NCBI RefSeq assembly: GCF_030294945.1
Contig: NZ_AP018448.1
Span: 4,030,001-4,094,000, forward strand
Direction of reading: 5' to 3'
DNA from: Streptomyces graminofaciens
Lineage (GTDB): Bacteria > Actinomycetota > Actinomycetes > Streptomycetales > Streptomycetaceae
Length of the DNA stretch: 64,000 bases
The notes beneath the pieces are model-generated. The model searched no databases and had not been told where the DNA came from. It saw only the letters and a program-made list of their open reading frames with translations. The position numbers and the translations under genes are program-made. How positions within the stretch are numbered: the stretch's first letter is position 1; each line of letters starts with the position of its first letter. Shown here in pieces: positions 1-64,000 of this stretch.

Positions 1-1
1 G

Positions 2-574
2 GCGGCCACGGTGTTCACCCGCGACGGCTTCGCGCGGGCGAGCGTCGACACCATCGCCGCCGAGGCGAAGGTGGCCAAGCAGACCCTCTACAACCACTTC
101 GGCGACCGGGAGTCGCTCGTGGCCGAAGTCGTGGCGGCGGCGATGGACCCGCTGGCCAGCCAGTTCGACACGCTGGTGCACGAGACCATCGCCGCCCACG
201 ACGGCACCGACCTGCCGGCGCAGTTCCGGGACTTCGGTCGGCGCTGGGTGCGGCTGATGTTGTGCGACACCGCCGCGCTGCGCTGGCGGATCCTGGCAGA
301 CGCCGCGCTGGACGAGTCCCTGCGCCGGGCGCTGCGCGGCATCGACCGGGACGCGGGCGTCCGTGCCGTGGCCGAGCAGCTCGCGCTGCTCGGCCGGGCC
401 GGCCACCTGGACGTCGGCGATGCCGAGGCGGCGGCCCGGCAGCTGCGGGCGCTGCTGGTGGGCGAGGCCCAGCTGGAGTCGATGCTCGGTCAGGTCGCGC
501 TGGACGAGGCGGGGATCGACGCGGTGGTGGAGCGGGGCATCAGCATGTTCATGCGTGCGTACGGTCGGCGCTGA
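2..574 (+). CDS. TetR-family transcriptional regulator (5' end outside window)
   Basis: The reading frame is open to the left edge, so the start codon lies upstream of the window. The first visible part is a TetR helix-turn-helix, with the signature VAKQTLYNHFGDRESL. It is followed by a helical ligand-binding domain that resembles the TetR_C subgroup found next to many efflux and secondary-metabolite genes. The gene ends convergently with the acyltransferase at 597-1895. It could regulate that gene or something left of the window. The family call is secure; the ligand and targets are unknown. Confidence 0.9.
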   Translation, partial: AATVFTRDGFARASVDTIAAEAKVAKQTLYNHFGDRESLVAEVVAAAMDPLASQFDTLVHETIAAHDGTDLPAQFRDFGRRWVRLMLCDTAALRWRILADAALDESLRRALRGIDRDAGVRAVAEQLALLGRAGHLDVGDAEAAARQLRALLVGEAQLESMLGQVALDEAGIDAVVERGISMFMRAYGRR

Positions 575-575
575 C

Positions 576-612
576 GGCGGCCGGGGTCTGCTGGGTCTAC
601 CCGCGGGCCGCC
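576..612. terminator. Possible bidirectional hairpin between convergent genes
   Basis: A 7-bp perfect inverted repeat (GGCGGCC at 576-582 and GGCCGCC at 606-612) sits between the TetR stop and the end of the convergent acyltransferase gene. It overlaps the acyltransferase stop codon. There is no T-run, which is common in streptomycete terminators. The stem is short and the loop long, so this is tentative. Confidence 0.35.
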
Positions 613-1895
613 GGGGCGACGGAGCGTGGGCGCAGTCGGCGCATCAGCGGGACCTCTATCCAGCGGTACGCCGCCCAGGCCGCCAGCACGCACAGCCCCA
701 GACAACCCAGCGCCACCGGGCCCACCAGCCAGGTCGGCAAGGCCGCGTCCTTGTCGGGCAGCACCCCCGCGGCGGCCAGCGCCGGGCGCAGCGCGCCCGC
801 GACGACCGCGAGGAGCAGCAGCTGGAAGACGTACAGGCAGTACGAGATCTCGCCGAGGAAGCGCATCACCCGCCCCCGCAGCGGCGACCATGTGCCGTGC
901 ACGTCCGCCGTCGCCAGGGCGGCGATCAGCAGTACGAACGGCAGGAAGGTGCCGGCCTGGTGCTGCAGGCGCGGCGGCAGCTCCTGATTGACCAGCCAGC
1001 CGGCCAGGCAGATCAGCAGGGCGGCCGGCACGCCGGGACCGCGCCACTGGCCGCGCCGCACCAACAGGGCGGCGGCCACGCCGGCGACGAACTCCAGCGC
1101 GCGGAAGGCCGGCAGGACGTAGGTGAACCAGTACGGGAAGGGGCCGCCGACCGGGCCGGTGGAGATGATCTCCTTGGCCGGGTAGGGCAGGTCCACCAGC
1201 TCGCCCAGGGTGTACGGCAGCACGAAGGCCCCCACCACCGCCACCGCCACCGTGGCGTACAGCGCGTTCGCGGGCAGCCGCCGCAGGCCCACGAAGACCA
1301 GCGGCAGGATCGCGTAGAAGAAGGCTTCGCAGCTCAGCGACCAGGTCACGGGGTTGAGGCCGAAGTACAGGGACTGGTCGGGGGTCCAGGACTGCAGCAG
1401 CGTCAGGTGCAGTGCCACGTTGGTGCCCGACGGGGTCTGGCCCATGCCGGCGAACATCACGAAGGCCAACACGGTCGAGACGAAGTAGACGGGGTAGATC
1501 TTCGCGAACCGCCGCTGCCAGAACCGGCCGACGGTGTCGGTCTCCGGGCAGTACGTCCAGGCCAGGACGAAACCGCTGAGCACGAAGAAGCAGCTCACAC
1601 CGATGGTTCCGGTGCCGAAGAGCCAGTGCAGCACCGTGTCGGCGGGGCCGGTGTCGTCCGACCCTACTCTGCTGGCCAGTCTCAGCGCGGCCAGGTGCTC
1701 GCCGAACACCAGCAGCGCCGCCCACCAGCGCAGGCCCGTCAGCGACTCGAGCCGGGAGCCGCGGCCGACCAGCAGGTTCAGTTCGCGGGCGCCGGGGCGC
1801 TCGTAGCGGGTGAGCTTCGCGAAGGCATGGGCGGTACGGCCGGGCCGGCCGGTGCGTGCCGTGGATGCGGGACGTGCGGGGCTTGGGGAACTCAT
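597..1895 (-). CDS. Acyltransferase 3 family integral membrane protein
   Basis: The protein of about 432 residues has around ten hydrophobic segments. It begins its membrane domain with the family-typical GLRWWAALLVFGEHLAA, and GTIGVSCFFVLSGFVLAW follows. These are hallmarks of the acyltransferase-3/OafA/NodX family, which moves acyl groups onto sugars, lipids or natural products at the membrane. The ATG at 1895 was chosen because the frame upstream runs antisense through the neighbouring gene. A strong hairpin at 1968-2007 separates it from the oxidoreductase operon, so it is probably transcribed on its own. A role in acylating the cluster product or a cell-surface glycan is possible but not shown. 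Confidence 0.85.
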   Translation of the reverse strand: MSSPSPARPASTARTGRPGRTAHAFAKLTRYERPGARELNLLVGRGSRLESLTGLRWWAALLVFGEHLAALRLASRVGSDDTGPADTVLHWLFGTGTIGVSCFFVLSGFVLAWTYCPETDTVGRFWQRRFAKIYPVYFVSTVLAFVMFAGMGQTPSGTNVALHLTLLQSWTPDQSLYFGLNPVTWSLSCEAFFYAILPLVFVGLRRLPANALYATVAVAVVGAFVLPYTLGELVDLPYPAKEIISTGPVGGPFPYWFTYVLPAFRALEFVAGVAAALLVRRGQWRGPGVPAALLICLAGWLVNQELPPRLQHQAGTFLPFVLLIAALATADVHGTWSPLRGRVMRFLGEISYCLYVFQLLLLAVVAGALRPALAAAGVLPDKDAALPTWLVGPVALGCLGLCVLAAWAAYRWIEVPLMRRLRPRSVAPAARG

Positions 1896-1967
1896 CTGAC
1901 CTCCAAGTGGGAGCGCCGGACCCGCCAGGGACCGGTGGGGGCCCGCGGCGGGGCCTGAACAGGGATC

Positions 1968-2007
1968 GGGGCCGTCCTCCGCGCGGGGGTTCGCGGCGGA
2001 CGGCCCC
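1968..2007 (-). terminator. Strong hairpin terminator after the luciferase-like monooxygenase
   Basis: Perfect 10-bp arms (GGGGCCGTCC at 1968-1977 and GGACGGCCCC at 1998-2007), with further pairing inside, lie 16 bases past the stop codon of the gene at 2024-3229. No U-tract follows. The position fits the end of the four-gene minus-strand operon that starts at 5979. Confidence 0.7.
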
Positions 2008-2023
2008 GACGTGCGAGGTGGGC

Positions 2024-3229
2024 TCAGCGGGAGCCGGCGCCGGCCGGTTCGGTCACCGGCAGGCTGGGGGCGGTCACCCCGGCGTCGGTGAACGCCTTCT
2101 GGAAGGCGCCTACGGCCTGGGTGACGAACTCGGACCGGTTCTCGCGCACCCACGCGGCGGAGGCCTCGAAGCCCTCCAGCGAGCCGTTGAAGCGCGGTAC
2201 GACGAACCGTGCCAAGCGCTCGAAGGAGGCCCGGGTGTTCTCCCGGGACGCCCAGTCGGCGCCGGCGACCAGCAGGGTGCCGAAACCGCCGCTGCTCTCG
2301 TACAGCTCCTCGACGCCCGCGGCGACCTCGTCCGGCGAGCCGATGATCGCGGTGCCGGTCTCCACCAGGTACTCGATCTCCCTGCCCGGCTCGATGCCGA
2401 GGGCGTCGACCGGCAGGCCGACGATGTCGCCGAAGTAGCCGCGCAGCCAGGCCGCGGCGCCCTCGCGCAGGTCCTCCAGGGCCTGCTCGCGGGACTCGCC
2501 GACGTACACGTTGACCACCAGGCGCCAGTCGGCGCGGTCGACGGTGCGGCCTGCGGCCGCGGCCGCCTCCTCGGCGTACTGCCACTGGCGACGCAGGTCC
2601 GGGACGGTGCCGCCAGGGCGCGGCGAGGCGAAGGACAGCGGGCTCAGGCCATGCCGGCCGGCCAGCTGCATGCTGTGCGGGGAGGCCGCGCTGGAGATGG
2701 CCACCTCGATGCCGCCGGGGCGGTAGGGACGGTGCTGCAGGCGCGCGTCGCGCAGCGTGAACCAGTCGGTGGCGCGGTTGACCGGGCCCTCGCCGGCGAG
2801 GAGCTCCAGGACGGCCTCCAGGGACTCGCCGGTCATCCGGCGCTGTTCGGAGGGGTGGATGCCGAGCATGTGGGCGTCGCCGGGCGCCGAGCCCGCTCCG
2901 ACGCCCAGCATCACGCGGCCTCGGGTCTGGTGGTCGAGCTGGACGATGCGCGAGGCCACGTGGAAGGGATGGTGGTAGGGCAGGCTGGTGACGCCGGTTC
3001 CCAGGCGGATGTGGCGGGTGTGTTCGGCGGCCGCCGCGAGGAAGACCTCGGGCGAGGAGATCGTGCCCCAGCCGCCGGAGTGGTGCTCGCCGATCCACGC
3101 CTCTGCCAGGCCGAGTTCGTCCAGCCACCGCACGAGGTCCAGGTCGCGCCAGAGTTGGAGGGTGGGGTTCTCGCCGTGCGGGTGCAGAGGCGAGATGAAC
3201 GCGCCGAAGCCGATCTGCGGCCGGGTCAT
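2024..3229 (-). CDS. Luciferase-like (LLM class) flavin-dependent monooxygenase
   Basis: The 401-residue protein has the bacterial-luciferase-like TIM-barrel layout. It starts with a QIGFGAFISPLHP strand, then GLAEAWIGEHHSGGWG, then RIRLGTGV/LGVGAG-type segments. Enzymes of this class use reduced FMN delivered by a separate reductase to hydroxylate or epoxidise a substrate. That reductase is encoded at 5404-5979 in the same operon. The start codon overlaps the stop of the amide synthase gene by 4 bp, so the two are coupled. By analogy with manumycin-type pathways it may oxidise the aminophenol ring, for example by epoxidation after hydroxylation; this is inference. The exact subfamily cannot be fixed by eye. 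Confidence 0.85.
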   Translation of the reverse strand: MTRPQIGFGAFISPLHPHGENPTLQLWRDLDLVRWLDELGLAEAWIGEHHSGGWGTISSPEVFLAAAAEHTRHIRLGTGVTSLPYHHPFHVASRIVQLDHQTRGRVMLGVGAGSAPGDAHMLGIHPSEQRRMTGESLEAVLELLAGEGPVNRATDWFTLRDARLQHRPYRPGGIEVAISSAASPHSMQLAGRHGLSPLSFASPRPGGTVPDLRRQWQYAEEAAAAAGRTVDRADWRLVVNVYVGESREQALEDLREGAAAWLRGYFGDIVGLPVDALGIEPGREIEYLVETGTAIIGSPDEVAAGVEELYESSGGFGTLLVAGADWASRENTRASFERLARFVVPRFNGSLEGFEASAAWVRENRSEFVTQAVGAFQKAFTDAGVTAPSLPVTEPAGAGSR

Positions 3230-4119
3230 GCGGAGGTCTCCTCAAGAGTCGGGGCGGGGGCGGCGGCCGCGGAGGTCGGGGCGGTCGCGGCGTCGCCCAC
3301 CAGTCGCTGCCAGATGCGGGTGCCGCGCTCGGCCAGGGTCGGGTGGCCGGCGAAGACCCGCGCGAGGGCGGCCCGGGCCGCCTCGGGGGTGTCGACCCGG
3401 CTGCTGCGCTCCGTACCGCCCTCGGAGGTCTCGATCAGCACGTCGTTGACGAGCGTGACCTTGCCGGTGCCGGTCACCCGGGAGCACATCAGCGTGCGCG
3501 GGATGGGCGAGCCGGTGCCGGGGGTGAGGTAGAGGGCGAGGATGGTCGCGAAGTGCTCGCCGCCGCGCCGTTCGAGGGTGAACCGGTGGATCGGGGACCA
3601 CCGGCCGCCGGCTCCCGCGCGCTGGGCGACGTGGTCGTCGCCGTCCTGGGCGCGCACCACGCGGAAGCGCCAGCCGTGCTCGGTGTGCTCGCTGCCGTCC
3701 AGCTTCAGCGGCGCCACGGCGATCAGCTGGGAGTACGCGACGTCGACGAGGTACGCGACGCCTTCGATCCGGACCACCAGGACCATGTGGTCGCCGGTGT
3801 CGGTGTACGCGCGGTCCTGCGGCAGCCAGGGGCGGGAGGCGTGCGTGGTCACCTCGAAGCCGAGGTCGCCGAGGAGGGCGGCGAAGAGGTTGTTGACCTC
3901 CATGCAGGCCCCGCCCAGGTGGCGGACCACGACCTTCTCGTACACGCTGGCCGCGTCGATGCCGGGGATCACGCCATCGGGCCCGTCGAGCAGTTCGAAG
4001 GGCACGGCCCGCACATGGGCCCGGCACAGCGCGGTCAGCACCTCGAGGGTCGGCTCGAGCGGGCCGTCATATCCGACGCGCGCGAGGTACGAGCGCCGCT
4101 GCTCGTCGGTCAGGTTCAC
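3226..4119 (-). CDS. Arylamine N-acetyltransferase-like amide synthase
   Basis: The 297-residue protein belongs to the arylamine N-acetyltransferase fold. The catalytic triad is visible: Cys72 in HLGGACMEVNN, His111 in TGDHMVLV and Asp126 in YLVDVAY. The spacing matches classical NATs. In antibiotic clusters such proteins (RifF, or the NAT-like amide synthases of manumycin-type pathways) join a polyketide acyl chain to an aryl amine. Next to 3,4-AHBA genes and a small type II polyketide system, the likely job is to acylate the amino group of 3,4-AHBA or an oxidised derivative. It overlaps the upstream hydroxylase gene by 4 bp. Simple detoxifying N-acetylation is the alternative. Confidence 0.88.
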   Translation of the reverse strand: MNLTDEQRRSYLARVGYDGPLEPTLEVLTALCRAHVRAVPFELLDGPDGVIPGIDAASVYEKVVVRHLGGACMEVNNLFAALLGDLGFEVTTHASRPWLPQDRAYTDTGDHMVLVVRIEGVAYLVDVAYSQLIAVAPLKLDGSEHTEHGWRFRVVRAQDGDDHVAQRAGAGGRWSPIHRFTLERRGGEHFATILALYLTPGTGSPIPRTLMCSRVTGTGKVTLVNDVLIETSEGGTERSSRVDTPEAARAALARVFAGHPTLAERGTRIWQRLVGDAATAPTSAAAAPAPTLEETSA

Positions 4120-5411
4120 GAGCGGACTCCGGCGGGCACCGCGGCCGGGGAGGACGGTGCGCCCTCGGGGACGGCCGTGGCGAGCGCGGCGCGCAGTTCT
4201 TCCTGGCCCAGGGCCAGCGGGGCGAAGTCCGGCAGGTGTCCGGCGCCCGCGCCGGCCGCCTGGCCCGCCCGCGCCGCGAGGGCGTCGAGGTGCGCCTCCT
4301 GCATGTCCTGGAAGGCCTCGGTGAAGGGCCGGCGCAGTTCCTCGAAGCGGTGCAGGGCCGCGCTGTCGCCCGCGGTCATGGCCTCGTCGGCGGCGGTCGC
4401 CACACAGGCCGCGTCCTGGAGGGAGAGGTTCAGTCCCTGGCCGCCGTAGACGTGCACGCCGTGGGCACTGTCCCCGACCAGGAAGACGTTGCCGTCGGTC
4501 CAGCGCTCGGGGCGCACGATGTGGTGCAGGAACTCGCGGACCTGGGAGCGGTCGGTGGTGTGCTCACGGATCCAGTCGGCGGCCTGCGGCACGGCCCGCG
4601 CGTAGCGCTCGGCGAGCGCGGCGAGCGGGCCGTCGACGGCCCCGCCGGCGGTGTCCGGTCCGGTGATCCAGGCGAACAGCAGGGTCTCGTCGGCGATCGG
4701 GGTGCCCAGCACATAGCCGTCGGCGGTGAAGGCGGCCCGCATAACCGGCCCCCAGGCCTCGGGCAGCGGCAGGCGCAGCTCGGTGTAGCCGCGCTCGAAG
4801 GCACGGGCAGGGGCAGTGATGCCGGCCATCTCGCGGACGGCCGAGCGCTTGCCGTCGCAGCCGATGATCAGTGAGGGGTACAGGGTGCGCACGCCCTGGG
4901 CGTCCTCGAGTTCGAGGCCGCGCACACCGGGGGCGGCCCCGTCGCGCTGCGGCAGGGCACGCACCGTGGCGCCGTACACCAGCTCGACGCCGGGGGTGGC
5001 GCGGACGGCGGTGGTGAGCACGTCGCGCAGCCGGACGATCGAGGTGGGAAGGGCGAAGGGGACGGGCGCCCCGGGCAGGTCGGCGTAGGCGTACGAGGCG
5101 ACGGCGGCGCCGCCCGCGGTGACCTCGCCGTGGGTGACCGGGGTGGTGTTCGCGGCCAGTTCGGGCAGCAGGCCCAGGCGGTCGAGGATGCCCAGGGTGG
5201 CGGGCTGCAGGATCGGGCAGATCCCGTTGCCCGGGCCGCCGAGGACGGGTTCGTCCTCGCGCTCGATCAGCAGAACCCGGCGGCCCCGCAGGCCCAGCAG
5301 CAGGCCGAGCAGCAGGCCCGCGGGGCCGGCGCCGACGATGGCTACCTCGGGGTCGGTGGGGTCGGCCGGTCGCGGCAACGGGCTCCGCGCGGTGCGGGAC
5401 GGTTCAGACAT
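4116..5411 (-). CDS. FAD-dependent aromatic monooxygenase (PHBH/UbiH family)
   Basis: The 431-residue group A flavoprotein monooxygenase has an N-terminal dinucleotide-binding GAGPAG (residues 27-32) ending in the acidic VLLIERE strand. A central LIIGCDGKRSAVR carries the DG motif, and the C-terminal FAD motif is NVFLVGDSAHGVHVYGGQGLN. Such enzymes hydroxylate phenols ortho or ipso to an activating group using NAD(P)H and oxygen. In manumycin-type pathways a related enzyme oxidises the ring carbon carrying the carboxyl-derived chain. Here, with no obvious lower-chain genes, decarboxylative ipso-hydroxylation of the 3,4-AHBA ring is a reasonable guess. It is the second gene of the minus-strand operon. 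Confidence 0.88.
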   Translation of the reverse strand: MSEPSRTARSPLPRPADPTDPEVAIVGAGPAGLLLGLLLGLRGRRVLLIEREDEPVLGGPGNGICPILQPATLGILDRLGLLPELAANTTPVTHGEVTAGGAAVASYAYADLPGAPVPFALPTSIVRLRDVLTTAVRATPGVELVYGATVRALPQRDGAAPGVRGLELEDAQGVRTLYPSLIIGCDGKRSAVREMAGITAPARAFERGYTELRLPLPEAWGPVMRAAFTADGYVLGTPIADETLLFAWITGPDTAGGAVDGPLAALAERYARAVPQAADWIREHTTDRSQVREFLHHIVRPERWTDGNVFLVGDSAHGVHVYGGQGLNLSLQDAACVATAADEAMTAGDSAALHRFEELRRPFTEAFQDMQEAHLDALAARAGQAAGAGAGHLPDFAPLALGQEELRAALATAVPEGAPSSPAAVPAGVRS

Positions 5412-5979
5412 GGGTGCTCTCCACCTCGCGGGGCCTGCTCGGGGCAGGCATGGACAGTTGATCGGCGAGCTTGGGGTAGTCGCCCGCCCAGAACAGCAGC
5501 GGCTGGGCCGGCCGCCCGTGGTGGACCTCGGTCACCCGGCCGAGGAAGAGAGTGTGGTCGCCGCCCGGGTGGGCGGCCTCGACGGAACACTCGAAGGCCG
5601 CCAGCGAACCGGCCGTCAGGGCCGCGCCGTTGCGGCCGTGCCACGAGCCGAGCCGGTGCCAGGCCTCGGTGCCGCGGGGCCGCTCGGGGGAGGCCAGCAG
5701 GGCCGCGAGCGGCCCCTGGTCCTCGGCCAGCACGCTGACGGAGAAGTTCCCGCCGTCGCTCAGCCGCCGGTGCAGCCGCCCGGTCGTACGTACGCTCACC
5801 AGCAGGAGCAGGGGGTCGAGGGAGACCGACACCAGGGAGTTGGCGGTCATCGCCTCGGTGGTGGGACCGGAGCCGCAGGCGACGACGGTGACGCCGGTAC
5901 AGAACCGCCCCATCGCCCGGCGAAAATCCGCCCCGTCCGGGCGTATTCGCTCGTGGTCAATGGCCGAATTCATGTCCAC
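5404..5979 (-). CDS. FMN reductase, HpaC/flavin reductase-like domain
   Basis: The 191-residue protein has the short flavin-reductase fold: FCTGVTVVACG near residue 27, MTANSLVSVSLDPLLLLVSV, and a late GDHTLFLGRVTEV segment. Family members use NAD(P)H to reduce free FMN or FAD for a partner oxygenase. The natural partner is the luciferase-like monooxygenase at 2024-3229; the FAD monooxygenase next door normally reduces its own flavin. It is the first gene of the minus-strand operon and overlaps the next gene by 8 bp. The start at 5979 faces the divergent 3,4-AHBA gene across a 315-bp control region. Confidence 0.9.
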   Translation of the reverse strand: MDMNSAIDHERIRPDGADFRRAMGRFCTGVTVVACGSGPTTEAMTANSLVSVSLDPLLLLVSVRTTGRLHRRLSDGGNFSVSVLAEDQGPLAALLASPERPRGTEAWHRLGSWHGRNGAALTAGSLAAFECSVEAAHPGGDHTLFLGRVTEVHHGRPAQPLLFWAGDYPKLADQLSMPAPSRPREVESTHV

Positions 5980-6294
5980 CCGCCTTCCATTCAGTCATGG
6001 CTCCATCCTTCATTTCCACGGGAAACACACCAGCCCCATCCGGGTACCCGTTCGGGGTGCACTCTCGGGGCGCACCGCCCGGCGTCCCACGCCCGGCCAG
6101 GCCTTTTCGCCGCACGGAGGTGGAGGGCCGGATCCCTTGACCCGTCCGGAAACGGCCGCCTAAATTCCTGGCCATCCGCTGCACCGCACTCGCCGGCAGC
6201 GATCCTGCCGACCACGTGACACCACTGGGGGAACATCACGACCCCAGGTGCTCCGCGGATTCGAATTCATCGTCCAGAAAGGGCGGCCATTCCC
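5980..6294. promoter_or_regulatory. Divergent control region between the oxidation operon and the 3,4-AHBA operon
   Basis: This 315-bp non-coding stretch must hold the promoters of both divergent operons. It is less GC-rich than its surroundings, especially near 6240-6300 and 5975-6025. An AAAGGG stretch at about 6279-6284 may serve as a distant ribosome-binding site for the gene at 6295. I found no convincing long palindrome or copy of the element at 23089-23112 here. Confidence 0.5.
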
Positions 6295-7125
6295 ATGTCA
6301 CATTCCCTTTCCAGCGGGAGGGAGATTCGCCTGAACCGCCTATCGCGGCATGGCGACGAGCGTTATCTTTTCATTCCACTGGACCATTCCGTGTCGGACG
6401 GACCGGTCGTCAACGCCGATGAATTCGACCAGCTCATGGGGTCACTCGTCGCCGGCGGCGCCGACGCGGTGATCGTCCACAAGGGCCGGGCGCGCAGCAT
6501 CGCCCCCCGCCACCTGCGGGAGTGCGCGCTGATCGTCCACTTGAGCGCAGGCACGTCCCGCGCCGCCGATACAGATCAGAAGGTCCTGGTCGCCAGCGTG
6601 GAGGAGGCCGTACAGCTCGGCGCCGACGCGGTGAGCGTCCATGTCAACGTGGGATCCGACACCGAGAGCCGGCAGCTGGCCGACCTCGGCGCCGTCGCGG
6701 CGGAGTGTGCGCGCTGGGAGATGCCGCTGCTCGCGATGATCTACCCGCGCGGTCCCCGGATCTCCGACCCGCACGACCCCGATCTCCTGGCCCACGTCGT
6801 GAACATCGCCGTGGACCTCGGTGCCGATCTGGTCAAGACCTCGGCCGCCGCGCCCATGAGCGCGATGGCGGACGTGGTGGCCAGCTGCCCGGTGCCCATT
6901 CTGGTCGCGGGCGGCCGGCCCAGCGGTCAAAGCCTGACCCAGTACGCGCAGTCGGCCGTCGACGCCGGGTGCGCGGGCCTGGCGGTGGGCCGCCGGGTGT
7001 TCACCGACCCCGACCCCGAGACCCTGGTCCGCGAGCTGGCCGCGATCGTGCACGCACCGCGGCAGCAGCCGGTCGACCTCCCCGTGGACGTGCCCGAGCT
7101 GTACGGCGCCACCGCCGCGCTCTGA
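6295..7125 (+). CDS. griI: GriI-like aldolase, first step of 3,4-AHBA formation
   Basis: The 276-residue protein resembles GriI of grixazone biosynthesis, a class I fructose-bisphosphate-aldolase-type enzyme. GriI joins aspartate semialdehyde and dihydroxyacetone phosphate into a C7 amino-sugar-like phosphate. The DhnA-type start RYLFIPLDHSVSDGP and a Lys at residue 181 in ADLVKTSAAAP, the probable Schiff-base lysine, are visible. It is followed by the griH-like gene, the partner that cyclises this product to 3-amino-4-hydroxybenzoate. The pair is diagnostic: grixazone, asukamycin, bagremycin and related clusters carry both. It is the first gene of the forward operon. The assignment rests on the family match plus the partner gene. 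Confidence 0.9.
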   Translation: MSHSLSSGREIRLNRLSRHGDERYLFIPLDHSVSDGPVVNADEFDQLMGSLVAGGADAVIVHKGRARSIAPRHLRECALIVHLSAGTSRAADTDQKVLVASVEEAVQLGADAVSVHVNVGSDTESRQLADLGAVAAECARWEMPLLAMIYPRGPRISDPHDPDLLAHVVNIAVDLGADLVKTSAAAPMSAMADVVASCPVPILVAGGRPSGQSLTQYAQSAVDAGCAGLAVGRRVFTDPDPETLVRELAAIVHAPRQQPVDLPVDVPELYGATAAL

Positions 7126-7130
7126 CCGGT

Positions 7131-7158
7131 GCGGGTCCCGTCCCCGTCAGGGGCCCGC
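7131..7158 (+). terminator. GC-rich hairpin between griI-like and griH-like genes
   Basis: Nine-base arms at 7131-7139 (GCGGGTCCC) and 7150-7158 (GGGGCCCGC) pair with one G-U wobble around a 10-base loop. It begins six bases after the griI stop. It may be an intercistronic attenuator or simply mRNA structure. Confidence 0.4.
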
Positions 7159-7196
7159 GCCCGCGTCCTCCTCCACCTCTTCCGTTAGGGATTCCT

Positions 7197-8294
7197 GTGA
7201 AGTTCGCCTGGATCGACGTCCGTTCCGCCTCTTCCGAGCAGCGCGAGGCCATCGTCGACGCTGCCATCCACGCCCGCGTCGACGGCATAGTCTCCGACGA
7301 CCCCGCTCTCCTCGCGACCCTGCCCACCACCGTGAAGCGCATCCTCGTCGGCACCCGGGCCGAGGGCGACGATCTCATCGTCCTCCACGACGTCGCCGAC
7401 CAGGACGCCCTGGCCGACCTCCGCACCCGCCACCAGGACGGCGACAAGAACATCGCCGGACGGGTCGACGTCATCGACGACCCGACGCTGACGCTGGCCT
7501 GCGAGACCGCGATCGCACTCCCCTACACCCTGGTGGAGTTCAAGGACCCGACGAAGATCCCGCTCGAGATCGTCATCGCGGCCGCCGACCGCTCCCCCGG
7601 CCAGCTCGTCTGCAAGGCCGCGGACCTCGAAGAGGCCAAGGTCATCATCGACGTACTCGAAAAGGGCTCCGAGGGCGTCCTCATCGCTCCCGCCACCGCC
7701 AACGACGTCTTCGAACTCGTCGAGGCCCTGCGCGTGAAGACCTCCGCCCTCGAGCTCACCACGCTGACGGTCGACCGCATCGAGCACCTGGGCCTCGGCG
7801 ACCGCGTCTGCATCGACACCACCTCGCACTTCGAAAAGGACGAGGGCATGCTCATCGGCTCCTACGCACACGGATTCATCCTGTGCGTCAGCGAGACCCA
7901 CCCGTTGCCCTACATGCCCACCCGGCCCTTCCGCATCAACGCCGGCGCCCTGCACTCCTACGCCTTCGGCCAGGACAACCGCACCAACTACCTCAGCGAG
8001 CTGAAGGCCGGCCACCCGGTCCTCGCCGTGGGCGCCGACGGCCGCACCCGCCGTATCACCGTCGGCCGCATCAAACTCGAGTCGCGCCCGCTGCTGAGCA
8101 TCCACGCCACCTCCCCCGAGGGCGTCGAGGTCAACCTCATCGTCCAGGACGACTGGCACGTCCGCGTCCTGGGCCCCGGCGCCAAGGTCCTCAACGTCAC
8201 CGAGTTGAAGAAGGGCGACCAGGTCCTCGGCCACATCGCGACCGAGAAGCGCCATGTCGGCTGGCCCGTCGGCGAGTTCTGCGTCGAGAAGTAG
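7197..8294 (+). CDS. griH: GriH-like 3-amino-4-hydroxybenzoate synthase (dehydroquinate synthase II family)
   Basis: The 365-residue protein starts at GTG 7197 with KFAWIDVRSASSEQRE. This is the characteristic start of the archaeal-type 3-dehydroquinate synthase II family, to which GriH belongs. GriH turns the C7 amino-dihydroxy-oxo-heptanoate phosphate from GriI into 3-amino-4-hydroxybenzoate. Conserved stretches include LVEFKDPTKIPLEIVIA and a C-terminal ring-forming domain ending in GDQVLGHIATEKRHVG. The gene follows griI by 71 bp. Most actinobacteria make dehydroquinate with an unrelated AroB enzyme, so this protein points to secondary metabolism rather than the shikimate pathway. Confidence 0.92.
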   Translation: MKFAWIDVRSASSEQREAIVDAAIHARVDGIVSDDPALLATLPTTVKRILVGTRAEGDDLIVLHDVADQDALADLRTRHQDGDKNIAGRVDVIDDPTLTLACETAIALPYTLVEFKDPTKIPLEIVIAAADRSPGQLVCKAADLEEAKVIIDVLEKGSEGVLIAPATANDVFELVEALRVKTSALELTTLTVDRIEHLGLGDRVCIDTTSHFEKDEGMLIGSYAHGFILCVSETHPLPYMPTRPFRINAGALHSYAFGQDNRTNYLSELKAGHPVLAVGADGRTRRITVGRIKLESRPLLSIHATSPEGVEVNLIVQDDWHVRVLGPGAKVLNVTELKKGDQVLGHIATEKRHVGWPVGEFCVEK

Positions 8295-8303
8295 GCCGGG
8301 AAT

Positions 8304-8326
8304 CGGGCCCGGACAGCCCGGGCCCG
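8304..8326 (+). terminator. Perfect hairpin after griH-like gene
   Basis: Nine-bp perfect arms (CGGGCCCGG at 8304-8312 and CCGGGCCCG at 8318-8326) around a 5-base loop begin 10 bases after the griH stop. The next gene starts at 8411 on the same strand. This could terminate or attenuate transcription between the 3,4-AHBA pair and the polyketide genes. Confidence 0.55.
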
Positions 8327-8410
8327 GGAAGCAGGCCGGTCCGGCGAGTGCGTCCCCGGCCCACGGGGACGCGCCCGCGCCCGGCGGCCCGAACACTTTC
8401 GGAGAGGTCA

Positions 8411-9844
8411 ATGGAGAACGCACGGCTCAAGGGCTGGATCGCGGACACGCTCCGCAGGCAGCCCCCCGACACGGTCTGGGCCCGGGCCCAGAGCGAGGTG
8501 ACCTGGGGCACCCTGCGCACCAAGGTCGCCGAACTGGAGCGGCTGTTCGAGATCCAGGGCATCCGGCCCGGCTCGACCGTGGCCGTGCAGATGGTGCCCA
8601 GCTTCACCTACCTGTGGACCGTGCTGGCCCTGTGGTCCCGCGGCGCCCAGGTGATTCTGATGGACCCGCGGCTCACCCGCGCCGAGCTGGACCGGCTGCT
8701 GAACCTGTGCGAACCCAGGTTCATGATCAGCTCGGGCTCCTCCGGCGCGGTTCGGGTCGTCTTCCAGGACGAGTGCGAGGTGCAGGTCGAGGTCCGGCGT
8801 ACCGGCCACATCGCCGGCAACCCGCACGTCCTGCTGCAGTTCAGCTCCGGCTCGACCGGCTATCCGAAGGTGATCGGGCGGACGTCGCAGTCGCTGCTGG
8901 CCGAGCTGGACGCCTTCGACGCGCTGCCGGAGATGCCGAAGGCGGGCGAGCGGGTGCTGCTGAGCAACTCGCTGACCCATTCATTCGGGCTGATCGGCGG
9001 CTTCCTGCACGCGCTGCGGGTGGGTGCGACGCTGGTGTTCACCCCGAACGCGCAGCCCAGGACGCTGCTGTCGACACTCGTGGAGTCGCGGGCCGACGTG
9101 CTCTTCGGCGTCCCCTTCCACTTCGAGCTGCTCAGCCGCATCGCGGACTGGAGCCCGCTGCCTGATCTGCGGCTGGCCGTTTCCGGCGGCGAGGTGATTC
9201 ACCCCGAGATCTACGAGCGCTTCCACGAGCGGTACGGGGTGCGGATCGGGCAGGCCTACGGCATGACCGAGACCGGCATCATCGCCACCGACCTGACGGG
9301 CCGCCTGGCACCGCCCGCCGTCGGCCACCCGGTGCCCGGCACCGAGGTCCGCGTGCGCGGCGGGGAACTGCAGGTGCGCGCCGACGTCTCCCCCTACCTG
9401 TACGTCAACGACATCGCGAGCCGGTACATGGACGGCTGGCTGCGCACCCACGACCTGGCGGCGCTCGACCCGGGGACGGGCGCGCTGTCGGTGCACGGGC
9501 GCAGCGACTCGCTGGTGGTCATCGGCGGTCTGAAGGTGGACCTGCGCGAGGTGGAGCTGGCGCTGGCCGAACACCCCGGTGTGACCGAGGCCGTGGTGCT
9601 GTTCAGCGGCACGATCGAGGCCTTCGTCGGGGTCACCGGCGGGGTGACCGCCCGGGAGATCCAGGCGTGGTGCCGCGACCGGCTCAGCCACTTCAAGATC
9701 CCGCGCCGGTTCGAGCTGGCTCCGGCGATCCCCCGGACGAGCAACGGCAAGCTGGTGCGCAACCGCGAACTGCTGATGGCCCGGATGAACCCGTCGGCGG
9801 GTGCTGCGGCAGCCCCGACCGGACTGGTCGGAGGTGTGCGGTGA
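8411..9844 (+). CDS. AMP-forming acyl-CoA/acyl-ACP ligase
   Basis: The 477-residue ANL-superfamily enzyme has the AMP-binding loop FSSGSTGYPKVIGRT, the adenine motif QAYGMTETGIIATD and a C-terminal catalytic lysine region in PRTSNGKLVRNREL. These enzymes adenylate a carboxylate and transfer it to CoA or a carrier protein thiol. Two carrier proteins follow downstream, so loading one of them is plausible. The substrate could be a short branched acid (oxoacid dehydrogenase genes are in the same operon) or 3,4-AHBA itself. The start at 8411 is preceded by an AGAGG ribosome-binding site. The stop overlaps the next start. Confidence 0.88.
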   Translation: MENARLKGWIADTLRRQPPDTVWARAQSEVTWGTLRTKVAELERLFEIQGIRPGSTVAVQMVPSFTYLWTVLALWSRGAQVILMDPRLTRAELDRLLNLCEPRFMISSGSSGAVRVVFQDECEVQVEVRRTGHIAGNPHVLLQFSSGSTGYPKVIGRTSQSLLAELDAFDALPEMPKAGERVLLSNSLTHSFGLIGGFLHALRVGATLVFTPNAQPRTLLSTLVESRADVLFGVPFHFELLSRIADWSPLPDLRLAVSGGEVIHPEIYERFHERYGVRIGQAYGMTETGIIATDLTGRLAPPAVGHPVPGTEVRVRGGELQVRADVSPYLYVNDIASRYMDGWLRTHDLAALDPGTGALSVHGRSDSLVVIGGLKVDLREVELALAEHPGVTEAVVLFSGTIEAFVGVTGGVTAREIQAWCRDRLSHFKIPRRFELAPAIPRTSNGKLVRNRELLMARMNPSAGAAAAPTGLVGGVR

Positions 9845-11109
9845 TCGTCCAGCCCATGCTGCGCGGCACGTTGTGCGCCAACGCCCATCCCGACGGCTGT
9901 GCCGAGCGGGTCCGGGCGCAGATCGCCGCGGTCCGGTCCCGGCCCGGTCCGACCGGCCCCGACCGGCCCCGCAACGTCCTGGTCATCGGGGGGTCGGCGG
10001 GCCTGGGCCTGGCGACGCGGATCTCGGCTGCCTTCGGCTCCGGCGCGGCCACCGTGAACGTGTGCCAGGAGTCCCCCGGCACCGCCAACCGGACGGGCAC
10101 GGCCGGCTGGTACAACACCGCCGCCCTGGAGACGGAGCTGGCCCGGGCCGGGCTGTACGGGCGCACCGTGGTCGGCGACGCGTACAGCGACGCGGTCAAG
10201 GAGCACACGGTGCGCACCATCCGCGACGACCTCGGCCAGGTGGACCTGGTGGTCCACAGCCTGGCCGCGCCGCGCCGCACCCACCCCGAGACCGGGCACA
10301 CGCACCGCTCGGCACTCAAGACCCTCGGTCGGCCGTTCACCGCCAAGGCGTACGACGCGGCAAGCCGCGAGGTGTCGACCGCCACGGTGGAGCCGGCCAC
10401 CGAGCAGGAGATCGAGGACACCGTCGCGGTCATGGGCGGTGCCGACTGGCGGCGCTGGATCCACGCCCTGAGCGCGGGCGGGGTGCTCGCCCCGCAAGCC
10501 GTGACGGTCGCCTTCAGCTACGTCGGCAACACGAGGCTGGCGCCGACGTACCGGGGCGGCACGCTGGGCCTGGCCAAGGAGGACCTCGAGGCCACCGGGC
10601 GGGAGCTGGACGCCGTGCTGCGCCCGCAGGGCGGCCGGGCGCTGACGGCCGTGATGCGGGCGATGGTCACCCAGGCCAGCTCGGTGATCCCGGCGCAGAC
10701 CCTGTACACCGTCGTGCTGACCCGCGTCATGCTCGAGATGGGTCTGCAGGAGGGCCCGATCGAGCAGGCGCACCGGCTTCTGACCAAGCGGCTGTACTCC
10801 GGGGGCGACACCCGCCTGCTGGCGGGGCCGCCGCACCCCACGACCGACGAGCTGGGCCGACTGCGCCTGGACGACCTGGAGCTGCGGTCCGACGTGCAGG
10901 CGGAGGTGGACCGGCGGCTGGCGCTGGTCACCACCGAGAACATCGGCCGGCTGGGTGCGCCCTGTGCGCACCGGGCCGAGTCGCTGGCCCTGAACGGTTT
11001 CGGGCTCTCCTCGGTCGACTACGCGGCCGACACCGATCCGGTGCGGGAGCTGACCGATCCGGTGCTCGTGCCGGCGGGGGCCGCGCGGCCGGTGTTCTCG
11101 CCGGCCTGA
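9841..11109 (+). CDS. fabV: FabV/trans-2-enoyl-CoA reductase family enoyl reductase
   Basis: The 422-residue protein matches the FabV/TER family from end to end. It starts PMLRGTLCANAHPDGC, then VLVIGGSAGLGLATR binds the nucleotide, then NRTGTAGWYN and VHSLAAPRRTHP follow. The catalytic Tyr237-x8-Lys246 pair is present in PTYRGGTLGLAK. It reduces a 2,3-double bond in an acyl-CoA or acyl-ACP with NAD(P)H. Here it probably saturates one or more positions of the polyketide chain made by the ketosynthase at 11731, so the acyl chain need not be a full polyene. FabV is unusual in Streptomyces primary fatty-acid synthesis, which points to pathway use. GTG start overlaps the previous stop. Confidence 0.9.
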   Translation: MIVQPMLRGTLCANAHPDGCAERVRAQIAAVRSRPGPTGPDRPRNVLVIGGSAGLGLATRISAAFGSGAATVNVCQESPGTANRTGTAGWYNTAALETELARAGLYGRTVVGDAYSDAVKEHTVRTIRDDLGQVDLVVHSLAAPRRTHPETGHTHRSALKTLGRPFTAKAYDAASREVSTATVEPATEQEIEDTVAVMGGADWRRWIHALSAGGVLAPQAVTVAFSYVGNTRLAPTYRGGTLGLAKEDLEATGRELDAVLRPQGGRALTAVMRAMVTQASSVIPAQTLYTVVLTRVMLEMGLQEGPIEQAHRLLTKRLYSGGDTRLLAGPPHPTTDELGRLRLDDLELRSDVQAEVDRRLALVTTENIGRLGAPCAHRAESLALNGFGLSSVDYAADTDPVRELTDPVLVPAGAARPVFSPA

Positions 11110-11223
11110 GTGCCCGCCCGGGCGTACGCCCCTCCTCCCCCCACCCCAACCCCACGTCCTCGGTGCCCGGGTCCCCCACGCCCGGCGCCGGACCGATCAC
11201 ACCCACCGACAAGGAGTACCGCC

Positions 11224-11493
11224 ATGTCCGAGATCCGTTCGTTCGTCGTCGGCATCATCAGCGAGATCAACCCGAGCGTCACCGAGGACGTCTCCGACGA
11301 GCTGCCGCTCGGCCCGGGCGGCCTGGAGCTGGAGTCGCTCGCCCTGGTCGAACTGCTGGTCCAGGTCGAGCACGAGTTCGACGCCAAGATCGCCGACGAG
11401 GACCCGGCGGTCCAGCCGGACGCCACCCTGGGTCAGTTCGTCGCGGCCGTCGAGCGGACCAGGGACGGCGCGGCCGCCGAGGCCGCGGCGTGA
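11224..11493 (+). CDS. Acyl carrier protein 1
   Basis: The 89-residue acidic helical protein carries the phosphopantetheine-attachment serine at residue 38 in GLELESLALVELL, a variant of the usual DSL motif with Glu in place of Asp. It follows the reductase after a 114-bp gap and has a clear AAGGAG ribosome-binding site ahead of ATG 11224. It overlaps the second carrier protein gene by 4 bp. One of the two probably carries the growing chain and the other a starter or extender unit. Confidence 0.88.
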   Translation: MSEIRSFVVGIISEINPSVTEDVSDELPLGPGGLELESLALVELLVQVEHEFDAKIADEDPAVQPDATLGQFVAAVERTRDGAAAEAAA

Positions 11494-11741
11494 TCGACAC
11501 AGCCGAGATCCGCCGGCTCCTCACCCACAACAAGATCGTTCCGGAGGGCTTCGAGGAGCTGGGCGAGGACACTCCCCTGACCCTCGACTCCCTGGCCCTG
11601 GTCTGGCTCCAGCACGTGCTGGAGGAGGAGCACGGCATCAGCGTCGACCCGTTCGGGCCGGACCTGGACTTCTTCACCTCGGTGCAAGGGATCCACACGT
11701 ACCTGAGCACACTCACGGAAGGAGGCATCGATGCCGCTTGA
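11490..11741 (+). CDS. Acyl carrier protein 2
   Basis: The 83-residue carrier protein has its attachment serine at residue 34 in TPLTLDSLALVWL. The GTG start overlaps the stop of ACP 1, and the last 11 bases overlap the ketosynthase start. Its helix II, rich in Glu and His, differs from ACP 1, suggesting a different partner set. Tandem ACPs of this sort are seen in small type II highly-reducing or polyene systems. Confidence 0.87.
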   Translation: MIDTAEIRRLLTHNKIVPEGFEELGEDTPLTLDSLALVWLQHVLEEEHGISVDPFGPDLDFFTSVQGIHTYLSTLTEGGIDAA

Positions 11742-12906
11742 CGTCCGGGTCACCGGATACGAGACGTTCTCCGCCTTCGGTGCCGGCGCGGACGTCCTGC
11801 GGGAACGGGTATTCGCGGGCCGTCCCGCGTTCGCGCCCATCACCCGCTTCGACACCGCGCCGTTCCGCAACGCCTACGGGGCCACGTACGGCGGCCCCGG
11901 GGAGGCGCCCCGCCAACTGGAGACCGTACGGGACTGCGTACGCGGTGCGCTGGCGGCCGCCAAGCTCGACCTGGCGGACCTGGACCCGGCCCGTACGGCC
12001 GTCCTCATCGGCACTCAGGGCGACTTCACCGGGCTGCACAACTTCTGGGCCGACCAGGCCGCCGGCCGGACGAGCGACCCGGCCGAGGCGCACCGCAGCT
12101 TCGCCGGGTCGATCCCCGAGATGATCGCCGCCGACCTGGGGCTCACCGGACCGCGGGCGGCCTTCATCAACGCCTGCGTCGCCTCCGCGAGCGCCGTGAT
12201 CCACGCGTGCCGGATGATCGCCGCCGGGCAGGTGGACGTCGCCGTGGTCGGCGGGGTCTACCTCGTCGACGAAGAGCAGTTCGCCAAGTTCGACTCCGGG
12301 CGCACCTTCGCCCGCGACGGCCGGCTGCGGGCGTTCGCCGCGGGCCGCAGCGGCATGCTGCTCGGGGACGGCGCGGCCGCCCTGGTCCTGGAGTCGCCCG
12401 AGCACGCGCTGCGGCGCGGCGCCCGGTCACTGGCCCGCATCCCCGGCTTCGGCGCGGCGGCCGACGCCCATCACGTGGTCCAGCCGCACCCGCGGGGCGT
12501 GGGCATGGGCCGGGCGATCACCCGGGCGCTGGCCTCGGCGGGGCTGTCGGGCGAGGAGGTCGGCTACGTCAACGCGCACGGCACCGGCACCCGGCTGAAC
12601 GACCCGGCCGAGACCGCCGCGCTGCGCGGCGCCTTCGGCGCGCACGCGGACCGCCTGCTGGTCAGCTCCACCAAGAGCACCACGGGCCACATGCTCGAGG
12701 CCACCGGCGCGGTGGAGCTCGCCGTCTGCCTGATGGCGCTGGAGGAGCAGGCCGTGCCGCCCACCTCCGGCTACGACAGCGCCGATCCGGACTGCGATCT
12801 GGACTGCGTACCGAACGAGGCCCGGTCGGCGCGGCTCGAGCGGGTGCTCTCGCTCAACGCCGGCTTCGGTGGCCTGAACACCGCCATCATCCTGGAGCAG
12901 CCGTGA
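11731..12906 (+). CDS. Beta-ketoacyl synthase (KS-alpha type), catalytically complete
   Basis: The 391-residue protein keeps the full condensing triad: Cys149 in FINACVASASA, His283 in VNAHGTGTRLNDP and His320 in KSTTGHMLEATG. The conserved LNAGFGGLN lies at the C-terminus. It belongs to the FabF/KS-alpha family used by type II systems, including those making aryl polyenes, ishigamide-like polyenes and manumycin-type chains. It condenses malonyl-ACP units onto a starter. The neighbouring short protein at 12903 is its probable chain-length-factor partner. No ketoreductase is encoded nearby, so a housekeeping FabG-type enzyme must be recruited if the chain is reduced. Confidence 0.92.
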   Translation: MPLDVRVTGYETFSAFGAGADVLRERVFAGRPAFAPITRFDTAPFRNAYGATYGGPGEAPRQLETVRDCVRGALAAAKLDLADLDPARTAVLIGTQGDFTGLHNFWADQAAGRTSDPAEAHRSFAGSIPEMIAADLGLTGPRAAFINACVASASAVIHACRMIAAGQVDVAVVGGVYLVDEEQFAKFDSGRTFARDGRLRAFAAGRSGMLLGDGAAALVLESPEHALRRGARSLARIPGFGAAADAHHVVQPHPRGVGMGRAITRALASAGLSGEEVGYVNAHGTGTRLNDPAETAALRGAFGAHADRLLVSSTKSTTGHMLEATGAVELAVCLMALEEQAVPPTSGYDSADPDCDLDCVPNEARSARLERVLSLNAGFGGLNTAIILEQP

Positions 12907-13640
12907 CCGTCACCCTCAACGGCACCCCCGCAGTCCAGCACCCGGCCGTCGTCGCGGCAGCCGTGGTGGACACCGCGACGGAGCGCGAGGAGCTGCCGGG
13001 CGTGCCCGGATTCGTGGTGTCCGCCTTCAACCCGCTGGTCCGCGAGACGGTACGGCGCTGCCTGGGCGAGCCCGGCACGCCGGACGCGCCGAACCCGCTG
13101 ACCGGGCCGTTCCCGGACAGCACCGCGATCGTGCTGGCCACGGTGGCCGCGGACGCGACGACCTCCGACACCGCCAGCCAGAAGCTGATCGCCGGCCGGG
13201 TGCACAATCCGCTGCTGTTCTTCCAGTCGGTGACCACCTCGATCGTCGGGCACCTGGCGATCGAGTACGGGCTGACCGGCCCCATCCACTGCATGGCCGC
13301 GGACGACGGCGCGGACTCCACGGCCCTGGACGCGGCCACGCTGCTCCTGCTGGACGACACGATCGACCAGGTCCTCGTCATCGGCGTGGAACTGGCCGCC
13401 AACCCCCGCACCGCCGCCGCCTTCGAGCAGCTGGCCGCCCTCGGGCACGACGGGCGCCCGCCGGCCGCCGACCTCGCCGTGGCCCTGCTGCTGCGGCGGC
13501 CCGGCCCGGACGGCCGGGCCGCGGTGCCCGCCGAGCTGGAGGCCGCGGGCCAGGGTCGAGGCGATGCCGCCGCGGGCCACCTGTACCGCCTGGCCGCGCT
13601 GGCCGATCGCGCGCGGCGCCCCCTGGGAGAGGAACGATGA
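12903..13640 (+). CDS. Short chain-length-factor-like ketosynthase partner
   Basis: The 245-residue protein resembles the N-terminal-only ketosynthase-like family (Ketoacyl-synt_2) called chain length factor in aryl-polyene and related clusters. Visible pieces include LLFFQSVTTSIVGHLAIEYGLTGPIHCM and VLVIGVELAANPRT. There is no catalytic Cys-His-His set, in line with a non-catalytic partner that shapes the acyl tunnel. It starts at GTG 12903, overlapping the ketosynthase stop, and ends overlapping the thioesterase start. It is far shorter than the roughly 400 residues of classical KS-beta proteins. The partner role is inferred from position and family. Confidence 0.8.
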   Translation: MTVTLNGTPAVQHPAVVAAAVVDTATEREELPGVPGFVVSAFNPLVRETVRRCLGEPGTPDAPNPLTGPFPDSTAIVLATVAADATTSDTASQKLIAGRVHNPLLFFQSVTTSIVGHLAIEYGLTGPIHCMAADDGADSTALDAATLLLLDDTIDQVLVIGVELAANPRTAAAFEQLAALGHDGRPPAADLAVALLLRRPGPDGRAAVPAELEAAGQGRGDAAAGHLYRLAALADRARRPLGEER

Positions 13641-14062
13641 AGCAGTCCCTGGCCGATTTGATGGCCTTCATGCCGCCGGAGCTGGTGGCGGAGCAGCTGA
13701 TCACCAAGCTGGGCATCGAGATCACCGAGTGGTCGGCCGAGCGTGTGGTCGCCACCATGCCCGTGCGCGGCAACCTGCAGCCCTTCGGGCTGCTGCACGG
13801 CGGGGCGACCGCCGCCCTGGCCGAGACCCTGGGTTCGCTGGCCGCCGGGGCCCATGTGGCACCGGACGGGATGCTGGTGGGGCTGGAGCTGAACGTCACC
13901 CATCACCGCGCGGCCCGCGAGGGCCTGGTCACCGGCGTGTGCGAGCCGCTGCACCAGGGCACGCAGGTCGGCACGTACCAGATCACCGTGCGCGACCACC
14001 GTGACCAGCTGGTCTCCACGGCCCGGCTGACCTGCCTGCTGCGCAAGCGTCCGGGGCGCTGA
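13637..14062 (+). CDS. PaaI-like hotdog thioesterase
   Basis: The 141-residue single-hotdog protein has the family signature LQPFGLLHGGATAALAETLGS followed by VGLELNVTHHRAAREG. Such enzymes hydrolyse acyl-CoA or acyl-ACP thioesters. In this operon it may release the finished chain, edit stalled carriers or supply free acid to the ligase at 8411. ATG 13637 overlaps the preceding stop by 4 bp. Confidence 0.88.
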   Translation: MKQSLADLMAFMPPELVAEQLITKLGIEITEWSAERVVATMPVRGNLQPFGLLHGGATAALAETLGSLAAGAHVAPDGMLVGLELNVTHHRAAREGLVTGVCEPLHQGTQVGTYQITVRDHRDQLVSTARLTCLLRKRPGR

Positions 14063-14065
14063 GCG

Positions 14066-14947
14066 ATGGCCCCGACGCTCTCAAGGGCGCAGTCCCACGA
14101 CGTGGCGGCCGCCGCCGTACTGACCGGGCGTCACCTGGTGACCGCCCAGGACGCCGAGGCGTTCCGCGCGCTGTGCGCGGTCGCCTCCGCGGTGCCGTTG
14201 ACCGGGGCCGTGCCCGGCACGGTCGCGCCCGCGCAGCTCGCGGCCGTCGCCCTGCGCATGTGCGAGCGGCTGCTGGAACCCGAGCACGCGCCGGGGGACC
14301 GCGTGGCCCTGCACGGCACGCAGCGGCTGCGGGTGGAGTGCGCGGCGGCCGTCGGCGAGCCGCTGGTCTCCCGCGCGGAGGTCCGCTCGGTGCGGCCGCT
14401 GGGCGCGGGGACGGCGACGGAGGTGGCGGTGGTCTTCACCACTGACGACGACACGCCCGTCGCCGAGTCCGTGTCACTGCTGGTGCACTCGCCCAGGTCC
14501 GCCGCCGTGCCGGCGCCGGCTGCCGCGCGCCCGGCTGTGCCGCCGGCCGCGCCGGTGGGAGCGCGCTGCTCCTCGTACACCGTGACCCGGGAGCTGGTGC
14601 GCCGGTACGCCGAGCTCTCCGGGGACCACAACCCGATCCACCTCTCCCCCGAGGCCGCGCGCGCCGGCGGCTTCGGCGACCTGATCGCGCACGGCATGCT
14701 GACCTTCGCGCTGGTGGCGCACCACCTGGCCGCGGCCGTCGGCGAAGCGGCCTGCGCGGACCTGCAGTTGCGCTTCTCCCGGCCCCTGACCGTGCCCGCC
14801 GAGGGCGCCGCCCTGACCGTCCGCGACCTGCCCGCGGCCGGCGGCGCACTCGCGGTGACCGCCGTGGACGGCGCGGGCCTGCCGGTCGCCGGCGGCCGTG
14901 CCGTGCTGCGCGCGCCCCGACCGGACCAAGGACGTTCCCATGACTGA
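14066..14947 (+). CDS. MaoC-like double-hotdog dehydratase
   Basis: The 293-residue protein has a degenerate N-terminal hotdog and a C-terminal MaoC domain. The catalytic Asp187 and His192 lie in LSGDHNPIHLSP, and GFGDLIAHGML follows. (R)-specific hydratases/dehydratases of this type remove water from 3-hydroxyacyl thioesters. With the ketosynthase and the FabV-type reductase it completes the reductive cycle except for ketoreduction. An Ala/Pro-rich linker (about 145-165) separates the two halves. The stop overlaps the start of the E1-alpha gene. Confidence 0.87.
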   Translation: MAPTLSRAQSHDVAAAAVLTGRHLVTAQDAEAFRALCAVASAVPLTGAVPGTVAPAQLAAVALRMCERLLEPEHAPGDRVALHGTQRLRVECAAAVGEPLVSRAEVRSVRPLGAGTATEVAVVFTTDDDTPVAESVSLLVHSPRSAAVPAPAAARPAVPPAAPVGARCSSYTVTRELVRRYAELSGDHNPIHLSPEAARAGGFGDLIAHGMLTFALVAHHLAAAVGEAACADLQLRFSRPLTVPAEGAALTVRDLPAAGGALAVTAVDGAGLPVAGGRAVLRAPRPDQGRSHD

Positions 14948-16052
14948 ACCGACCCCCATGGTGCAGTTGCTGACCCCCGAGGGCGAGCGCGTGGCGCACC
15001 CCGACTTCTCGCTGGACCCCACGCCCGAGGAGGTCCGAGGCCTCTACCGCGACATGGTGCTGGTGCGCCGCTTCGACGGGGAGGCCGCGGCCTTGCAGCG
15101 CCAGGGCGAACTGGGCCTGTGGACCCAGTCCCTGGGGCAGGAGGCCGCCCAGGTGGGCTCGGGGCGGGCGCTGCGCGCGACCGACTACGCGTTCCCGACG
15201 TTCCGCGAGCACGGGGTGGCCTGGTGCCGCGGGGTGGACCCGGTGAGCCTGATGGGCATGTTCCGCGGGGTCAACCACGGCGGCTGGGACCCCGACGAGA
15301 AGAACTTCCACCTGTACACGATCGTCATCGGCGCGCAGACCCTGCACGCCACCGGCTACGCGATGGGTGTGACCAAGGACGGCGGGGACGAGGCGGTCAT
15401 CGCCTACTTCGGCGACGGCGCTTCCAGCCAGGGCGATGTCAGCGAGGCCTTCACCTTCGCCGCCGTGTACGACGCGCCGGTGGTGTTCTTCTGCCAGAAC
15501 AACCAGTGGGCCATCTCCGAGCCCACCGACCGCCAGTCGCGGATCCCGCTGGCCCGGCGGGCCGACGGCTTCGGCTTCCCCGGCATCCGGGTGGACGGCA
15601 ACGACGTGCTGGCCTGCCTGGCCGTGACCCGGTGGGCGCTGGACCTCGCCCGGCAAGGCAACGGCCCGGTGCTGGTGGAGGCGTTCACGTACCGCATGGG
15701 CGCGCACAGCACCTCCGACGACCCCGGCCGCTACCGCAGCCATGCCGAGGAGGAACTCTGGGCGGGCCGCGACCCGATCGAGCGGGTGCGCCGGTACCTG
15801 CTGCGCGAGAGCTGGGCGGACCAGGCCTTCCTCGACTCGGTCGCGGCGGAGAGCGACGAGCTGGCGCGGGACGTGCGCCGGCGGGTGCGGGAGATGGCCG
15901 ACCCCGACCCGGGGTCGATCTTCCAGCACGTCTACGCGGGGTCGCACCCGCTCGTCGAGGAGGAGCGGGCGCAGTACGAGCACTATCTCGCGGGATTCGA
16001 CACGTCCGGCACGTCCGGCGCGTTCGACACGGCGGAGGGAGGGGCGCGATGA
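14940..16052 (+). CDS. bkdA: Branched-chain 2-oxoacid dehydrogenase E1 alpha
   Basis: The 370-residue protein binds thiamine diphosphate through GDGASSQGDVSEAF (GDG at 158-160), ending in QNNQWAIS. The phosphorylation-loop region YRMGAHSTSDDP is typical of E1-alpha of branched-chain 2-oxoacid dehydrogenases. With E1-beta and E2 it makes isobutyryl-, isovaleryl- or 2-methylbutyryl-CoA from Val, Leu or Ile. Its place inside the polyketide operon suggests a dedicated branched starter unit. ATG 14940 was chosen because it aligns with the family start and overlaps the dehydratase stop. Confidence 0.92.
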   Translation: MTEPTPMVQLLTPEGERVAHPDFSLDPTPEEVRGLYRDMVLVRRFDGEAAALQRQGELGLWTQSLGQEAAQVGSGRALRATDYAFPTFREHGVAWCRGVDPVSLMGMFRGVNHGGWDPDEKNFHLYTIVIGAQTLHATGYAMGVTKDGGDEAVIAYFGDGASSQGDVSEAFTFAAVYDAPVVFFCQNNQWAISEPTDRQSRIPLARRADGFGFPGIRVDGNDVLACLAVTRWALDLARQGNGPVLVEAFTYRMGAHSTSDDPGRYRSHAEEELWAGRDPIERVRRYLLRESWADQAFLDSVAAESDELARDVRRRVREMADPDPGSIFQHVYAGSHPLVEEERAQYEHYLAGFDTSGTSGAFDTAEGGAR

Positions 16053-17020
16053 CCCGGGCCACAATCGTCCAGGCGCTCAATTCGGCACTGCGCGCGGCGC
16101 TCGAGGAGGACCCCAGGACGCTGGTCATGGGAGAGGACGTAGGCCGTCTCGGCGGTGTCTTCCGGGTCACCGAAGGCCTGCAGAAGGACTTCGGCGAGGA
16201 ACGGGTCTTCGACACCCCGCTGGCCGAGTCGGGGATCGTCGGCACCGCCCTCGGGCTGGCCCTGCGCGGCTACCGGCCGGTGCTGGAGATCCAGTTCGAC
16301 GGGTTCGTCTACCCGGCCTTCGACCAGATCGTCAGCCAGCTGGCCAAGATGCACGCCCGCGCGCTGGGCAAGGTCAGGCTCCCCGTGACGATCCGCATCC
16401 CGTACGCGGGCGGCATCGGCGCGGTGGAGCACCACAGCGAGTCCCACGAGGCGCTGTTCGCGCACACCGCGGGGCTGCGCGTGGTGACTCCGTCGAACAG
16501 CGACGACGCGCACTGGATGCTGCGGCAGGCGATCGCCGACGACGATCCGGTGATCTTCCTCGAGCCCAAGCGGCGGTACTGGGACAAGGGCGAGGTGGGT
16601 CCGGCCCCGGCCCGCTCCCTGCACGAGGCGGCAGTGGTCCGGCCCGGCCGGGACCTGACACTGCTCGCGTACGGGCCGATGGTCAAGGTCTGCCTGGACG
16701 CCGCGGACGCGGCGCTGGCGGAGGGCCGCAGGCTGGAGGTGGTGGACCTGCGCTCGCTGTCACCCGTGGACTTCGGCACGCTCCAGCGGTCCGTGGAGCG
16801 GACCCGGCGGGCGGTGGTGGTGCACGAGGCGCCGGTGTTCCTCGGCATGGGGGCGGAGCTGGCTGCCCGGCTGCACGAGCGGTGCTTCTACGACCTGGAG
16901 GCGCCGGTGCTGCGGGTCGGCGGGTTCCACGCGCCCTATCCGCCGTCACGGGTGGAGGAGGCGTACCTGCCCGATCTGGACCGGGTGCTGGAGGCCGTGG
17001 ACCGGGCCATCGCCTACTGA
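16049..17020 (+). CDS. bkdB: Branched-chain 2-oxoacid dehydrogenase E1 beta
   Basis: The 323-residue transketolase-like protein is standard for E1-beta. It has LVMGEDVGRLGGVFRVTEGL near the N-terminus, FDTPLAESGIVGTALG, and the phosphate-site stretch PYAGGIGAVEHHSESHEA. It pairs with the preceding E1-alpha, whose stop it overlaps by 4 bp. The C-terminal domain (ERTRRAVVVHEAP and beyond) is complete. Confidence 0.93.
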   Translation: MTRATIVQALNSALRAALEEDPRTLVMGEDVGRLGGVFRVTEGLQKDFGEERVFDTPLAESGIVGTALGLALRGYRPVLEIQFDGFVYPAFDQIVSQLAKMHARALGKVRLPVTIRIPYAGGIGAVEHHSESHEALFAHTAGLRVVTPSNSDDAHWMLRQAIADDDPVIFLEPKRRYWDKGEVGPAPARSLHEAAVVRPGRDLTLLAYGPMVKVCLDAADAALAEGRRLEVVDLRSLSPVDFGTLQRSVERTRRAVVVHEAPVFLGMGAELAARLHERCFYDLEAPVLRVGGFHAPYPPSRVEEAYLPDLDRVLEAVDRAIAY

Positions 17021-17069
17021 GTCGTCGCGGCGACCCGTGCCGACATCCGTACCGCCGCCACCCCTGAGT

Positions 17070-17123
17070 GACCCGAGCGACCCGAGCGACCCGAGCGACC
17101 CGAGCGACCCGAGCGACCCGAGG
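17070..17123 (+). repeat. Six tandem copies of a 9-bp unit between E1 beta and E2
   Basis: The unit GACCCGAGC is repeated six times without gaps, the last copy ending in G instead of C. It lies in the 113-bp gap between the two coding regions and ends 10 bases before the E2 start. Replication slippage is the likely origin. Copy-number change could alter spacing between the E1-beta stop and the E2 ribosome-binding site. Confidence 0.9.
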
Positions 17124-17133
17124 AAGACGACCC

Positions 17134-18501
17134 ATGACTGCCACACTGACCTTCCGCATGCCCGACGTGGGCGAGGGACTGATCGAGGCCGAGATCCTCA
17201 CCTGGCACGTCGCCGTGGGCGACACCGTCACCGACGGGCAGACCGTGTGCGAGGTGGAGACCGCCAAGGCGACGGTGGAGCTGCCCATTCCGTACGACGG
17301 CACCGTCGCCGAGATCCTCGGCCCTCCGGGCACGACGGTCGCGGTCGGCGCGCCCATCATCACCGTCCTGCCGACGGAGGCCGACCGGGGCGCGGCGCCG
17401 ACCGCCGATCCGGCGGCGTCCGCGGGCCCGGACTCCGCGCCGACCGGCGGGGTGCTGGTCGGCTACGGGCCGCGGGCGGGTTCCGCCACGGCCCGGCGCC
17501 GCCGCAAGCCGGTGGCCGCAGGGGCCGAACCTGCCGTGGCCGCGCCGGCCGTGGTGCCGACGGCCGTGGTGCCGACGGCCGCACCGGCGCGGGCCAAGCC
17601 GCCGGTGCGCAAACTGGCCAAGGAACTGGGCGTGGACCTGTCTGCCGTCCCGGCGTCCGGGCCGCACGGGGTCGTCACCCGCGATGACGTGCTGGCCGCC
17701 GCGCCCGGGGCCGCCGCGGGCCCGGGCACCGCTCCTGCCCTGGCGCCCGCTCCCGGCGCCGCCCCCGCGGCGCCGCGGCCGGTGCCCGTGCGGGACGGCG
17801 CGCGCGAGACGCGGATCGCGGTGCGGGGGGTGCGCAAGGCCACCGCGAGGGCCATGGTCGCGTCGGCCTTCACCGCGCCCCATGTCACGGAGTTCATCGA
17901 CGTGGACGTGACCCGCACGATGAAACTGGTGCGGCGGCTGCGGAAGTCCGGCGAGCTGGGCGAGGCACCCGTCGGTCCGCTGCTGTTCGTGGCCGCGGCC
18001 TACCTGGCCGCCGTACGCCGGCATCCGGAGATCAACGCCTCGTGGGACGAGGAGAGCCAGGAGATCGTCCTCAAGCACCACGTGAACCTGGGCATCGCCG
18101 CCGCCACCGAGCGCGGCCTGGTCGTACCGAACATCAAGGACGCCGGCCTGCTCACACTGGCCGAACTCGCCGACGCCCTGGGCACCCTGGTACGCACGGC
18201 ACGCGCGGGCCGGGCCGCCCCCGCCGACCTGACCGGCGGCACCACGACGATCACCAACATCGGCGTGTACGGGGTCGACGGCGGCACTCCGCTGCTCAAC
18301 CCCGGCGAGGCGGCGATCCTGGCCGTCGGCGCGGTACGCGCCCGGCCCTGGGCGCACAAGGGCAAGGTGGCGCTGCGCGAGGTCGCCACCCTGTCGCTGT
18401 CGTTCGACCACCGGCTGGTCGACGGCGAACTGGGCTCCAAGGTGCTCGCCGACACCGCCGCGGCGCTGGAACACCCCCGACGGCTCATGTTGTCGCGGTG
18501 A
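17134..18501 (+). CDS. bkdC: Branched-chain 2-oxoacid dehydrogenase E2 (dihydrolipoyl acyltransferase)
   Basis: The 455-residue protein starts with a lipoyl domain carrying the lipoylated Lys45 in VETAKATVELP. A Pro/Ala-rich linker follows, then a peripheral-subunit-binding domain (PVRKLAKELGVDLSAVPASG), a second linker and the catalytic domain ending SLSFDHRLVDGELGS with its active-site His. It transfers the branched acyl group to CoA. No E3 (lipoamide dehydrogenase) gene is present nearby, which is usual because E3 is shared. ATG 17134 precedes the conserved lipoyl-domain start; the longer frame upstream is only the 9-bp repeat. Confidence 0.92.
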   Translation: MTATLTFRMPDVGEGLIEAEILTWHVAVGDTVTDGQTVCEVETAKATVELPIPYDGTVAEILGPPGTTVAVGAPIITVLPTEADRGAAPTADPAASAGPDSAPTGGVLVGYGPRAGSATARRRRKPVAAGAEPAVAAPAVVPTAVVPTAAPARAKPPVRKLAKELGVDLSAVPASGPHGVVTRDDVLAAAPGAAAGPGTAPALAPAPGAAPAAPRPVPVRDGARETRIAVRGVRKATARAMVASAFTAPHVTEFIDVDVTRTMKLVRRLRKSGELGEAPVGPLLFVAAAYLAAVRRHPEINASWDEESQEIVLKHHVNLGIAAATERGLVVPNIKDAGLLTLAELADALGTLVRTARAGRAAPADLTGGTTTITNIGVYGVDGGTPLLNPGEAAILAVGAVRARPWAHKGKVALREVATLSLSFDHRLVDGELGSKVLADTAAALEHPRRLMLSR

Positions 18502-19226
18502 CCGGCGTGCCGACCACGGTGGTGGTGTGCAACGGCCGCTTGCGGGAGCTCGTCGCCCGTGGGACTCGGGAGTTGCCGGTGTCCTTCGACCTGCCGACAC
18601 GGCTGGGCCGCGACTCCGACAGCCCGCCGGCCGCGGGGCACGTCGGGCGCACCGGGGTGGCGATCGACTCGCTCGACGACATGCGGGTGCTGTTCAGCGG
18701 GATCCCGCTGGGCCGGGTGTCCCCCGCGATGGCCGGCGGGGCTCCGGCGGCCGTCATGCTGCTGCTCTACCAACTGGTGGCGGAGGAGCAGGGAGTGCCG
18801 GTGAACCGGCTGTCCGGCACGGTGCTCTCCGCGTTCAAGGAGTACGCGGTGGGCCGGGTGCACATCTTCCCGCCCCGCCCCACCCGGCGGCTGGCCGCCG
18901 ACCTGCTGGCCTACTGCCGGGCGGAGGTACCCCGGTGGCGAACCGCGCCCGCGGCTGCCTCCGCCGTCGGCACCCTGGTGCGTGGGGGGCCGACGGCGGA
19001 GGCCCGGCAGCGGGAGCGGATCGCGAAACTGCGGGCTTGGCGTTGCCAGGAGCGGGTGGCGGCGGCGCTGGCGCGGCTGGGTGCCGCCGCCGCGGACCGG
19101 GGCGGCAACATCCTGTACCCGATGAAGTGGGCGCTGGCCGCAGGTGCCACGGTCGGCGAGGTCTGCGACGTACTGCGTGCCGAGTGGGGTGCCCATCCGG
19201 CGCACTCGTCCGGGGTGTACGGCTGA
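18498..19226 (+). CDS. Shortened methylmalonyl-CoA-mutase-like protein
   Basis: The roughly 242-residue protein resembles two separate parts of the large subunit of methylmalonyl/isobutyryl-CoA mutases. Residues about 25-145 match the early substrate-binding barrel: FDLPTRLGRDSD, HVGRTGVAIDSLDDMRVLF, then EYAVGRVHIFPP. The last 75 or so match the C-terminal end of the mutase domain (NILYPMKWALAAGATVGEV). The several hundred residues of barrel between them and the cobalamin-binding domain are missing, so true mutase activity is unlikely. It is in frame, undamaged and coupled to E2 by a GTGA overlap, which argues against simple decay. It may be a repurposed binding protein or a relic. Confidence 0.75.
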   Translation: MTGVPTTVVVCNGRLRELVARGTRELPVSFDLPTRLGRDSDSPPAAGHVGRTGVAIDSLDDMRVLFSGIPLGRVSPAMAGGAPAAVMLLLYQLVAEEQGVPVNRLSGTVLSAFKEYAVGRVHIFPPRPTRRLAADLLAYCRAEVPRWRTAPAAASAVGTLVRGGPTAEARQRERIAKLRAWRCQERVAAALARLGAAAADRGGNILYPMKWALAAGATVGEVCDVLRAEWGAHPAHSSGVYG

Positions 19227-19240
19227 CCGCCCGTCCGGGG

Positions 19241-19312
19241 CGCACGGCCGGTCGGGCGTCGGGCCGGGCACCGCACGGCCGGTCGGGCGTCGGGCCGGGC
19301 ACCGCACGGCCG
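19241..19312. repeat. Perfect 31-bp tandem duplication in convergent intergenic region
   Basis: Copy 1 spans 19241-19271, copy 2 spans 19272-19302 and is identical, and the first ten bases of a third copy follow at 19303-19312. A second pair of near repeats sharing GCGCCACCTGTAC lies right after it (about 19325-19375). The region separates the forward biosynthetic operon from the convergent TetR gene. It may act as a transcription barrier; no clean hairpin terminator was found. Confidence 0.9.
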
Positions 19313-19382
19313 CCCGTACGCGCGCGCCACCTGTACCGGCGGGCGTACGCGCCACCTGTACGGGCGGCCCGTACGCGGGTCG

Positions 19383-19964
19383 TCAGGCCGGGGCCTCGTG
19401 CAGGGACCGGGAGACGCAGCCCCAGGCCCATTCCGCCCAGGCTTGCGGGTGGCGCTCGCCGTCGGCCGTGAAGAGCCTGGTCTGCACGGCGAAGGCCACG
19501 CACAGCAGCAGCCGGGCCACGTCGGCCGGGTCGTGCCCTGGGGAGATCCGGCTGTCGCACTGGGCGCGTTCGACCAGGCCGACGACCTGCTCGACCACCT
19601 CGCCCAGCGAATGGCCGGGCAGTTGCGCCTCGGCCTCGTCGGCCAGCAGCCGGAAGGCCGCCCGCAGCCGTACGTCGTCGTGCAGGCACCGGGCCAGTCC
19701 GACGACGAAGCGGCCGAGGGCGGACAGCGGGTCGTCCTCCCGTGCCAGGGCGCGCAGCCCCTCGACCCTGGCCAGGCCGTGCCTCGTGAGGGCGTCGGCC
19801 ACGGCCTTCTTGGAGTCGAACTGCCCGTAGAGCGCGCCTTTGGTCATGCCGAGGCGGCGGGCGATGTCCTGCATCGTGGTGTGGGCGTACCCGTTGGCGG
19901 TGAACTCCGCCGCCGCCTCGTCGAGGATGCGTTCGTGGGTGCGCCGAGATCTGTCCTGTTTCAC
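19383..19964 (-). CDS. TetR-family regulator, last gene of the signalling operon
   Basis: The 193-residue protein begins KQDRSRRTHERILDEAAAEF and has the helix-turn-helix GMTKGALYGQFDSKKAVADAL. Both are close to the ArpA/ScbR group of gamma-butyrolactone receptors and pseudo-receptors. The GTG start at 19964 overlaps the stop of the phosphatase gene, so it is translated with AfsA-like, flavoenzyme and phosphatase genes. This suggests feedback control of signal production or of the cluster. Whether it binds a butyrolactone or another ligand, for instance the end product, cannot be read from the sequence. Confidence 0.87.
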   Translation of the reverse strand: MKQDRSRRTHERILDEAAAEFTANGYAHTTMQDIARRLGMTKGALYGQFDSKKAVADALTRHGLARVEGLRALAREDDPLSALGRFVVGLARCLHDDVRLRAAFRLLADEAEAQLPGHSLGEVVEQVVGLVERAQCDSRISPGHDPADVARLLLCVAFAVQTRLFTADGERHPQAWAEWAWGCVSRSLHEAPA

Positions 19965-20743
19965 CGTGTGGTCCCTTGCCGGTCGGACGCGGACCGTTCG
20001 GGGCGGGCCTCGTGCCGGGGCATCGCCCCGGGCAGGCTCCGCCAGCCGTGGGCCTCGGCCACGGCCAGCAGCACCGGGTCGTCGCCGACGACCACCGGGT
20101 CGCCCACGGCGTGCAGCAGTTCGAGGTCGGTCTCGTGGTCCGCGTATGCCGAGCAGTGCGCGGGGTCGATGTCCCAGGCCTCGAGGGCGGCGCGGACCGT
20201 GCGCAGCCTGCCCGTGCCGATCACCGAGCGATCGAGGCGGCCGGTGAAGCGGCCGTCCGCGTCGACCTCCTGCTCGGTGCACAGCACGTCGGCGCCGAAG
20301 ACGCGGGCGAGCGGGTCGAGGCAGGCGTGCATGGACCCGGAGACCAGGACGATGCGGTCGCCGCGGGCCTGGTGACGCAGCAGTTCCCGCACGGTGTCGG
20401 GCAGCAGGGTGTCGCCGCGGCTCATGAAGTCGGCGTACCAGGCGCGTCCGGCCTCGGCCAGGTCCTCGGCGGCCACGCCCCGGAACAGCCGGTAGTAGCC
20501 GCGGTTCGCCTCCTCCCGGGGCAGCGTCAGCAGCGGCCGGATGGGACGGTCGGCCTCGTCGGGGGCGCGGTCGGCGAGCCACCGGGTGGTCCAGAACCGC
20601 CAGAACTCCACCATGGTCTTGGCGTGCACGAGCGTCTGGTCCACGTCGAAGAGGGCGGCACGGGCGATCGTGGCCGCAGGGCGGCCGACGTGCCGGGGCT
20701 GTTCCGTGGGAACGAGGGTGCGCGGTGCCGTCGCGTGCTTCAT
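19961..20743 (-). CDS. HAD-superfamily phosphatase (SerB-like, subclass IB)
   Basis: The 260-residue protein has HAD motif I ALFDVDQTLVHAKT, motif II IVLVSGSMHACLD and motif III CSAYADHETDLELL, with a helical cap between I and II. These enzymes remove phosphate from small molecules. In gamma-butyrolactone pathways the AfsA product is a phosphorylated butenolide that must be dephosphorylated, so its place two genes after the AfsA-like gene fits that step. ATG 20743 overlaps the flavoenzyme stop by 4 bp. The family is certain; the substrate is inferred. Confidence 0.88.
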   Translation of the reverse strand: MKHATAPRTLVPTEQPRHVGRPAATIARAALFDVDQTLVHAKTMVEFWRFWTTRWLADRAPDEADRPIRPLLTLPREEANRGYYRLFRGVAAEDLAEAGRAWYADFMSRGDTLLPDTVRELLRHQARGDRIVLVSGSMHACLDPLARVFGADVLCTEQEVDADGRFTGRLDRSVIGTGRLRTVRAALEAWDIDPAHCSAYADHETDLELLHAVGDPVVVGDDPVLLAVAEAHGWRSLPGAMPRHEARPERSASDRQGTTR

Positions 20744-21927
20744 CGGGCTGCCTCGTCCACGGTCGCCTGGGCCTGGGCGTAGAGGGTGCTTGCGGCCTCG
20801 AAGTCGAGGGCGGCGTGACCGGCGGCGGCCCGGATGTCGCGCCAACGGCGTTGCAGCGGGCAGTCCTCAGCCTGGGCGCGCAGGCCGGCGGCGCGCACCA
20901 GGCGGTCGGCGGCCGCGGCGATCAGTTCGGCGGCGAGGGCGAAGTCGCGGGCGTTCTCGGCGACCGCGCGGGGGGTGACCTCGCCGAGGTCGGCCTGCTG
21001 CAGGGCGTGGTCCAGCAGCAGGCCGGCCGCGTGGATCTCCGCCGACGAACGGGCGGCGGCGGCGCGCTGCGCGGGTGCGTCCGCGGCACGGCTCCCGTCG
21101 GGGCGGATGCGGTGGGCGGTCAGCTCGTGCCAGTCGCGCAGGGCCTGCCGGGCGGCTCCGAGGGCGGGGGCGAGGAACTGGGCTCCGGCGACCATCTGGT
21201 AGGGCACGCTGTGGCACCGGTCCCGCCCGGGCTCGAAGCGGCCGAGGTCGGCGAGGGTGCAGGTGCGGTGGGCGGGGACGAAGGTGCGCTCGAGCCGGAC
21301 GGTGTTGCTGCCGGTGCCGCGCAGGCCGAGGGTGTGCCAGGTGTCGGACACCTCGCAGGCCTCGCGGGGGACGGCGAAGAGCCGTACGGTGCGGTCGGCT
21401 GCGCTGCCGGTCCAGGAGGCGAGCAGGATCCAGTGGGCGTGGTCGACTCCGCTGGCGTGGTGCCAGGTGCCCTCGAGCCACCAGCCCTCGGCGGTGTCCC
21501 CGGCCGGGTCGGCGGCCCGGACCCCGGCGTCGGAGGTCGCGGTCGCTGGCGTGGCGGCCTGCGGAGGGCGTGCTTCCTCGGCGGTGCCGGCGGGCGGCAC
21601 GACCGAGGCGGCGATACGGACGTCCGGTGTGTGCTCCCACAGGTCCTGGCGGCCCTGTTCGGGCAGGTGGGCGGCGAGTCGGGCGTGGGCCGCGTACAGG
21701 GCGGCGCACCAGGCGGTGGCCGCGCAGGCCTCGCCGAGCTCGGCGACCGCCTCGGCGGCCTCGGTGAACGAACCCGCCTCGCCGCCCCACGGCTTGGGTA
21801 CGAAGTGCCGGGCGAAGCCGGCGTCGGTGAGGGAGTCGGCGAGGACCGGGGAGAGCATGCGGGCGCGCTCGGTCTCGGCCGCCTGGGTGCGGGCGAGGGC
21901 GGCGGCCGCGGTGACGGTCAGGCTCAC
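20740..21927 (-). CDS. Acyl-CoA-dehydrogenase-like flavoenzyme
   Basis: The 395-residue protein has the acyl-CoA dehydrogenase fold: an N-terminal helical domain, a middle domain with WWLEGTWHHASGVDHAHWILLAS, and HTLGLRGTGSNTVRLERTFVP followed by a helical C-terminus. The WxHASGxDxA signature resembles the two-component hydroxylases of the HsaA/HpaB-like group as much as true dehydrogenases. Signal-molecule pathways often use such an oxidase (for example Aco in avenolide formation). A tailoring role on the AfsA product is therefore likely. GTG 21927 overlaps the AfsA-like stop; the stop overlaps the phosphatase start. Confidence 0.82.
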   Translation of the reverse strand: MSLTVTAAAALARTQAAETERARMLSPVLADSLTDAGFARHFVPKPWGGEAGSFTEAAEAVAELGEACAATAWCAALYAAHARLAAHLPEQGRQDLWEHTPDVRIAASVVPPAGTAEEARPPQAATPATATSDAGVRAADPAGDTAEGWWLEGTWHHASGVDHAHWILLASWTGSAADRTVRLFAVPREACEVSDTWHTLGLRGTGSNTVRLERTFVPAHRTCTLADLGRFEPGRDRCHSVPYQMVAGAQFLAPALGAARQALRDWHELTAHRIRPDGSRAADAPAQRAAAARSSAEIHAAGLLLDHALQQADLGEVTPRAVAENARDFALAAELIAAAADRLVRAAGLRAQAEDCPLQRRWRDIRAAAGHAALDFEAASTLYAQAQATVDEAAR

Positions 21928-23009
21928 CGTGCCGCTCCGTCGACGGCGGAGGAGGTGATGCCGATGAGCGCGCCGCAGGCGAGCAGCCGTCCTCCTTGTT
22001 CCGCGCTGACGCGGATGGCGCGCCGGCCGTGCTCGGGGGGTTCCGGTACCGGTTCCGCGGTGATGACCACGGGCCGGCCGAGTTCGCCGAAGGAGGCGAA
22101 GGACAGGGCGCTGGACTCCAGGGTCCAGCGCAACTCCTGTGGGGGTACGCCGGCCACGCGGCCGGAGGCGAGGGCGGCGGCCTGGGCGAAGGACTCGGCC
22201 AGAGCCATGCCGGGGATGTGGTCGCAGACGTGGTCGAAGTAGACCGGGTGCGTGGTGTCCAGGCGCAGGGACCAGACGTCCTGGCCGGTGCCCTGGAGGG
22301 CGTTGTGCGAGGGGCCGAGGTTCGCGGGGAGGGCGGCCAGCATCACGTCGCGCTCGTGCAGCCGGCCCAGGATGTGCGGGGCCGCGACCGGGTCGGCGAG
22401 AGCGAGCAGCGCGGTGCCCGGACCGGTGGGCGGGACCTCGACCGGGCCCGCGGGGTAGCGCATGCGGGCGTAGCGCTCGGGGGCGGCGGCCTGCCAGCAC
22501 AGGCCGACGCGGCCTTCGAGGCGTCCGTCTATCACGAGCCTGGCCTCGAGTGACATGCCGAGGCGGTCGGCGGTGTGATGTTCGACGACGCACTGGACGT
22601 CGAGCAGGACGCAGTGCGGCCCCTTGCGAGCAGCGGATCCCGGGGTGGGCCCCTCCACCTCGTAGTCGATGCTCGTGAGCAGGAAGGGGTGGGCCAGCGG
22701 TACGTCGTAGTAGACATGGGAGACGTAAATGCCCGCCTGGCGGACCGTCTCGAGAAGGAGGAGCGGATCGGCGGCGCCGGCCGGACACGTCCCGTTCCCG
22801 AAGAGCACGTGGTGCCGGGGCCATTGGGCGGCGACGGTGAACCGGTGCGGGCCGGTACGGACGGCGTCCGTCAGAAGGACCTCGGAGACGGCCGTCTTGT
22901 GGACGAGCGTACGCGGTACGCCGCGGTCGAATGCGAGCCCGGAGTCCGCTAAGTCCGTATCGCTGTCGGCGACGAGCGTGCCGATGGCGGACGGCTTCAT
23001 GATCATCAC
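21924..23009 (-). CDS. afsA: AfsA-like gamma-butyrolactone/butenolide synthase
   Basis: The 361-residue protein has two A-factor biosynthesis hotdog domains. Typical pieces are RTLVHKTAVSEVLLTDAV at the N-terminus and HVLFGNGTCPAGAADPLLLLETVRQ. A second-domain copy lies near LDTTHPVYFDHVCDHIPGMALAESFAQA. AfsA proteins join a beta-ketoacyl thioester and dihydroxyacetone phosphate to start autoregulator synthesis. It is the first gene of a four-gene operon and faces the receptor gene at 23157 across a palindrome. Starts at 23009 (GTG), 23006 and 23000 are all possible. It is somewhat longer than classical AfsA (about 300 residues). Confidence 0.9.
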   Translation of the reverse strand: MMIMKPSAIGTLVADSDTDLADSGLAFDRGVPRTLVHKTAVSEVLLTDAVRTGPHRFTVAAQWPRHHVLFGNGTCPAGAADPLLLLETVRQAGIYVSHVYYDVPLAHPFLLTSIDYEVEGPTPGSAARKGPHCVLLDVQCVVEHHTADRLGMSLEARLVIDGRLEGRVGLCWQAAAPERYARMRYPAGPVEVPPTGPGTALLALADPVAAPHILGRLHERDVMLAALPANLGPSHNALQGTGQDVWSLRLDTTHPVYFDHVCDHIPGMALAESFAQAAALASGRVAGVPPQELRWTLESSALSFASFGELGRPVVITAEPVPEPPEHGRRAIRVSAEQGGRLLACGALIGITSSAVDGAAR

Positions 23010-23088
23010 TGTCGGAATCCCCCCGTGGAGTGATCGGTTGGCAGGATTTTTACCGCTTCTACACAGACGCGGCCGCTGCCGGATCGAA

Positions 23089-23112
23089 AATATACCTTCC
23101 AGAAGGTATATT
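23089..23112. promoter_or_regulatory. ARE-like autoregulatory palindrome
   Basis: Two perfect 11-bp arms, AATATACCTTC (23089-23099) and GAAGGTATATT (23102-23112), are separated by two bases. The element sits in the 147-bp gap between the divergent AfsA-like and receptor genes, closer to the receptor. Length, symmetry and AT-rich ends match autoregulatory elements bound by ArpA/ScbR-type receptors. The receptor at 23157 is the natural binder, probably repressing itself and the AfsA-like operon until the signal appears. Confidence 0.85.
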
Positions 23113-23156
23113 GCAATGAAGAATCGGCAGGCGACAGAGAGTTACGGCGGCGAGAC

Positions 23157-23816
23157 ATGAAACAGACGTCGGAGGCGGACCCCTGGGCCACGAAGATCGC
23201 CAGCGCGGGTCCCCCGATCCATCAGGAACGCGCGCGGCAGACCCGGCAGTTGATCCTGCGGGTGGCCGCGGAGGAGTTCGCCACGAACGGGTTCCGGTCC
23301 ACCTCACTGGCGAACGTGGCCAAGCGGGCGGGCATCACCAAGGGGGCGATCTACCACCACTTCGGCAACAAGGAGAACCTCGCCGCGTCCGTGGTCGAGG
23401 AGCACTACTCGCTGTGGCCGACCCTGGTGGCCGAGACCCGGGCCCAGGGGCTGAACTCCATGGAGACCATCGTCGCCCTGCTGGAGCGGGTGGCCACGGT
23501 CTTCCGGGACGACCCGCTCGTCCAGGCGAGCGCCCGACTGCAGATAGAGCGCTCGACCATCGGGATCCCGCTGCCCACACCGTTCGTGGGCTGGACGACT
23601 CTGTTGACCGACCTGTTCGGCGCCGCGCACCGGGACGGCCACCTGCGCCCCGAGTGCTCGCCACAGATGGCCGCCCGCGTCATCGTGGCGGCGTTCTTCG
23701 GGATCCAGCACATCTCCGACACCCTGCACGAGCGCCGGGACATCCTCGAACGCTGGGAGGAGGTCAAGCAGTTGGTGTTCCCGGGCATCTGTGCCCCGGG
23801 CGTCGAGATCCACTGA
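23157..23816 (+). CDS. ArpA/ScbR-type gamma-butyrolactone receptor (TetR family)
   Basis: The 219-residue repressor has the receptor-type start ERARQTRQLILRVAAEEF and the helix-turn-helix AGITKGAIYHHFGNKENLA. The ligand-pocket stretch PTPFVGWTTLLTDLF contains the Trp conserved in butyrolactone receptors. It is divergent from the AfsA-like operon and lies just downstream of the 23089-23112 palindrome. It should repress the signalling genes and perhaps the 3,4-AHBA cluster until the autoregulator binds. A pseudo-receptor that binds antibiotics instead is the main alternative. Confidence 0.9.
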   Translation: MKQTSEADPWATKIASAGPPIHQERARQTRQLILRVAAEEFATNGFRSTSLANVAKRAGITKGAIYHHFGNKENLAASVVEEHYSLWPTLVAETRAQGLNSMETIVALLERVATVFRDDPLVQASARLQIERSTIGIPLPTPFVGWTTLLTDLFGAAHRDGHLRPECSPQMAARVIVAAFFGIQHISDTLHERRDILERWEEVKQLVFPGICAPGVEIH

Positions 23817-23925
23817 CGGGGAACGCACGCGACGGCGTCGGCGCGGCCCACGCCCCGCCGGCCCGGGTCGCGAACGCGCCGGCCCGGTCACTCCGTTTCC
23901 GGGGCCTGGGCCTGCCACCTCGGCG

Positions 23926-23941
23926 GTCAGGGGCCCCTGAC
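23926..23941. repeat. 16-bp perfect palindrome
   Basis: GTCAGGGGCCCCTGAC reads the same on both strands. It lies 110 bp downstream of the receptor gene. With no loop it is more like a protein-binding site or cruciform seed than a terminator. Confidence 0.7.
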
Positions 23942-24219
23942 GCCCCGCCAGGCGCTTCGCTTCGGCGGTCACCACGGCGGCCAGGTCGGCGCTCAGACTC
24001 TCCCGTACGGGATGCCCCAGGAGGAGCGCGGACCGGCCCTGGCCAACGCAGGTACGTGACCCCGAAGACTTCTGGGCCCCGGCGCCTGCGGCGACGCCCA
24101 GGCCGTGCCACCCAGCGGCAAGCCTGAAACGAGGACCGCCGTCCCGGCTTCGCGAACAGCGCGCTCGGGGCGGGCCCGGCGCAGGGCGGCGGCCTCGATC
24201 GCAGCAGCCTGGCGGCGGC

Positions 24220-24293
24220 ACCGGGTCCAGGACCGCGACGCACTCCACGTGCGAGGTCATCGGGAAGATGCGCAACTGATCCCCGCGGGTCAA
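24220..24293 (-). pseudogene. Fragment like the 3' end of a TrmA/RumA-type RNA methyltransferase gene
   Basis: On the minus strand, bases up to about 24269 read IFPMTSHVECVAVLDP, close to the conserved C-terminal end of TRAM-domain rRNA uracil methyltransferases (FPMTxHVECVA). Nothing upstream resembles the rest of the enzyme, and the frame then runs on without a sensible stop. A second fragment with the same orientation lies at 59343-59408. The 32-base cores (24238-24269 and 59377-59408) match at 29 positions. Confidence 0.55.
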
Positions 24294-24915
24294 ACCCCCA
24301 AGTCAGGCCCTGTTTTCAGGCCTTCCAGCCAGGCTCTACCAATCGATGGGCGTCACAAGATGCGCCTCGTTGTCCGGGCCGATCGCCCCGCCCACCTCGG
24401 GCACTCACCCACAGCGGCACCCCGTAGTGCACGAACGAGCGGGAAGCTGTCGCCGAACCGGGCGCCGCAGAAGGCCCGCTGCAGCTAGCCGATCACTGCC
24501 GCGCAGAAGCCGCGCCGGGAGCCGGGCGAGCTTCTGGAGCGCCCGGTGGCTTTAAGGCACCCGTAGGCGGTCACCGATCGGTGCATCCAGTCTCAAAGCT
24601 TGAACACAAATTACACACATCCCCTCTTCAATACTGGCCCCGATGGTCTAGATTGACCGTGCTTCAGCTGTTCGGACACGAGGCGACCAATAATGATCTA
24701 TAGGTCCGGCGTTACGGAAAGCCAGTAGTCGCGTCCCCGGCGCCAGACGTGGGGGTGATCAATTCTTGGAGCCCGAGAGGGGGCCTTGGGTGCGGGGAGC
24801 ACCCGAGGGTTCGACGGTTCACACACACCTCGAGGGTCTGGCAGGACATGCGGGTCTGCTGCCGCCAGGGCGGGTTGTTCAACTGGCTCTGAAATAGCCG
24901 GAATGTCATTCATGC

Positions 24916-24985
24916 ACGGGGGGCGGGGGCCTTCCGGGGGGAGGACAGTACGGGGGGCGGGGGCCTCCCGAGGGGGAGCAACAGT
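24916..24985 (+). repeat. Imperfect tandem repeat of a G-rich 34-36-bp unit
   Basis: Two copies (24916-24949 and 24950-24985) both begin ACGGGGGGCGGGGGCCT and end ACAGT. They lie 42 bp ahead of the first gene of the polysaccharide operon. The runs of five to six Gs could form G-quadruplexes in DNA or in the mRNA leader. Confidence 0.75.
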
Positions 24986-25027
24986 GTTAGGCGAACACGT
25001 CGAACCACTGGGGACCTGGGGGGTTCT

Positions 25028-26506
25028 GTGCGGCAAGGGGAATTGGCCAGCCCGTTTCCATCGGCGCGCGGGCGTATGGCGAACGGGGCAATCAGCCGGC
25101 CCGCGATCGAATGGGAGCAGCGGTACCGCCGTACCGTGATCATCAGCGATACCGCGGCCACCGCTTTCGTGGTGGCGGCGATCGGCAACTTCTTCGGGGC
25201 CCGGGACGCGGCCAACTGGCACGAGAAGTGGGGAATTCTCGCGTTCGGCACCGAGCTGCTGGTGCTGGGGTCGCTCGCGGTGAGCCGGGCATGGGCTCCG
25301 GCCGTGCTCGGCCAGGGAGCCGAGGAATTCCGCCGGCTCGGACGCTCACTGTTCATGGCGACCGTCGTACTGGCGCTCGGCGGGATCGCCCTCACCTCGC
25401 GCAACATCAAGCTCTGGATCTTCGTCGCGATTCCGGCGATCGCGCTGGTCACCATGACCATGCGGTACCTGCTGCGCCTCTCGCTGCACAAGCAGCGGAA
25501 GGAAGGGCGGTGCCTGAGACCGGTGCTCGCCGCCGGGAGCCCGGCCACCGTGCGCGACCTGATCACCCGGACCCGTAAGTTCCCCCACCTCGGCTGGCGG
25601 GTGGACGCGGTGTGCACGACGGACGGTCGCGGGCTCGACGATGACCAACTGGACGGAGTGCCGGTCGTCGGCCGGCTGGAGGACGTCGCCAAGCACGTCC
25701 GCCACGACGGCTACCGAGTCGTCGCAGTCACACCGGACCCGCACTGGTCACCGGACCGACTGCAGCGGCTGGCCTGGAACCTCGAAGGCAGCGACGCCGA
25801 GATGGTCGTGGCCCCCGTGCTGATGGAGGTGGCCGGGCCGCGGCTGCACGTCGACGCGGTGCTCGGGATCCCGCTGCTGCGGGTCAGCATGCCGACCTTC
25901 ACCGGGGGCCGCCGGGCGGTCAAAGAGGTCGTCGACCGGATAGGCGCAACGATTCTGCTGATGCTGTTCGCGCCGCTGATGCTGATCGTCGGGCTGCTCG
26001 TGGTGGTGGACAGTCGGGGTGGGGCGTTCTACCGCCAGCGCAGGGTCGGCAAGGACGGCCTCGAGTTCACCATTCTCAAGTTCCGCACCATGGTCGCCGG
26101 GGCTGACGGGGCTCGGGCCGCGCTCGCCGGCCGCAACGAGGGCGCCGGCCCGCTGTTCAAGCTCCGCCGGGACCCGCGGGTGACCCGGGTGGGAACGATG
26201 CTGCGCCGGTACTCCCTCGACGAGCTCCCGCAGCTTTTCAACGTGCTCACCGGATCGATGTCGCTCGTCGGTCCGCGGCCTCCGTTGCCGGAGGAGTCCG
26301 CCGCGTACGGCCCGGACATCCGGCGACGGCTGCTGGTCAAGCCCGGACTCACCGGCCTGTGGCAGATCAGCGGACGCAGCGACCTGTCGTGGGAGGAGGC
26401 GGTCCGGCTGGACCTGCGGTACGTGGAGGACTGGTCGCTCGCCCTGGACACAGTGATCTTGTGGAAGACGCTGCGTGCGGTGCTCCATGGGCAGGGGGCC
26501 TACTGA
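25028..26506 (+). CDS. Polyprenyl-phosphate sugar-1-phosphate transferase (priming enzyme, WbaP/CpsE type)
   Basis: The 492-residue protein has about four N-terminal membrane segments, then a soluble NAD-like middle domain. A further membrane helix starts the catalytic domain, with GGAFYRQRRVGKDGLEF, ILKFRTM and DELPQLFNVLTGSMSLVGPR. The C-terminus has KPGLTGLWQISGRSDLSWEE. These are all core motifs of polyisoprenyl-phosphate hexose-1-phosphate transferases, which put the first sugar phosphate on the lipid carrier. GTG 25028 has a G-rich leader; ATG 25076 is an alternative. It opens the operon that runs to 52573. Confidence 0.93.
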   Translation: MRQGELASPFPSARGRMANGAISRPAIEWEQRYRRTVIISDTAATAFVVAAIGNFFGARDAANWHEKWGILAFGTELLVLGSLAVSRAWAPAVLGQGAEEFRRLGRSLFMATVVLALGGIALTSRNIKLWIFVAIPAIALVTMTMRYLLRLSLHKQRKEGRCLRPVLAAGSPATVRDLITRTRKFPHLGWRVDAVCTTDGRGLDDDQLDGVPVVGRLEDVAKHVRHDGYRVVAVTPDPHWSPDRLQRLAWNLEGSDAEMVVAPVLMEVAGPRLHVDAVLGIPLLRVSMPTFTGGRRAVKEVVDRIGATILLMLFAPLMLIVGLLVVVDSRGGAFYRQRRVGKDGLEFTILKFRTMVAGADGARAALAGRNEGAGPLFKLRRDPRVTRVGTMLRRYSLDELPQLFNVLTGSMSLVGPRPPLPEESAAYGPDIRRRLLVKPGLTGLWQISGRSDLSWEEAVRLDLRYVEDWSLALDTVILWKTLRAVLHGQGAY

Positions 26507-26550
26507 TGCGCGGGAGTCTGCAACTCAACGGTCCCGCCGACGCGCGGACC

Positions 26551-26569
26551 GCAGGCCCCAAGGGCCTGC
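26551..26569 (+). other. Intercistronic hairpin
   Basis: Perfect 8-bp arms (GCAGGCCC at 26551-26558, GGGCCTGC at 26562-26569) with a 3-base loop lie in the 82-bp gap between the priming enzyme and the dehydrogenase gene. The operon clearly continues, so it may stabilise or partly attenuate the mRNA. The next start follows a GGGGGAGG ribosome-binding site. Confidence 0.6.
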
Positions 26570-26588
26570 CCTGGGGGAGGAACGGGTC

Positions 26589-27908
26589 ATGAGGGTCAGC
26601 GTTTTCGGGCTCGGCTACGTGGGCTGTGTGTCGGCCGCGTGCCTGGCCAGCATGGGTCACGAGGTCATCGGGGTGGACGTGAACCAGGTGAAGGTCGACC
26701 TGGTCAACGACGGCAGGGCCCCGGTGGTCGAGGAGCGGATCGGCGAGCTCATCGCCGACGTCGTGCGGACCGGAGCATTAAGCGCCACCGTTGACGTCCG
26801 CGAGGCGATCATGGGCAGTGAGGTGTCGCTGGTCTGCGTGGGCACGCCGTCGGAGCCCAACGGCAGCCTGTGCACCACGTACTTGGAGCGGGTCACCGAG
26901 CAGATCGGCGCCGCGCTGGCCGAGCGGGGCGGGCGGCACACCGTCGTGTTCCGTAGCACCATGCTCCCGGGCACCTGCCTGAACCTGCTGGTACCGATCC
27001 TGGAGAAGTACGTCGGCGGCACGGCCGGGGTGGACATCGGGGTCGCGGTCAACCCGGAGTTCCTGCGCGAGGGCACGAGCGTGCGGGACTTCTTCGACCC
27101 GCCCAAGACCGTCATCGGCGAGCTCGACCCGGTAAGCGGCGACGCGGTGCTGGCGCTGTACGACGGCCTGCCCGGCGAGGTGTTCCGGGTGCCGATCCCG
27201 ACGGCCGAGGCGATCAAATACGCGGACAACGCGTTCCACGGCCTCAAGATCGGCTTCGCGAACGAGCTGGGCGCTGTGTGCCAGGCGCTCGGGGTGGACT
27301 CGCACCAGGTGATGGACGTGTTCCTGGCCGACCGCAAGCTGAACATCAGCCCCGCCTACCTGCGGCCCGGCTTCGCCTTCGGCGGCTCCTGCCTGCCCAA
27401 GGACCTGCGCAGCCTGGTCCACGCGGCGCAGCGGGCCGACGTCTCGGTGCCCATCCTCGCCCATGTGCTGCCCTCCAACTCCGACCATCTGCAGCGCGCG
27501 GTGGAGCTGGTCGAGCGCACCGGCAAGCGCCGGGCGGGCCTGTTCGGGCTGTCCTTCAAACCCGGCACCGACGACCTCCGCGAGAGCCCGCTCGTCGAGC
27601 TGGCGGAGAGGCTCTACGGCAAGGGGTACGACCTGAAGATCTACGACGCCAATGTGAGCCTCTCCCGGCTGCTCGGCGCGAACCGCGAGTACATCGAGAC
27701 CCGGCTGCCGCACCTCGCGCAGCTGCTCGCGGACTCCGTGGACGAGGTGCTCGAACACGCCGAGGTGGTCCTGGTCGGAACCAGGGATCCGGCCGTGCTG
27801 TCGGCGCTGCCCCATGGCGACGACGGCCCGGTGATAGTCGACCTCATCCACCTTCCCGACGCCGAGGCGCGCCGGGCCGAACCGGGGTACATAGGCCTTG
27901 CCTGGTGA
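26589..27908 (+). CDS. GDP-mannose 6-dehydrogenase-like (AlgD-type) nucleotide-sugar dehydrogenase
   Basis: The 439-residue protein has the NAD motif GLGYVGCVSAA (residues 7-17) and the catalytic Cys268 in GFAFGGSCLPKDLRSL. That cysteine number is the same as in Pseudomonas AlgD. AlgD-type enzymes oxidise GDP-mannose to GDP-mannuronate; UDP-glucose dehydrogenases are relatives and cannot be excluded. A uronic acid in the polymer fits the heparinase/alginate-lyase-like gene at 36198. Codon 64 (26778-26780) is the rare TTA, so translation should depend on the bldA tRNA. Confidence 0.88.
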   Translation: MRVSVFGLGYVGCVSAACLASMGHEVIGVDVNQVKVDLVNDGRAPVVEERIGELIADVVRTGALSATVDVREAIMGSEVSLVCVGTPSEPNGSLCTTYLERVTEQIGAALAERGGRHTVVFRSTMLPGTCLNLLVPILEKYVGGTAGVDIGVAVNPEFLREGTSVRDFFDPPKTVIGELDPVSGDAVLALYDGLPGEVFRVPIPTAEAIKYADNAFHGLKIGFANELGAVCQALGVDSHQVMDVFLADRKLNISPAYLRPGFAFGGSCLPKDLRSLVHAAQRADVSVPILAHVLPSNSDHLQRAVELVERTGKRRAGLFGLSFKPGTDDLRESPLVELAERLYGKGYDLKIYDANVSLSRLLGANREYIETRLPHLAQLLADSVDEVLEHAEVVLVGTRDPAVLSALPHGDDGPVIVDLIHLPDAEARRAEPGYIGLAW

Positions 27909-29163
27909 CACGACGAGCGACGACCGGCCGGGCCGGCGCGCGCTGATTCTGGTGGAGAACCTGTCGGTGCCGTTCGACCGGCGGGTGTGGCAGGAGTGCA
28001 CGACGCTGCGCGACGCGGGCTGGAAGGTGCACGTCATCTGTCCCCGGGGGACCAAGCGGGACACGGAGGCGGAGGCGGAGATCGACGGGGTGCGGATACA
28101 CCGCTACCCGTTGCGCGCGGCCACCGGAGGGCCGGCCGGCTACCTGCGGGAGTACGGATCGGCGTTGTGGCACACGGTCCGGCTGGCCCGGAAGGTCGGC
28201 CCGGTCGACGTGGTCCATGCCTGCAACCCGCCCGACCTGCTGTTCCTGCCGGCACTGTGGCTGAAGCGGCGCGGAGCGCGGTTCGTCTTCGACCAGCACG
28301 ACCTGGTACCCGAGCTGTACCTCTCCCGGTTCGGCCGCGGCGAAGATCTGCTCTACCGCGCCGTGTGCGCGCTGGAACGGCTGACCTACCGGGCCGCGGA
28401 CGTCGTGCTCGCCACGAACGAGAGCTACCGGGACGTCGCGGTGCGCCGTGGCGGCCGGCGGCCGGCGGACGTTTTCGTGGTGCGCAGCGCGCCCGACATC
28501 GAACGGTTCCAACCGGTACCGGCCGAGCCGGAGCTGAAGCGCGGCAAGCCTCATCTGCTGTGCTACCTCGGCGTCATGGGCCCGCAGGACGGCGTCGACT
28601 ACGCCTTGCGGGCCCTGGCGAAGCTGCGCGACGAGTTCGGGCGGACCGACTGGCATGCGGTGTTCGTCGGCGCCGGCGACGCCTTCGACGCGATGGTGGA
28701 ACTGTCCCGGAAGCTCGGGCTCTCCGAGCAGGTGCAGTTCACCGGGCGCATTCCGGACGCCGACCTGGTGCGCTACCTGTCCACCGCGGATGTGTGCCTC
28801 TCCCCCGACCCGCGCAATCCGCTCAACGACGTGTCGACCATGAACAAGGTCCTGGAGTACATGGCGATGGGCCGGCCGATCGTCTCGTTCGACCTCCGGG
28901 AGGCGCGAGTCTCCGCCGGTGACGCCGCCGACTACGCGCCCGCCAACGACGAGGCCGAGTTCGCCAAGCTCATCGCGCTGCTGCTGGACGATCCGGAGAA
29001 GCGGGCCCGGATGGGCAAGATCGGCCAGGAGCGGATCAGCGGGGCGCTCTCCTGGCGCAACTCCCAGCGATCACTGCTCGCCGCCTACGCCGCTGCCTGC
29101 CGTGACGACTCTCCGGTGTCGGCGGGCCACCCGAACCGGGTAAGAAAGAGGCCGCGCCGTTGA
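27898..29163 (+). CDS. Glycosyltransferase family 4
   Basis: The 421-residue GT-B enzyme starts LILVENLSVPFDRRVWQE, a common start of bacterial exopolysaccharide GT4 enzymes. The C-terminal donor site is VSTMNKVLEYMAMGRPIVSFDL. It probably adds a sugar to the lipid-linked repeat unit on the inner face of the membrane. TTG 27898 overlaps the dehydrogenase stop by 11 bp and is the best available start. The stop overlaps the next TTG start. Confidence 0.87.
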   Translation: MPGDTTSDDRPGRRALILVENLSVPFDRRVWQECTTLRDAGWKVHVICPRGTKRDTEAEAEIDGVRIHRYPLRAATGGPAGYLREYGSALWHTVRLARKVGPVDVVHACNPPDLLFLPALWLKRRGARFVFDQHDLVPELYLSRFGRGEDLLYRAVCALERLTYRAADVVLATNESYRDVAVRRGGRRPADVFVVRSAPDIERFQPVPAEPELKRGKPHLLCYLGVMGPQDGVDYALRALAKLRDEFGRTDWHAVFVGAGDAFDAMVELSRKLGLSEQVQFTGRIPDADLVRYLSTADVCLSPDPRNPLNDVSTMNKVLEYMAMGRPIVSFDLREARVSAGDAADYAPANDEAEFAKLIALLLDDPEKRARMGKIGQERISGALSWRNSQRSLLAAYAAACRDDSPVSAGHPNRVRKRPRR

Positions 29164-30524
29164 GCGATGACACGATACGCCTGGTCACGATCGGGCGGAT
29201 ACTCCGTCGGCGCCGACGGCTTCTCACCATCCTCGCCGTGGTGGGTGCGCTCGTCGGCTACGGCACCTCGTTGCTGCTTCCGCCGCGTTACACGACATCG
29301 GCATCGGTACTGCTGCCGGGTGCGTGGGAGGAGCGCGAGCTGCTGACCCAGACGGAGATCGCGACCAGTTCGGTGGTGGTCGACCGCGCGGCCGCCACGC
29401 TCGACTGGACCGGGGTCGGCGGCAGCGAGCTGCGGGATCGGGTGAGCGCCGAGGCCACCGACGGGAACATCATCAAGATCTCGGGCACGGCCGACACCCC
29501 GAAGCGCGCACAGCAGCTCGCCGACCAGGTGGCCCAGCAGTTCGTCGCCTTCGCCGCGCGGATCGCGGGCGAGGACACCGAGTCCGAAGCGGCGGCGCCC
29601 GAGGCACTGCGGCAGATGGTGGTGAAGACCAACCGCCGTATCACCGAGCTGGCCGACGCGGCCGGTCCGGGGCAGACCGTGGAGAGCGTGCAGACCCGCA
29701 CCGAACTCGCGAAGCTGCGCGCCGCGCTGCAGCAGGCCATCGACAAGCTGGACCAGGCCGACCCGGCCTCCGAACAGGCCAACCTGGTCGTCATGGGGCC
29801 GGCGGCCCGGCCGACCGGGGAGACACCGCCGACGAGGACGCAGCTCATCGTCGCCGGGGCGCTGCTGTTCTTCCTCCTCACGGTCATCGGCCATCTCGTC
29901 GCCGCTCGGATGAGTCGCCGGCTGCGCACCGAACCGGAGATCGCCGCGGCGCTGGGCTCGGCACTGCTGGGCACCGTCGACGTACCCGGTGAACGGGCCG
30001 CGTACCGGCCGAAAGGCCGTGGCCCGCGGGCCCGGATCCGGAGGCTGCTGGGCGCCGACATCCGGTGGGACCTACCGACCCCGCGGACCTCCGGCGACGA
30101 GGCCGGCAGGCAGATCCGCTACCGGCGGGTGTGCGCCCGCCTCCGGGACCAGCTGCCGGTCCCCCGGCGGCTGCTGGTTGTCGTCCCGGACGGCGACGAG
30201 ATCGCCCGCCGGGCCGCCGGGCAGCTCGTCGCCGAGGCCGAGAGCGATCCGCTGCTGCGGGTGGTGGGGGTCTCGGTGTCCCGGCCGATGGTGCCGGACC
30301 GCGACAACGAGTCCGGTGCCCTGGTCGTGCTCAGCGCGGGCAGCTGGACCGCAGGGGAGCTCGCCGGCATCGCCGAGGCGTGTGCGGACGCCAAGCACGA
30401 GATCGTCGGCATCGTCCTCGCCGGCCCGGTCCGGGCCCGTCCGACGCGGTCCGCCGGCCGTCCTCGGGATGCCGCCACGCCGGGGCTCGCGGTCGGCGAC
30501 GACGCGACGGGAGGTTCACGGTGA
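29160..30524 (+). CDS. Wzz/chain-length-determinant protein with degenerate kinase-like domain (1)
   Basis: The 454-residue protein has an N-terminal membrane segment (LLTILAVVGALVGYGTSLLLP), a long periplasmic-type helical stretch and a second membrane segment (LIVAGALLFFLLTVIGHLV). A cytoplasmic domain follows. This is the polysaccharide co-polymerase plan. The C-terminal domain keeps the outline of a BY-kinase (ALVVLSAGSWTAGELAGIAE and VGIVLAGP), but I see no Walker A loop. TTG 29160 overlaps the GT4 stop. It should govern chain length or export. Confidence 0.82.
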   Translation: MSDDTIRLVTIGRILRRRRRLLTILAVVGALVGYGTSLLLPPRYTTSASVLLPGAWEERELLTQTEIATSSVVVDRAAATLDWTGVGGSELRDRVSAEATDGNIIKISGTADTPKRAQQLADQVAQQFVAFAARIAGEDTESEAAAPEALRQMVVKTNRRITELADAAGPGQTVESVQTRTELAKLRAALQQAIDKLDQADPASEQANLVVMGPAARPTGETPPTRTQLIVAGALLFFLLTVIGHLVAARMSRRLRTEPEIAAALGSALLGTVDVPGERAAYRPKGRGPRARIRRLLGADIRWDLPTPRTSGDEAGRQIRYRRVCARLRDQLPVPRRLLVVVPDGDEIARRAAGQLVAEAESDPLLRVVGVSVSRPMVPDRDNESGALVVLSAGSWTAGELAGIAEACADAKHEIVGIVLAGPVRARPTRSAGRPRDAATPGLAVGDDATGGSR

Positions 30525-32041
30525 CGACGCGTACGACTTCGGAGTCGTCGGCCGCCGCTCCGCTGCTGGACCTGCAGGCGCTGGTGGTGGCGGTGCGCAG
30601 GCGCCGCCGCCTCTGGTGCTCCATGGCGCTGCTGGGGCTGCTCGCCGGCGTGGCGGTGGCGGTCCTGCTGCCGCCGCCGCCGACCGCGGTGACCAAGGTG
30701 CTGGTCGCGCATCAGGCGGACCAGCCGAACGACCCCGGAACGCTGATCCGCACCGACGTCGCGCTGTTGCAGACCACGCGGATCGCCAGTGAGGCCCTGC
30801 AGTCCCTCGAGTCCTCGGAAAAACCGGAGGACTTCATGGAGGACTACGAGGGTCTCGGCCTGACCAACAACCTGCTGCAGATCAATGTGACGGGTGACAG
30901 CGACGCGGAAGCGGTGGCCCGCGCCAAGGCGCTGGCCGACGCGTTCGTCGCGGACCATGTGAAGCGGATACGGGAAGCCGCGAACGCCGAGGCCAAAGCC
31001 CTGCTCGACCAGCGTGACCGGCTACAGGACGATCTCGCCCAGGTCAACAAGGCGATCGGAGACGGATCACCGGACAGCGGGCCGAAGTCGTCGGCGGACA
31101 TGGAGTCGCTCTTCGCCCGCCGGGCCGAACTCACCTCGCGGATCTCCGATTTCGACCAGCGCGCAGCGGAGGCGCGCATCGGCACGCCCCAACTCGTCGC
31201 CGGCACACAGATCGTGGACGCACCGCGCGCGGTGCGCCACTCCCTGCCCAAAACCGCTGCCACCAACGCCGCGATCGGGCTCCTCCTCGGGCTCGCCCTC
31301 GGGCTCGCGGTGGCCGCGGTCGGCACGGTGGTGGCGGACCGCCCCGTGCTGCGCCGGGACATCGCGGCGAACCTCGGCGCCTCGGTCATCGCGGAGCTGC
31401 CCGGCCGGTCGGCCGGGCTGTGGCGGCGCCGACGGATCCGGGCGGCACGCGAACGGCTCACCATGTCCCTGGCCCGCGCCGTGCGCGGCTCCGCGGACCC
31501 GGTGTCGCTGCTGGAACTGGGCTGTGCGCGCAGCGCGAGCGTGATCGCCCTGGACCTCGCCGGGGCACTGGCGGCGGACGGGCCAGTGGTCGTCATCGAT
31601 GGCCTGCCCGACCTGCGGCTCGCCGGCCGCCGCCCGAAACCAGGAGACCCGACCGTGGTCAGCGGCGAGCGTGCCGCGGCCGTGTCGCCTCAGGAGCGCC
31701 GGCTCGGCGTCGGCTCGGTGGCGCCCGGCACGGCGTGGACCGACCTCCAGTACCTCGGCACTCAGACCGTGCTCGTCGTGCGTGCCGGGCACGGCAGCGC
31801 CGCATGGCTGCACACCGTGGCGCGGCAGCTCGCGGACCAGCGCATTCCGGTGATCGGTGTGGTGCTGATCGACCCCGATCCGCGTGACCGGACCGACGGC
31901 ACGCTGTGGGACGGGCTGCGCACCGCGCTGCGCGGCCAGAACGAGCGGCTGGCCCGGCAGAACGGGACGAGCCGACATCGGACGGAGCGGCTGCCGGTGT
32001 GGGCGGATCGGGTCCCGGACAGCGACCAGGAGGCACGGTAG
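30521..32041 (+). CDS. Wzz/chain-length-determinant protein with degenerate kinase-like domain (2)
   Basis: The 506-residue protein repeats the plan of its neighbour: membrane segments at about 30-52 and 245-275 flank a coiled-coil-rich loop. The C-terminal part matches a BY-kinase fold (VSLLELGCARSASVIALDLAG, then GPVVVIDGLPDLRL and VLVVRAGHGSAAW). The glycine-rich ATP loop and a tyrosine-rich tail are absent, so it is probably not a kinase. GTG 30521 overlaps the previous stop. Two such proteins side by side suggest a hetero-oligomeric co-polymerase. Confidence 0.83.
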   Translation: MTTRTTSESSAAAPLLDLQALVVAVRRRRRLWCSMALLGLLAGVAVAVLLPPPPTAVTKVLVAHQADQPNDPGTLIRTDVALLQTTRIASEALQSLESSEKPEDFMEDYEGLGLTNNLLQINVTGDSDAEAVARAKALADAFVADHVKRIREAANAEAKALLDQRDRLQDDLAQVNKAIGDGSPDSGPKSSADMESLFARRAELTSRISDFDQRAAEARIGTPQLVAGTQIVDAPRAVRHSLPKTAATNAAIGLLLGLALGLAVAAVGTVVADRPVLRRDIAANLGASVIAELPGRSAGLWRRRRIRAARERLTMSLARAVRGSADPVSLLELGCARSASVIALDLAGALAADGPVVVIDGLPDLRLAGRRPKPGDPTVVSGERAAAVSPQERRLGVGSVAPGTAWTDLQYLGTQTVLVVRAGHGSAAWLHTVARQLADQRIPVIGVVLIDPDPRDRTDGTLWDGLRTALRGQNERLARQNGTSRHRTERLPVWADRVPDSDQEAR

Positions 32042-32044
32042 GAC

Positions 32045-33979
32045 ATGTGTGGCATCGCAGGCACTTACCGATGGCCGGACGGGAAGGTCGTGACCGACCG
32101 GCTCACCGATACCCTCGCCCACCGCGGTCCGGACGGGGCGGGCCGGTACAGCCACCCCGCCGGTGACGGCGAAGTGCACCTCGGGCACCGTCGGCTGGCC
32201 ATCATCGACCTGTCCGAGACCGGCGCCCAGCCGATGGTCTCGGGCGGCCTCGTCCTGACGTACAACGGCGAGCTGTACAACGCGCCCGAGCTGCGTGCCG
32301 AGCTGGCAGCCGCCGGGGTGCGCTTCCGCGGTACCTCCGACACCGAGGTGCTCCTTGAGGCCTGGCGGCGCTGGGGCACGGACTGTCTGCCCCGGCTGCG
32401 CGGCATGTTCGCGTTCGGGATCTTCGACGAGCGAACCGGTGAGCTGGTGCTCGCCCGCGACCAGCTCGGCATCAAGCCGCTGTTCCTGCTCCGGCGCGGC
32501 GAGGGTCTGGTGTTCGCCTCCGAGCTCAAGGCGCTCGCCGCCGCGACCGGCGGGTCGCTGGAGGTGGACCACGCGGCGCTGGTGGCCTCGCTGCTGTACT
32601 ACTGGGTGCCGGACTCTCGGTGCGCGTTCCGCGAAGCGGAGAAGCTGCCGCCGGGGAGCTGGCTCAGGTGCCGGCCCGACGGCCGGGTGGAGCGCGGCCG
32701 GTACTGGCACTTGAAGGACGTCGCCGCCGAGGGCCGGGAGCGGGCCCGGAGCGGCGAGCAGCCGGACCTGGCCGCCATCGTCGAGGAGTCGACCCGGCTC
32801 CACCTGCTCTCCGACGTACCCGTGGCGACCTTCCTCTCCGGCGGTCTCGACTCCAGCTACCTGACCGCGCTGGCGGCCCGCGACCGACCCGGGATCTCCG
32901 CCTACACGATCGGGTTCCGCGCCGAGGACGCCAGGTTCGAGGCGATGCCGGACGACCTGCGCTACGCCCGGCAGGTGGCCGAGCGGTTCGGCGTCGACCT
33001 GCACGAGATCGAGATCGCTCCGAATGTGCTCGACCTGCTGCCGCAGATGACGTACCACCTGGACGAGCCGATCGGCGACCCCGCCGCGATCAACACCTTC
33101 CTGATCTGCCAGGCCGCCCGGGAGGCCGGGGTCAAGGTGATGCTCTCGGGGATGGGTGCCGACGAGCTGTTCGCCGGTTACCGAAAGCACCTGGCCAACC
33201 TGCTCGCGCTGCGCTACCAGCGCGTACCCCGGCCCCTGCGGCGCGGCCTGTCCAGGGCCGTGGACCGGCTGCCGGTCGCCTCGGCCCGCCGGGGGTACCG
33301 GTCGGTGCGGTTCGCGAAGCGGTTCCTGTCCTTCGCCGATCTGCCGGAGGAGACCGCGTTCCGGCGCAGCTACACCATGTACGACCAGGACGAGCTGCTC
33401 GCCCTGCTCGATCCGGACCTGGCCGGGACGGTCGAGGACGTGCTGACCGAGCACGCGGACATCTACCGGGACAACGACCTCGACGACTTCGTCAACCGCA
33501 TGTGCCTGGGCGACGCCCGGATGTTCCTGCCGGGCCTGAACCTCGCCTACACGGACCGGTCGAGCATGGCCGCGTCGACCGAGGTGCGGGTGCCGTACGT
33601 GGACGTCGAGGTGGTCAAGGCGGCGTTCGCCGTCCCCGGCGACCGCAAGATCGTCGGACGACAGGGCAAGGCAGTCCTCAAGGAGGCGGCCACCTCGATC
33701 CTGCCCCGGGAGATCGTGTACCGGCCCAAGGGCCTGTTCAGCGCCCCGCTGCGGGCCTGGATGAGCCGGGATCTGGCGCCCCTGGTGCGCGAGGTGGTGA
33801 ACGACGGCGAGCTCGTCCGTTCAGGGCTCCTGCGCCGCGACGCCCTGGCGCGCATGGTCGCCGAGGACGCCGCCGGGCACCGGGACTTCTCCAAGCATCT
33901 GTGGCATGTGCTGACCCTCGAGTACTGGTACCGCGGCGCGACCTCCGGGGCCGGCCAGAACTCTCCCTTCACGGCGTAG
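32045..33979 (+). CDS. asnB: Glutamine-hydrolysing asparagine synthase-like amidotransferase
   Basis: The 644-residue protein begins MCGIAGTYRW, where Cys2 is the glutaminase nucleophile. It has RGPDGAGRY and HRRLAIIDLSE in the first domain and the ATP-pyrophosphatase loop FLSGGLDSSYLTAL in the second. In polysaccharide clusters such proteins probably amidate a uronic-acid carboxyl or another glycan acid rather than make free asparagine. A uronate-forming dehydrogenase lies four genes upstream, which fits. The start follows the preceding stop by only 3 bases. Confidence 0.9.
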   Translation: MCGIAGTYRWPDGKVVTDRLTDTLAHRGPDGAGRYSHPAGDGEVHLGHRRLAIIDLSETGAQPMVSGGLVLTYNGELYNAPELRAELAAAGVRFRGTSDTEVLLEAWRRWGTDCLPRLRGMFAFGIFDERTGELVLARDQLGIKPLFLLRRGEGLVFASELKALAAATGGSLEVDHAALVASLLYYWVPDSRCAFREAEKLPPGSWLRCRPDGRVERGRYWHLKDVAAEGRERARSGEQPDLAAIVEESTRLHLLSDVPVATFLSGGLDSSYLTALAARDRPGISAYTIGFRAEDARFEAMPDDLRYARQVAERFGVDLHEIEIAPNVLDLLPQMTYHLDEPIGDPAAINTFLICQAAREAGVKVMLSGMGADELFAGYRKHLANLLALRYQRVPRPLRRGLSRAVDRLPVASARRGYRSVRFAKRFLSFADLPEETAFRRSYTMYDQDELLALLDPDLAGTVEDVLTEHADIYRDNDLDDFVNRMCLGDARMFLPGLNLAYTDRSSMAASTEVRVPYVDVEVVKAAFAVPGDRKIVGRQGKAVLKEAATSILPREIVYRPKGLFSAPLRAWMSRDLAPLVREVVNDGELVRSGLLRRDALARMVAEDAAGHRDFSKHLWHVLTLEYWYRGATSGAGQNSPFTA

Positions 33980-33996
33980 AGACAAGAGGACTTCGG

Positions 33997-36201
33997 GTGA
34001 AACAGGTTGTACAGAACTACAAGAGCGGCGAGCTGGCGCTGCTCGACGTGCCGGTGCCGGGGTGCAAGCCGGGCGGTGTGCTGGTCCGCACCGCCTACTC
34101 GCTGATATCCACCGGGACCGAGCTCATGAAGGTGTCCGAGGCCGGCATGTCGATGCTGGGCAAGGCCCGCTCCCGGCCGGACCAGGTGGCCAAGGTCATG
34201 CAGAGCGTGGCCACCAACGGGGTGCCCGCCACCTACCGCAAGGTGATGGGCAAGCTGGACTCCTACACACCGCTGGGCTACTCGCTGTGCGGGGTGGTCG
34301 AGCAGGTCGGCACCGGGATCGACGATGTGAAGGTCGGCGACCTCGTGGCCTGCGCCGGCAATGAGCACGCGTTGCACGCCGAGCTGAACTGGGTGCCGAA
34401 GAACCTCTACGCCCGGGTGCCGGACGGCCTCGCGCCTCGGCACGCGGCCTTCGGCACCGTCGGGTCGATCGCGATGCAGGGTGTCCGCCAGGGCGAGCCG
34501 CAGCTCGGCGAGGTGGCGCTCGTCATCGGCCTCGGGCTGATCGGGCAGCTGGTGGTGCAGTTGCTGGCCGCCTCGGGGGTCCGCGTCGTCGGGGTCGACC
34601 CCGATCCGGTGCGCTGCGAGCTCGCCGAGCGGCTGGGCGCGGCGGCCTGCGGCGATCCCGCGTCCGCGGCCGTGGAGGCCGCCGTCGCCGAGCTCACCGA
34701 CGGTCACGGCGTGGACCAGGTGTATCTGGCCGCCGGCGGCGGCAGCAACCAGCCCGTCGAGCTGGCCGCCCGGCTCTGCCGGGACCGCGGCCGGGTCGTC
34801 GACATCGGCAAGTGCCGCCTGGACCTGCCGTGGAACGCGTACTACGAGAAGGAGCTCGACGTCCGGTTCTCCCGCAGTTACGGCCCCGGGCGCTACGACC
34901 CGGAGTACGAGCTCGAGGGGCGGGACTACCCGATCGGCTACGTGCGCTGGACCGAGCGCCGCAACCTGGCGTGCTTCCTCGACCTCGTCGCCCGCGGTCG
35001 CGTCGACGTGGAGCCCTTGGTCTCCCACATCGCCGACTTCGATGACGCCGTCGAGACGTACCAGCGCCTGAAGGACGGCGACCTGAAGGCCGTGGCCGTG
35101 CTGTTCCGGTACCCCGAACACGCGGCCGAGGTGGCGGCCGAGGCCCCGGCGGTGGCCGTGCCCGCGGTGAAGCGACCCGGCGGCGGGGTGTCCACCTCGG
35201 GCCGGGCCGCCAGGACGCCGGTGCGCCTCGCGTTCGTCGGCGCGGGAAACTACGCGACGTCGATGCTGCTGCCGCACCTGGCACAGCGCGACGGCGTCGA
35301 GCTGTCGACCGTCGTCACCACGACGGCGCTGTCCGCGGCCAACGCGCAGCGGAAGTTCGGCTTCGCCGAGGCGACCACCGATCTCGACGCCGTGCTCGGC
35401 GACAAGTCCATCGACGCCGTGTTCGTGGTCACCCGGCACAGCTCGCACGCCGAACTGACCCGGAAGGCACTGCTGGCCGGCAAGACCGTGTTCGTGGAGA
35501 AGCCGTTGGCGCTCACCGAGGACGAGCTGGCCGGTGTGCTCGCGGCGGTGGAGGAGTCCGGCAACGACCGGCTGCAGGTGGGCTTCAACCGCCGGTTCGC
35601 GCCGCTGTTGCAGGAGGCCAGGAAGCGGTTCGGCGCCAGGACCGGTCCGGCGAGCCTCCGCTACCTGGTCAACGCGGGCCGGCTGCAGCACGGCAGCTGG
35701 TACCTCCAACAGGGCACCGAGGGCTCGCGGTTCGCCGGCGAGGGCGGACACTTCATCGACACGGCGAGCTGGCTGCTCGAGGCCGACCCGGTCTCGGTGT
35801 ACGCGGTCGCCACGTCCGGCAACGAGGATCTGCAGGTCGTGCTGCGCTACCCGGACGGGTCCACCGCCACCATCAGCTACGTCACCACCGGCGCGGCCGG
35901 CTTCCCCAAGGAGACGCTGGATCTGGTCGCGGACGGCAAGGTGTTACGGCTCGACGACTTCGTCCGTGCCTCGCTGTATTCAGACGGCACAGTCGGCAGC
36001 AAGCGGTGGGTCAGCTCGCGGCTGCCCAAGGCCCGGGACAAGGGCCAGTCCGCCGAACTGGCCGCGTTCATCAAGGCCGTGCGGACCGGCGGGCCGATGC
36101 CGGTGCCGCTGGAGTCTCTGGTCGCCACCACGGCGGCCACCCTCGCCGTGCAGGCCGGCCTGGTCGGCGGCGCGCCGGTGACGTTGGCGGGGGCGCGATG
36201 A
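33997..36201 (+). CDS. Two-domain oxidoreductase: zinc-type alcohol dehydrogenase plus Gfo/Idh/MocA
   Basis: The 734-residue fusion has residues 1-380 as a medium-chain dehydrogenase (LGYSLCGVVEQVG, then VALVIGLGLIGQLVVQLLAASG). After an Ala/Pro linker, residues about 405-734 form a Gfo/Idh/MocA oxidoreductase (RLAFVGAGNYATSMLLPHL and the motif VFVEKPLALTEDE). Such fusions occur almost only in polysaccharide clusters next to heparinase-like genes, as here. They are presumed to rearrange or epimerise a sugar through successive oxidation and reduction. Codon 650 (35944-35946) is TTA. GTG 33997 has an AAGAGGA leader. Confidence 0.88.
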   Translation: MKQVVQNYKSGELALLDVPVPGCKPGGVLVRTAYSLISTGTELMKVSEAGMSMLGKARSRPDQVAKVMQSVATNGVPATYRKVMGKLDSYTPLGYSLCGVVEQVGTGIDDVKVGDLVACAGNEHALHAELNWVPKNLYARVPDGLAPRHAAFGTVGSIAMQGVRQGEPQLGEVALVIGLGLIGQLVVQLLAASGVRVVGVDPDPVRCELAERLGAAACGDPASAAVEAAVAELTDGHGVDQVYLAAGGGSNQPVELAARLCRDRGRVVDIGKCRLDLPWNAYYEKELDVRFSRSYGPGRYDPEYELEGRDYPIGYVRWTERRNLACFLDLVARGRVDVEPLVSHIADFDDAVETYQRLKDGDLKAVAVLFRYPEHAAEVAAEAPAVAVPAVKRPGGGVSTSGRAARTPVRLAFVGAGNYATSMLLPHLAQRDGVELSTVVTTTALSAANAQRKFGFAEATTDLDAVLGDKSIDAVFVVTRHSSHAELTRKALLAGKTVFVEKPLALTEDELAGVLAAVEESGNDRLQVGFNRRFAPLLQEARKRFGARTGPASLRYLVNAGRLQHGSWYLQQGTEGSRFAGEGGHFIDTASWLLEADPVSVYAVATSGNEDLQVVLRYPDGSTATISYVTTGAAGFPKETLDLVADGKVLRLDDFVRASLYSDGTVGSKRWVSSRLPKARDKGQSAELAAFIKAVRTGGPMPVPLESLVATTAATLAVQAGLVGGAPVTLAGAR

Positions 36202-38183
36202 CTGTGAGTTCAGGGAGTCCGGGCTGGTACCTGCGGCGGCTGTCCCGGATGGGACCGCGGGAGGTCGGCGGCCGGGTGGGCGACGCGGTGCGCAGGCGGC
36301 GGTGGCGGTCGGCGCGGCCGGACAGCCCGAGCGTGACCGGCGCCCGGTTCACCGCGGTACTGCCCGCGGGGACGATCGCCGCGGTGCCACCGGACGCCGC
36401 GAAACGTCTCGTCGCCGAGGCGGACCGGCTGATGGCCGGGCACGCCGAGTACTTCGGGGTGGACCGCGACGACCTGGCCGACCCGGACTGGTGGTACGAC
36501 CCGAAGACCGGGCGCCGGGCTCCGTGGGGCTACGCCTTCGACGTGCCGTACCGGAACGAGGACGCGGTCGGGGACATCAAGCAGATCTGGGAGCTGTCCC
36601 GGCATCAGTACCTCACCGTGCTCGCCGCCGCCTACGCGATCACCGGGGACGAGCGGTACGCCGAGCGAGTGGCCGAGCACCTGCGGTCGTGGTGGGCGGG
36701 CAACGCGCCGCTGCGCGGAGTGCACTGGACCAGCGGCATCGAGCTGGGGATCCGGCTGCTGTCCTGGGTGTGGATCCGCCGGCTGCTCGACGGCTGGCCG
36801 GGCGCGGCCGGGCTGTTCGAGGACAACCCGGTGGCGCTCCGCCAGATCTGGCACCACCAGCATTGGCTGGCCGCCTTCCCCAGCCGGGGGTCTTCGGCGA
36901 ACAACCACGTCGTCGCCGAGGCCGCCGGGCAGTTCGCCGCGGCCTGCGCGTTCGGTTGGTTCCCCTCCTCGGCGCGCCTGCGAGCCGACGCGCTGCGGTC
37001 GCTGGAGCGGCAGCTGCGGAGCAACACCTTCCCCTCCGGCCTCAACCGCGAGCTGGCCACCGAGTATCACGGACTGGTGCTGGAGCTCGGCCTGGCCGCG
37101 GTGGCCGAGGCGGATGCCGCCGGCGTGCCGGTCCCCGCGTCGATCCGGCTGGTGCTGCTGCGGATGACCGACGCGCTCGCGGCCGTCGTGGACAACCGGC
37201 TGCGGCCGCCGCGCCAGGGGGACGCGGACGACGGGCACGGTCTGGTCGTGGACGGCGCGGGCACCGACCGCTGGGCCTCGCTGCTGGCCACCGGGGACGC
37301 CGTGTTCGGCCGGCTCGCCTGGTGGCCGGCGGTGACCGGCACCGATGTGCGCACCCCGCTGCTGGCCGCGCTCATCCGGCCGTACTCGAAAAACGGAGCC
37401 GCGCCGGCCGTGTCCCGACCGGCGAGCCGACCGGCCCATTTCGCCGACGCGGGCATGACCATCCTGCGTGGTCCGGGGGAGATCTGGTGCCGCTGCGACG
37501 GTGGTCCGCACGGGTTCCTGTCCATCGCCGCGCATGCCCACGCGGACGCGCTGTCCGTGGAGGTCCGGCACGACGGGGTCGACGTGCTCGCCGACCCGGG
37601 GACGTACTGCTACCACGGGCAGCCCGAGTGGCGGCAGTACTTCCGGTCGACCCTCGGCCACAACACCCTGCGACTGGACGGCGATGACCAGTCCGTCTCC
37701 GGCGGCCCGTTCCTGTGGACCCGGCACGCCCGCAGCCGCGTCCTGGTCGCGGACACATCCGGCGCCACCGATGGGGGGACGGCCCGCTGGTGCGCCGAGC
37801 ACGACGGTTACCAGCCCTCCGTGCACCGCCGCCGGGTGGAGCTGACGGCCGCGAGCCAGGAGCTGAGGGTGGTCGACGAGGTCCACGGAGGGCTCAGCCC
37901 GCGCCGGGCCCTGCGGTTGGCGTTCCACCTCGGCCCGACGATCGCCGCGGACCTGGAGGGGAACCGGGCGGTGCTCACCTGGACCCGGGACGGCGAGGAC
38001 CGCTCCGCGACGCTCGACCTGCCCGGGCAGCTGTCCTGGCGGGCGCATCGCGGCGAGAGCGACCCGCCGCTGGGCTGGTACTCCGCCGGCTTCGGGCGCA
38101 AGGAACCCACCACCACGCTGGTCGGCACCGGCTTCGCCGACGACGCGCAGGGGTTCACCACCGTACTCAGGTTCCGCGACTAG
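36198..38183 (+). CDS. Heparinase II/III-like polysaccharide lyase family protein
   Basis: The 661-residue protein has the N-terminal alpha-toroid of alginate/heparin lyases (WYDPKTGRRAPWGYAFDVPYRN, then HWTSGIELGIRLLSW and SSANNHVVAEAAG). The heparinase II/III beta-sandwich follows (GFLSIAAHAHADALSVEVRH and LADPGTYCYHG). The family cleaves uronic-acid polymers by beta-elimination. No export signal is obvious, as is usual for these operon members. A role in trimming or editing the polymer, paired with the upstream two-domain oxidoreductase, is likely. The start overlaps the previous stop by 4 bp. Confidence 0.9.
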   Translation: MTVSSGSPGWYLRRLSRMGPREVGGRVGDAVRRRRWRSARPDSPSVTGARFTAVLPAGTIAAVPPDAAKRLVAEADRLMAGHAEYFGVDRDDLADPDWWYDPKTGRRAPWGYAFDVPYRNEDAVGDIKQIWELSRHQYLTVLAAAYAITGDERYAERVAEHLRSWWAGNAPLRGVHWTSGIELGIRLLSWVWIRRLLDGWPGAAGLFEDNPVALRQIWHHQHWLAAFPSRGSSANNHVVAEAAGQFAAACAFGWFPSSARLRADALRSLERQLRSNTFPSGLNRELATEYHGLVLELGLAAVAEADAAGVPVPASIRLVLLRMTDALAAVVDNRLRPPRQGDADDGHGLVVDGAGTDRWASLLATGDAVFGRLAWWPAVTGTDVRTPLLAALIRPYSKNGAAPAVSRPASRPAHFADAGMTILRGPGEIWCRCDGGPHGFLSIAAHAHADALSVEVRHDGVDVLADPGTYCYHGQPEWRQYFRSTLGHNTLRLDGDDQSVSGGPFLWTRHARSRVLVADTSGATDGGTARWCAEHDGYQPSVHRRRVELTAASQELRVVDEVHGGLSPRRALRLAFHLGPTIAADLEGNRAVLTWTRDGEDRSATLDLPGQLSWRAHRGESDPPLGWYSAGFGRKEPTTTLVGTGFADDAQGFTTVLRFRD

Positions 38184-38192
38184 GGAGGACGC

Positions 38193-39713
38193 TTGGGGAT
38201 CAAGTGGCGGCACTGGGCATGGCCGGCGGCACCACTGGCGCTGGCCCTGCTGGCGGCGACCGGCTGTGAGAGCACGCCGGGCGCGCGGCCGAAGCCGACC
38301 GCCGCGCCGTCCACGTCCGTGGCCCGGGTGTGCGCCGAGCCCGCGGCCGGGCCGGCGAAGGCGCCGGCGGGCGCGGTGACGGTCGACCCCTCGGTGACCG
38401 GTGACCTGGCCGCGAAGACCAAGAGCAACCCCCCGCACACCACGTTCTGGCTTCGACCGGGCAAGCACAGGCTCGACCCGAACCGCTACGCCCAGGTGTT
38501 CCCCAAGGAGGGGAACAGCTACCTCGGCGCGCCGGGCGCGGTGCTCGACGGCCGGAAGACCAACCAGTACGCGTTCGGCGGCACCGCCCCCGACGTCACG
38601 ATCCGCTACCTGACCGTGCAGGGTTTCGTCGCGCCGAACGACGAGGGCGTGGTCAACCACGACTCGGCCGACGGGTGGGTGATCGAGCACGCGACGATCC
38701 AGAAGAACTCCGGCGCCGGGCTGATGGCCGGTGCCCGCCAGCAGGTCCGCGCCAGCTGCCTGCGCGACAACGGTCAGTACGGCATGAACGCGTACAAGGC
38801 CAACGGCCGCATCACCGACCTGGTGGTCGAGGGCAACGAGATCGTGGGCAACAACACCGGCGACTGGGAGCGGCGGCGGAAGGGCTGCGGCTGCACCGGA
38901 GGCGTCAAGTTCTGGGCCGTCGACGGCGCCGACATACGCGGCAACTGGGTGCACGACAACCGCGGAACCGGGTTGTGGGCGGACACCAACAACAACGACT
39001 TCCGCATCGAGGGCAACGTGCTCGAGGACAACGACGGTGCCGCGCTGATCTACGAGACCAGCTACAACGCGGTCATCCGGAAGAACACGATCCGGCGGAA
39101 CAACTGGGTCGAGGGCCGCAAATACGCCGACCGCGGCGACAACTTCCCGTTCGCGACCGTCTACCTGTCCGAGTCCGGCGGCGAACCACGGATCCCAGCC
39201 CGCACGGACAAGATCGAGATCTATCGGAACGTGCTGGAGAACAACTGGTCCGGGATCACCCTGTGGGAGAACGCCGACCGGTTCTGCAACAGCCCGGCCA
39301 ACACCTCGTCCGGTGACTGCACGTTGCTGGTGAAGAAGACCGACCGCTGCGCACAGCCGGCGATCGCCACCGCACCGCTCTACGCCGACTGCCGGTGGAA
39401 GACCCAGCGGGTGGACATCCACGGCAACCGCTTCGTGCTGGACAAATCCGTCGTCGACTGCACGGTGCGGTGCGACCGCATGGCGGTGCTGGCCAACTAC
39501 GGCACCTATCCGGACTGGTCGCCGTACCAGGGCGAGCGGGTGGCCGAGGCGATCACGCGCAAGCAGCACAACCGCTGGCACGACAACGTCTACCTCGGAC
39601 CATGGAAATTCGTCGCCCACGACCCGAGCCGGATACTCGACTCCGGGCAGTGGCAGGACACGCCGTACCGGCAGGACGCGGGCAGCACGTTCCGCGCACG
39701 GGCCGGTGGTTGA
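38193..39713 (+). CDS. Lipoprotein with right-handed parallel beta-helix
   Basis: The 506-residue protein has a signal peptide ending in a lipobox-like LLAATGC with the lipid Cys at about residue 25. A long beta-helix follows (GTAPDVTIRYLTVQGF, VVNHDSADGWVIEHATIQ, GLWADTNNNDFRIEGNVLEDND). Such proteins include mannuronan epimerases, polysaccharide lyases and glycan-binding proteins. Outside the cell it could epimerise, cut or organise the polymer. TTG 38193 follows GGGAGGA at good spacing. Catalytic residues cannot be assigned by eye. Several Cys in the C-terminal third may form disulphides. Confidence 0.83.
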   Translation: MGIKWRHWAWPAAPLALALLAATGCESTPGARPKPTAAPSTSVARVCAEPAAGPAKAPAGAVTVDPSVTGDLAAKTKSNPPHTTFWLRPGKHRLDPNRYAQVFPKEGNSYLGAPGAVLDGRKTNQYAFGGTAPDVTIRYLTVQGFVAPNDEGVVNHDSADGWVIEHATIQKNSGAGLMAGARQQVRASCLRDNGQYGMNAYKANGRITDLVVEGNEIVGNNTGDWERRRKGCGCTGGVKFWAVDGADIRGNWVHDNRGTGLWADTNNNDFRIEGNVLEDNDGAALIYETSYNAVIRKNTIRRNNWVEGRKYADRGDNFPFATVYLSESGGEPRIPARTDKIEIYRNVLENNWSGITLWENADRFCNSPANTSSGDCTLLVKKTDRCAQPAIATAPLYADCRWKTQRVDIHGNRFVLDKSVVDCTVRCDRMAVLANYGTYPDWSPYQGERVAEAITRKQHNRWHDNVYLGPWKFVAHDPSRILDSGQWQDTPYRQDAGSTFRARAGG

Positions 39714-39714
39714 G

Positions 39715-40956
39715 ATGAGCCCAAACCATACGGACCACACGTCGAAGATCGTCGGGACGGTCTGGGGGCTGCTGGTCCTCAACACGCTCGGCTCCGCCGG
39801 GGCGAAGACCATCGTCCCGCTGCCCCGCTCCCTCATCCAGATGGTCACCATGGGCGCGCTGGTCGCCGCGTTCGCGCTGGCGCTCGCCGTCAATCTCCGG
39901 CTGCGCATCCGAGCCAGCGCCTTCTTGTTCCTGCTCACCCTGCTGCTGGTGCCGAGCGTGATCTCCAGCGCGGACCTGGAGTCCGGGTTCGGCGCGGTGT
40001 TCCGCTGCGTCCGGCTGGCTCTCTTCATCGGCACGCTGTGGCTGCTCAGCCGCTGGTGGGACGGCAGCCCGACGTTCGTCCGGCACCACATCCGGATGTA
40101 TTTCGTGGTCCTCGGGTCGGTGGCCGCGGGCGCGATCATCTCACCGGGCGCCGCCATGCCCGAGCTCTACGGCGGGCGGCTGGTCGGCGCGCTGTGGCCG
40201 CTCACCCCGCCGCAGATCGGACAGTACGCCGCGGTGATCATCGGGCTTTCCGTGCTGCTCGTTCTGGGCCGCCGGACCGACAGGCGCAGCGCGGCGGTGG
40301 TCGTCGTGCCGGCACTCGTCCTGCTCGCGCTGACCCATACCCGGACGGCCACGCTCGGCCTGCTCATCGGGCTGGTGTTGGCGATCGGCTCGCTCTTCCT
40401 GACCAGCGCCGCCGCCCGCCGGTTCTTCACCTGGGCGGTGCTGTGCGCCGCCGTGACCGCGGTGGGGTTCGGCTCCGCGCTGCAGGCGTGGTTCCTGCGC
40501 GGACAGAGCCAGGAGAACTTCACCAGCCTCACCGGTCGGGCCAAGGTGTGGGACGCCCTGCTGGCAGCGCCCCGGACGACCTCGGAGTATCTGTTCGGCG
40601 CGGGCCTGGGCGACAAGTCGTTCGGCGGGCTGCCGATCGACAACAGCTGGCTGGCCGTCTACCACGAGCAGGGCATGACCGGCGTCGCCCTGGTGGCGGC
40701 GATCATCATCGTGTTGGGCGGCGTCGCGCTGCTGCGGCCACCGTCGCTGTCGAGGGCCTGCGCGATCTTCCTGATCAGCTACTGCGCGATCGCGTCGTAC
40801 ACCGAGGCCGGGCTGGGCGACGCCTCACCGTATCTGCTGCATCTGGCCGTGGCCGCTTCGCTGCTGGCGGCACCTGCCGCGGCCACTCCCCTCTCGACAT
40901 CCGAACTCCCTCGACGACGCGTCCCGCGATGGGCCCAGAGATCGGAGGTGACCTGA
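39715..40956 (+). CDS. O-antigen polymerase/ligase-like membrane protein (Wzy)
   Basis: The roughly 413-residue protein has about ten to eleven membrane segments. It carries a typical Wzy/WaaL-type cytoplasm-distal stretch: THTRTATLGLLIGLVL, then LTGRAKVWDALLAAP and LFGAGLGDKSFGGLPIDNSWLA. It should polymerise lipid-linked repeat units on the outer face. GTG 39706, overlapping the previous stop, is an alternative start. Only one such gene is present, consistent with Wzx/Wzy-dependent assembly. Confidence 0.85.
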   Translation: MSPNHTDHTSKIVGTVWGLLVLNTLGSAGAKTIVPLPRSLIQMVTMGALVAAFALALAVNLRLRIRASAFLFLLTLLLVPSVISSADLESGFGAVFRCVRLALFIGTLWLLSRWWDGSPTFVRHHIRMYFVVLGSVAAGAIISPGAAMPELYGGRLVGALWPLTPPQIGQYAAVIIGLSVLLVLGRRTDRRSAAVVVVPALVLLALTHTRTATLGLLIGLVLAIGSLFLTSAAARRFFTWAVLCAAVTAVGFGSALQAWFLRGQSQENFTSLTGRAKVWDALLAAPRTTSEYLFGAGLGDKSFGGLPIDNSWLAVYHEQGMTGVALVAAIIIVLGGVALLRPPSLSRACAIFLISYCAIASYTEAGLGDASPYLLHLAVAASLLAAPAAATPLSTSELPRRRVPRWAQRSEVT

Positions 40957-40958
40957 GC

Positions 40959-42209
40959 ATGCACGGCGTTCACGTCCTGGTGGTGCACAACCGCTACGCC
41001 TCGGCGCAGCCGAGCGGGGAGAACAAGGTCGTCGACCAGGAGGTGGCGCTGCTTCGCGGGGCCGGCCACCGGGTCGACGTGTTCGAGCGGCGCAGCGACG
41101 ACATCGCCGCCCGGTCCCTGCTGGGCAAGGCCGCCATACCGCTGCTGGTGCCGTGGAACCCGGCGGTCCGCGCGGAGCTCGCCGACCGGCTTCGCAGCGA
41201 GCGGCCGGACGTGGTGCACGTCCACAACGTCTTCCCGTTGCTGTCGCCGGCGGTGCTGGCCGCCTGCGCCGACGCCGGTGTGCCCGCCGTCGCCACGCTG
41301 CACAACTACACCCAGGTCTGCCCGCCCGGCACGCTGCAGCGGGACGGCCGGCCGTGCACCGAGTGCGTCGGGTCCTCGCCGCTGCCCGCCGTCCGGCACG
41401 GCTGCTACCGGAACTCCCGGCTGGCGACGGTGCCGCTCGCGGTCAGCCTGTCGGTCAACCGGCGGCGGTGGTGGTCCGGCGTGGAGCGGTTCTTCTGCAT
41501 CTCCGCGGCGCAGCGCGACGTCCTGGTGCGGGCCGGCATGCCGGCCGAGCGGCTGGCGGTGAAGCACAACTTCGTGCCCGACCCGGGCTCATGCCGAGAG
41601 GGCGACGGCGAGCATCTGCTCTATCTCGGCCGGCTCGCGGAGGCCAAGGGCGTGCGGCTGCTCATGGCCGCGTGGGACGAGATCGCCGCCGCCGGCGGGG
41701 TGGGCGTGCCGCTCGTGATCGCCGGCACGGGGCCGCTGGAGCGGGAGGTGACCGCCTGGGCGGCGGGCCGGGACGACGTGCGGTACGTCGGCCTGTACGA
41801 CACGGCGCAGTGCCGGCAGGCCATCGCGCGGTCGGTCGCCGTGGTGGCTCCCTCCACGTGGCTGGAGGCGTTCGGCCTGGTGGTCGTGGAGGCGATGGCG
41901 GCCGGGGTCCCGGTCGTCGCCGCCGGTCACGGCGCCTTCGTCGAACTCGTCGAGGACGGGGTGACCGGGCTGCTGCACCGGCCGGGCGAGACCGCCTCGC
42001 TCGCGTCCTGCCTGCGCCGGATCACGGCCGGGTCGGCCCGCAACCGGGAGATGGGCCGGGCGGCCCGGCGCCGTTACGAGCAGGGCTTCAGCCCGGCCGT
42101 CGGGCTGGAGCGCCTGGTGGATGCGTACCGCACCGCGATCGCGGGTCGGTCAGCACTGGCTCGCGGCGGGGACACCCGCGCGAGCAGGGGGGATGGGGAC
42201 AGTAGATGA
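40959..42209 (+). CDS. Glycosyltransferase family 4
   Basis: The 416-residue GT-B enzyme has an N-terminal acceptor domain (HNRYASAQPSGENKVVDQE, DVVHVHNVFPLLSP and a Cys-rich YTQVCPPGTLQRDGRPCTEC). The donor domain has LLYLGRLAEAKGVRLL and APSTWLEAFGLVVVEAMAAGVPVVA. The Cys pattern PCTECVG with a later GCY occurs in a subgroup of exopolysaccharide GT4s. It adds one sugar of the repeat unit. ATG 40959 follows GGAGGTGACC. Confidence 0.88.
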   Translation: MHGVHVLVVHNRYASAQPSGENKVVDQEVALLRGAGHRVDVFERRSDDIAARSLLGKAAIPLLVPWNPAVRAELADRLRSERPDVVHVHNVFPLLSPAVLAACADAGVPAVATLHNYTQVCPPGTLQRDGRPCTECVGSSPLPAVRHGCYRNSRLATVPLAVSLSVNRRRWWSGVERFFCISAAQRDVLVRAGMPAERLAVKHNFVPDPGSCREGDGEHLLYLGRLAEAKGVRLLMAAWDEIAAAGGVGVPLVIAGTGPLEREVTAWAAGRDDVRYVGLYDTAQCRQAIARSVAVVAPSTWLEAFGLVVVEAMAAGVPVVAAGHGAFVELVEDGVTGLLHRPGETASLASCLRRITAGSARNREMGRAARRRYEQGFSPAVGLERLVDAYRTAIAGRSALARGGDTRASRGDGDSR

Positions 42210-43441
42210 CACGATGCCGACTCTGCGGCTCGGAAGCGATGGCGAGCGTCGTCGATCTTGGGGCGACGCCACCATGTGAGAGCTTTCTCGCCGCGGACCA
42301 ACTGGATCAACCGGAACCGGCGTACCCGCTGCACCTGCGGGTCTGCACCGACTGCTGGCTCGCGCAGATCCCTCCGCTGATCACGCCGGAGGAGACGTTC
42401 AAGGAGTACGCGTACTTCTCCTCCTACTCGACCTCCTGGGTGGAGCACGCGCGCACGTTCGTCGACGACGCCGTGCGGCGGCTGGGGCTGGGCACCGACG
42501 CCTTCGTGGTCGAGGTCGCGAGCAACGACGGGTACCTGCTGAGGAATGTGGTGGACCGCGGGATCCGCTGCCTCGGCATCGAGCCCTCGGTGAACGTCGG
42601 CGCCGCCGCGCGCGACGCGGGTGTGCCCACGCTCACGGAGTTCCTGGACCCGGCCACCGGCGCCGACGTCCGCGCCGAGCACGGCCCGGCGGACCTGGTC
42701 GTGGCGAACAACGTGTACGCGCACATCCCCGACGTGGTCGGGTTCACCCGGGGGCTGCGCGCCCTGGTCGCCGACGACGGCTGGGTCTCCATCGAGGTGC
42801 AGCACCTGCTGACCCTGATCGAGGAGAACCAGTACGACACGATCTACCACGAGCACTTCCAGTACTACACGGTCGCGTCCGCGATCCGAGCCCTTGCGAG
42901 CGGCGGACTCGCACTCGTGGACGTCGAGCTGCTGCCCACGCACGGCGGCTCCATCCGGCTGTGGGCCCGGCCGGCCGAGGTGGCCGGCGAGCCGACGCGG
43001 CGGGTGGCCGACGTGCTGGACCGGGAGAAGGCCGCCGGGCTGCAGGAGCTGTCCGGGTACACCGAGTTCTCCGCCCGGGTGGCCAAGGTGCGCCGGGACC
43101 TGCTGCGGTTCCTCATCGAGGCGGCCGAGCGCGGCGAGACGGTCGTCGGCTACGGCGCCCCGGGCAAGGGCAACACCCTGCTCAACCACTGCGGCATCCG
43201 GCCCGACCTGCTCCCGTACACGGTCGACCGCAACCCCTACAAGCACGGCAGGTTCACCCCGGGCACCCGCATCCCGATCCTGCCGCCCGAGCAGATAGCG
43301 GCCGACAAGCCGGACTACGTCCTCGTCCTCCCGTGGAACCTGCGGGCCGAGCTGGTCGAGCAGCTGTCCTTCGTGCACGACTGGGGCGGCCGGCTGGTCT
43401 TTCCGATACCGGAACTGAGCATTGTCGAGGTCAAGGCATGA
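42206..43441 (+). CDS. Sugar C-methyltransferase-like SAM enzyme (TylC3/NovU type)
   Basis: The 411-residue protein has an N-terminal zinc site (CRLCGS and VCTDCWLAQIP), a SAM-binding domain starting VVEVASNDGYLLRNV and a C-terminal domain with VVGYGAPGKGNTLLNHCGI. This three-part plan is that of NDP-hexose C-methyltransferases such as those making mycarose or noviose. Here it starts a five-gene block (42206-47200) that also encodes a nucleotidyltransferase, a deacetylase, an SDR and a DUF4910-like protein. It suggests a C-branched sugar in the polymer. Confidence 0.88.
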   Translation: MTRCRLCGSEAMASVVDLGATPPCESFLAADQLDQPEPAYPLHLRVCTDCWLAQIPPLITPEETFKEYAYFSSYSTSWVEHARTFVDDAVRRLGLGTDAFVVEVASNDGYLLRNVVDRGIRCLGIEPSVNVGAAARDAGVPTLTEFLDPATGADVRAEHGPADLVVANNVYAHIPDVVGFTRGLRALVADDGWVSIEVQHLLTLIEENQYDTIYHEHFQYYTVASAIRALASGGLALVDVELLPTHGGSIRLWARPAEVAGEPTRRVADVLDREKAAGLQELSGYTEFSARVAKVRRDLLRFLIEAAERGETVVGYGAPGKGNTLLNHCGIRPDLLPYTVDRNPYKHGRFTPGTRIPILPPEQIAADKPDYVLVLPWNLRAELVEQLSFVHDWGGRLVFPIPELSIVEVKA

Positions 43442-44256
43442 AGGTCGTACTGTTCTGCGGCGGCTATGGGCTGCGTATGCGCAACGGAACCTCCGACGAC
43501 GTGCCCAAGCCGATGGCGATGGTCGGCCCGCGGCCGCTGATCTGGCACGTCATGCGCTACTACGCGTACTTCGGGCACACGGAGTTCATCCTGTGCCTCG
43601 GGTACGGGGCCCACCACATCAAGGACTTCTTCCTCAACTACGAGGAGACGACGTCCAACGACTTCGTGCTGCGGGGCGGGCGGACCGAGCTGCTGTCCAC
43701 CGACATAGCCGACTGGACGATCACGTTCGCGCAGACGGGCATCGAGTCGCCGATCGGGGAGCGGCTGCGCCGGGTGCGGCACCACCTGGACGGCGACGAG
43801 ATGTTCCTCGCCAACTACGCCGACGTGCTCACCGACGCCCCGCTGCCGGAGATGATCGACCGGTTCGCCCGGCGCGACGCCGGCGCGTCGATGATGGTGG
43901 TGCCGCCGCAGTCCTCGTTCCACTGCGTTGACCTGGGCGATGACGGCCTGGTGGGGGGCATCACCGCGGTGAGCGACATGCCGCTGTGGGAGAACGGCGG
44001 CTACTTCGTGCTCCGCCAGGAGATCTTCGACCACATCCCGGAGGGCGGGGACCTGGTCGCCGACGGATGCGCCCAACTGGCCAAGCGGGGCCGGCTGGTG
44101 GCGCACCAGCACCGCGGCTTCTGGAAGCCGACCGACACCGTGAAGGAGCGGGCCGCGCTCGACGACGCCTACGCCCGGGGCGACCGCCCGTGGGCCGTGT
44201 GGGAACGGGACGGCGCGGCGACCGGCAGCAGGGACGGCTCCGGAGCGAGGGCGTGA
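43438..44256 (+). CDS. Sugar nucleotidyltransferase (glucose-1-phosphate cytidylyltransferase-like)
   Basis: The 272-residue nucleotidyltransferase begins VVLFCGGYGLRMRNGTSDDVPKPMAMVGPRPL, the variant signature of the RfbF branch; EMFLANYADVLTD carries the metal-binding Asp. It activates a sugar phosphate, probably as CDP-, UDP- or dTDP-sugar, feeding the following modifying enzymes. It overlaps the methyltransferase stop by 4 bp. The base specificity cannot be told from sequence alone. The Cys-Gly-Gly-Tyr variant of the usual AGGxGTR loop is notable. Confidence 0.85.
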   Translation: MKVVLFCGGYGLRMRNGTSDDVPKPMAMVGPRPLIWHVMRYYAYFGHTEFILCLGYGAHHIKDFFLNYEETTSNDFVLRGGRTELLSTDIADWTITFAQTGIESPIGERLRRVRHHLDGDEMFLANYADVLTDAPLPEMIDRFARRDAGASMMVVPPQSSFHCVDLGDDGLVGGITAVSDMPLWENGGYFVLRQEIFDHIPEGGDLVADGCAQLAKRGRLVAHQHRGFWKPTDTVKERAALDDAYARGDRPWAVWERDGAATGSRDGSGARA

Positions 44257-44900
44257 TCCGGCTCGGGGCCGGGCGCCTGGACCGGATAGTCGCGGTGGGC
44301 GCGCACTGCGACGACATCGCCATCGGCGCCGGCGGCACGCTGCTGACGCTGTGCCTCGCACGGCCGGGCATCCGCGTCGACGCGCTGGTGCTCTCCGGCG
44401 GTGGCAGCGAGCGGGAGCAGGAGGAACAGGCCGCGCTCACCGCCTTCTGCCCGGGCGCCGACCTGCGGCTGACCGTGCACAAGCTGCCGGACGGCCGGCT
44501 GCCGGCGCACTGGGACGAGGCCAAGGCCGCGGTCGAGGAGCTGCGCGCGCAGACCGAGCCGGATCTCGTACTGGCCCCGCGCACCGAGGACGCCCACCAG
44601 GATCACCGCGGCCTGGCGAAGCTGATGACCACCGCGTTCCGCGACCACCTCGTACTCGGCTACGAGATCGTCAAGTGGGACGGCGATCTCGGCCGTCCGT
44701 CGGCGTACCAGCCGCTGTCGCCGGAGATCGCCGAACAGAAGGTGCGGCTGCTGCAGGAGCACTACCCCTCGCAGCGGCACCGGCCCTGGTACGACCGGGA
44801 GGCCTTCCTCGGCCTTGCACGAATCCGCGGCATCGAATGCCACGCGCGATACGCCGAGGCGTTCGCCGCCACCAAACTCACGCTCGACCTGGGGGAATGA
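44253..44900 (+). CDS. PIG-L/LmbE-family deacetylase
   Basis: The 215-residue protein has the zinc-binding motif VAVGAHCDDIAIGAGGT (the AHxDD core) and EDAHQDHRGLAKL with a further His. The family removes acetyl groups from N-acetyl sugars. Its position between a nucleotidyltransferase and an SDR suggests de-N-acetylation of a sugar intermediate, exposing an amine. GTG 44253 overlaps the previous stop. Acetyl removal from another acyl amide cannot be excluded. Confidence 0.87.
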   Translation: MIRLGAGRLDRIVAVGAHCDDIAIGAGGTLLTLCLARPGIRVDALVLSGGGSEREQEEQAALTAFCPGADLRLTVHKLPDGRLPAHWDEAKAAVEELRAQTEPDLVLAPRTEDAHQDHRGLAKLMTTAFRDHLVLGYEIVKWDGDLGRPSAYQPLSPEIAEQKVRLLQEHYPSQRHRPWYDREAFLGLARIRGIECHARYAEAFAATKLTLDLGE

Positions 44901-44903
44901 ACC

Positions 44904-45929
44904 TTGCGCGTACTACTGACCGGACACCAGGGCTACTTGGGCACCGTGATGGCCCCGGTCCTCGCGGCCGCCGGGCACGAGGTCGTCGGCCTCGACGCCG
45001 GGCTGTTCGCCGACTGCGTCCTCGGCCCGTCTCCCGCCGACCCGCAGGGGCACCGGGTGGACCTGCGCGACGTCACGGCCGACCACGTGGCCGGGGTGGA
45101 CGCCGTGATCCACCTGGCCGCCCTGTCCAACGACCCCCTGGGATCGCTGGCGCCGGACCTCACCTACGACATCAACCACCACGCCTCCGTACGGCTGGCC
45201 CGACTGGCCCACGACGCCGGAGTGCGGCGCTTCCTGTACGCGTCGACCTGCTCGGTCTACGGCGCCGCAGGCGGGGACGACCTGGTGGCCGAGGACGCCC
45301 CGCTGCGCCCGGTGACGCCGTACGCGGAGTCCAAGGTGCGGGTGGAGGACGACCTGCACGCGCTGGCCGACGGCGACTTCAGCCCGGTGTTCATGCGCAA
45401 CGCCACCGCGTTCGGCTACTCACCCCGGCTGCGCGCCGACATCGTGCTGAACAGCCTGGTGGGCCACGCGATCCTGTCCGGCGAGGTGCTGGTGCTCTCC
45501 GACGGCACCCCCTGGCGCCCGCTGGTGCACGCCGCCGACATCGCACGGGCCTTCGCGGCCGCGCTGGTCGCGCCGCGGGAAGCGGTGCACGACCGGGCGT
45601 TCAACATCGGCAGCGAGATCAACAACGTCACGGTCGCCGAGATCGCCGAGCAGGTCGCCGAGGCGGTGTCCGGCTCGAAGGTGGTGATCACCGGGGAGAC
45701 CGGGGCCGATCCGCGGTCCTACCGGGTGGACTTCGCCCGGTTCCGCGCCGCGATCCCCGGCTTCGACTGCGAGTGGACGGTGAAGCAGGGCGCGCTCGAA
45801 CTCGCCGACGCCTACCGGAAACACGGGCTGACCCGGGAGGACTTCGAGCGACGCTTCACCCGGCTCGCCGTGCTGCGCGCGGCGTCCGACGCCGGCGCCG
45901 TCGACGACACCCTGCGGTGGCGCCGATGA
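44904..45929 (+). CDS. NAD-dependent sugar epimerase/dehydratase (extended SDR)
   Basis: The 341-residue protein has the Rossmann motif VLLTGHQGYLGTVMAPVL and the catalytic Tyr-x3-Lys in TPYAESKVRVEDD after YASTCSVYGAAG. It modifies an activated sugar, for example by 4-keto formation, epimerisation or reduction. TTG 44904 starts three bases after the deacetylase stop and matches the family start. It closely follows the deacetylase and overlaps the DUF4910-like gene by 4 bp. Confidence 0.87.
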   Translation: MRVLLTGHQGYLGTVMAPVLAAAGHEVVGLDAGLFADCVLGPSPADPQGHRVDLRDVTADHVAGVDAVIHLAALSNDPLGSLAPDLTYDINHHASVRLARLAHDAGVRRFLYASTCSVYGAAGGDDLVAEDAPLRPVTPYAESKVRVEDDLHALADGDFSPVFMRNATAFGYSPRLRADIVLNSLVGHAILSGEVLVLSDGTPWRPLVHAADIARAFAAALVAPREAVHDRAFNIGSEINNVTVAEIAEQVAEAVSGSKVVITGETGADPRSYRVDFARFRAAIPGFDCEWTVKQGALELADAYRKHGLTREDFERRFTRLAVLRAASDAGAVDDTLRWRR

Positions 45930-47200
45930 CCGCGGCCGGCGAGGAGATGCACGCGCTGGTGGAGCGGCTGTACCCGCTGTGCCGGAGCATCACCGGCGAC
46001 GGTGTGCGCGCCACCCTGGAGATCGTCGGCGAGTACGTCCCGCTGCAGGTGCACGAGGTGCCGACCGGGACTCAGGTGCTCGACTGGACGGTGCCGCAGG
46101 AGTGGAACATCCGGGACGCGTACATCGCCGACGCCGCCGGAAACCGGGTCGTCGACTTCGCCGCGTCCAGCCTGCATGTGCTCGGCTACAGCGTGCCGGT
46201 GTCGGCGACCATGCCGCTGGCGGAGCTGCGCGGACATCTGCACACCCTGCCGGACCACCCGTCCTGGGTGCCGTACCGAACCAGCTACTACAAGCCGGAG
46301 TGGGGGTTCTGCCTGGCCCAGGAGACCCTGGACGCGCTGCCGGACGGCGAGTACGAGGTGCGTATCGACTCCACCCTCGCCGACGGCCATCTCACCTACG
46401 CCGAGCACGTGGTCCCCGGGCAGATCGCCGACGAGGTGATCGTCTCCTGCCACGTCTGCCACCCGTCGCTGGCCAACGACAACCTGGCCGGGATCGCGGT
46501 GGCGACGTTCCTGGCCCGGTCGCTGGCGGAGCGGACGCCGTACTACACCTACCGGTTCATCTTCGCGCCCGGCACCATCGGCGCGATCACCTGGCTGGCC
46601 CGCAACGCGGAGCGGGTGGACCGGGTCAAGCACGGGCTGGTGCTGGCCTGCGCCGGCGACCCGGGTCAACTGACGTACAAGCAGAGCAGGCGCGGCGACG
46701 CGGAGATCGACCGGGTGATGCGGCACGTGCTGGCCGCCTCCGAACGCCCGCACAGCGTCGCCGAGTTCACTCCGTACGGCTACGACGAGCGGCAGTACTG
46801 CTCCCCCGGGTTCGATCTCGGCGTGGGCTCGCTCAGCCGGACCCCGTACGCCGGCTACCCCGAGTACCACACCTCGGCGGACAACCCGGACTTCGTCTCC
46901 CCGGAGGCGATGGCGGACACGCTCGCCGTCTGCCGCGAGGCGTTCGCCGTCCTCGACCGCAACCGGCGGTACGTCAACCTCAGCCCCTACGGCGAACCAC
47001 AGCTGGGCCGGCGCGGGTTGTACGACGCACTCGGCGGCCGCAGCGACACCAAGCAGGCCCAGATGGCCATGCTCTGGGTGCTCAGCCTGTCCGACGGCGA
47101 GCACAGTCTGCTGGACGTCACCGAGCGGTCCGGGCTGCCGTTCGACACCGTCGCCGCCGCGGCCGGCGCCCTGCACGGCGCCGGGCTGATCAAGGTATGA
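45926..47200 (+). CDS. M28-like metalloprotein of the DUF4910 family with C-terminal winged helix
   Basis: The 424-residue protein resembles the DUF2172/DUF4910 family: an aminopeptidase-like fold with an inserted domain, ending in a winged helix (QMAMLWVLSLSDGEHSLLDV). The metal-site region is SCHVCHPSLANDNLAGIAV; EYHTSADNPDFVSPEAM supplies further His and Asp. These proteins are recurrent in glycan clusters yet have no established reaction. It may hydrolyse an amide on a sugar or peptide-modified glycan. It is fused in operon logic to the methyltransferase, nucleotidyltransferase, deacetylase and SDR genes. Confidence 0.82.
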   Translation: MTAAGEEMHALVERLYPLCRSITGDGVRATLEIVGEYVPLQVHEVPTGTQVLDWTVPQEWNIRDAYIADAAGNRVVDFAASSLHVLGYSVPVSATMPLAELRGHLHTLPDHPSWVPYRTSYYKPEWGFCLAQETLDALPDGEYEVRIDSTLADGHLTYAEHVVPGQIADEVIVSCHVCHPSLANDNLAGIAVATFLARSLAERTPYYTYRFIFAPGTIGAITWLARNAERVDRVKHGLVLACAGDPGQLTYKQSRRGDAEIDRVMRHVLAASERPHSVAEFTPYGYDERQYCSPGFDLGVGSLSRTPYAGYPEYHTSADNPDFVSPEAMADTLAVCREAFAVLDRNRRYVNLSPYGEPQLGRRGLYDALGGRSDTKQAQMAMLWVLSLSDGEHSLLDVTERSGLPFDTVAAAAGALHGAGLIKV

Positions 47201-48495
47201 CGCCGATGACCACCGGCGAGAAGAAGACGACGGCACCGGCCGGATCCGCCCGGCGGGCCTTCGTCGGCCGGCTGTCCTGGGGACTGGCCGACCAGGCGGC
47301 CTCCAGCATCAGCAACTTCGCGGTGGGCATCTACGTGGCGCGATCGCTGGGGGTGACCGCCTTCGGCGTGTTCAGCCTGGCCTGGGTGACCTACGGCGTG
47401 GTGCTCAGCGTCTCCCGCGGCCTGGCCACCGACCCGCTCGTGGTGCGCTTCAGCGGCGTGTCGGACACCTCCTGGCGCGGGGCGGTGGCCCGGTCGTCGG
47501 GTACCGCGCTCGGCGTCGGTGCCGCCATCGGCGCGGTGTGTCTGGTGGCCGGACCGGCTGTCGGCGGCCGCGTGGGGTCCGCGTTCGCCTGCCTCGGCGT
47601 CATGTTGCCGGGACTGCTGCTGCAGGACGCCTGGCGGTACTCGTTCTTCGCCGCAGGCGCCGGGCGCAAGGCGTTCGTCAACGACCTGGTGTGGGGCGTC
47701 GCACTCGTCCCGGCCCTGGTGGTGGCGGCCCGCGTGGGCAGCGTGGCCGCGTTCGTGCTCGCCTGGGGCGCGTCCGCCGCGGTGGCCGCGGTGTACGGCT
47801 GCTTCCAGTCCGGGATCAGGCCCCACCTGACCGGAGCGCGCGAGTGGGTTCGCGAGCACCGCGACCTCGGCTACCGGTACCTCGTCGAGAACACCAGCGT
47901 CAGCGGCGCGGGTCAGCTGCGGGCGTACGGGCTCGGCGCGATCGTCGGGGTCGGCGCGGTGGGTGTGGTCCGAGGCGCCGAGCTGCTGCTCGGCCCGTTC
48001 CTCGCCGTGCTGATGGGGCTGTCGCTGGTCACCGTCGCGGAGGCGTCACGGATGCTGCGGCAGGCCCCGCACCGGCTGGGCAGGTTCTGCCTCCTGCTGG
48101 GCGGCGGGCAGGCAGCCGCCGCGCTGCTCTGGGGGATGGTGCTGCTGATGATGCCGGGCCGGGCGGGCGAGCTCGTGCTCGGCGACGTCTGGCACTCCTC
48201 CTCGGAGCTCATCGTGCCGGCCACGCTCAGCGTCGCGGGCGCCGGTCTCGGCAGCGGCGCTGCGGCCGGGCTGCGCGCGCTCGGCGCGGCCCGGCTCAGC
48301 CTGCGCTGCCAGCTGTTCGCCTCCGCCTGCTATGCCGGCGGCGGGATCGGCGGAGCGGTCGTCGGCGGCACTATCGGCTCGGCCTGGGGCGTCGCCGCCG
48401 CGTCCGCCTGCGGCTCGGCCGTGTGGTGGCTGCAGCTGCGGTCCGCCCTGCGCGAGCACCACCGCACCCCCCTTCGCGAAGAGAGGACACCATGA
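47197..48495 (+). CDS. Wzx-like polysaccharide flippase
   Basis: The 432-residue protein has about twelve membrane segments, typical of the MOP flippase group: SWGLADQAASSISNFAVGIYVARSLGVTAFGVFSLAW at the N-terminus and repeated Gly/Ala-rich helices. It should move the lipid-linked repeat unit across the membrane for the Wzy polymerase at 39715. ATG 47197 overlaps the previous stop and a second ATG lies four codons downstream. Confidence 0.85.
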   Translation: MTPMTTGEKKTTAPAGSARRAFVGRLSWGLADQAASSISNFAVGIYVARSLGVTAFGVFSLAWVTYGVVLSVSRGLATDPLVVRFSGVSDTSWRGAVARSSGTALGVGAAIGAVCLVAGPAVGGRVGSAFACLGVMLPGLLLQDAWRYSFFAAGAGRKAFVNDLVWGVALVPALVVAARVGSVAAFVLAWGASAAVAAVYGCFQSGIRPHLTGAREWVREHRDLGYRYLVENTSVSGAGQLRAYGLGAIVGVGAVGVVRGAELLLGPFLAVLMGLSLVTVAEASRMLRQAPHRLGRFCLLLGGGQAAAALLWGMVLLMMPGRAGELVLGDVWHSSSELIVPATLSVAGAGLGSGAAAGLRALGAARLSLRCQLFASACYAGGGIGGAVVGGTIGSAWGVAAASACGSAVWWLQLRSALREHHRTPLREERTP

Positions 48496-49439
48496 CCGCC
48501 CTTCCCCGGTTGAGCATCGGCCTGCCCGTGTACAACGGCGAGGAGTACCTCGCCGAGGCGCTCGACGCCCTGCTCGGCCAGACCTACGAGGACTTCGAGC
48601 TGGTCATCTCCGACAACGCCTCGACCGACGGCACCCGGGACATCTGCCGCAAGTACGCCGCGCGGGACTCGCGTATCCGCTACATCCGGCTGCCCCGGAA
48701 CATCGGCGCCGCGCCCAACCACAATTACGTGTTCACCGAATGCCGCGGCGAGCTGTTCAAGTGGGCCTCGCACGACGACCTGTACGCCCGGGACCTGCTG
48801 CTGCGCTGCGTTCAGGCGCTGGACGAGCGGCCGGACGTGATCCTCGCGCACAGCGGCCAGGCGGTCATCGACGGCGACGGCCAGGTGAAGGTCCCGTACG
48901 AGTACGGGCTCGCCACCGACTCGCCGCACGCGCCGGAGCGCTTCCGCAGCCTGCTGTTCGAGCCCGGTGGCGACGACTTCTACGGGGTGATGCGGGCCGA
49001 CGTGCTGCGCCGGGTGAAGCCGCACGACAGCTACCACCACGCGGACCGCACGTTCGTCGCCGAGATCACCCTGCACGGGCCCTTCCACCAGGTGCCGGAG
49101 CTGCTGTACTTCCGCCGCGACCACCCCACCCGCGCCGAGCGGGCCAACCCCGGCAAGCGCTCCCGATGCGTCAACCTGGACCCGCGCCGGGCGGGCCCGC
49201 TGCACCCGACGCCCCGGCTGCTCGCCGAGTACGTCTGGGGCTTCGTGACGGCGATCCGGCGGGCGCCGTTGTCCCCGGCCGACCGGCGCGCGTGCTACCG
49301 CCACCTGGCCGGGTGGATGACCAGCCGGGTCCGGCCGGGCGCCGGCGAGCGGGTCGAGGACCGCGCCCCGGTCGACCCGGGCCGGCTCACCGTCTCCGTC
49401 GACGCCCTCGTCGCCGGCCGTGAGGGGAGGCAGGCATGA
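48492..49439 (+). CDS. Glycosyltransferase family 2
   Basis: The 315-residue GT-A enzyme starts LSIGLPVYNGEEYLAEALDALL with LVISDNASTDGTRDIC. The metal-binding region KWASHDDLYA replaces the usual DxD, as in many GT2 enzymes of this group. It adds another sugar to the repeat unit. The start overlaps the flippase stop by 4 bp and the stop overlaps the pyruvyltransferase start. Confidence 0.9.
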   Translation: MTALPRLSIGLPVYNGEEYLAEALDALLGQTYEDFELVISDNASTDGTRDICRKYAARDSRIRYIRLPRNIGAAPNHNYVFTECRGELFKWASHDDLYARDLLLRCVQALDERPDVILAHSGQAVIDGDGQVKVPYEYGLATDSPHAPERFRSLLFEPGGDDFYGVMRADVLRRVKPHDSYHHADRTFVAEITLHGPFHQVPELLYFRRDHPTRAERANPGKRSRCVNLDPRRAGPLHPTPRLLAEYVWGFVTAIRRAPLSPADRRACYRHLAGWMTSRVRPGAGERVEDRAPVDPGRLTVSVDALVAGREGRQA

Positions 49440-50674
49440 CGTCCGCGGACGAATCTCCGGTGCGCGTCGGGCTGTTCGGCCTGCTCGGCTCCGGCAACGT
49501 CGGCAACGACGGGTCGCTCGAGGCCGTGCTCGGCTACCTCCGCGCCGAGCATCCGGACGCGGTCGTGGACGCGCTGTGCGGCGGACCCGAGGAGGTCACG
49601 GCCGGGTACGGGATCCCCGCGACGCGGCTGCACTGGTACCGCGGGGAGTACCGGACCGCGTCCCGTGCGGGCGCGATCGCGGCCAAGGGTCTGGGCAAAC
49701 TCGTCGACGTCGTCCGCACCGCCGCCTGGGCGCGCCGGCACGACGTGGTGATCGTGCCGGGCACGGGCGTACTGGAGACCACACTGCCGCTGCGGCCGTG
49801 GGGCTTCCCGTACTCGCTGTTCCTGCTCTGCGCGACCGGACGGTTGTTCGGCACCCGGGTCGCGCTCGTCAGCGTCGGCGCCGCCGCGATCGGCAACCGG
49901 CCGACCCGGGCTCTGACGCGCTGGTCGGCGCGGCTGGCCGCGTACCGGTCGTACCGCGACGCCATGTCCCGCGACGCGATGCGGGCGATGGGCGTGGACA
50001 CCGCGCGCGACGAGGTCTACACGGACCTCGTGTTCGCCCTGCCGACGCCGCCTACGAACGAGCCCCCGGGGCCGCCGGGCGTGGTCTGCGTCGGCGTCAT
50101 GGACTTCCACGGGAGCAACGACGAGCGCGCCCGGGCCGAGGAGATCCACCGGCGCTACCTCGACGGGACGACCCGTTTCGTCCGCGCGCTGGTCGAGGAC
50201 GGCAGACCGGTCCGGCTGCTCACCGGCGACGAGCTCGACCGGCCGGTGGCCGAGGCGATCCTCGACGCGGTGGACTCGCCGCTGGTCACCGCCGCCGAGA
50301 CGGCTTCGCTGGCCGACCTGATGAAGGAGATGGCGACTGCCGACAGCGTGGTGGCGACCCGGTACCACAACCTGGTCTGCGCGCTGAAGGTCGGCACGCC
50401 GACGCTCGCACTCAGCTACTCGGCGAAGAGCGACACGCTCATGGCCGAGATGGGGCTGGGCGCGTACTGCCACCCGGCCCGCGCGGTCGACACCGCCCGA
50501 CTACTCGAGCAGTTCCGCGAACTGGAGCGGCGGTCGGCGGAGGTTCGGCGGACCCTCTCCGAGCGGAATCTGGTCGTCGCCCGGCGCGTCCAGCACCAGT
50601 TCGCCGCCTTGACCGCGGCCCTGTTCCCGGCGGCCGATCACGCCCGAGCCCACGCCCGTCAGGAGACTCCATGA
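49436..50674 (+). CDS. Polysaccharide pyruvyl transferase family protein
   Basis: The 412-residue protein has the family N-terminus VGLFGLLGSGNVGNDGSLEAVL and the C-terminal DSVVATRYHNLVCALKVGTPTLALSYSAK. Members add ketal-linked pyruvate from phosphoenolpyruvate to a sugar, giving an acidic surface polymer. Some relatives act on other acceptors. It sits in the tailoring part of the operon and overlaps both neighbours by 4 bp. Confidence 0.88.
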   Translation: MTSADESPVRVGLFGLLGSGNVGNDGSLEAVLGYLRAEHPDAVVDALCGGPEEVTAGYGIPATRLHWYRGEYRTASRAGAIAAKGLGKLVDVVRTAAWARRHDVVIVPGTGVLETTLPLRPWGFPYSLFLLCATGRLFGTRVALVSVGAAAIGNRPTRALTRWSARLAAYRSYRDAMSRDAMRAMGVDTARDEVYTDLVFALPTPPTNEPPGPPGVVCVGVMDFHGSNDERARAEEIHRRYLDGTTRFVRALVEDGRPVRLLTGDELDRPVAEAILDAVDSPLVTAAETASLADLMKEMATADSVVATRYHNLVCALKVGTPTLALSYSAKSDTLMAEMGLGAYCHPARAVDTARLLEQFRELERRSAEVRRTLSERNLVVARRVQHQFAALTAALFPAADHARAHARQETP

Positions 50675-51222
50675 AAGCGACCGAAGTCCCGGCGATCGCC
50701 GGCGCGTACCTGTTCGAGCCGACGCCGTACGCCGACGAGCGCGGCTTCTTCTGCCGCACCTTCGACGCCGACGTGGTGCGCTCGGTGGGCCTCGACCCGG
50801 ACTCCTTCGTCCAGGACAGCCTGTCCCGCTCGGTCCGGGGCGTGCTGCGCGGCCTGCACCTGCGCTCCGGCGCCGGCGAGGCCAAGCTGGTGCGGTGCTC
50901 GTACGGGAAGATCTTCGACGTCGTCGTGGACCTGCGGCCCGACTCGCCGACCTACCGCAACCGGGCCTTCTTCGAACTGTCCGACGAGACGCAGACGACC
51001 CTGTACATCCCGGCGGGGTGCGCGCACGGCTTCCAGGCGCTCACCGATACCGCCGACACCTCGTACCGGATCGACCGCCCGCACGATCCGGCCGAGGACG
51101 TGACGATCGCCTTCGACGACCCGGAGCTCGCCATCCCCTGGCCGCTGCCGGTCACATCGATGTCCCAGCGGGACCGGGAGGCGCCGAGCCTCGCCTATGT
51201 CCTGAAGCAAGCAGAGAGTTGA
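50671..51222 (+). CDS. rfbC: dTDP-4-dehydrorhamnose 3,5-epimerase-like (RmlC) cupin
   Basis: The 183-residue cupin has EPTPYADERGFFCRTFD, RSVRGVLRGLHLR with the catalytic His, and YIPAGCAHGFQALTDTADTSYR with the second-site residues. It epimerises 4-keto-6-deoxy sugar nucleotides at C3 and/or C5. No rmlA, rmlB or rmlD is encoded in the window. It may act on the intermediate made by the SDR or share housekeeping dTDP-4-keto-6-deoxyglucose. Confidence 0.9.
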   Translation: MKATEVPAIAGAYLFEPTPYADERGFFCRTFDADVVRSVGLDPDSFVQDSLSRSVRGVLRGLHLRSGAGEAKLVRCSYGKIFDVVVDLRPDSPTYRNRAFFELSDETQTTLYIPAGCAHGFQALTDTADTSYRIDRPHDPAEDVTIAFDDPELAIPWPLPVTSMSQRDREAPSLAYVLKQAES

Positions 51223-51229
51223 GGTCGGC

Positions 51230-52573
51230 GTGGACACCGAAGACACCGCAGACACCGGAGAGCTGCTCCTGCCCCGGTCGCGGGCGGCGAACGAGCGGCT
51301 GCACGCCCTGATCCCCGGGGGCGCGCACACGTACGCCAAGGGTGACGACCAGTACCCCGAGAACCTGGCCCCGGTCATCAGCCACGGCAGCGGCGCCCAC
51401 GTGTGGGACATCGACGGCAACCGCTACATCGAGTACGGCTCCGGCCTGCGGTCGGTCAGCCTCGGCCACGCCCACCCCCGCGTGACCGAGGCGGTGCGAC
51501 GGGAACTCGACCGCGGCAGCAACTTCGTCCGGCCGTCCATCGTGGAGGTCGAAGCCGCGGAACGCTTCCTGGCCACGGTGCCGACCGCCGAGATGGTGAA
51601 GTTCGCGAAGAACGGCTCCGACGCCACCACCGCCGCGGTGCGCCTCGCCCGCGCCGCCACCGGGCGCTCGCGGGTGGCCCTCTGCGCCGACCATCCGTTC
51701 TTCTCCACCGACGACTGGTTCATCGGCACCACGCCGATGTCCGCCGGCATCCCGGCGGCCACCAACGAGCTCACCGTGGCGTTCCCCTACGGGGACCTGG
51801 CCGCCACGGAGGAGCTGCTCACCCGGTACCAGGACGAGGTCGCCTGCCTGATCCTCGAACCCGCCACCCACACCGAGCCGCCGCCCGGGTACCTATCCGG
51901 CCTGCGCGAGCTGGCCGACCGGCACGGCTGCGTACTGATCTTCGACGAGATGATCACCGGCTTCCGCTGGTCCGAGGCGGGCGCCCAGGGCCTGTACGGC
52001 GTCGTCCCCGACCTCTCCACGTTCGGCAAGGCGCTGGGCAACGGGTTCGCCGTCTCCGCGCTGGCGGGGCGCCGCGATCTGATGGAGCTGGGCGGGCTGC
52101 GTCACTCCGGCGACCGGGTGTTCCTGCTGTCCACCACGCACGGTGCGGAAACGCACTCGCTGGCGGCCGCGATGGCCGTGCAGACCACCTACGTCGAAGA
52201 AGGCGTCACCGCGCGGCTGCACGCCCTCGGCGAGCGGTTGGCCGCCGGTGTCCGCGAGGCCGCGGCCGGCATGGGCGTCGGCGACCACCTCGTCGTCCGG
52301 GGCCGGGCCAGCAACCTGGTCTTCGCCACCCTCGACGAGAACGGGCAGCCGTCGCAGCAGTACCGCACGCTGTTCCTGCGTCGGCTCCTCGCGGGCGGGG
52401 TGCTGGCCCCGTCGTTCGTGGTGAGCGGCGCGCTCAGCGACGCCGACATCGATCACACCGTCGACGTGGTGGCCCAGGCATGTGCGGTGTACCGGAAGGC
52501 GCTGGACGCCGCCGACCCCACCCCCTGGCTGGCCGGACGGCCGGTGAAGCCCGTGTTCCGCCGCTTGGCGTGA
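51230..52573 (+). CDS. Class III aminotransferase, glutamate-1-semialdehyde aminomutase-like
   Basis: The 447-residue PLP enzyme has the start PRSRAANERLHALIPGGAHTYAKG and VWDIDGNRYIEYGSGLRSVSLGHAHP. LIFDEMITGFRWSEAG and STFGKALGNGFAVSAL follow, the latter with the PLP lysine. It resembles glutamate-1-semialdehyde aminomutase but lies among sugar genes. Relatives in polysaccharide clusters may transaminate an aldehyde or keto group on a sugar-linked chain. It is the last gene of the polysaccharide operon; GTG 51230 lies seven bases after the preceding stop. Confidence 0.85.
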   Translation: MDTEDTADTGELLLPRSRAANERLHALIPGGAHTYAKGDDQYPENLAPVISHGSGAHVWDIDGNRYIEYGSGLRSVSLGHAHPRVTEAVRRELDRGSNFVRPSIVEVEAAERFLATVPTAEMVKFAKNGSDATTAAVRLARAATGRSRVALCADHPFFSTDDWFIGTTPMSAGIPAATNELTVAFPYGDLAATEELLTRYQDEVACLILEPATHTEPPPGYLSGLRELADRHGCVLIFDEMITGFRWSEAGAQGLYGVVPDLSTFGKALGNGFAVSALAGRRDLMELGGLRHSGDRVFLLSTTHGAETHSLAAAMAVQTTYVEEGVTARLHALGERLAAGVREAAAGMGVGDHLVVRGRASNLVFATLDENGQPSQQYRTLFLRRLLAGGVLAPSFVVSGALSDADIDHTVDVVAQACAVYRKALDAADPTPWLAGRPVKPVFRRLA

Positions 52574-52585
52574 CGTGGCGTGGCA

Positions 52586-52610
52586 TGACGTGACGTGACG
52601 TGACGTGACG
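52586..52610. repeat. TGACG microsatellite
   Basis: Five direct tandem copies of TGACG (52586-52610) follow a first copy that includes the stop codon of the aminotransferase (52571). The 42-bp convergent gap between the aminotransferase and the PAP2 gene consists almost entirely of this repeat. No hairpin terminator is seen. Confidence 0.9.
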
Positions 52611-52615
52611 TGAGG

Positions 52616-53299
52616 TCAGCGACGCTCCAGCCGACCGGAGTCGGCCGTCCGGTCGACCAGCCGGTCAGCCACCCGGTCGACCAGCCACGCGGTCGCGGGT
52701 ATCACCACCAGCGCGGTGCACCAACCGCCGAGGACGTCGGTCGCGTAGTGCGCGCCCAGGGCGACCTGCGCCCAGCCCATGGTGGCGCCGGCGACCAGCG
52801 CCGCGCCGAGCACGAGTGACGTGCCGGCCGTCCTGCCGAGGCCGAGCCGGCCGGTCGCGAGCAGCGCCACGGCGAGGGCGAGCGCGGTGAGGAAGGCGGT
52901 GTGCCCGCTCGGATAGGACAGGTTGTCGTCGCCGTGGATGGTGCGTCCCACCAGCGACTTGAGCAGTTTCGCCGTCCCCACGGTCATGCCGACGCCGACG
53001 ACGACGAGCACCGCCGCGCGAGGACGCCGAAGCAGCAGGCAGCCCGTCACGGCGGCCACGACCAGCATCGCCGCTCCCACGGGCTCCCCCAAGAAGTCCG
53101 TGGCCAGAGCGATGTACCGCCACGACGGCCCCGCACCGTCCACCGCCGCCCAGATCCGCGCGTCCACCGTGCCGGGCTTGCTGTCGTCGGCATACAGGAC
53201 CCCGAGCACGACGACCACCAGCGCGGCGAGGGCCGCGACCGGCCCGAGCCACACGCGCAGCGACGGGGGCAGCACCGCGGGCGCCGACCGGCCGGTCAC
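52616..53299 (-). CDS. PAP2-family membrane phosphatase
   Basis: The protein of about 227 residues has five to six membrane segments and the phosphatase signatures KLLKSLVGRT, LSYPSGHTAFLTA and ALGAHYATDVLGG with the late catalytic His. It probably dephosphorylates undecaprenyl diphosphate released during polymer assembly, or a related lipid phosphate. GTG 53299 was preferred over the far upstream start near 53419, whose extra 40 residues are low-complexity and charged. It is convergent with the polysaccharide operon. Confidence 0.82.
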   Translation of the reverse strand: MTGRSAPAVLPPSLRVWLGPVAALAALVVVVLGVLYADDSKPGTVDARIWAAVDGAGPSWRYIALATDFLGEPVGAAMLVVAAVTGCLLLRRPRAAVLVVVGVGMTVGTAKLLKSLVGRTIHGDDNLSYPSGHTAFLTALALAVALLATGRLGLGRTAGTSLVLGAALVAGATMGWAQVALGAHYATDVLGGWCTALVVIPATAWLVDRVADRLVDRTADSGRLERR

Positions 53300-53973
53300 A
53301 CGCCCACCGCGTCCGGTCGACCTGGGGTGCTCCGCAGTGATCGGTGGATGGTGCTCCGGATCTTGGCTTCCTGCGGCACGGTGAGAGTGCGGCCCTTCAT
53401 CCGACGGGTGGGCAGCCATGAATCAGCGGCTTCCTGTTTCCCCTGCTCCAGGCCCTCTTGAAGACCGCCCGGGCCGACGAGCACGTGCACTACCGGCCGC
53501 ACACCGTCGCAGACCATCCGACAGATGCGATGCACCTCCCCCTCCCGTCGGGGCCCGACGCCATGTCACCCGCCACCACCGCGATGCCACACCCCCGAGA
53601 ACTGCCCGCTGCCGCCCGCCGACATGGCCGGGATCGTCAGATGTACGGGCTGCGCACGGCCGGACCGAGCAGGATCGCAAACACGTCAAGCGCCAACTGG
53701 GCTGGGGCCGGGCCGACTTCCAGGGCCCGCTCCGGCCAAGCGATCCAACGCCACTGACGCTACCAACAATGCCGGCGCGGCAAGCCGCCGTCGGAAAGTC
53801 CGCGTGTCAACACTCCGCGAATTCCCGGGCGACAGGACAGGGCGCCGAGGGCGCTGCCGAAGGTTCCCGACGGTGGCGGGGAACGTCTCCCCGTGGGTGC
53901 CGCGTCAGACGCCCCGGCCGCGTTCGGGCGTCGGGGGCGCGCCTGTGAACTTGCCGTGAGGTGTGCAGCCCTC
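53300..53973. other. Non-coding stretch ahead of the MFS gene
   Basis: About 670 bp with no frame of convincing coding quality on either strand and no recognised RNA or mobile element. It may contain the PAP2 promoter near its left end. If the longer PAP2 start is used, the gap begins at 53420. Confidence 0.5.
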
Positions 53974-54004
53974 TTGACCCGCCATGTGAACTGGACCGTA
54001 CAGT
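53974..54004 (+). promoter_or_regulatory. Promoter with operator-like dyad ahead of the MFS gene
   Basis: A TTGACC hexamer (53974-53979) is followed after 19 bases by TACAGT (53999-54004). Over the second box lies a 15-bp near-palindrome, ACTGGAC-C-GTACAGT (53990-54004), with one mismatch between the 7-base arms. The same layout occurs at 55894-55925 ahead of the flavoenzyme gene, so both are probably controlled by the same repressor. Confidence 0.65.
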
Positions 54005-54114
54005 CACTGAGCCTACATAGGACGCTCGGTGCCGACGCGCAGCCCAACTGCGCACCGCACCGGCCCCGGACCGAACGCGGGCGTGCGCCACACGCCGCGT
54101 ACGGAAGGACGACG

Positions 54115-55470
54115 ATGTCCCCGAACCCTCATGCCGACGTCACGGCACCGGATGAACCGACACACTCCACGGGCTCCCTGCGCGCGTACGCGGCCTCCCT
54201 GCGGGGCTACCCCGCGGCCGCGTGGAAGGCCGCGATCGCGTGCGTGCTGGCCATGGCCCTGAGCCCGGCCGCCTCCAGCGCCACGATCACGTTCTTCGTC
54301 GGGCCCGTGGCCCAGGACTTCGGCTGGTCGCAGTCGCAGACGCTGACCATCCTCAACATCCCCCTCATCGCCTCTCCGCTCATCCTGCCGCTGGCCGGCC
54401 GCTGGGTCGACCGCTGGGGCACCCGCGCCGTCGCGGTACCGTGCGTCGCGCTGTACGGCCTCTTCACCGCGGCGATCGCACTCGCCGACGGCAACGCCGC
54501 GCTCCTGCTCCTGCCGATGCTGGCTGCCTCCCTCTGCGGATACATCGGCATCATGGGCCTGACCTACAAGGTCGTCGCGGAGTGGTTCCCCCGCCACCGG
54601 GGCATGGGCTACTCACTGTTCATCGGCGGCGCCACCAGCCTGGGCGGAGCGGTCATCGCCCCGCTGTGCCGGCTGTCCATCGACGGTTTCGGCTGGCGCC
54701 AGACCTACCTCCTGTTCGCCCTGTGCATCCTCGTGATCGTCTTCCCCGCCCAGTACTTCCTGCTCACCGAGCCGACGCGGAACCCTGCGGACGTCGCGGC
54801 GAAGAAGGACGGACGGGGCCCGGGAGAACTGCCCGGCATGCCGCTCGGCGCCGTGCTGCGCAGCCGGGCCTGGCTGATCATGGTGACGGCCATCGTCCTG
54901 ACCGCAGGGGTGGCGACGAGCGTGCGGTCGAACGCCGTCTCACTGTTCGGCGACCGTGGCTATTCGGCCACGACCGTGTCCCTCTCCCTGTCGGTACTGC
55001 TCGTGGCCTCCTTCGTCGGAATGTTCCTCGCCGGTGTGGCCATGGACCGTTCGAGGAGCCCACGCGCCTTCGTGCCGTTCGTCGCGTGTCTCGTGGTCGG
55101 CACGGTCGCGATCTTCGCCGCCAGGGGTGGCACCTGGGCACTGCTGCTGGCCATGGCTCTGCTCGGTGGGGTGATGGGCGCGGAGTCGTCGGTCGCGCCG
55201 TACCTGGCGGGCCGGTACTTCGGCATGCGCGCCTTCGCACAGGTACAGGGCATCACGCTGATCATCATCACTCTCCTGGGCGTCGGCCTGACCCCGACCC
55301 TTGTGCAGGCAGCGGCCGAGGCCACGGGCAGTTACAACGGGCCCCTGATCGCCCTGACCGCGCTCAGCGTGCTCACCCTGGCACTCGTCTTCCTGCTCCC
55401 GCGCTACCCGGCCGAGGAGAAGCTCGAACCCGCGGCGGCGGACGAGGCAGCACAGCCGGAATCGGTCTGA
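54115..55470 (+). CDS. MFS transporter (OFA/monocarboxylate-like)
   Basis: The 451-residue protein has twelve membrane segments. ITFFVGPVAQDFGWSQSQTL and LPLAGRWVDRWGTRAV (loop 2-3 motif) at the N-terminal half, and YKVVAEWFPRHRGMGYSL at the middle, resemble oxalate/formate or monocarboxylate antiporter-type MFS proteins. It probably imports or exports an organic acid. ATG 54115 follows GGAAGGA. It shares an operator with the flavoenzyme gene at 55962, so the pair may handle one substrate. Confidence 0.88.
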   Translation: MSPNPHADVTAPDEPTHSTGSLRAYAASLRGYPAAAWKAAIACVLAMALSPAASSATITFFVGPVAQDFGWSQSQTLTILNIPLIASPLILPLAGRWVDRWGTRAVAVPCVALYGLFTAAIALADGNAALLLLPMLAASLCGYIGIMGLTYKVVAEWFPRHRGMGYSLFIGGATSLGGAVIAPLCRLSIDGFGWRQTYLLFALCILVIVFPAQYFLLTEPTRNPADVAAKKDGRGPGELPGMPLGAVLRSRAWLIMVTAIVLTAGVATSVRSNAVSLFGDRGYSATTVSLSLSVLLVASFVGMFLAGVAMDRSRSPRAFVPFVACLVVGTVAIFAARGGTWALLLAMALLGGVMGAESSVAPYLAGRYFGMRAFAQVQGITLIIITLLGVGLTPTLVQAAAEATGSYNGPLIALTALSVLTLALVFLLPRYPAEEKLEPAAADEAAQPESV

Positions 55471-55893
55471 CGCAAGCCGGGGCAACGCCTGAGTGCCGCC
55501 GCCCGCTCATGTTCGAAGCGAGACCGTACGACGGTGTCGCGACCCTCACCACGGTGCCGGGCCTGGGCCACAAGGCCCGGGTCTCGCACAGGCGCCCAAG
55601 GGCCAGGTCGGCATCTACGCAGAGCCGCCGAGACAGGAAGCCGTTCGTCGACCGGTGCGCGTCGGCAGAACCAGGCGCCCCTCTCCGGTCGGGAAGCCGC
55701 ACAGGCTCGGGCCCTGTCCGGCATACGGCTGCCTGCCGGCCTGATCAGGGGTGCGATGGCAACGGACACCCAGTGATTGCGGCCCCTACTGCGACCGCGG
55801 CCTGCGCGGCAGGGCGCTGACTGCCTACGACACCACGATCCCCCACCCGGCCGTTCCGACCCCACCGAATCGCTCTGCCGAGGTCGGTCGGCC
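55471..55893. other. Non-coding stretch between MFS gene and flavoenzyme promoter
   Basis: About 420 bp without a convincing gene. Frames here have no family resemblance and atypical composition. No hairpin with clear terminator form was found directly after the MFS stop. Confidence 0.5.
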
Positions 55894-55925
55894 TTGACAG
55901 TCACACTGAACTGAACGGTACAGTT
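55894..55925 (+). promoter_or_regulatory. Promoter with operator-like dyad ahead of the flavoenzyme gene
   Basis: TTGACA (55894-55899) and TACAGT (55919-55924) are 19 bases apart, exactly as at 53974-54004. An 8-base-arm near-palindrome AACTGAAC-G-GTACAGTT (55909-55925) covers the -10 side, and CTGAA/TTCAG arms extend it outwards. Together the two sites give ACTGRACSGTACAGT. A TetR- or GntR-like repressor outside the window is likely. Confidence 0.68.
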
Positions 55926-55961
55926 CATTCAGTTCGTGTTCTCGATCAACAAGGAGAGTCC

Positions 55962-57296
55962 ATGTCCCAGCCCACTACTCACAGGGAGCCACCGATGCCT
56001 CCGCCGGGTCCGATCGCAGAGGTCGGGGTAGTCGAATCGCAGTGGCTCACCGACGCCGGACGCGAGCTGCGCGACCGCATCCGCGAACTCAAGCCGCTGA
56101 TCCGGTCGCGGGCGCGCGAGGGGGAGCGGATCGGGGCGTTGACTCCCGACGTGCTTCAGGCACTGGACGAGGCGGGCGTCTACCGCATGACGATGCCGGT
56201 CGAGTGGGGCGGCAGCGCGCTGGGCGCACGGGACCTCGTCGAGGTCGTCGCGGCCCTGGGTGAGGCCGACGGGTCGGCGGCCTGGAGTGCCTTCGTCGGC
56301 GTCGGACTGCGCAACTTCCTCGGGCTCCAGCCGAAGCTGATCGAGGAGATCCGCAAGGACGTCGAGGGCTGGGTGGGTCCGGCTCTCGTCGGCGCCTCCG
56401 TGTTCGCGACCACGGTCGGGAACGCCCGCAAGGTCGACGGCGGCTGGATGGTCGACGGCCGGTGGGCCTTCGGCAGCGGCTGCAAGCACGCCCGCTGGGC
56501 GATGGTGGGGGTCGCCTTCGACCCCGCGGAGGCCGGAGGCACCGGCCGCGGCGTGGTGGTGCTGGAGCGGGAGCAGTTCGAGATCCTCGACGACTGGCAC
56601 GTCATGGGGCTCTCCGGAACGTCCAGCAACAGCCTGCGGGTCACCGAGGAGATCTTCGTCCCGGACCACCGCTTCCTCGACCTCAGCGAGTTCCCGCCGC
56701 GGCTCGACCAGATCCGACACCACTACAGCGGCGCCGCCTTCCGGCAGAGCGGCCGGGCGCTGTTGATGACCGTGGCGCTCAGCAACACCTCGATCGCGCT
56801 GGGCATGGCGCGCGGTGCGCTGTCGTGCTTCGCCGAACAGGCGATCAGGCGCAAGCCGTTCACCCTGCCCTACCCGAGCGTCGCCGAGATGGCGTCGGCC
56901 CAGGTGGCGGCCGGGCGCGCCCAGGCGATGATCCTTCTCGCCGGCTCGACGATCGAACGCTACGCGGACCAGGTGGACGCACGCACCGAGGCCGGTCTCG
57001 AATTCGGCGACGACGAGGAGTCGGAGATCAGCCTCGCCGTCGCATACGCGGCGAACCTCTGCGAGGACGCGATCAACCTGCTCCAGAAGACGCTCGGTTC
57101 CTCGACCGTCTCGCTGTCCAACCCGATCCAGCGCTTCGTCCGCGACGCGCGCGTGGTCACCTCGCACGGCGCGATCCGCGTGGATCCGCTCGCCGAGCAG
57201 AACGGCCGACGCCTCCTCGGGATCGAACCGTTCCCCATGATCGGCGCCGCCGTACCGCAGCGCGGCGTGACCGCCCCCGAGAAGGAGCTCGTATGA
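55962..57296 (+). CDS. Acyl-CoA-dehydrogenase-like flavin monooxygenase (HsaA/HpaB-like)
   Basis: The 444-residue protein has the fold and signatures of the group: MTMPVEWGGSALGARDLVEVV, GEADGSAAWSAFVGVGLRN, VDGRWAFGSGCKHARWAMVG and WHVMGLSGTSSNSLRV. Relatives either dehydrogenate acyl-CoAs or, with a flavin reductase, hydroxylate phenols and other rings. No reductase is adjacent. The stop overlaps ATG 57293, which opens only a short frame; a damaged SnoaL-like gene follows. With the MFS transporter it may form a catabolic unit induced by its own substrate. Confidence 0.83.
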   Translation: MSQPTTHREPPMPPPGPIAEVGVVESQWLTDAGRELRDRIRELKPLIRSRAREGERIGALTPDVLQALDEAGVYRMTMPVEWGGSALGARDLVEVVAALGEADGSAAWSAFVGVGLRNFLGLQPKLIEEIRKDVEGWVGPALVGASVFATTVGNARKVDGGWMVDGRWAFGSGCKHARWAMVGVAFDPAEAGGTGRGVVVLEREQFEILDDWHVMGLSGTSSNSLRVTEEIFVPDHRFLDLSEFPPRLDQIRHHYSGAAFRQSGRALLMTVALSNTSIALGMARGALSCFAEQAIRRKPFTLPYPSVAEMASAQVAAGRAQAMILLAGSTIERYADQVDARTEAGLEFGDDEESEISLAVAYAANLCEDAINLLQKTLGSSTVSLSNPIQRFVRDARVVTSHGAIRVDPLAEQNGRRLLGIEPFPMIGAAVPQRGVTAPEKELV

Positions 57297-57672
57297 CCGA
57301 TTCGTCGCCGAGGAGTTCATCCAGCACGACCCGAACGCCCCCGGAAACGGTCGCGAACAACTGATCGAATTCCTGCCTCACGCGCCGCTGGACGGCGGAC
57401 CGCCACCCGCCGTGGTGAACGTCATGGCCGAGGGCGAACTCGCGAGCGTGATGACGCGGCAGCCCACCCCGGACCCGATGATCCCCGGCAGCACCTACGA
57501 CTGGTACAGCCTCGCCGTCTTCCGCCTCGGCAACGGCCGACCGTCCGAGCACTGGGGCCCCTCGAAGAAGCCGGCGCCCGGAGAGAGGTCGATACCGGCA
57601 GGCCGGACGACGATGCATGCCTATTCGCACGGCTGCCAAAAGTCTGCAACTGGACGCCCTGGCCAACCCTGA
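57297..57672 (+). pseudogene. Broken SnoaL-like (NTF2-fold) gene
   Basis: One frame reads RFVAEEFIQHDPNAPGNG and later GSTYDWYSLAVFRLGNGRPSEHW, closely matching the last two thirds of the intact protein at 57837-58394 (KFIVDDYIQNDPNVPGNG, TTYDWFIPTVFRIRDGKLAEHW). The first 85 or so residues are missing and there is no start codon in that frame. The ATG at 57293 that overlaps the flavoenzyme stop is in another frame, off by one base. The C-terminal tail is also scrambled after HWGPSKK. Confidence 0.75.
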
Positions 57673-57836
57673 CTTCCGGCCGGACGCGAAGTTGCTCGAA
57701 TCGCACACGCAAAAGCCATCGCGCGCGCGGCTCTGCTCGCGCACCACACTCATCGCTCGAGGCATATGGACCAGTTCAGCCTCTAACAGCCTCTCGGGGC
57801 GACCTCGGAGCGCGTCACGCAGGAGCCGAATCGTCG

Positions 57837-58394
57837 GTGCCGCGAGCGAAGATGAAATCACCGGAGGAAACGTTGCAGGAGTACACGATCGCAGGCGGGG
57901 TTGCACAGATCCACGATCCCGCCTTCTTCGAGGCATGGATGCACCGCGATGACTTCGTCGATGCACTGTCCCAGTCGCCGACAGCCGAGGTGACCGCGAT
58001 GAAGCGCCTGGTCATCGAGTTCGAAGCGGCTCTCGCCCGGATGATGCTGAGCGGCCGGGTCGACGAGCAGGTCGACGGTGTCCTCGAGAAGTTCATCGTC
58101 GACGACTACATCCAGAACGATCCGAACGTGCCCGGCAACGGGCGCGCATTCCTGGCGGACGGATTCCGCAAGATCCCCTTGACCGGGGACGCGCCGCCCC
58201 CTCCGGTCGCGCTGATCGTTGAAGGCGACCTCGTATGCCTGCTGATGCAGAAGCCGTGGCCCGATCCGACGGCCCCCGGCACGACGTACGACTGGTTCAT
58301 CCCCACCGTCTTCCGGATCAGGGACGGGAAGCTGGCCGAGCACTGGGGCGCGTACAAGAAGGGCGGCCACGACGCCGGGCCGGCGCCGGAGTAG
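57837..58394 (+). CDS. SnoaL-like NTF2-fold protein
   Basis: The 185-residue protein has an N-terminal extension and then an NTF2/SnoaL-like domain (VLEKFIVDDYIQNDPNVPGNGRA, YDWFIPTVFRIRDGKLAEHWG). This resembles the predicted aldol-condensation-type SnoaL proteins. GTG 57837 was chosen because AGGAG lies 12 bases upstream; ATG 57852 is possible. It is a second copy of the damaged gene just upstream. A role with the preceding flavoenzyme in converting a small organic molecule is likely but not defined. Confidence 0.78.
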   Translation: MPRAKMKSPEETLQEYTIAGGVAQIHDPAFFEAWMHRDDFVDALSQSPTAEVTAMKRLVIEFEAALARMMLSGRVDEQVDGVLEKFIVDDYIQNDPNVPGNGRAFLADGFRKIPLTGDAPPPPVALIVEGDLVCLLMQKPWPDPTAPGTTYDWFIPTVFRIRDGKLAEHWGAYKKGGHDAGPAPE

Positions 58395-58422
58395 CCGTCA
58401 GTCCAGGTGATCAGCACCGCTC

Positions 58423-58439
58423 ACGGAACCTCGTTCCGT
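58423..58439. terminator. Hairpin between convergent SnoaL-like and doc genes
   Basis: Perfect 7-bp arms ACGGAAC (58423-58429) and GTTCCGT (58433-58439) with a 3-base loop sit between the two convergent stops. It may terminate both transcripts. Confidence 0.6.
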
Positions 58440-58462
58440 CCCGGACCTTACGACGTCGAACG

Positions 58463-58855
58463 TCAGGAAACGGGGAACCAGGCCGCCAGCCGCTTGGCAA
58501 TGACCGGTACATCGATGTTGTCCTGCGCGACTTCCTCGACGAACGGACCGGCGAGGGAGACGGGCGGCGGGACGGTACCGGCGCTGACGCCGTTGAGCCG
58601 CAGGAAGACGCGCATGGCGAGCCAGGCGGTGCGCTTGTTGCCGTCGATCAGCGCGTGATTGCGGGCAACGGAGTGCAGCAGTGCCGCCGCCTTCTCGTGC
58701 AGCGTGGGATACAGCTCGGCCCCGAACACGTTGGTCCGGGGCCGTTCGATCGCTGACACCAGAAGTCCCATGTCACGCACGCTGTGCTCGGTACCGTTGA
58801 CCGTGCGAGCGATGGCCAGGATCTCGTCGATCTGGATGTAGCGCACTTCGGTCAC
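58463..58855 (-). CDS. doc: Doc toxin (Fic/DOC family)
   Basis: The 130-residue protein carries the Fic-fold catalytic motif NHALIDGNKRTAWLA (HxLxDGNKR) and the Doc-type start RYIQIDEILAIAR. Doc toxins inactivate elongation factor Tu by phosphorylation. The active-site His and the GNKR loop are intact, so it should be functional. The start overlaps the antitoxin stop by 4 bp, the standard antitoxin-first layout. Confidence 0.9.
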   Translation of the reverse strand: MTEVRYIQIDEILAIARTVNGTEHSVRDMGLLVSAIERPRTNVFGAELYPTLHEKAAALLHSVARNHALIDGNKRTAWLAMRVFLRLNGVSAGTVPPPVSLAGPFVEEVAQDNIDVPVIAKRLAAWFPVS

Positions 58856-59046
58856 TTCAGGTAGTCCAGGATCTCCGCATCGCTGTCCATGAGCTCGGCC
58901 AGGACGTCATCGACCTTCAGCTCGGCCCGATTCTGGGCGTCACGGATGGCCTCAATGGCAAGTTCCTGCTTGCTGCGGCGCTCCCGACGAGCACGCTCGG
59001 TGAGCTTCGCGTCAAGGTCGTCCGGGAGTCGGAGTGTCATCGCCAT
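58852..59046 (-). CDS. Ribbon-helix-helix antitoxin partner of Doc
   Basis: The 64-residue protein starts MTLRLPDDLDAKLTERARRERRSKQELAIEAI, a ribbon-helix-helix (CopG/Arc-like) DNA-binding domain. The short acidic C-terminus is likely to plug the toxin. It is the first gene of the pair and should repress its own promoter through the palindrome at 59055-59071. Confidence 0.87.
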   Translation of the reverse strand: MAMTLRLPDDLDAKLTERARRERRSKQELAIEAIRDAQNRAELKVDDVLAELMDSDAEILDYLK

Positions 59047-59054
59047 GCAGCGAT

Positions 59055-59071
59055 GATACCGGACTGGTATC
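59055..59071. promoter_or_regulatory. Palindromic operator of the toxin-antitoxin pair
   Basis: GATACC (59055-59060) and GGTATC (59066-59071) form an inverted repeat with a 5-base spacer just upstream of the antitoxin start. A further half-site GATACCAG lies at about 59085-59092. This spacing suits ribbon-helix-helix dimers binding side by side. Confidence 0.7.
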
Positions 59072-59110
59072 TAGGTGGCGAGGTGATACCAGCCGCTCGG
59101 ACCACAGAGC

Positions 59111-59142
59111 ACGGACCACGGACCACGGACCACGGACCACGG
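59111..59142. repeat. Tandem 7-bp repeat
   Basis: ACGGACC is repeated four times, followed by a partial fifth copy (59139-59142). It lies upstream of the toxin-antitoxin promoter. Simple slippage repeat. Confidence 0.85.
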
Positions 59143-59342
59143 AGAGGTACGTGAGGTTGAGACCCGATTCGAGCCTCATCCGAGCGCCAAAATTCTGCAT
59201 TCCGCATCGCCACGTCGCCCGCGAGACCCTCGCCAGCCCGTGAAGCTGCAGCTCAGACCGTTCTGCACAAACGAACCTCGGCCGACGCGTTCCCGCGAGC
59301 GAAAACAAGTCGAGTCGAGCATCCGAAATACAAAGCAGCAGG

Positions 59343-59408
59343 TCAAACGCCCTTCGCAGCAGGCTCAAGAATCGCCACGCACTCCACGTGCGCCGTCATC
59401 GGAAAGAT
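59343..59408 (-). pseudogene. Second fragment like the 3' end of a TrmA/RumA-type gene
   Basis: On the minus strand it reads IFPMTAHVECVAILEPAAKGV and then a stop codon (59343-59345). This is the expected end of a TRAM-domain RNA uracil methyltransferase. No other part of such a gene lies upstream. It matches the fragment at 24220-24293 in orientation and sequence. Confidence 0.6.
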
Positions 59409-59637
59409 TTCAGCCTGAACGGATCCCAGAAAAGCCCTGTTCAGAGCCGGTTGCTCGGCTCATCATCCTTAATGCAAACGCCCAGAGCGTCAAACGAGCG
59501 TCAAGGCCGAGTCCGTCCTGCTCAGGGCTGAGCAGGACGGCGGCAACCAGCTCACCCGGGGACCCACCCCCGCTCACTCCGGACGCCAGCTCGCACATCA
59601 TGACCCTCGCAACGTCTCCGGCCGCCATAATGGAGTC

Positions 59638-60030
59638 ATGCCCTCCAGCCCACAACGCCCCGCACCCACCCCGAGGGTCGTCTCGGGCGCGGACGCCGAG
59701 GACCTCGCGCTGTACCGGGAGAAGTTCCGCCGCCGTCTGCCGGAGTCGCTGGACGAGCTGCACGGGCCGACCCACGGTGTCGTGGATCTGCCGCTGCACA
59801 TGGCCTGGTCCGGGATGACCTCATACGACCTAGGCAAGCCGCGCCAGCGCATGGGCCTGTACCGCACCGTCCTGCACGAGGGCCTGCACGACGACCTGCC
59901 CCGCTACCTCAACCAGGATCTGCTCCTCCAGCTGTGGCCGGTGCTGCGCACCCTCGTCGGTCGCACGGTGCGCGCCGTATGGGAAGACGCCTTCCCCCAG
60001 CTCGCCTCCCGCACCCGGGCAGCCGCGTGA
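59638..60030 (+). CDS. Small protein paired with an AbiEii-like nucleotidyltransferase
   Basis: I do not recognise a named family for this 130-residue soluble protein. It has EDLALYREKFRRRLPESLDELHGPTHGVV and a second half rich in Leu and Trp (QDLLLQLWPVLRTLVGRTVRAVWEDAFPQL). It overlaps the nucleotidyltransferase gene start by 4 bp (GTGA). That is the position expected for the antitoxin of an AbiE-like pair, so an antitoxin role is inferred only from context. Confidence 0.7.
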   Translation: MPSSPQRPAPTPRVVSGADAEDLALYREKFRRRLPESLDELHGPTHGVVDLPLHMAWSGMTSYDLGKPRQRMGLYRTVLHEGLHDDLPRYLNQDLLLQLWPVLRTLVGRTVRAVWEDAFPQLASRTRAAA

Positions 60031-60704
60031 CGGACATGCCGGAGCTGCACACGCGGCTCCTGGCGGACGTAATCGCCCTCGGCTCCCCATACCCACTGGT
60101 CCTCACCGGCGGATATGCCGTACGGGCACACCGCCTTGTGAACCGCCCCAGCCAGGACCTCGACGTCGCGACCGAGAACCCGGCGCCCATGGCCGACATC
60201 GCCGCCACGCTCCGCGTCGGCCTGGAAGCCCACGGCTGGAAGGTACACGCCCTGGAGACCGCCCCGCTGTCCGCCCGCTTCACCGTGACCGACCCGGCCA
60301 CCGGGCAGGAATGAGAAGTCGACATCCTCAAGGAGATCTTCTGGCGGCCGGTCGCCCAGAGCCCGTACGGCCCCGTCCTCGCGGAGGAGGACGTGATCGG
60401 GACCAAGGTCCGCGCCCTCGCCGACCGCGGAGCGCCCCGCGACCTGATCGACGTGTTCGCAGCCTCTCGCCGCTGGACCAATGCCGAGCTTGAGGAGTTC
60501 GGCCGCCGCCACGCCCGCGGACGATTCGAGCCCGAGGATCTGCAGTCGAACCTCACGGGCGCCGAGTGGACCGATGACGAAGCCTTCGCCGCCTACGGGA
60601 TCGATGACGCCATCATCACCGCGCTACGTGCTTGGGCCGTGGAGTGGGCCGACGACCTCGCGGCCCGTCTCCTCGAAGAGGCCGAGCATCCGGACATCGA
60701 CTGA
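60027..60704 (+). pseudogene. AbiEii-like nucleotidyltransferase interrupted by an in-frame TGA
   Basis: The first 95 codons carry a nucleotidyltransferase signature (LVLTGGYAVRAHRLVNRPSQDLDVAT, giving GG...DxD). A TGA at 60312-60314 then stops the frame after PATGQE. The same frame continues without other damage for 130 codons (EVDILKEIFWRPVAQ to EEAEHPDID), including a region like VIGTKVRALADRGAPRDLIDVF seen in the family. One base change, probably from a Cys codon, explains the break. GTG 60027 overlaps the partner gene. The toxin is probably inactive or made only by readthrough. Confidence 0.78.
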
Positions 60705-60814
60705 TCACGTCCGGATGAGTCCGCATCTGCAAAGCGCTGACGAGACCAACCAGTGTCAATCCTCCCCGAGCGTGGAGACGGATCCATGCGCCCAGCCCGG
60801 CGCGCTACCGATCC

Positions 60815-61549
60815 ATGGCCCACGAGGCGATCTACCAGGCCCTCTATATCCAGGGGCGCGGAGCGCTCAAGCGCGAGCTGGTCACCTGCCTGTGCACCGG
60901 GCGTGCGCTACGGGTCCTGCAAGCACGCTCCTGGCAACGCGCGAACGGTCACGTGACGCCCGAGATGATGATCAGCGAGCGGCCTGCCGAGGCCGAAGGC
61001 CGCGCGGTGCCGGGCCACTGGGAGGGCGACCTCATCATCGGCACCGGCCGGTCCGCAATCGGCACCCTCGTGGAACGCACGACCCGGTTCACCACGCTGC
61101 TGCACCTGCCGCGGATGGACGGCTACGGTGTCGAGCTACGGGTCAAGAACGGCCCGGCCCTGGCCGGCCGCGGCGCCGAGGCCGTGAAAGACGCGATCGC
61201 CACCACGATCACCACGCTGCCCGAGCAACTGCGCCGCTCACTGACCTGGGACCGCGGCAAGAAGCCGGCCCAGCACGCCCAACTGAGCGTCGACACCAGG
61301 CTGCAGGTCTACTTCGCCGACCCGCAAAGCCCCTGGCAACGGGGCACCAACGAGAACACGAACGGACTCCTGCGCCAGTACTTTCCCAAAGGAACAGACC
61401 TGTCGCGATGGGACGCCGACGAGCTCGATGCTGTTGCTCACGCTCTCAACACCAGGCCCCGGAAAACGCTCGGTTGGAACACGCCTGCTGAAGCCCTCAA
61501 TGAGCACCTGCTATCGGTCCAGGAAGCCGGTGTTGCGACGACCGCTTGA
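60815..61549 (+). mobile_element. IS30-family transposase, 5'-truncated
   Basis: The 244-residue remainder begins AHEAIYQALYIQGRGALKREL and keeps the DDE-type catalytic region: GHWEGDLIIG, LTWDRGKK and GTNENTNGLLRQYFPKGTDLS. The N-terminal helix-turn-helix domain that binds the terminal repeats is missing. A fragment of an IS3-type transposase is joined directly after its stop codon. I could not find a convincing terminal inverted repeat pair. Confidence 0.85.
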
Positions 61550-61559
61550 GTCCAGGCAA

Positions 61560-61886
61560 TACACGTCCATGAAGCTCACAACCCACTTGCTGCGAGCGGG
61601 AGTTCAGGCTTCCATGGACTCCGTCGCGGACTCCTATGCCAATGCCCTCGCGGAGAACCTCTGGATGCTCATCCAAACCGAATGCATCCGCGGCCGCACC
61701 TTCACCACCCGGGCCGAGGCCAACCTCACGCTCTTCGAATCCATCGACGGCTTCTACAACTCCCGGCACATCCAGAAACGGCTCGGCTACCTCAGCCCCG
61801 TCGAGTTCGAGGAGAAGCACTACGCCAACCAGGACAACGACCGAACGAACGAACCTCAACCCCGTCAACCTGCTCTGACCAGCTGA
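61560..61886 (+). mobile_element. IS3-family transposase fragment (C-terminal end)
   Basis: The frame reads YTSMKLTTHLLRAGVQASMD, then SVADSYANALAENLWMLIQTECIRGRTF and GFYNSRHIQKRLGYLSPVEFEEKHY. This is the last quarter of an IS3-type OrfB integrase core, with the catalytic Glu in ALAEN. The rest is absent. The join to the IS30 fragment occurs just before this QYTS motif. Confidence 0.83.
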
Positions 61887-61946
61887 TCAGCACTTCCCGC
61901 GCGCCGGGGGAACCTCAGGACCTCGGAATTCGGCCAACTACGCAGG

Positions 61947-62660
61947 CTACCCGCCAGCACGCAGGAGTGGCGGGCTCAACACCCATGCACTCCCTCTGCG
62001 GTAGAGCGCAGCCGGGCGGCCTGTCGAGGGCATCCTCTGTTCGCCCGTGGGCTCTACGAATCCTGTGGTCCTCAGTACCTTGCGCCGAAAGTTGCTCGGG
62101 TCCAGCGGCTGCCCCCAGACCACTTCATAGACCGTGCGCAACTCGCTGAGGGTGAACTCCGAGGCACAGAAGGCTGTGGCGACAGGGGTGTATTCGAGTT
62201 TGCGGCGGACCTCCTCCAAAGCCTCGGCGAGGATCTCGGAATGATCGAATGCCAGCCTCGTCCCGTCACGGCCGAGCTCCTCCACAGGTGCCCAGTAGGC
62301 GTTTTCCGCATCGGTGCCGCCCACGGGCACGGGCAGGTCGGGCCCCAGGGCCAGGTATGCGACGGTGACCACTCGCCCTCTCGGATCTCGTCCTGGATCA
62401 CCGTAAGCACCCAACTGTTCCAGGTGCAACAGCCCACCGTCGATACCGGCTTCCTCCCACAACTCGCGCAGAGCCCCTTCCCGCAGGGTCTCGCCTTTCT
62501 GGACATACCCGCCGGGGAGCGCAGGCCGACCGAGGAAGGGCTCCAACCCCCGGTCGATCAGAAGCACCATCAGGCGGGCGCCCCGCAGCGTGAAAATCGC
62601 CAGGTCCACCGTCACCCACGAGGCCTCCACCTCATCGGAGTCTTTCAGCCAGCCATCCAC
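61947..62660 (-). CDS. Nudix protein of the NrtR-like regulator group
   Basis: The 237-residue protein has a complete Nudix box (GGYVQKGETLREGALRELWEEAGI region, G-x5-E-x7-REL-x-EE). The C-terminal winged-helix-like domain is FTLSELRTVYEVVWGQPLDPSNFRRKVLRTTGFVEPTG. This two-domain plan is that of NrtR-type regulators and related hydrolases that sense ADP-ribose and control NAD metabolism. It is divergent from the membrane-protein gene at 62745 across two near-identical direct repeats. Confidence 0.85.
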   Translation of the reverse strand: MDGWLKDSDEVEASWVTVDLAIFTLRGARLMVLLIDRGLEPFLGRPALPGGYVQKGETLREGALRELWEEAGIDGGLLHLEQLGAYGDPGRDPRGRVVTVAYLALGPDLPVPVGGTDAENAYWAPVEELGRDGTRLAFDHSEILAEALEEVRRKLEYTPVATAFCASEFTLSELRTVYEVVWGQPLDPSNFRRKVLRTTGFVEPTGEQRMPSTGRPAALYRRGSAWVLSPPLLRAGG

Positions 62661-62673
62661 AAGAACCCCTAAA

Positions 62674-62724
62674 GGTCACATTGACTTGAACACCCTTGCC
62701 ACTTATGGTCACACAGACCTTAAC
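62674..62724. promoter_or_regulatory. Pair of 18-bp direct repeats between divergent genes
   Basis: GGTCACATTGACTTGAAC (62674-62691) and GGTCACACAGACCTTAAC (62707-62724) match at 14 of 18 positions. They lie in the 84-bp gap between the Nudix gene and the membrane-protein gene. The left copy overlaps TTGACT, which could be a -35 box for the forward gene with TTATGG 17 bases on. An NrtR-like regulator is the obvious candidate binder. Confidence 0.55.
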
Positions 62725-62744
62725 CCAGGAGGCGAGGGCAGGGC

Positions 62745-64000
62745 ATGGCCGCTCCTTCCGTACCACCCGCAAAGGATTCCGGCGTCGAACCGACGGCTGC
62801 AACGCGTCACTTGTGCGCGGGCCCATACGTGGACGAACACTTCCGCGACCTCGTGATTGACAAGGTCTGCACGTCGCCGCACCGCAGGGTCGCCCCGTCC
62901 TACGGCTTCGACATCGTCCCCGTCATGCGCCATGCGTGGCGGGCCGCCGCCCTCACGGCCGTTCTGCGCGTCACGTTGCTGGGGTCCGTGATCGCGCCGG
63001 CCTGCGCAGACGCCCTGCCCACGAGCGTTCTCGTCGCGTGCGGCCTCGCCCTCCTGTGGCTGCTCCGTCTGGCACTGCTCATACACCGGGGCGACCGCGA
63101 GCCCCGCACCGACCGAAAGCCCGGACTCCGCAACAAGGAACGGCAGGACCGTCATCGGCGCCGTCTCCGACGGATCCTCCCGCGAAGGCAATCGGAGAAG
63201 TCTCAGGCGCTACAACGCGTCGCAGGCACCGCGCTCGGCCTGGTGACGACCGGCCTCGCGATCGGACTCATCCACCCCCATCACGCCGCCACAGCCCTCG
63301 GCGTGGGGGCAAACATCGTGCTCATGTGCCTCGCCGTCGGAGCGATGCGTCAACTGCAACTCAACCGAATCCTTCGGGCACCGACCCTGCGCCCCGACCG
63401 TCTGACCCCCCGGCAGCGGGTGGCCGACGTTCAGCAGAAAGCCGTGCACACCGTGTATCGCCGCCCCTGCCACAACCAGGACAAGGGAGCGGCCGACGAT
63501 GACGTGGCCGTGTTCACCCTCTTCGGAAAGGAATCGCCGTTCATAGGTGCCGGAGAGATCGTCTACCAGTGGAACCCGCCCATGAGCGTCCAACTCCTGC
63601 GTCCTGTCGAGGACGATGACGCCCCTTTGCACGAACGGGAACACCCCGTACCACCGTTCCATGCCCACGAACTCGTCGAGCACCTGCGCGAGGCAGTCCG
63701 CCTGTTGAACACCGACAGCCACGACGTCCGCCTGCCCGCCCAAGTCAGGGACCGCGTCTACGTGTCCGAGACCGACGTGGCCACCGATCGTTCCCTGCTC
63801 CCCCGGAAGCTCACCGACGTGGATCTACGGGAGATCATCAACACGCCAGGATCAAGGGGGCATCATTTCCTTGAGGTCACAACGCCGCTGGAGGGAGCGG
63901 AGTACGTCGCGACCGTCCTGCTCCACGTCAGCGTACGGGGACGGACCCTGATCATCTCCACGGCGGCATGCGTGCTCGCACACACTCCGAGGTCCTTCCA
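62745..64000 (+). CDS. Membrane protein of unknown function (3' end outside window)
   Basis: The frame is open to the right edge (418 codons seen). ATG 62745 follows CCAGGAGG. I do not recognise a named family. The N-terminal 65 residues are soluble (YVDEHFRDLVIDKVCTSPHRR). Two hydrophobic hairpins follow at about 70-118 (ending LLWLLRLALLIHRG) and 165-200 (GLVTTGLAIGLIH, NIVLMCLAVGAM). A Pro/Arg-rich charged loop lies between them. A long soluble C-terminal domain follows (VFTLFGKESPFIGAGEIVYQW). The layout resembles uncharacterised streptomycete membrane proteins. Confidence 0.8.
   Translation, partial: MAAPSVPPAKDSGVEPTAATRHLCAGPYVDEHFRDLVIDKVCTSPHRRVAPSYGFDIVPVMRHAWRAAALTAVLRVTLLGSVIAPACADALPTSVLVACGLALLWLLRLALLIHRGDREPRTDRKPGLRNKERQDRHRRRLRRILPRRQSEKSQALQRVAGTALGLVTTGLAIGLIHPHHAATALGVGANIVLMCLAVGAMRQLQLNRILRAPTLRPDRLTPRQRVADVQQKAVHTVYRRPCHNQDKGAADDDVAVFTLFGKESPFIGAGEIVYQWNPPMSVQLLRPVEDDDAPLHEREHPVPPFHAHELVEHLREAVRLLNTDSHDVRLPAQVRDRVYVSETDVATDRSLLPRKLTDVDLREIINTPGSRGHHFLEVTTPLEGAEYVATVLLHVSVRGRTLIISTAACVLAHTPRSF

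Follow-up and report, generated by a model that had tools for sequence, protein, structure and literature searches.

The 64,000-nucleotide stretch of the Streptomyces graminofaciens chromosome analyzed here (the window) carries most of what is likely a manumycin-family gene cluster without a C5N unit, of the carpatamide/daryamide type and with separate enzyme systems for the upper and the lower chain. The product is probably a small manumycin- or carpatamide-like amide in which an aminophenol ring carries a branched unsaturated chain and a short saturated tail, its synthesis being under dedicated hormone control. The cluster is uncharacterized and joins a known kind instead of defining a new one, and its product is expected to be chemically close to known compounds. 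The manumycin-like logic proposed in an earlier note on this DNA is supported, whereas KS/CLF as the maker of the acyl chain and decarboxylative hydroxylation, also proposed there, are not.

The cluster occupies genome positions 4017077–4053816, starting 12.9 kb outside the left edge of the window and ending at window position 23816. It is about twice the size given in the earlier note and includes genes beyond those listed there, namely the AMP ligase, FabV, two ACPs, the thioesterase, the MaoC dehydratase, the mutase-like gene, the cassette at 19383–23816 and the part left of the window. From a DsbA gene to mmfR, 37 genes, those for the upper chain beyond the window edge among them, are collinear with a megaplasmid of Streptomyces sp. 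NBC_01343, the S. graminofaciens cluster being chromosomal. Identity to NBC_01343 is 51–91% for 36 of the 37 genes (median 76.5%) and 84% for E1 alpha, whose counterpart is missing from that record's gene table; a frameshift in the latter was considered and rejected, as the frame is open. Two conserved genes lie at the left edge of the window:

1–574, plus strand: TetR regulator, whose start lies some 82 bases before the window (77.5% identical to the NBC_01343 gene at the same position)
597–1895, minus strand: membrane acyltransferase, Acyl_transf_3 (PF01757, 3e-29; 75% identical to the NBC_01343 gene)

Among described systems, the candidate carpatamide cluster ctd of Streptomyces parvus 1268 (PMC11595529; genome CP162609) comes closest. 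According to the sections of that report considered, the two clusters share the 3,4-AHBA genes, a lower-chain KS, an enoyl reductase, two KASIII genes, a response regulator, a NAT amide synthase, three oxidoreductases and a thioesterase-like gene. There, the KASIII genes have been assigned to the upper chain, the KS to the lower chain, the enoyl reductase to lower-chain saturation and the NAT to amide bond formation; carpatamide I bears an iso-branched dienoyl upper chain, and carpatamides I–M are aromatic and amide-terminated (PMC11595529). In carpatamide L, the lower chain is unsaturated. In contrast to ctd, which according to its authors lacks a CLF and the usual thioesterase gene, a short CLF is present here, and E1/E2 as well as a furan cassette, neither mentioned in those sections, belong to this cluster. 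The one sequence of strain 1268 compared, its FabV, is 55% identical and falls outside the clade of the window FabV. The claim that no described cluster has exactly this gene set stands for the literature searched, but ctd comes close to it in gene types, and the uncharacterized NBC_01343 has the same gene order.

The genes for 3,4-AHBA synthesis and its extension form one run:

6295–7125, plus strand: GriI-like aldolase of 3,4-AHBA synthesis (PRK07226, 306.8 bits, cut-off 241)
7197–8294, plus strand: GriH-like 3,4-AHBA synthase of the DHQS-II family (NF002625, 510.9 bits, cut-off 375)
8411–9844, plus strand: AMP ligase in the AvaA1/CmaA1 position, putatively loading 3,4-AHBA onto the starter ACP (PF00501; 83% in NBC_01343)
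9841–11109, plus strand: FabV enoyl reductase, probably saturating the lower chain (NF043048, over cut-off)
11224–11493, plus strand: ACP1, malonyl-type carrier (first-ACP match in each of the 12 other clusters aligned; W/H motif absent)
11490–11741, plus strand: ACP2, starter carrier for 3,4-AHBA (LDSLALVWLQH)
11731–12906, plus strand: ketosynthase (KS) of the AHBA-extending PKS (PF00109/PF02801; active-site Cys and both His present)
12903–13640, plus strand: short chain length factor (CLF) of 245 aa (active-site position without Cys)
13637–14062, plus strand: hotdog thioesterase, probably for chain release (TIGR00369, over cut-off; 85% in NBC_01343)
14066–14947, plus strand: MaoC-type dehydratase (PF01575)

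Both 3,4-AHBA synthesis genes, a manumycin-family feature already recognized in the earlier note, thus score above curated cut-offs, and on strong homology GriI and GriH would provide 3,4-AHBA. The AMP ligase is 49–58% identical to the ligase of 10 other 3,4-AHBA clusters, whereas the NRRL F-6676 sequence in this comparison (26%) is a paralogue, because the true ligase is not in its locus. A starter-ACP motif with Trp and His three positions apart is found in ACP2 and in all 12 other clusters aligned; the same motif has been reported for CmaA3 and AvaA3, and the cma ligase/ACP pair loads 3,4-AHBA experimentally (PMC10777205). Likeness to the ava and cma systems for avenalumic and p-coumaric acid extends to a small highly reducing type II PKS acting on 3,4-AHBA and to the gene order I-H-ligase-ACP-ACP-KS-CLF, with FabV inserted after the ligase here; beyond what is described for ava/cma, this cluster adds NAT, ring-oxidation genes, FabV and upper-chain genes (PMC10777205). 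As the core is of this avenalumic/coumaric acid type, in which KS/CLF extends 3,4-AHBA itself, the likeliest product of KS/CLF is a short lower chain, to be saturated by FabV. The AMP ligase would place 3,4-AHBA on ACP2, and KS/CLF with malonyl-ACP1 would extend its carboxyl group, probably once. The keto group would then be reduced by an SDR encoded left of the window or by FabG of fatty acid synthesis, followed by dehydration via MaoC or a fatty-acid dehydratase and saturation by FabV, and, going by the ava/cma and ctd precedents, the hotdog thioesterase would free the short saturated lower chain. In a tree of 49 sequences (38 of them taken from at most 120 best-listed relatives, some housekeeping rows being in the wrong frame, which affects the outgroup alone), the window FabV belongs to a clade of 15 with support of 1.0; no FabV was found in the 11 cluster regions compared, nor in the C5N-type locus L060.

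For the upper chain, genes both inside and outside the window come into question, the former being:

3226–4119, minus strand: NAT-type amide synthase, putatively joining upper chain and ring amine (PF00797, 3.4e-45)
14940–16052, plus strand: 2-oxoacid dehydrogenase E1 alpha (PF00676; TIGR03181, over cut-off)
16049–17020, plus strand: 2-oxoacid dehydrogenase E1 beta (90.5% in NBC_01343; 75% to a paralogue in the genome)
17068–18501, plus strand: 2-oxoacid dehydrogenase E2 (PF00198, lipoyl and E3-binding domains)

The part of the conserved cluster left of the window encodes a KASIII pair, a 3-hydroxyacyl-CoA dehydrogenase, crotonases and an SDR. With the KASIII pair outside and KS/CLF inside the window, the enzymes putatively responsible for the two chains are separate, again as in the manumycin family. 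Both KASIII genes of NBC_01343 are matched in the C5N-bearing clusters G189, G223 and NRRL F-6676 (56–58% and 36–39%), while G319 and G267, two of the five C5N clusters, are devoid of the pair and possess a second KS at 33–34% instead; the pair is therefore not universal. For the N-linked upper chain, the KASIII pair is a likelier source than KS/CLF, and judging from ctd and from those C5N clusters having the same pair, KASIII, 3-hydroxyacyl-CoA dehydrogenase, crotonases and SDR may yield an iso- or anteiso-branched dienoyl chain. The E1/E2 genes, correctly placed inside the operon by the earlier note, probably prime this KASIII system and would make branched acyl-CoA starters in parallel to lower-chain synthesis. 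TIGR03181 carries the name pyruvate dehydrogenase, and the best solved relatives of E1 beta are PDH (296 bits), narrowly in front, and BCKDH (287 bits); since neither the E1 models nor these structures distinguish the two, we infer the branched-chain role. BCKDH is favored indirectly by the 75% paralogue of E1 beta, one of two E1 beta genes located 17 kb apart in the same genome, an arrangement typical of bkd operons. Finally, the NAT-like enzyme would attach the upper chain to the ring amine. Stretches presumably representing its Cys-His-Asp motifs are present, and it is 90% identical to a UniRef entry of Streptomyces verdensis, for which a published product was not found in the literature searched.

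Less certain is the fate of the ring. Three oxidation genes are present, all of which, like NAT, had been assigned in the earlier note and agree with their family matches:

2024–3229, minus strand: luciferase-like (LLM) flavin enzyme, probably acting with the flavin reductase to epoxidize the ring (PF00296, 3.6e-43; 86% in NBC_01343)
4116–5411, minus strand: FAD-dependent ring hydroxylase (PF01494, 6.5e-37; 70% in NBC_01343)
5404–5979, minus strand: flavin reductase (PF01613, 2.5e-35; 73% in NBC_01343)

Judging from these sequences, FAD hydroxylase and LLM/flavin reductase would probably generate a hydroxy-epoxy-enone ring. This is the least certain step, because the carpatamides isolated, I–M, are aromatic (PMC11595529). 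The three oxidoreductase genes of ctd likewise accompany aromatic products in that description, which counts against ring oxidation here. It is conceivable, at a clearly lower probability than oxidation, that a true carpatamide is made whose ring remains aromatic, with LLM and flavin reductase acting elsewhere, for example, as an FMN-dependent PKS ketoreductase. Such a role has been proposed for CmaG, an FMN-dependent oxidoreductase thought to substitute for FabG (PMC10777205). In favor of this, the core operon has no ketoreductase gene, and LLM is located directly beside CLF in G319 and G267, with the FAD gene in between in G189. However, the cluster encodes a FabG-like SDR to the left of the window, and among solved structures LLM comes closest to 3,6-diketocamphane monooxygenase (98 bits), which is a two-component enzyme. 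Moreover, all five C5N-bearing 3,4-AHBA clusters have LLM (56–61% to the NBC_01343 protein), flavin reductase and, at greater distance (30–41%), an FAD monooxygenase, whereas LLM, reductase, hydroxylase, NAT and KASIII were not found in the stretches examined of six ava-like clusters.

A different division of labor was proposed in the earlier note, according to which an E1/E2-primed KS/CLF makes the branched acyl chain and the acylated 3,4-AHBA is decarboxylated and hydroxylated, without any lower chain. The occurrence of E1/E2 and KS/CLF in one gene run as well as the weak solved relatives of the FAD hydroxylase, among them p-hydroxybenzoate hydroxylases, would fit this pathway. It is nevertheless improbable, as the ligase and the second ACP are of the AHBA-loading type, the conserved cluster includes a separate KASIII system directly to the left of the window, and a saturated lower chain like that of the carpatamides would suit the presence of FabV and thioesterase. 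Decarboxylative hydroxylation is unsupported, because extension of the lower chain would take place at the carboxyl group. That there is a single KS/CLF pair, as the earlier note has it, agrees with the one match obtained for the NBC_01343 KS between −25 and +64 kb (89 kb). Of the acyl amide predicted, a probably branched chain and a 3,4-AHBA-derived, perhaps oxidized ring are retained, but not KS/CLF as the maker of the acyl chain.

Asukamycin- and colabomycin-type manumycin clusters start from 3,4-AHBA, employ a NAT amide synthase and separate upper and lower chains, and contain C5N genes. The C5N unit occurs in the majority of manumycin-family compounds (PMC8000086), and in comparison with the descriptions of those clusters (PMC11213898, PMC8000086, PMC11727611), this one is without C5N and has FabV and E1/E2. 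Using the C5N-type ALAS of the S. graminofaciens genome as query, no match was obtained between −25 and +64 kb, and the two ligases beside that ALAS only match the cluster's own AMP ligase (27–29%) in this range. Hence, the absence of C5N genes noted before holds for the window and also for the 25 kb to its left, where their presence had been named as the finding that would speak against it; neither are they found in the syntenic stretch of NBC_01343. An isolated ALAS-ligase-ligase trio at 8.62 Mb, 4.6 Mb from the cluster, is complete and lies outside any visible biosynthetic cluster between phoH/CNNM and era, a location seen in none of 20 other C5N loci examined, but that it supplies the unit in trans to a C5N-capped manumycin is highly improbable considering that the surroundings examined of its five nearest relatives (75–80%) contain no GriH or NAT relative, that the NBC_01343 megaplasmid with its C5N-free syntenic stretch is not among the four Streptomyces records with an ALAS match, and that carpatamides I–M end in an amide (PMC11595529). 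The sixth nearest relative of the trio, in G267, is located in a 3,4-AHBA cluster. As for other 3,4-AHBA clusters, ahb differs in being described without an acyltransferase gene and crx in having diazo-related genes (PMC10179220, PMC11429834). By domains and names, a diazotase (second ligase) and nitrous acid genes were found neither among the 24 genes called at 597–23816, which include one AMP ligase and no lyase, nor in the NBC_01343 syntenic stretch.

To the right, the C5N-free cluster ends with a regulatory cassette:

19383–19964, minus strand: MmyR-like TetR repressor (NF041196, 111 bits, below the cut-off of 150; 57% and in the same place in NBC_01343)
19961–20743, minus strand: MmfP-like HAD phosphatase (TIGR01490, over cut-off)
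20740–21927, minus strand: MmfH-like flavin oxidoreductase (49% to a plasmid gene of S. anthocyanicus two genes from MmfR)
21924–23009, minus strand: MmfL/AfsA-type butenolide synthase (NF041195, over cut-off)
23092–23109, no strand: predicted hormone-receptor operator ATACCTTCCAGAAGGTAT, a palindrome in the mmfR/mmfL interval
23157–23816, plus strand: MmfR-like hormone receptor (NF041196, over cut-off)

All five gene types of the methylenomycin cassette mmfR-mmfL-mmfH-mmfP-mmyR (PMC6335953) are thus found together, the mmyR-like gene being below the model cut-off and positioned as in the mmf region of S. anthocyanicus, and the operator in the mmfR/mmfL interval is likewise common to both systems. 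The best solved relative of the MmfR-like protein is 6srn/7ky1 (212 bits versus 101 for AvaR1). When allowing up to three mismatches, the operator palindrome occurs once in the window versus 0.01 expected by chance, and NBC_01343 has it in the corresponding interval with one base changed; in contrast to the single site here, the S. anthocyanicus mmf region has two (one mismatch). This complete mmf-type furan-hormone cassette would regulate the cluster.

Between E2 and the cassette, which directly adjoin each other in NBC_01343, S. graminofaciens has one additional gene:

18498–19226, plus strand: methylmalonyl-CoA-mutase-like protein with an internal deletion, lacking the catalytic Tyr-His stretch (no counterpart in NBC_01343)

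Random debris was rejected as an explanation, since three relatives of similar size (239–248 aa) are 82–90% identical and the same gap is present in both sequences inspected. As a tentative and rather unlikely extension, the 2-oxoacid dehydrogenase in the operon may provide the same branched acyl starters for both the antibiotic's upper chain and MmfL, with the mutase-like protein as a non-catalytic acyl-CoA-binding partner; if true, the furan hormone would report the starter supply of the very compound it switches on.

At E ≤ 1e-15, CLF has relatives in 37 of 392 Streptomyces genomes, S. graminofaciens included; at E ≤ 1e-40, no close CLF was found among 30 other relatives. FabV gave matches in 55 of 391 other genomes of the genus at only 39–46%. 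With such FabV matches at best and no close CLF, close carriers are therefore rare in those samples. Among the best 120 of 7999 candidates scored in a protein search, 13 FabV sequences are 70–94% identical. An LLM alignment search in one genome per species (84,980 species) returned at least 80 loci. Among the matches listed, three are from Streptomyces (L059, L060 and L125), of which L060 is a C5N-type 3,4-AHBA cluster, while griI/griH or ALAS relatives were not found in L059 and L125.

Strain S. graminofaciens thus appears to possess an intact manumycin-type pathway without C5N, in which the genes for each chain are separable and a dedicated starter supply as well as a defined repressor/hormone switch are at hand. 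For waking such clusters, inactivation of mmyR-like repressors is described as effective (PMC6335953). With these properties, the cluster would be a good test case for how a KASIII pair and a small AHBA-extending PKS share the work.

On the single 11.6-Mb contig of the S. graminofaciens genome (window at 4030001-4094000), genes were called, and the 24 that lie between 597 and 23816 were each scanned against at least one domain library; this recovered every gene type that the earlier note had named for its 3,4-AHBA cluster with type II PKS and oxoacid dehydrogenase genes. Further products encoded within the coordinates of that note are FabV, an AMP ligase, a pair of ACPs, a hotdog thioesterase, a MaoC dehydratase and a mutase-like protein of 242 aa. 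The genes for flavin reductase, FAD hydroxylase, NAT and LLM form a leftward run, and a rightward run starts at griI. The KS retains its Cys and both His; the short CLF lacks a Cys at the position of the KS active Cys.

The same cluster is found on the plasmid record NZ_CP108363.1 (684,757 bp) of Streptomyces sp. NBC_01343. As queries, 39 of the 43 annotated genes of 112000-155000 were used together with the E1alpha gene, which is missing from the gene table of that record (40 in total); two end-cut and two short hypothetical genes, all four outside the matching part, were left out. In the S. graminofaciens genome, 37 of the 40 have matches, all in identical order and with consistent strands, over a collinear stretch reaching from the DsbA gene to mmfR, and the remaining three lie beyond those ends. 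Identities of 36 of these genes range from 51 to 91% (median 76.5%), and E1alpha is 84% identical over 351 aa in an unbroken frame. The mutase-like gene is the sole member of the cluster without a counterpart in NBC_01343. Conserved to the left of the window (negative coordinates) are:

about -12923, DsbA
thiolase
TetR
response regulator
short hypothetical gene
FabG-like SDR
two crotonases
3-hydroxyacyl-CoA dehydrogenase
KASIIIa and KASIIIb
zinc dehydrogenase
MFS

In the core, the order cmaI-H-A1-A2-A3-A4-A5 of the p-coumaric acid cluster corresponds to griI-griH-ligase-ACP-ACP-KS-CLF here, with FabV added after the ligase. In the cma study, loading of 3,4-AHBA onto the A3 ACP by the ligase was demonstrated, and Trp38/His41 of this ACP were picked out from a model (PMC10777205). 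The second ACP of the window bears Trp39 and His42, a pair that recurs in the second ACP of all 12 other clusters and in none of their first ACPs. As both gene order and starter-ACP pair match, we infer that KS/CLF extends 3,4-AHBA. FabV would account for a saturated lower chain, as proposed for the candidate carpatamide cluster ctd of Streptomyces parvus 1268, a strain from which carpatamide L with an unsaturated lower chain was also obtained (PMC11595529).

The E1/E2 system would prime the upper chain, i.e., the acyl group on the ring amine. Since the family model over cut-off names the E1 a PDH and the solved relatives of E1beta do not decide between PDH and BCKDH, this role rests on the place in the operon and on the 75% identity of E1beta to one of two E1beta genes 17 kb apart. 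For asukamycin, we take AsuC3 and AsuC4 to be KASIII-like. These two are cited as upper-chain makers with an unusual iterative mode and termed type III PKS (PMC11727611), and the ctd authors assign the upper chain to two KASIII genes (PMC11595529).

The absence of a C5N unit (ALAS and two AMP ligases) holds across -25..+64 kb, including the stretch just left of the window, down to -25 kb, where finding one would, by the earlier note's own criterion, have refuted its reading. Genome-wide, a single ALAS exceeds the curated cut-off (8627851-8629050), with two AMP ligases beside it; this complete trio (L157 6557-11051, genome 8.624-8.629 Mb) is flanked by phoH/CNNM and era and stands alone, outside any visible cluster. 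At E <= 1e-120, ALAS occurs in 34 of 392 genomes, S. graminofaciens included. From the other 33, 20 loci were fetched for the phoH/era test, and none of the 20 has this location; four more belong to the 3,4-AHBA clusters fetched earlier, and the remaining nine were left out.

Across 392 genomes of the genus, the window CLF has matches (E <= 1e-15) in 37, at 39 places in total. Apart from the window itself this leaves 38 places; 11 of them, mostly the best ones, were fetched, and the C5N-type cluster of NRRL F-6676 (L060) was added; queries were NBC_01343 proteins, with E1alpha and the mutase-like protein taken from the window. Ten of the 11 are 3,4-AHBA regions, and the other (G316) lies on a short contig with griI/griH not in view. 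Five clusters (G319, G267, G189, G223 and L060) carry an ALAS 72-75% identical to the C5N-type ALAS of S. graminofaciens, as well as LLM (56-61%), flavin reductase (45-53%) and FAD monooxygenase; the latter, at only 30-41%, is perhaps a different gene from the FAD hydroxylase here. NAT (35-43%) is present in G319, G267, G189 and G223, and was not found within the fetched L060 stretch. Both KASIII genes occur in G189, G223 and L060, G319 and G267 having a second KS (33-34%) in place of the pair. LLM, reductase, hydroxylase, NAT and KASIII are all absent from the 20-40 kb fetched for each of six regions resembling the avenalumic acid (ava) cluster. One of these six is a second 3,4-AHBA cluster of S. 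graminofaciens with ava-like order at about 9.69 Mb (L054/L055). With the threshold applied, none of the 12 comparison loci (L060 and the 11 regions) showed FabV or E1/E2. Three groups emerge from a midpoint-rooted tree of four core proteins: window plus NBC_01343, C5N clusters and ava-like regions; under this root the first adjoins the ava-like group.

Regarding ring oxidation, the best solved relative of LLM is a monooxygenase, and in the fetched set LLM tracks the C5N clusters, not the ava-like ones. Counting against such oxidation here, carpatamides I-M are described as aromatic (PMC11595529). A relative of the LLM gene (66% at DNA level) lies elsewhere in the genome at 8884454-8885346 (L002). 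For NAT, a Streptomyces verdensis UniRef entry, 'Arylamine N-acyltransferase' (P0242), listed without contig, shows 90% identity; a deposited cluster may exist behind it, and no published description of one was found.

The receptor at the right end has 6srn/7ky1, presumably MmfR, as best solved relative. Together with TetR, HAD phosphatase, flavin oxidoreductase and AfsA-type synthase genes it reproduces, at 19383-23816, the mmf cassette in all five gene types as given in PMC6335953, where WP_011039544.1, the receptor in L037, is named MmfR. The sequence ATACCTTCCAGAAGGTAT sits in the interval 23010-23156, and 0.01 chance matches would be expected across the window; NBC_01343 has a perfect palindrome at the corresponding place, and the S. 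anthocyanicus mmf region two sites, each with one mismatch. A second operator with up to 3 mismatches was not found on either strand of the window. On the plus strand of -25..+64 kb, three sites with 5 mismatches occur (-8058, 1811 and 61378), and no biosynthetic operon is preceded by any of them. Left of the window, the response regulator is a possible counterpart of the activator Ctd14. Further right, 25076-52573 is a separate gene run which, by eye and from protein starts only, looks like a sugar/exopolysaccharide set.

The product of the mutase-like gene (18498-19226) is one of a family of methylmalonyl-CoA-mutase-like proteins, shortened internally, that recurs in Streptomyces. It aligns with positions 63-206 and 451-522 of a 528-aa mutase and is devoid of 207-450, which holds the Ser-Gly-Tyr-His stretch with the catalytic Tyr-His; some family members keep the middle part to a larger extent. 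Among the best 120 of 325 relatives found are many Streptomyces proteins of 235-350 aa covering about 90% of it. Longer relatives are plasmid-borne in Streptomyces sp. CL7 (L158) and S. canus (L159), in the latter followed by a separate B12-binding-domain gene. A 90% relative of the mutase-like protein and a 94% relative of FabV each lie on a contig 199,090 bases long (named NPDC059781 and NPDC059787), and therefore the former probably sits in a sister cluster.

A paper describing the exact gene set was not found in the literature search. The analysis establishes gene content, extent, synteny, the ACP motif, the lack of C5N genes nearby, and the cassette with its operator; every catalytic step and the product are predicted. 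Overall, the cluster appears intact and represents an uncharacterised relative within the carpatamide/manumycin kind.
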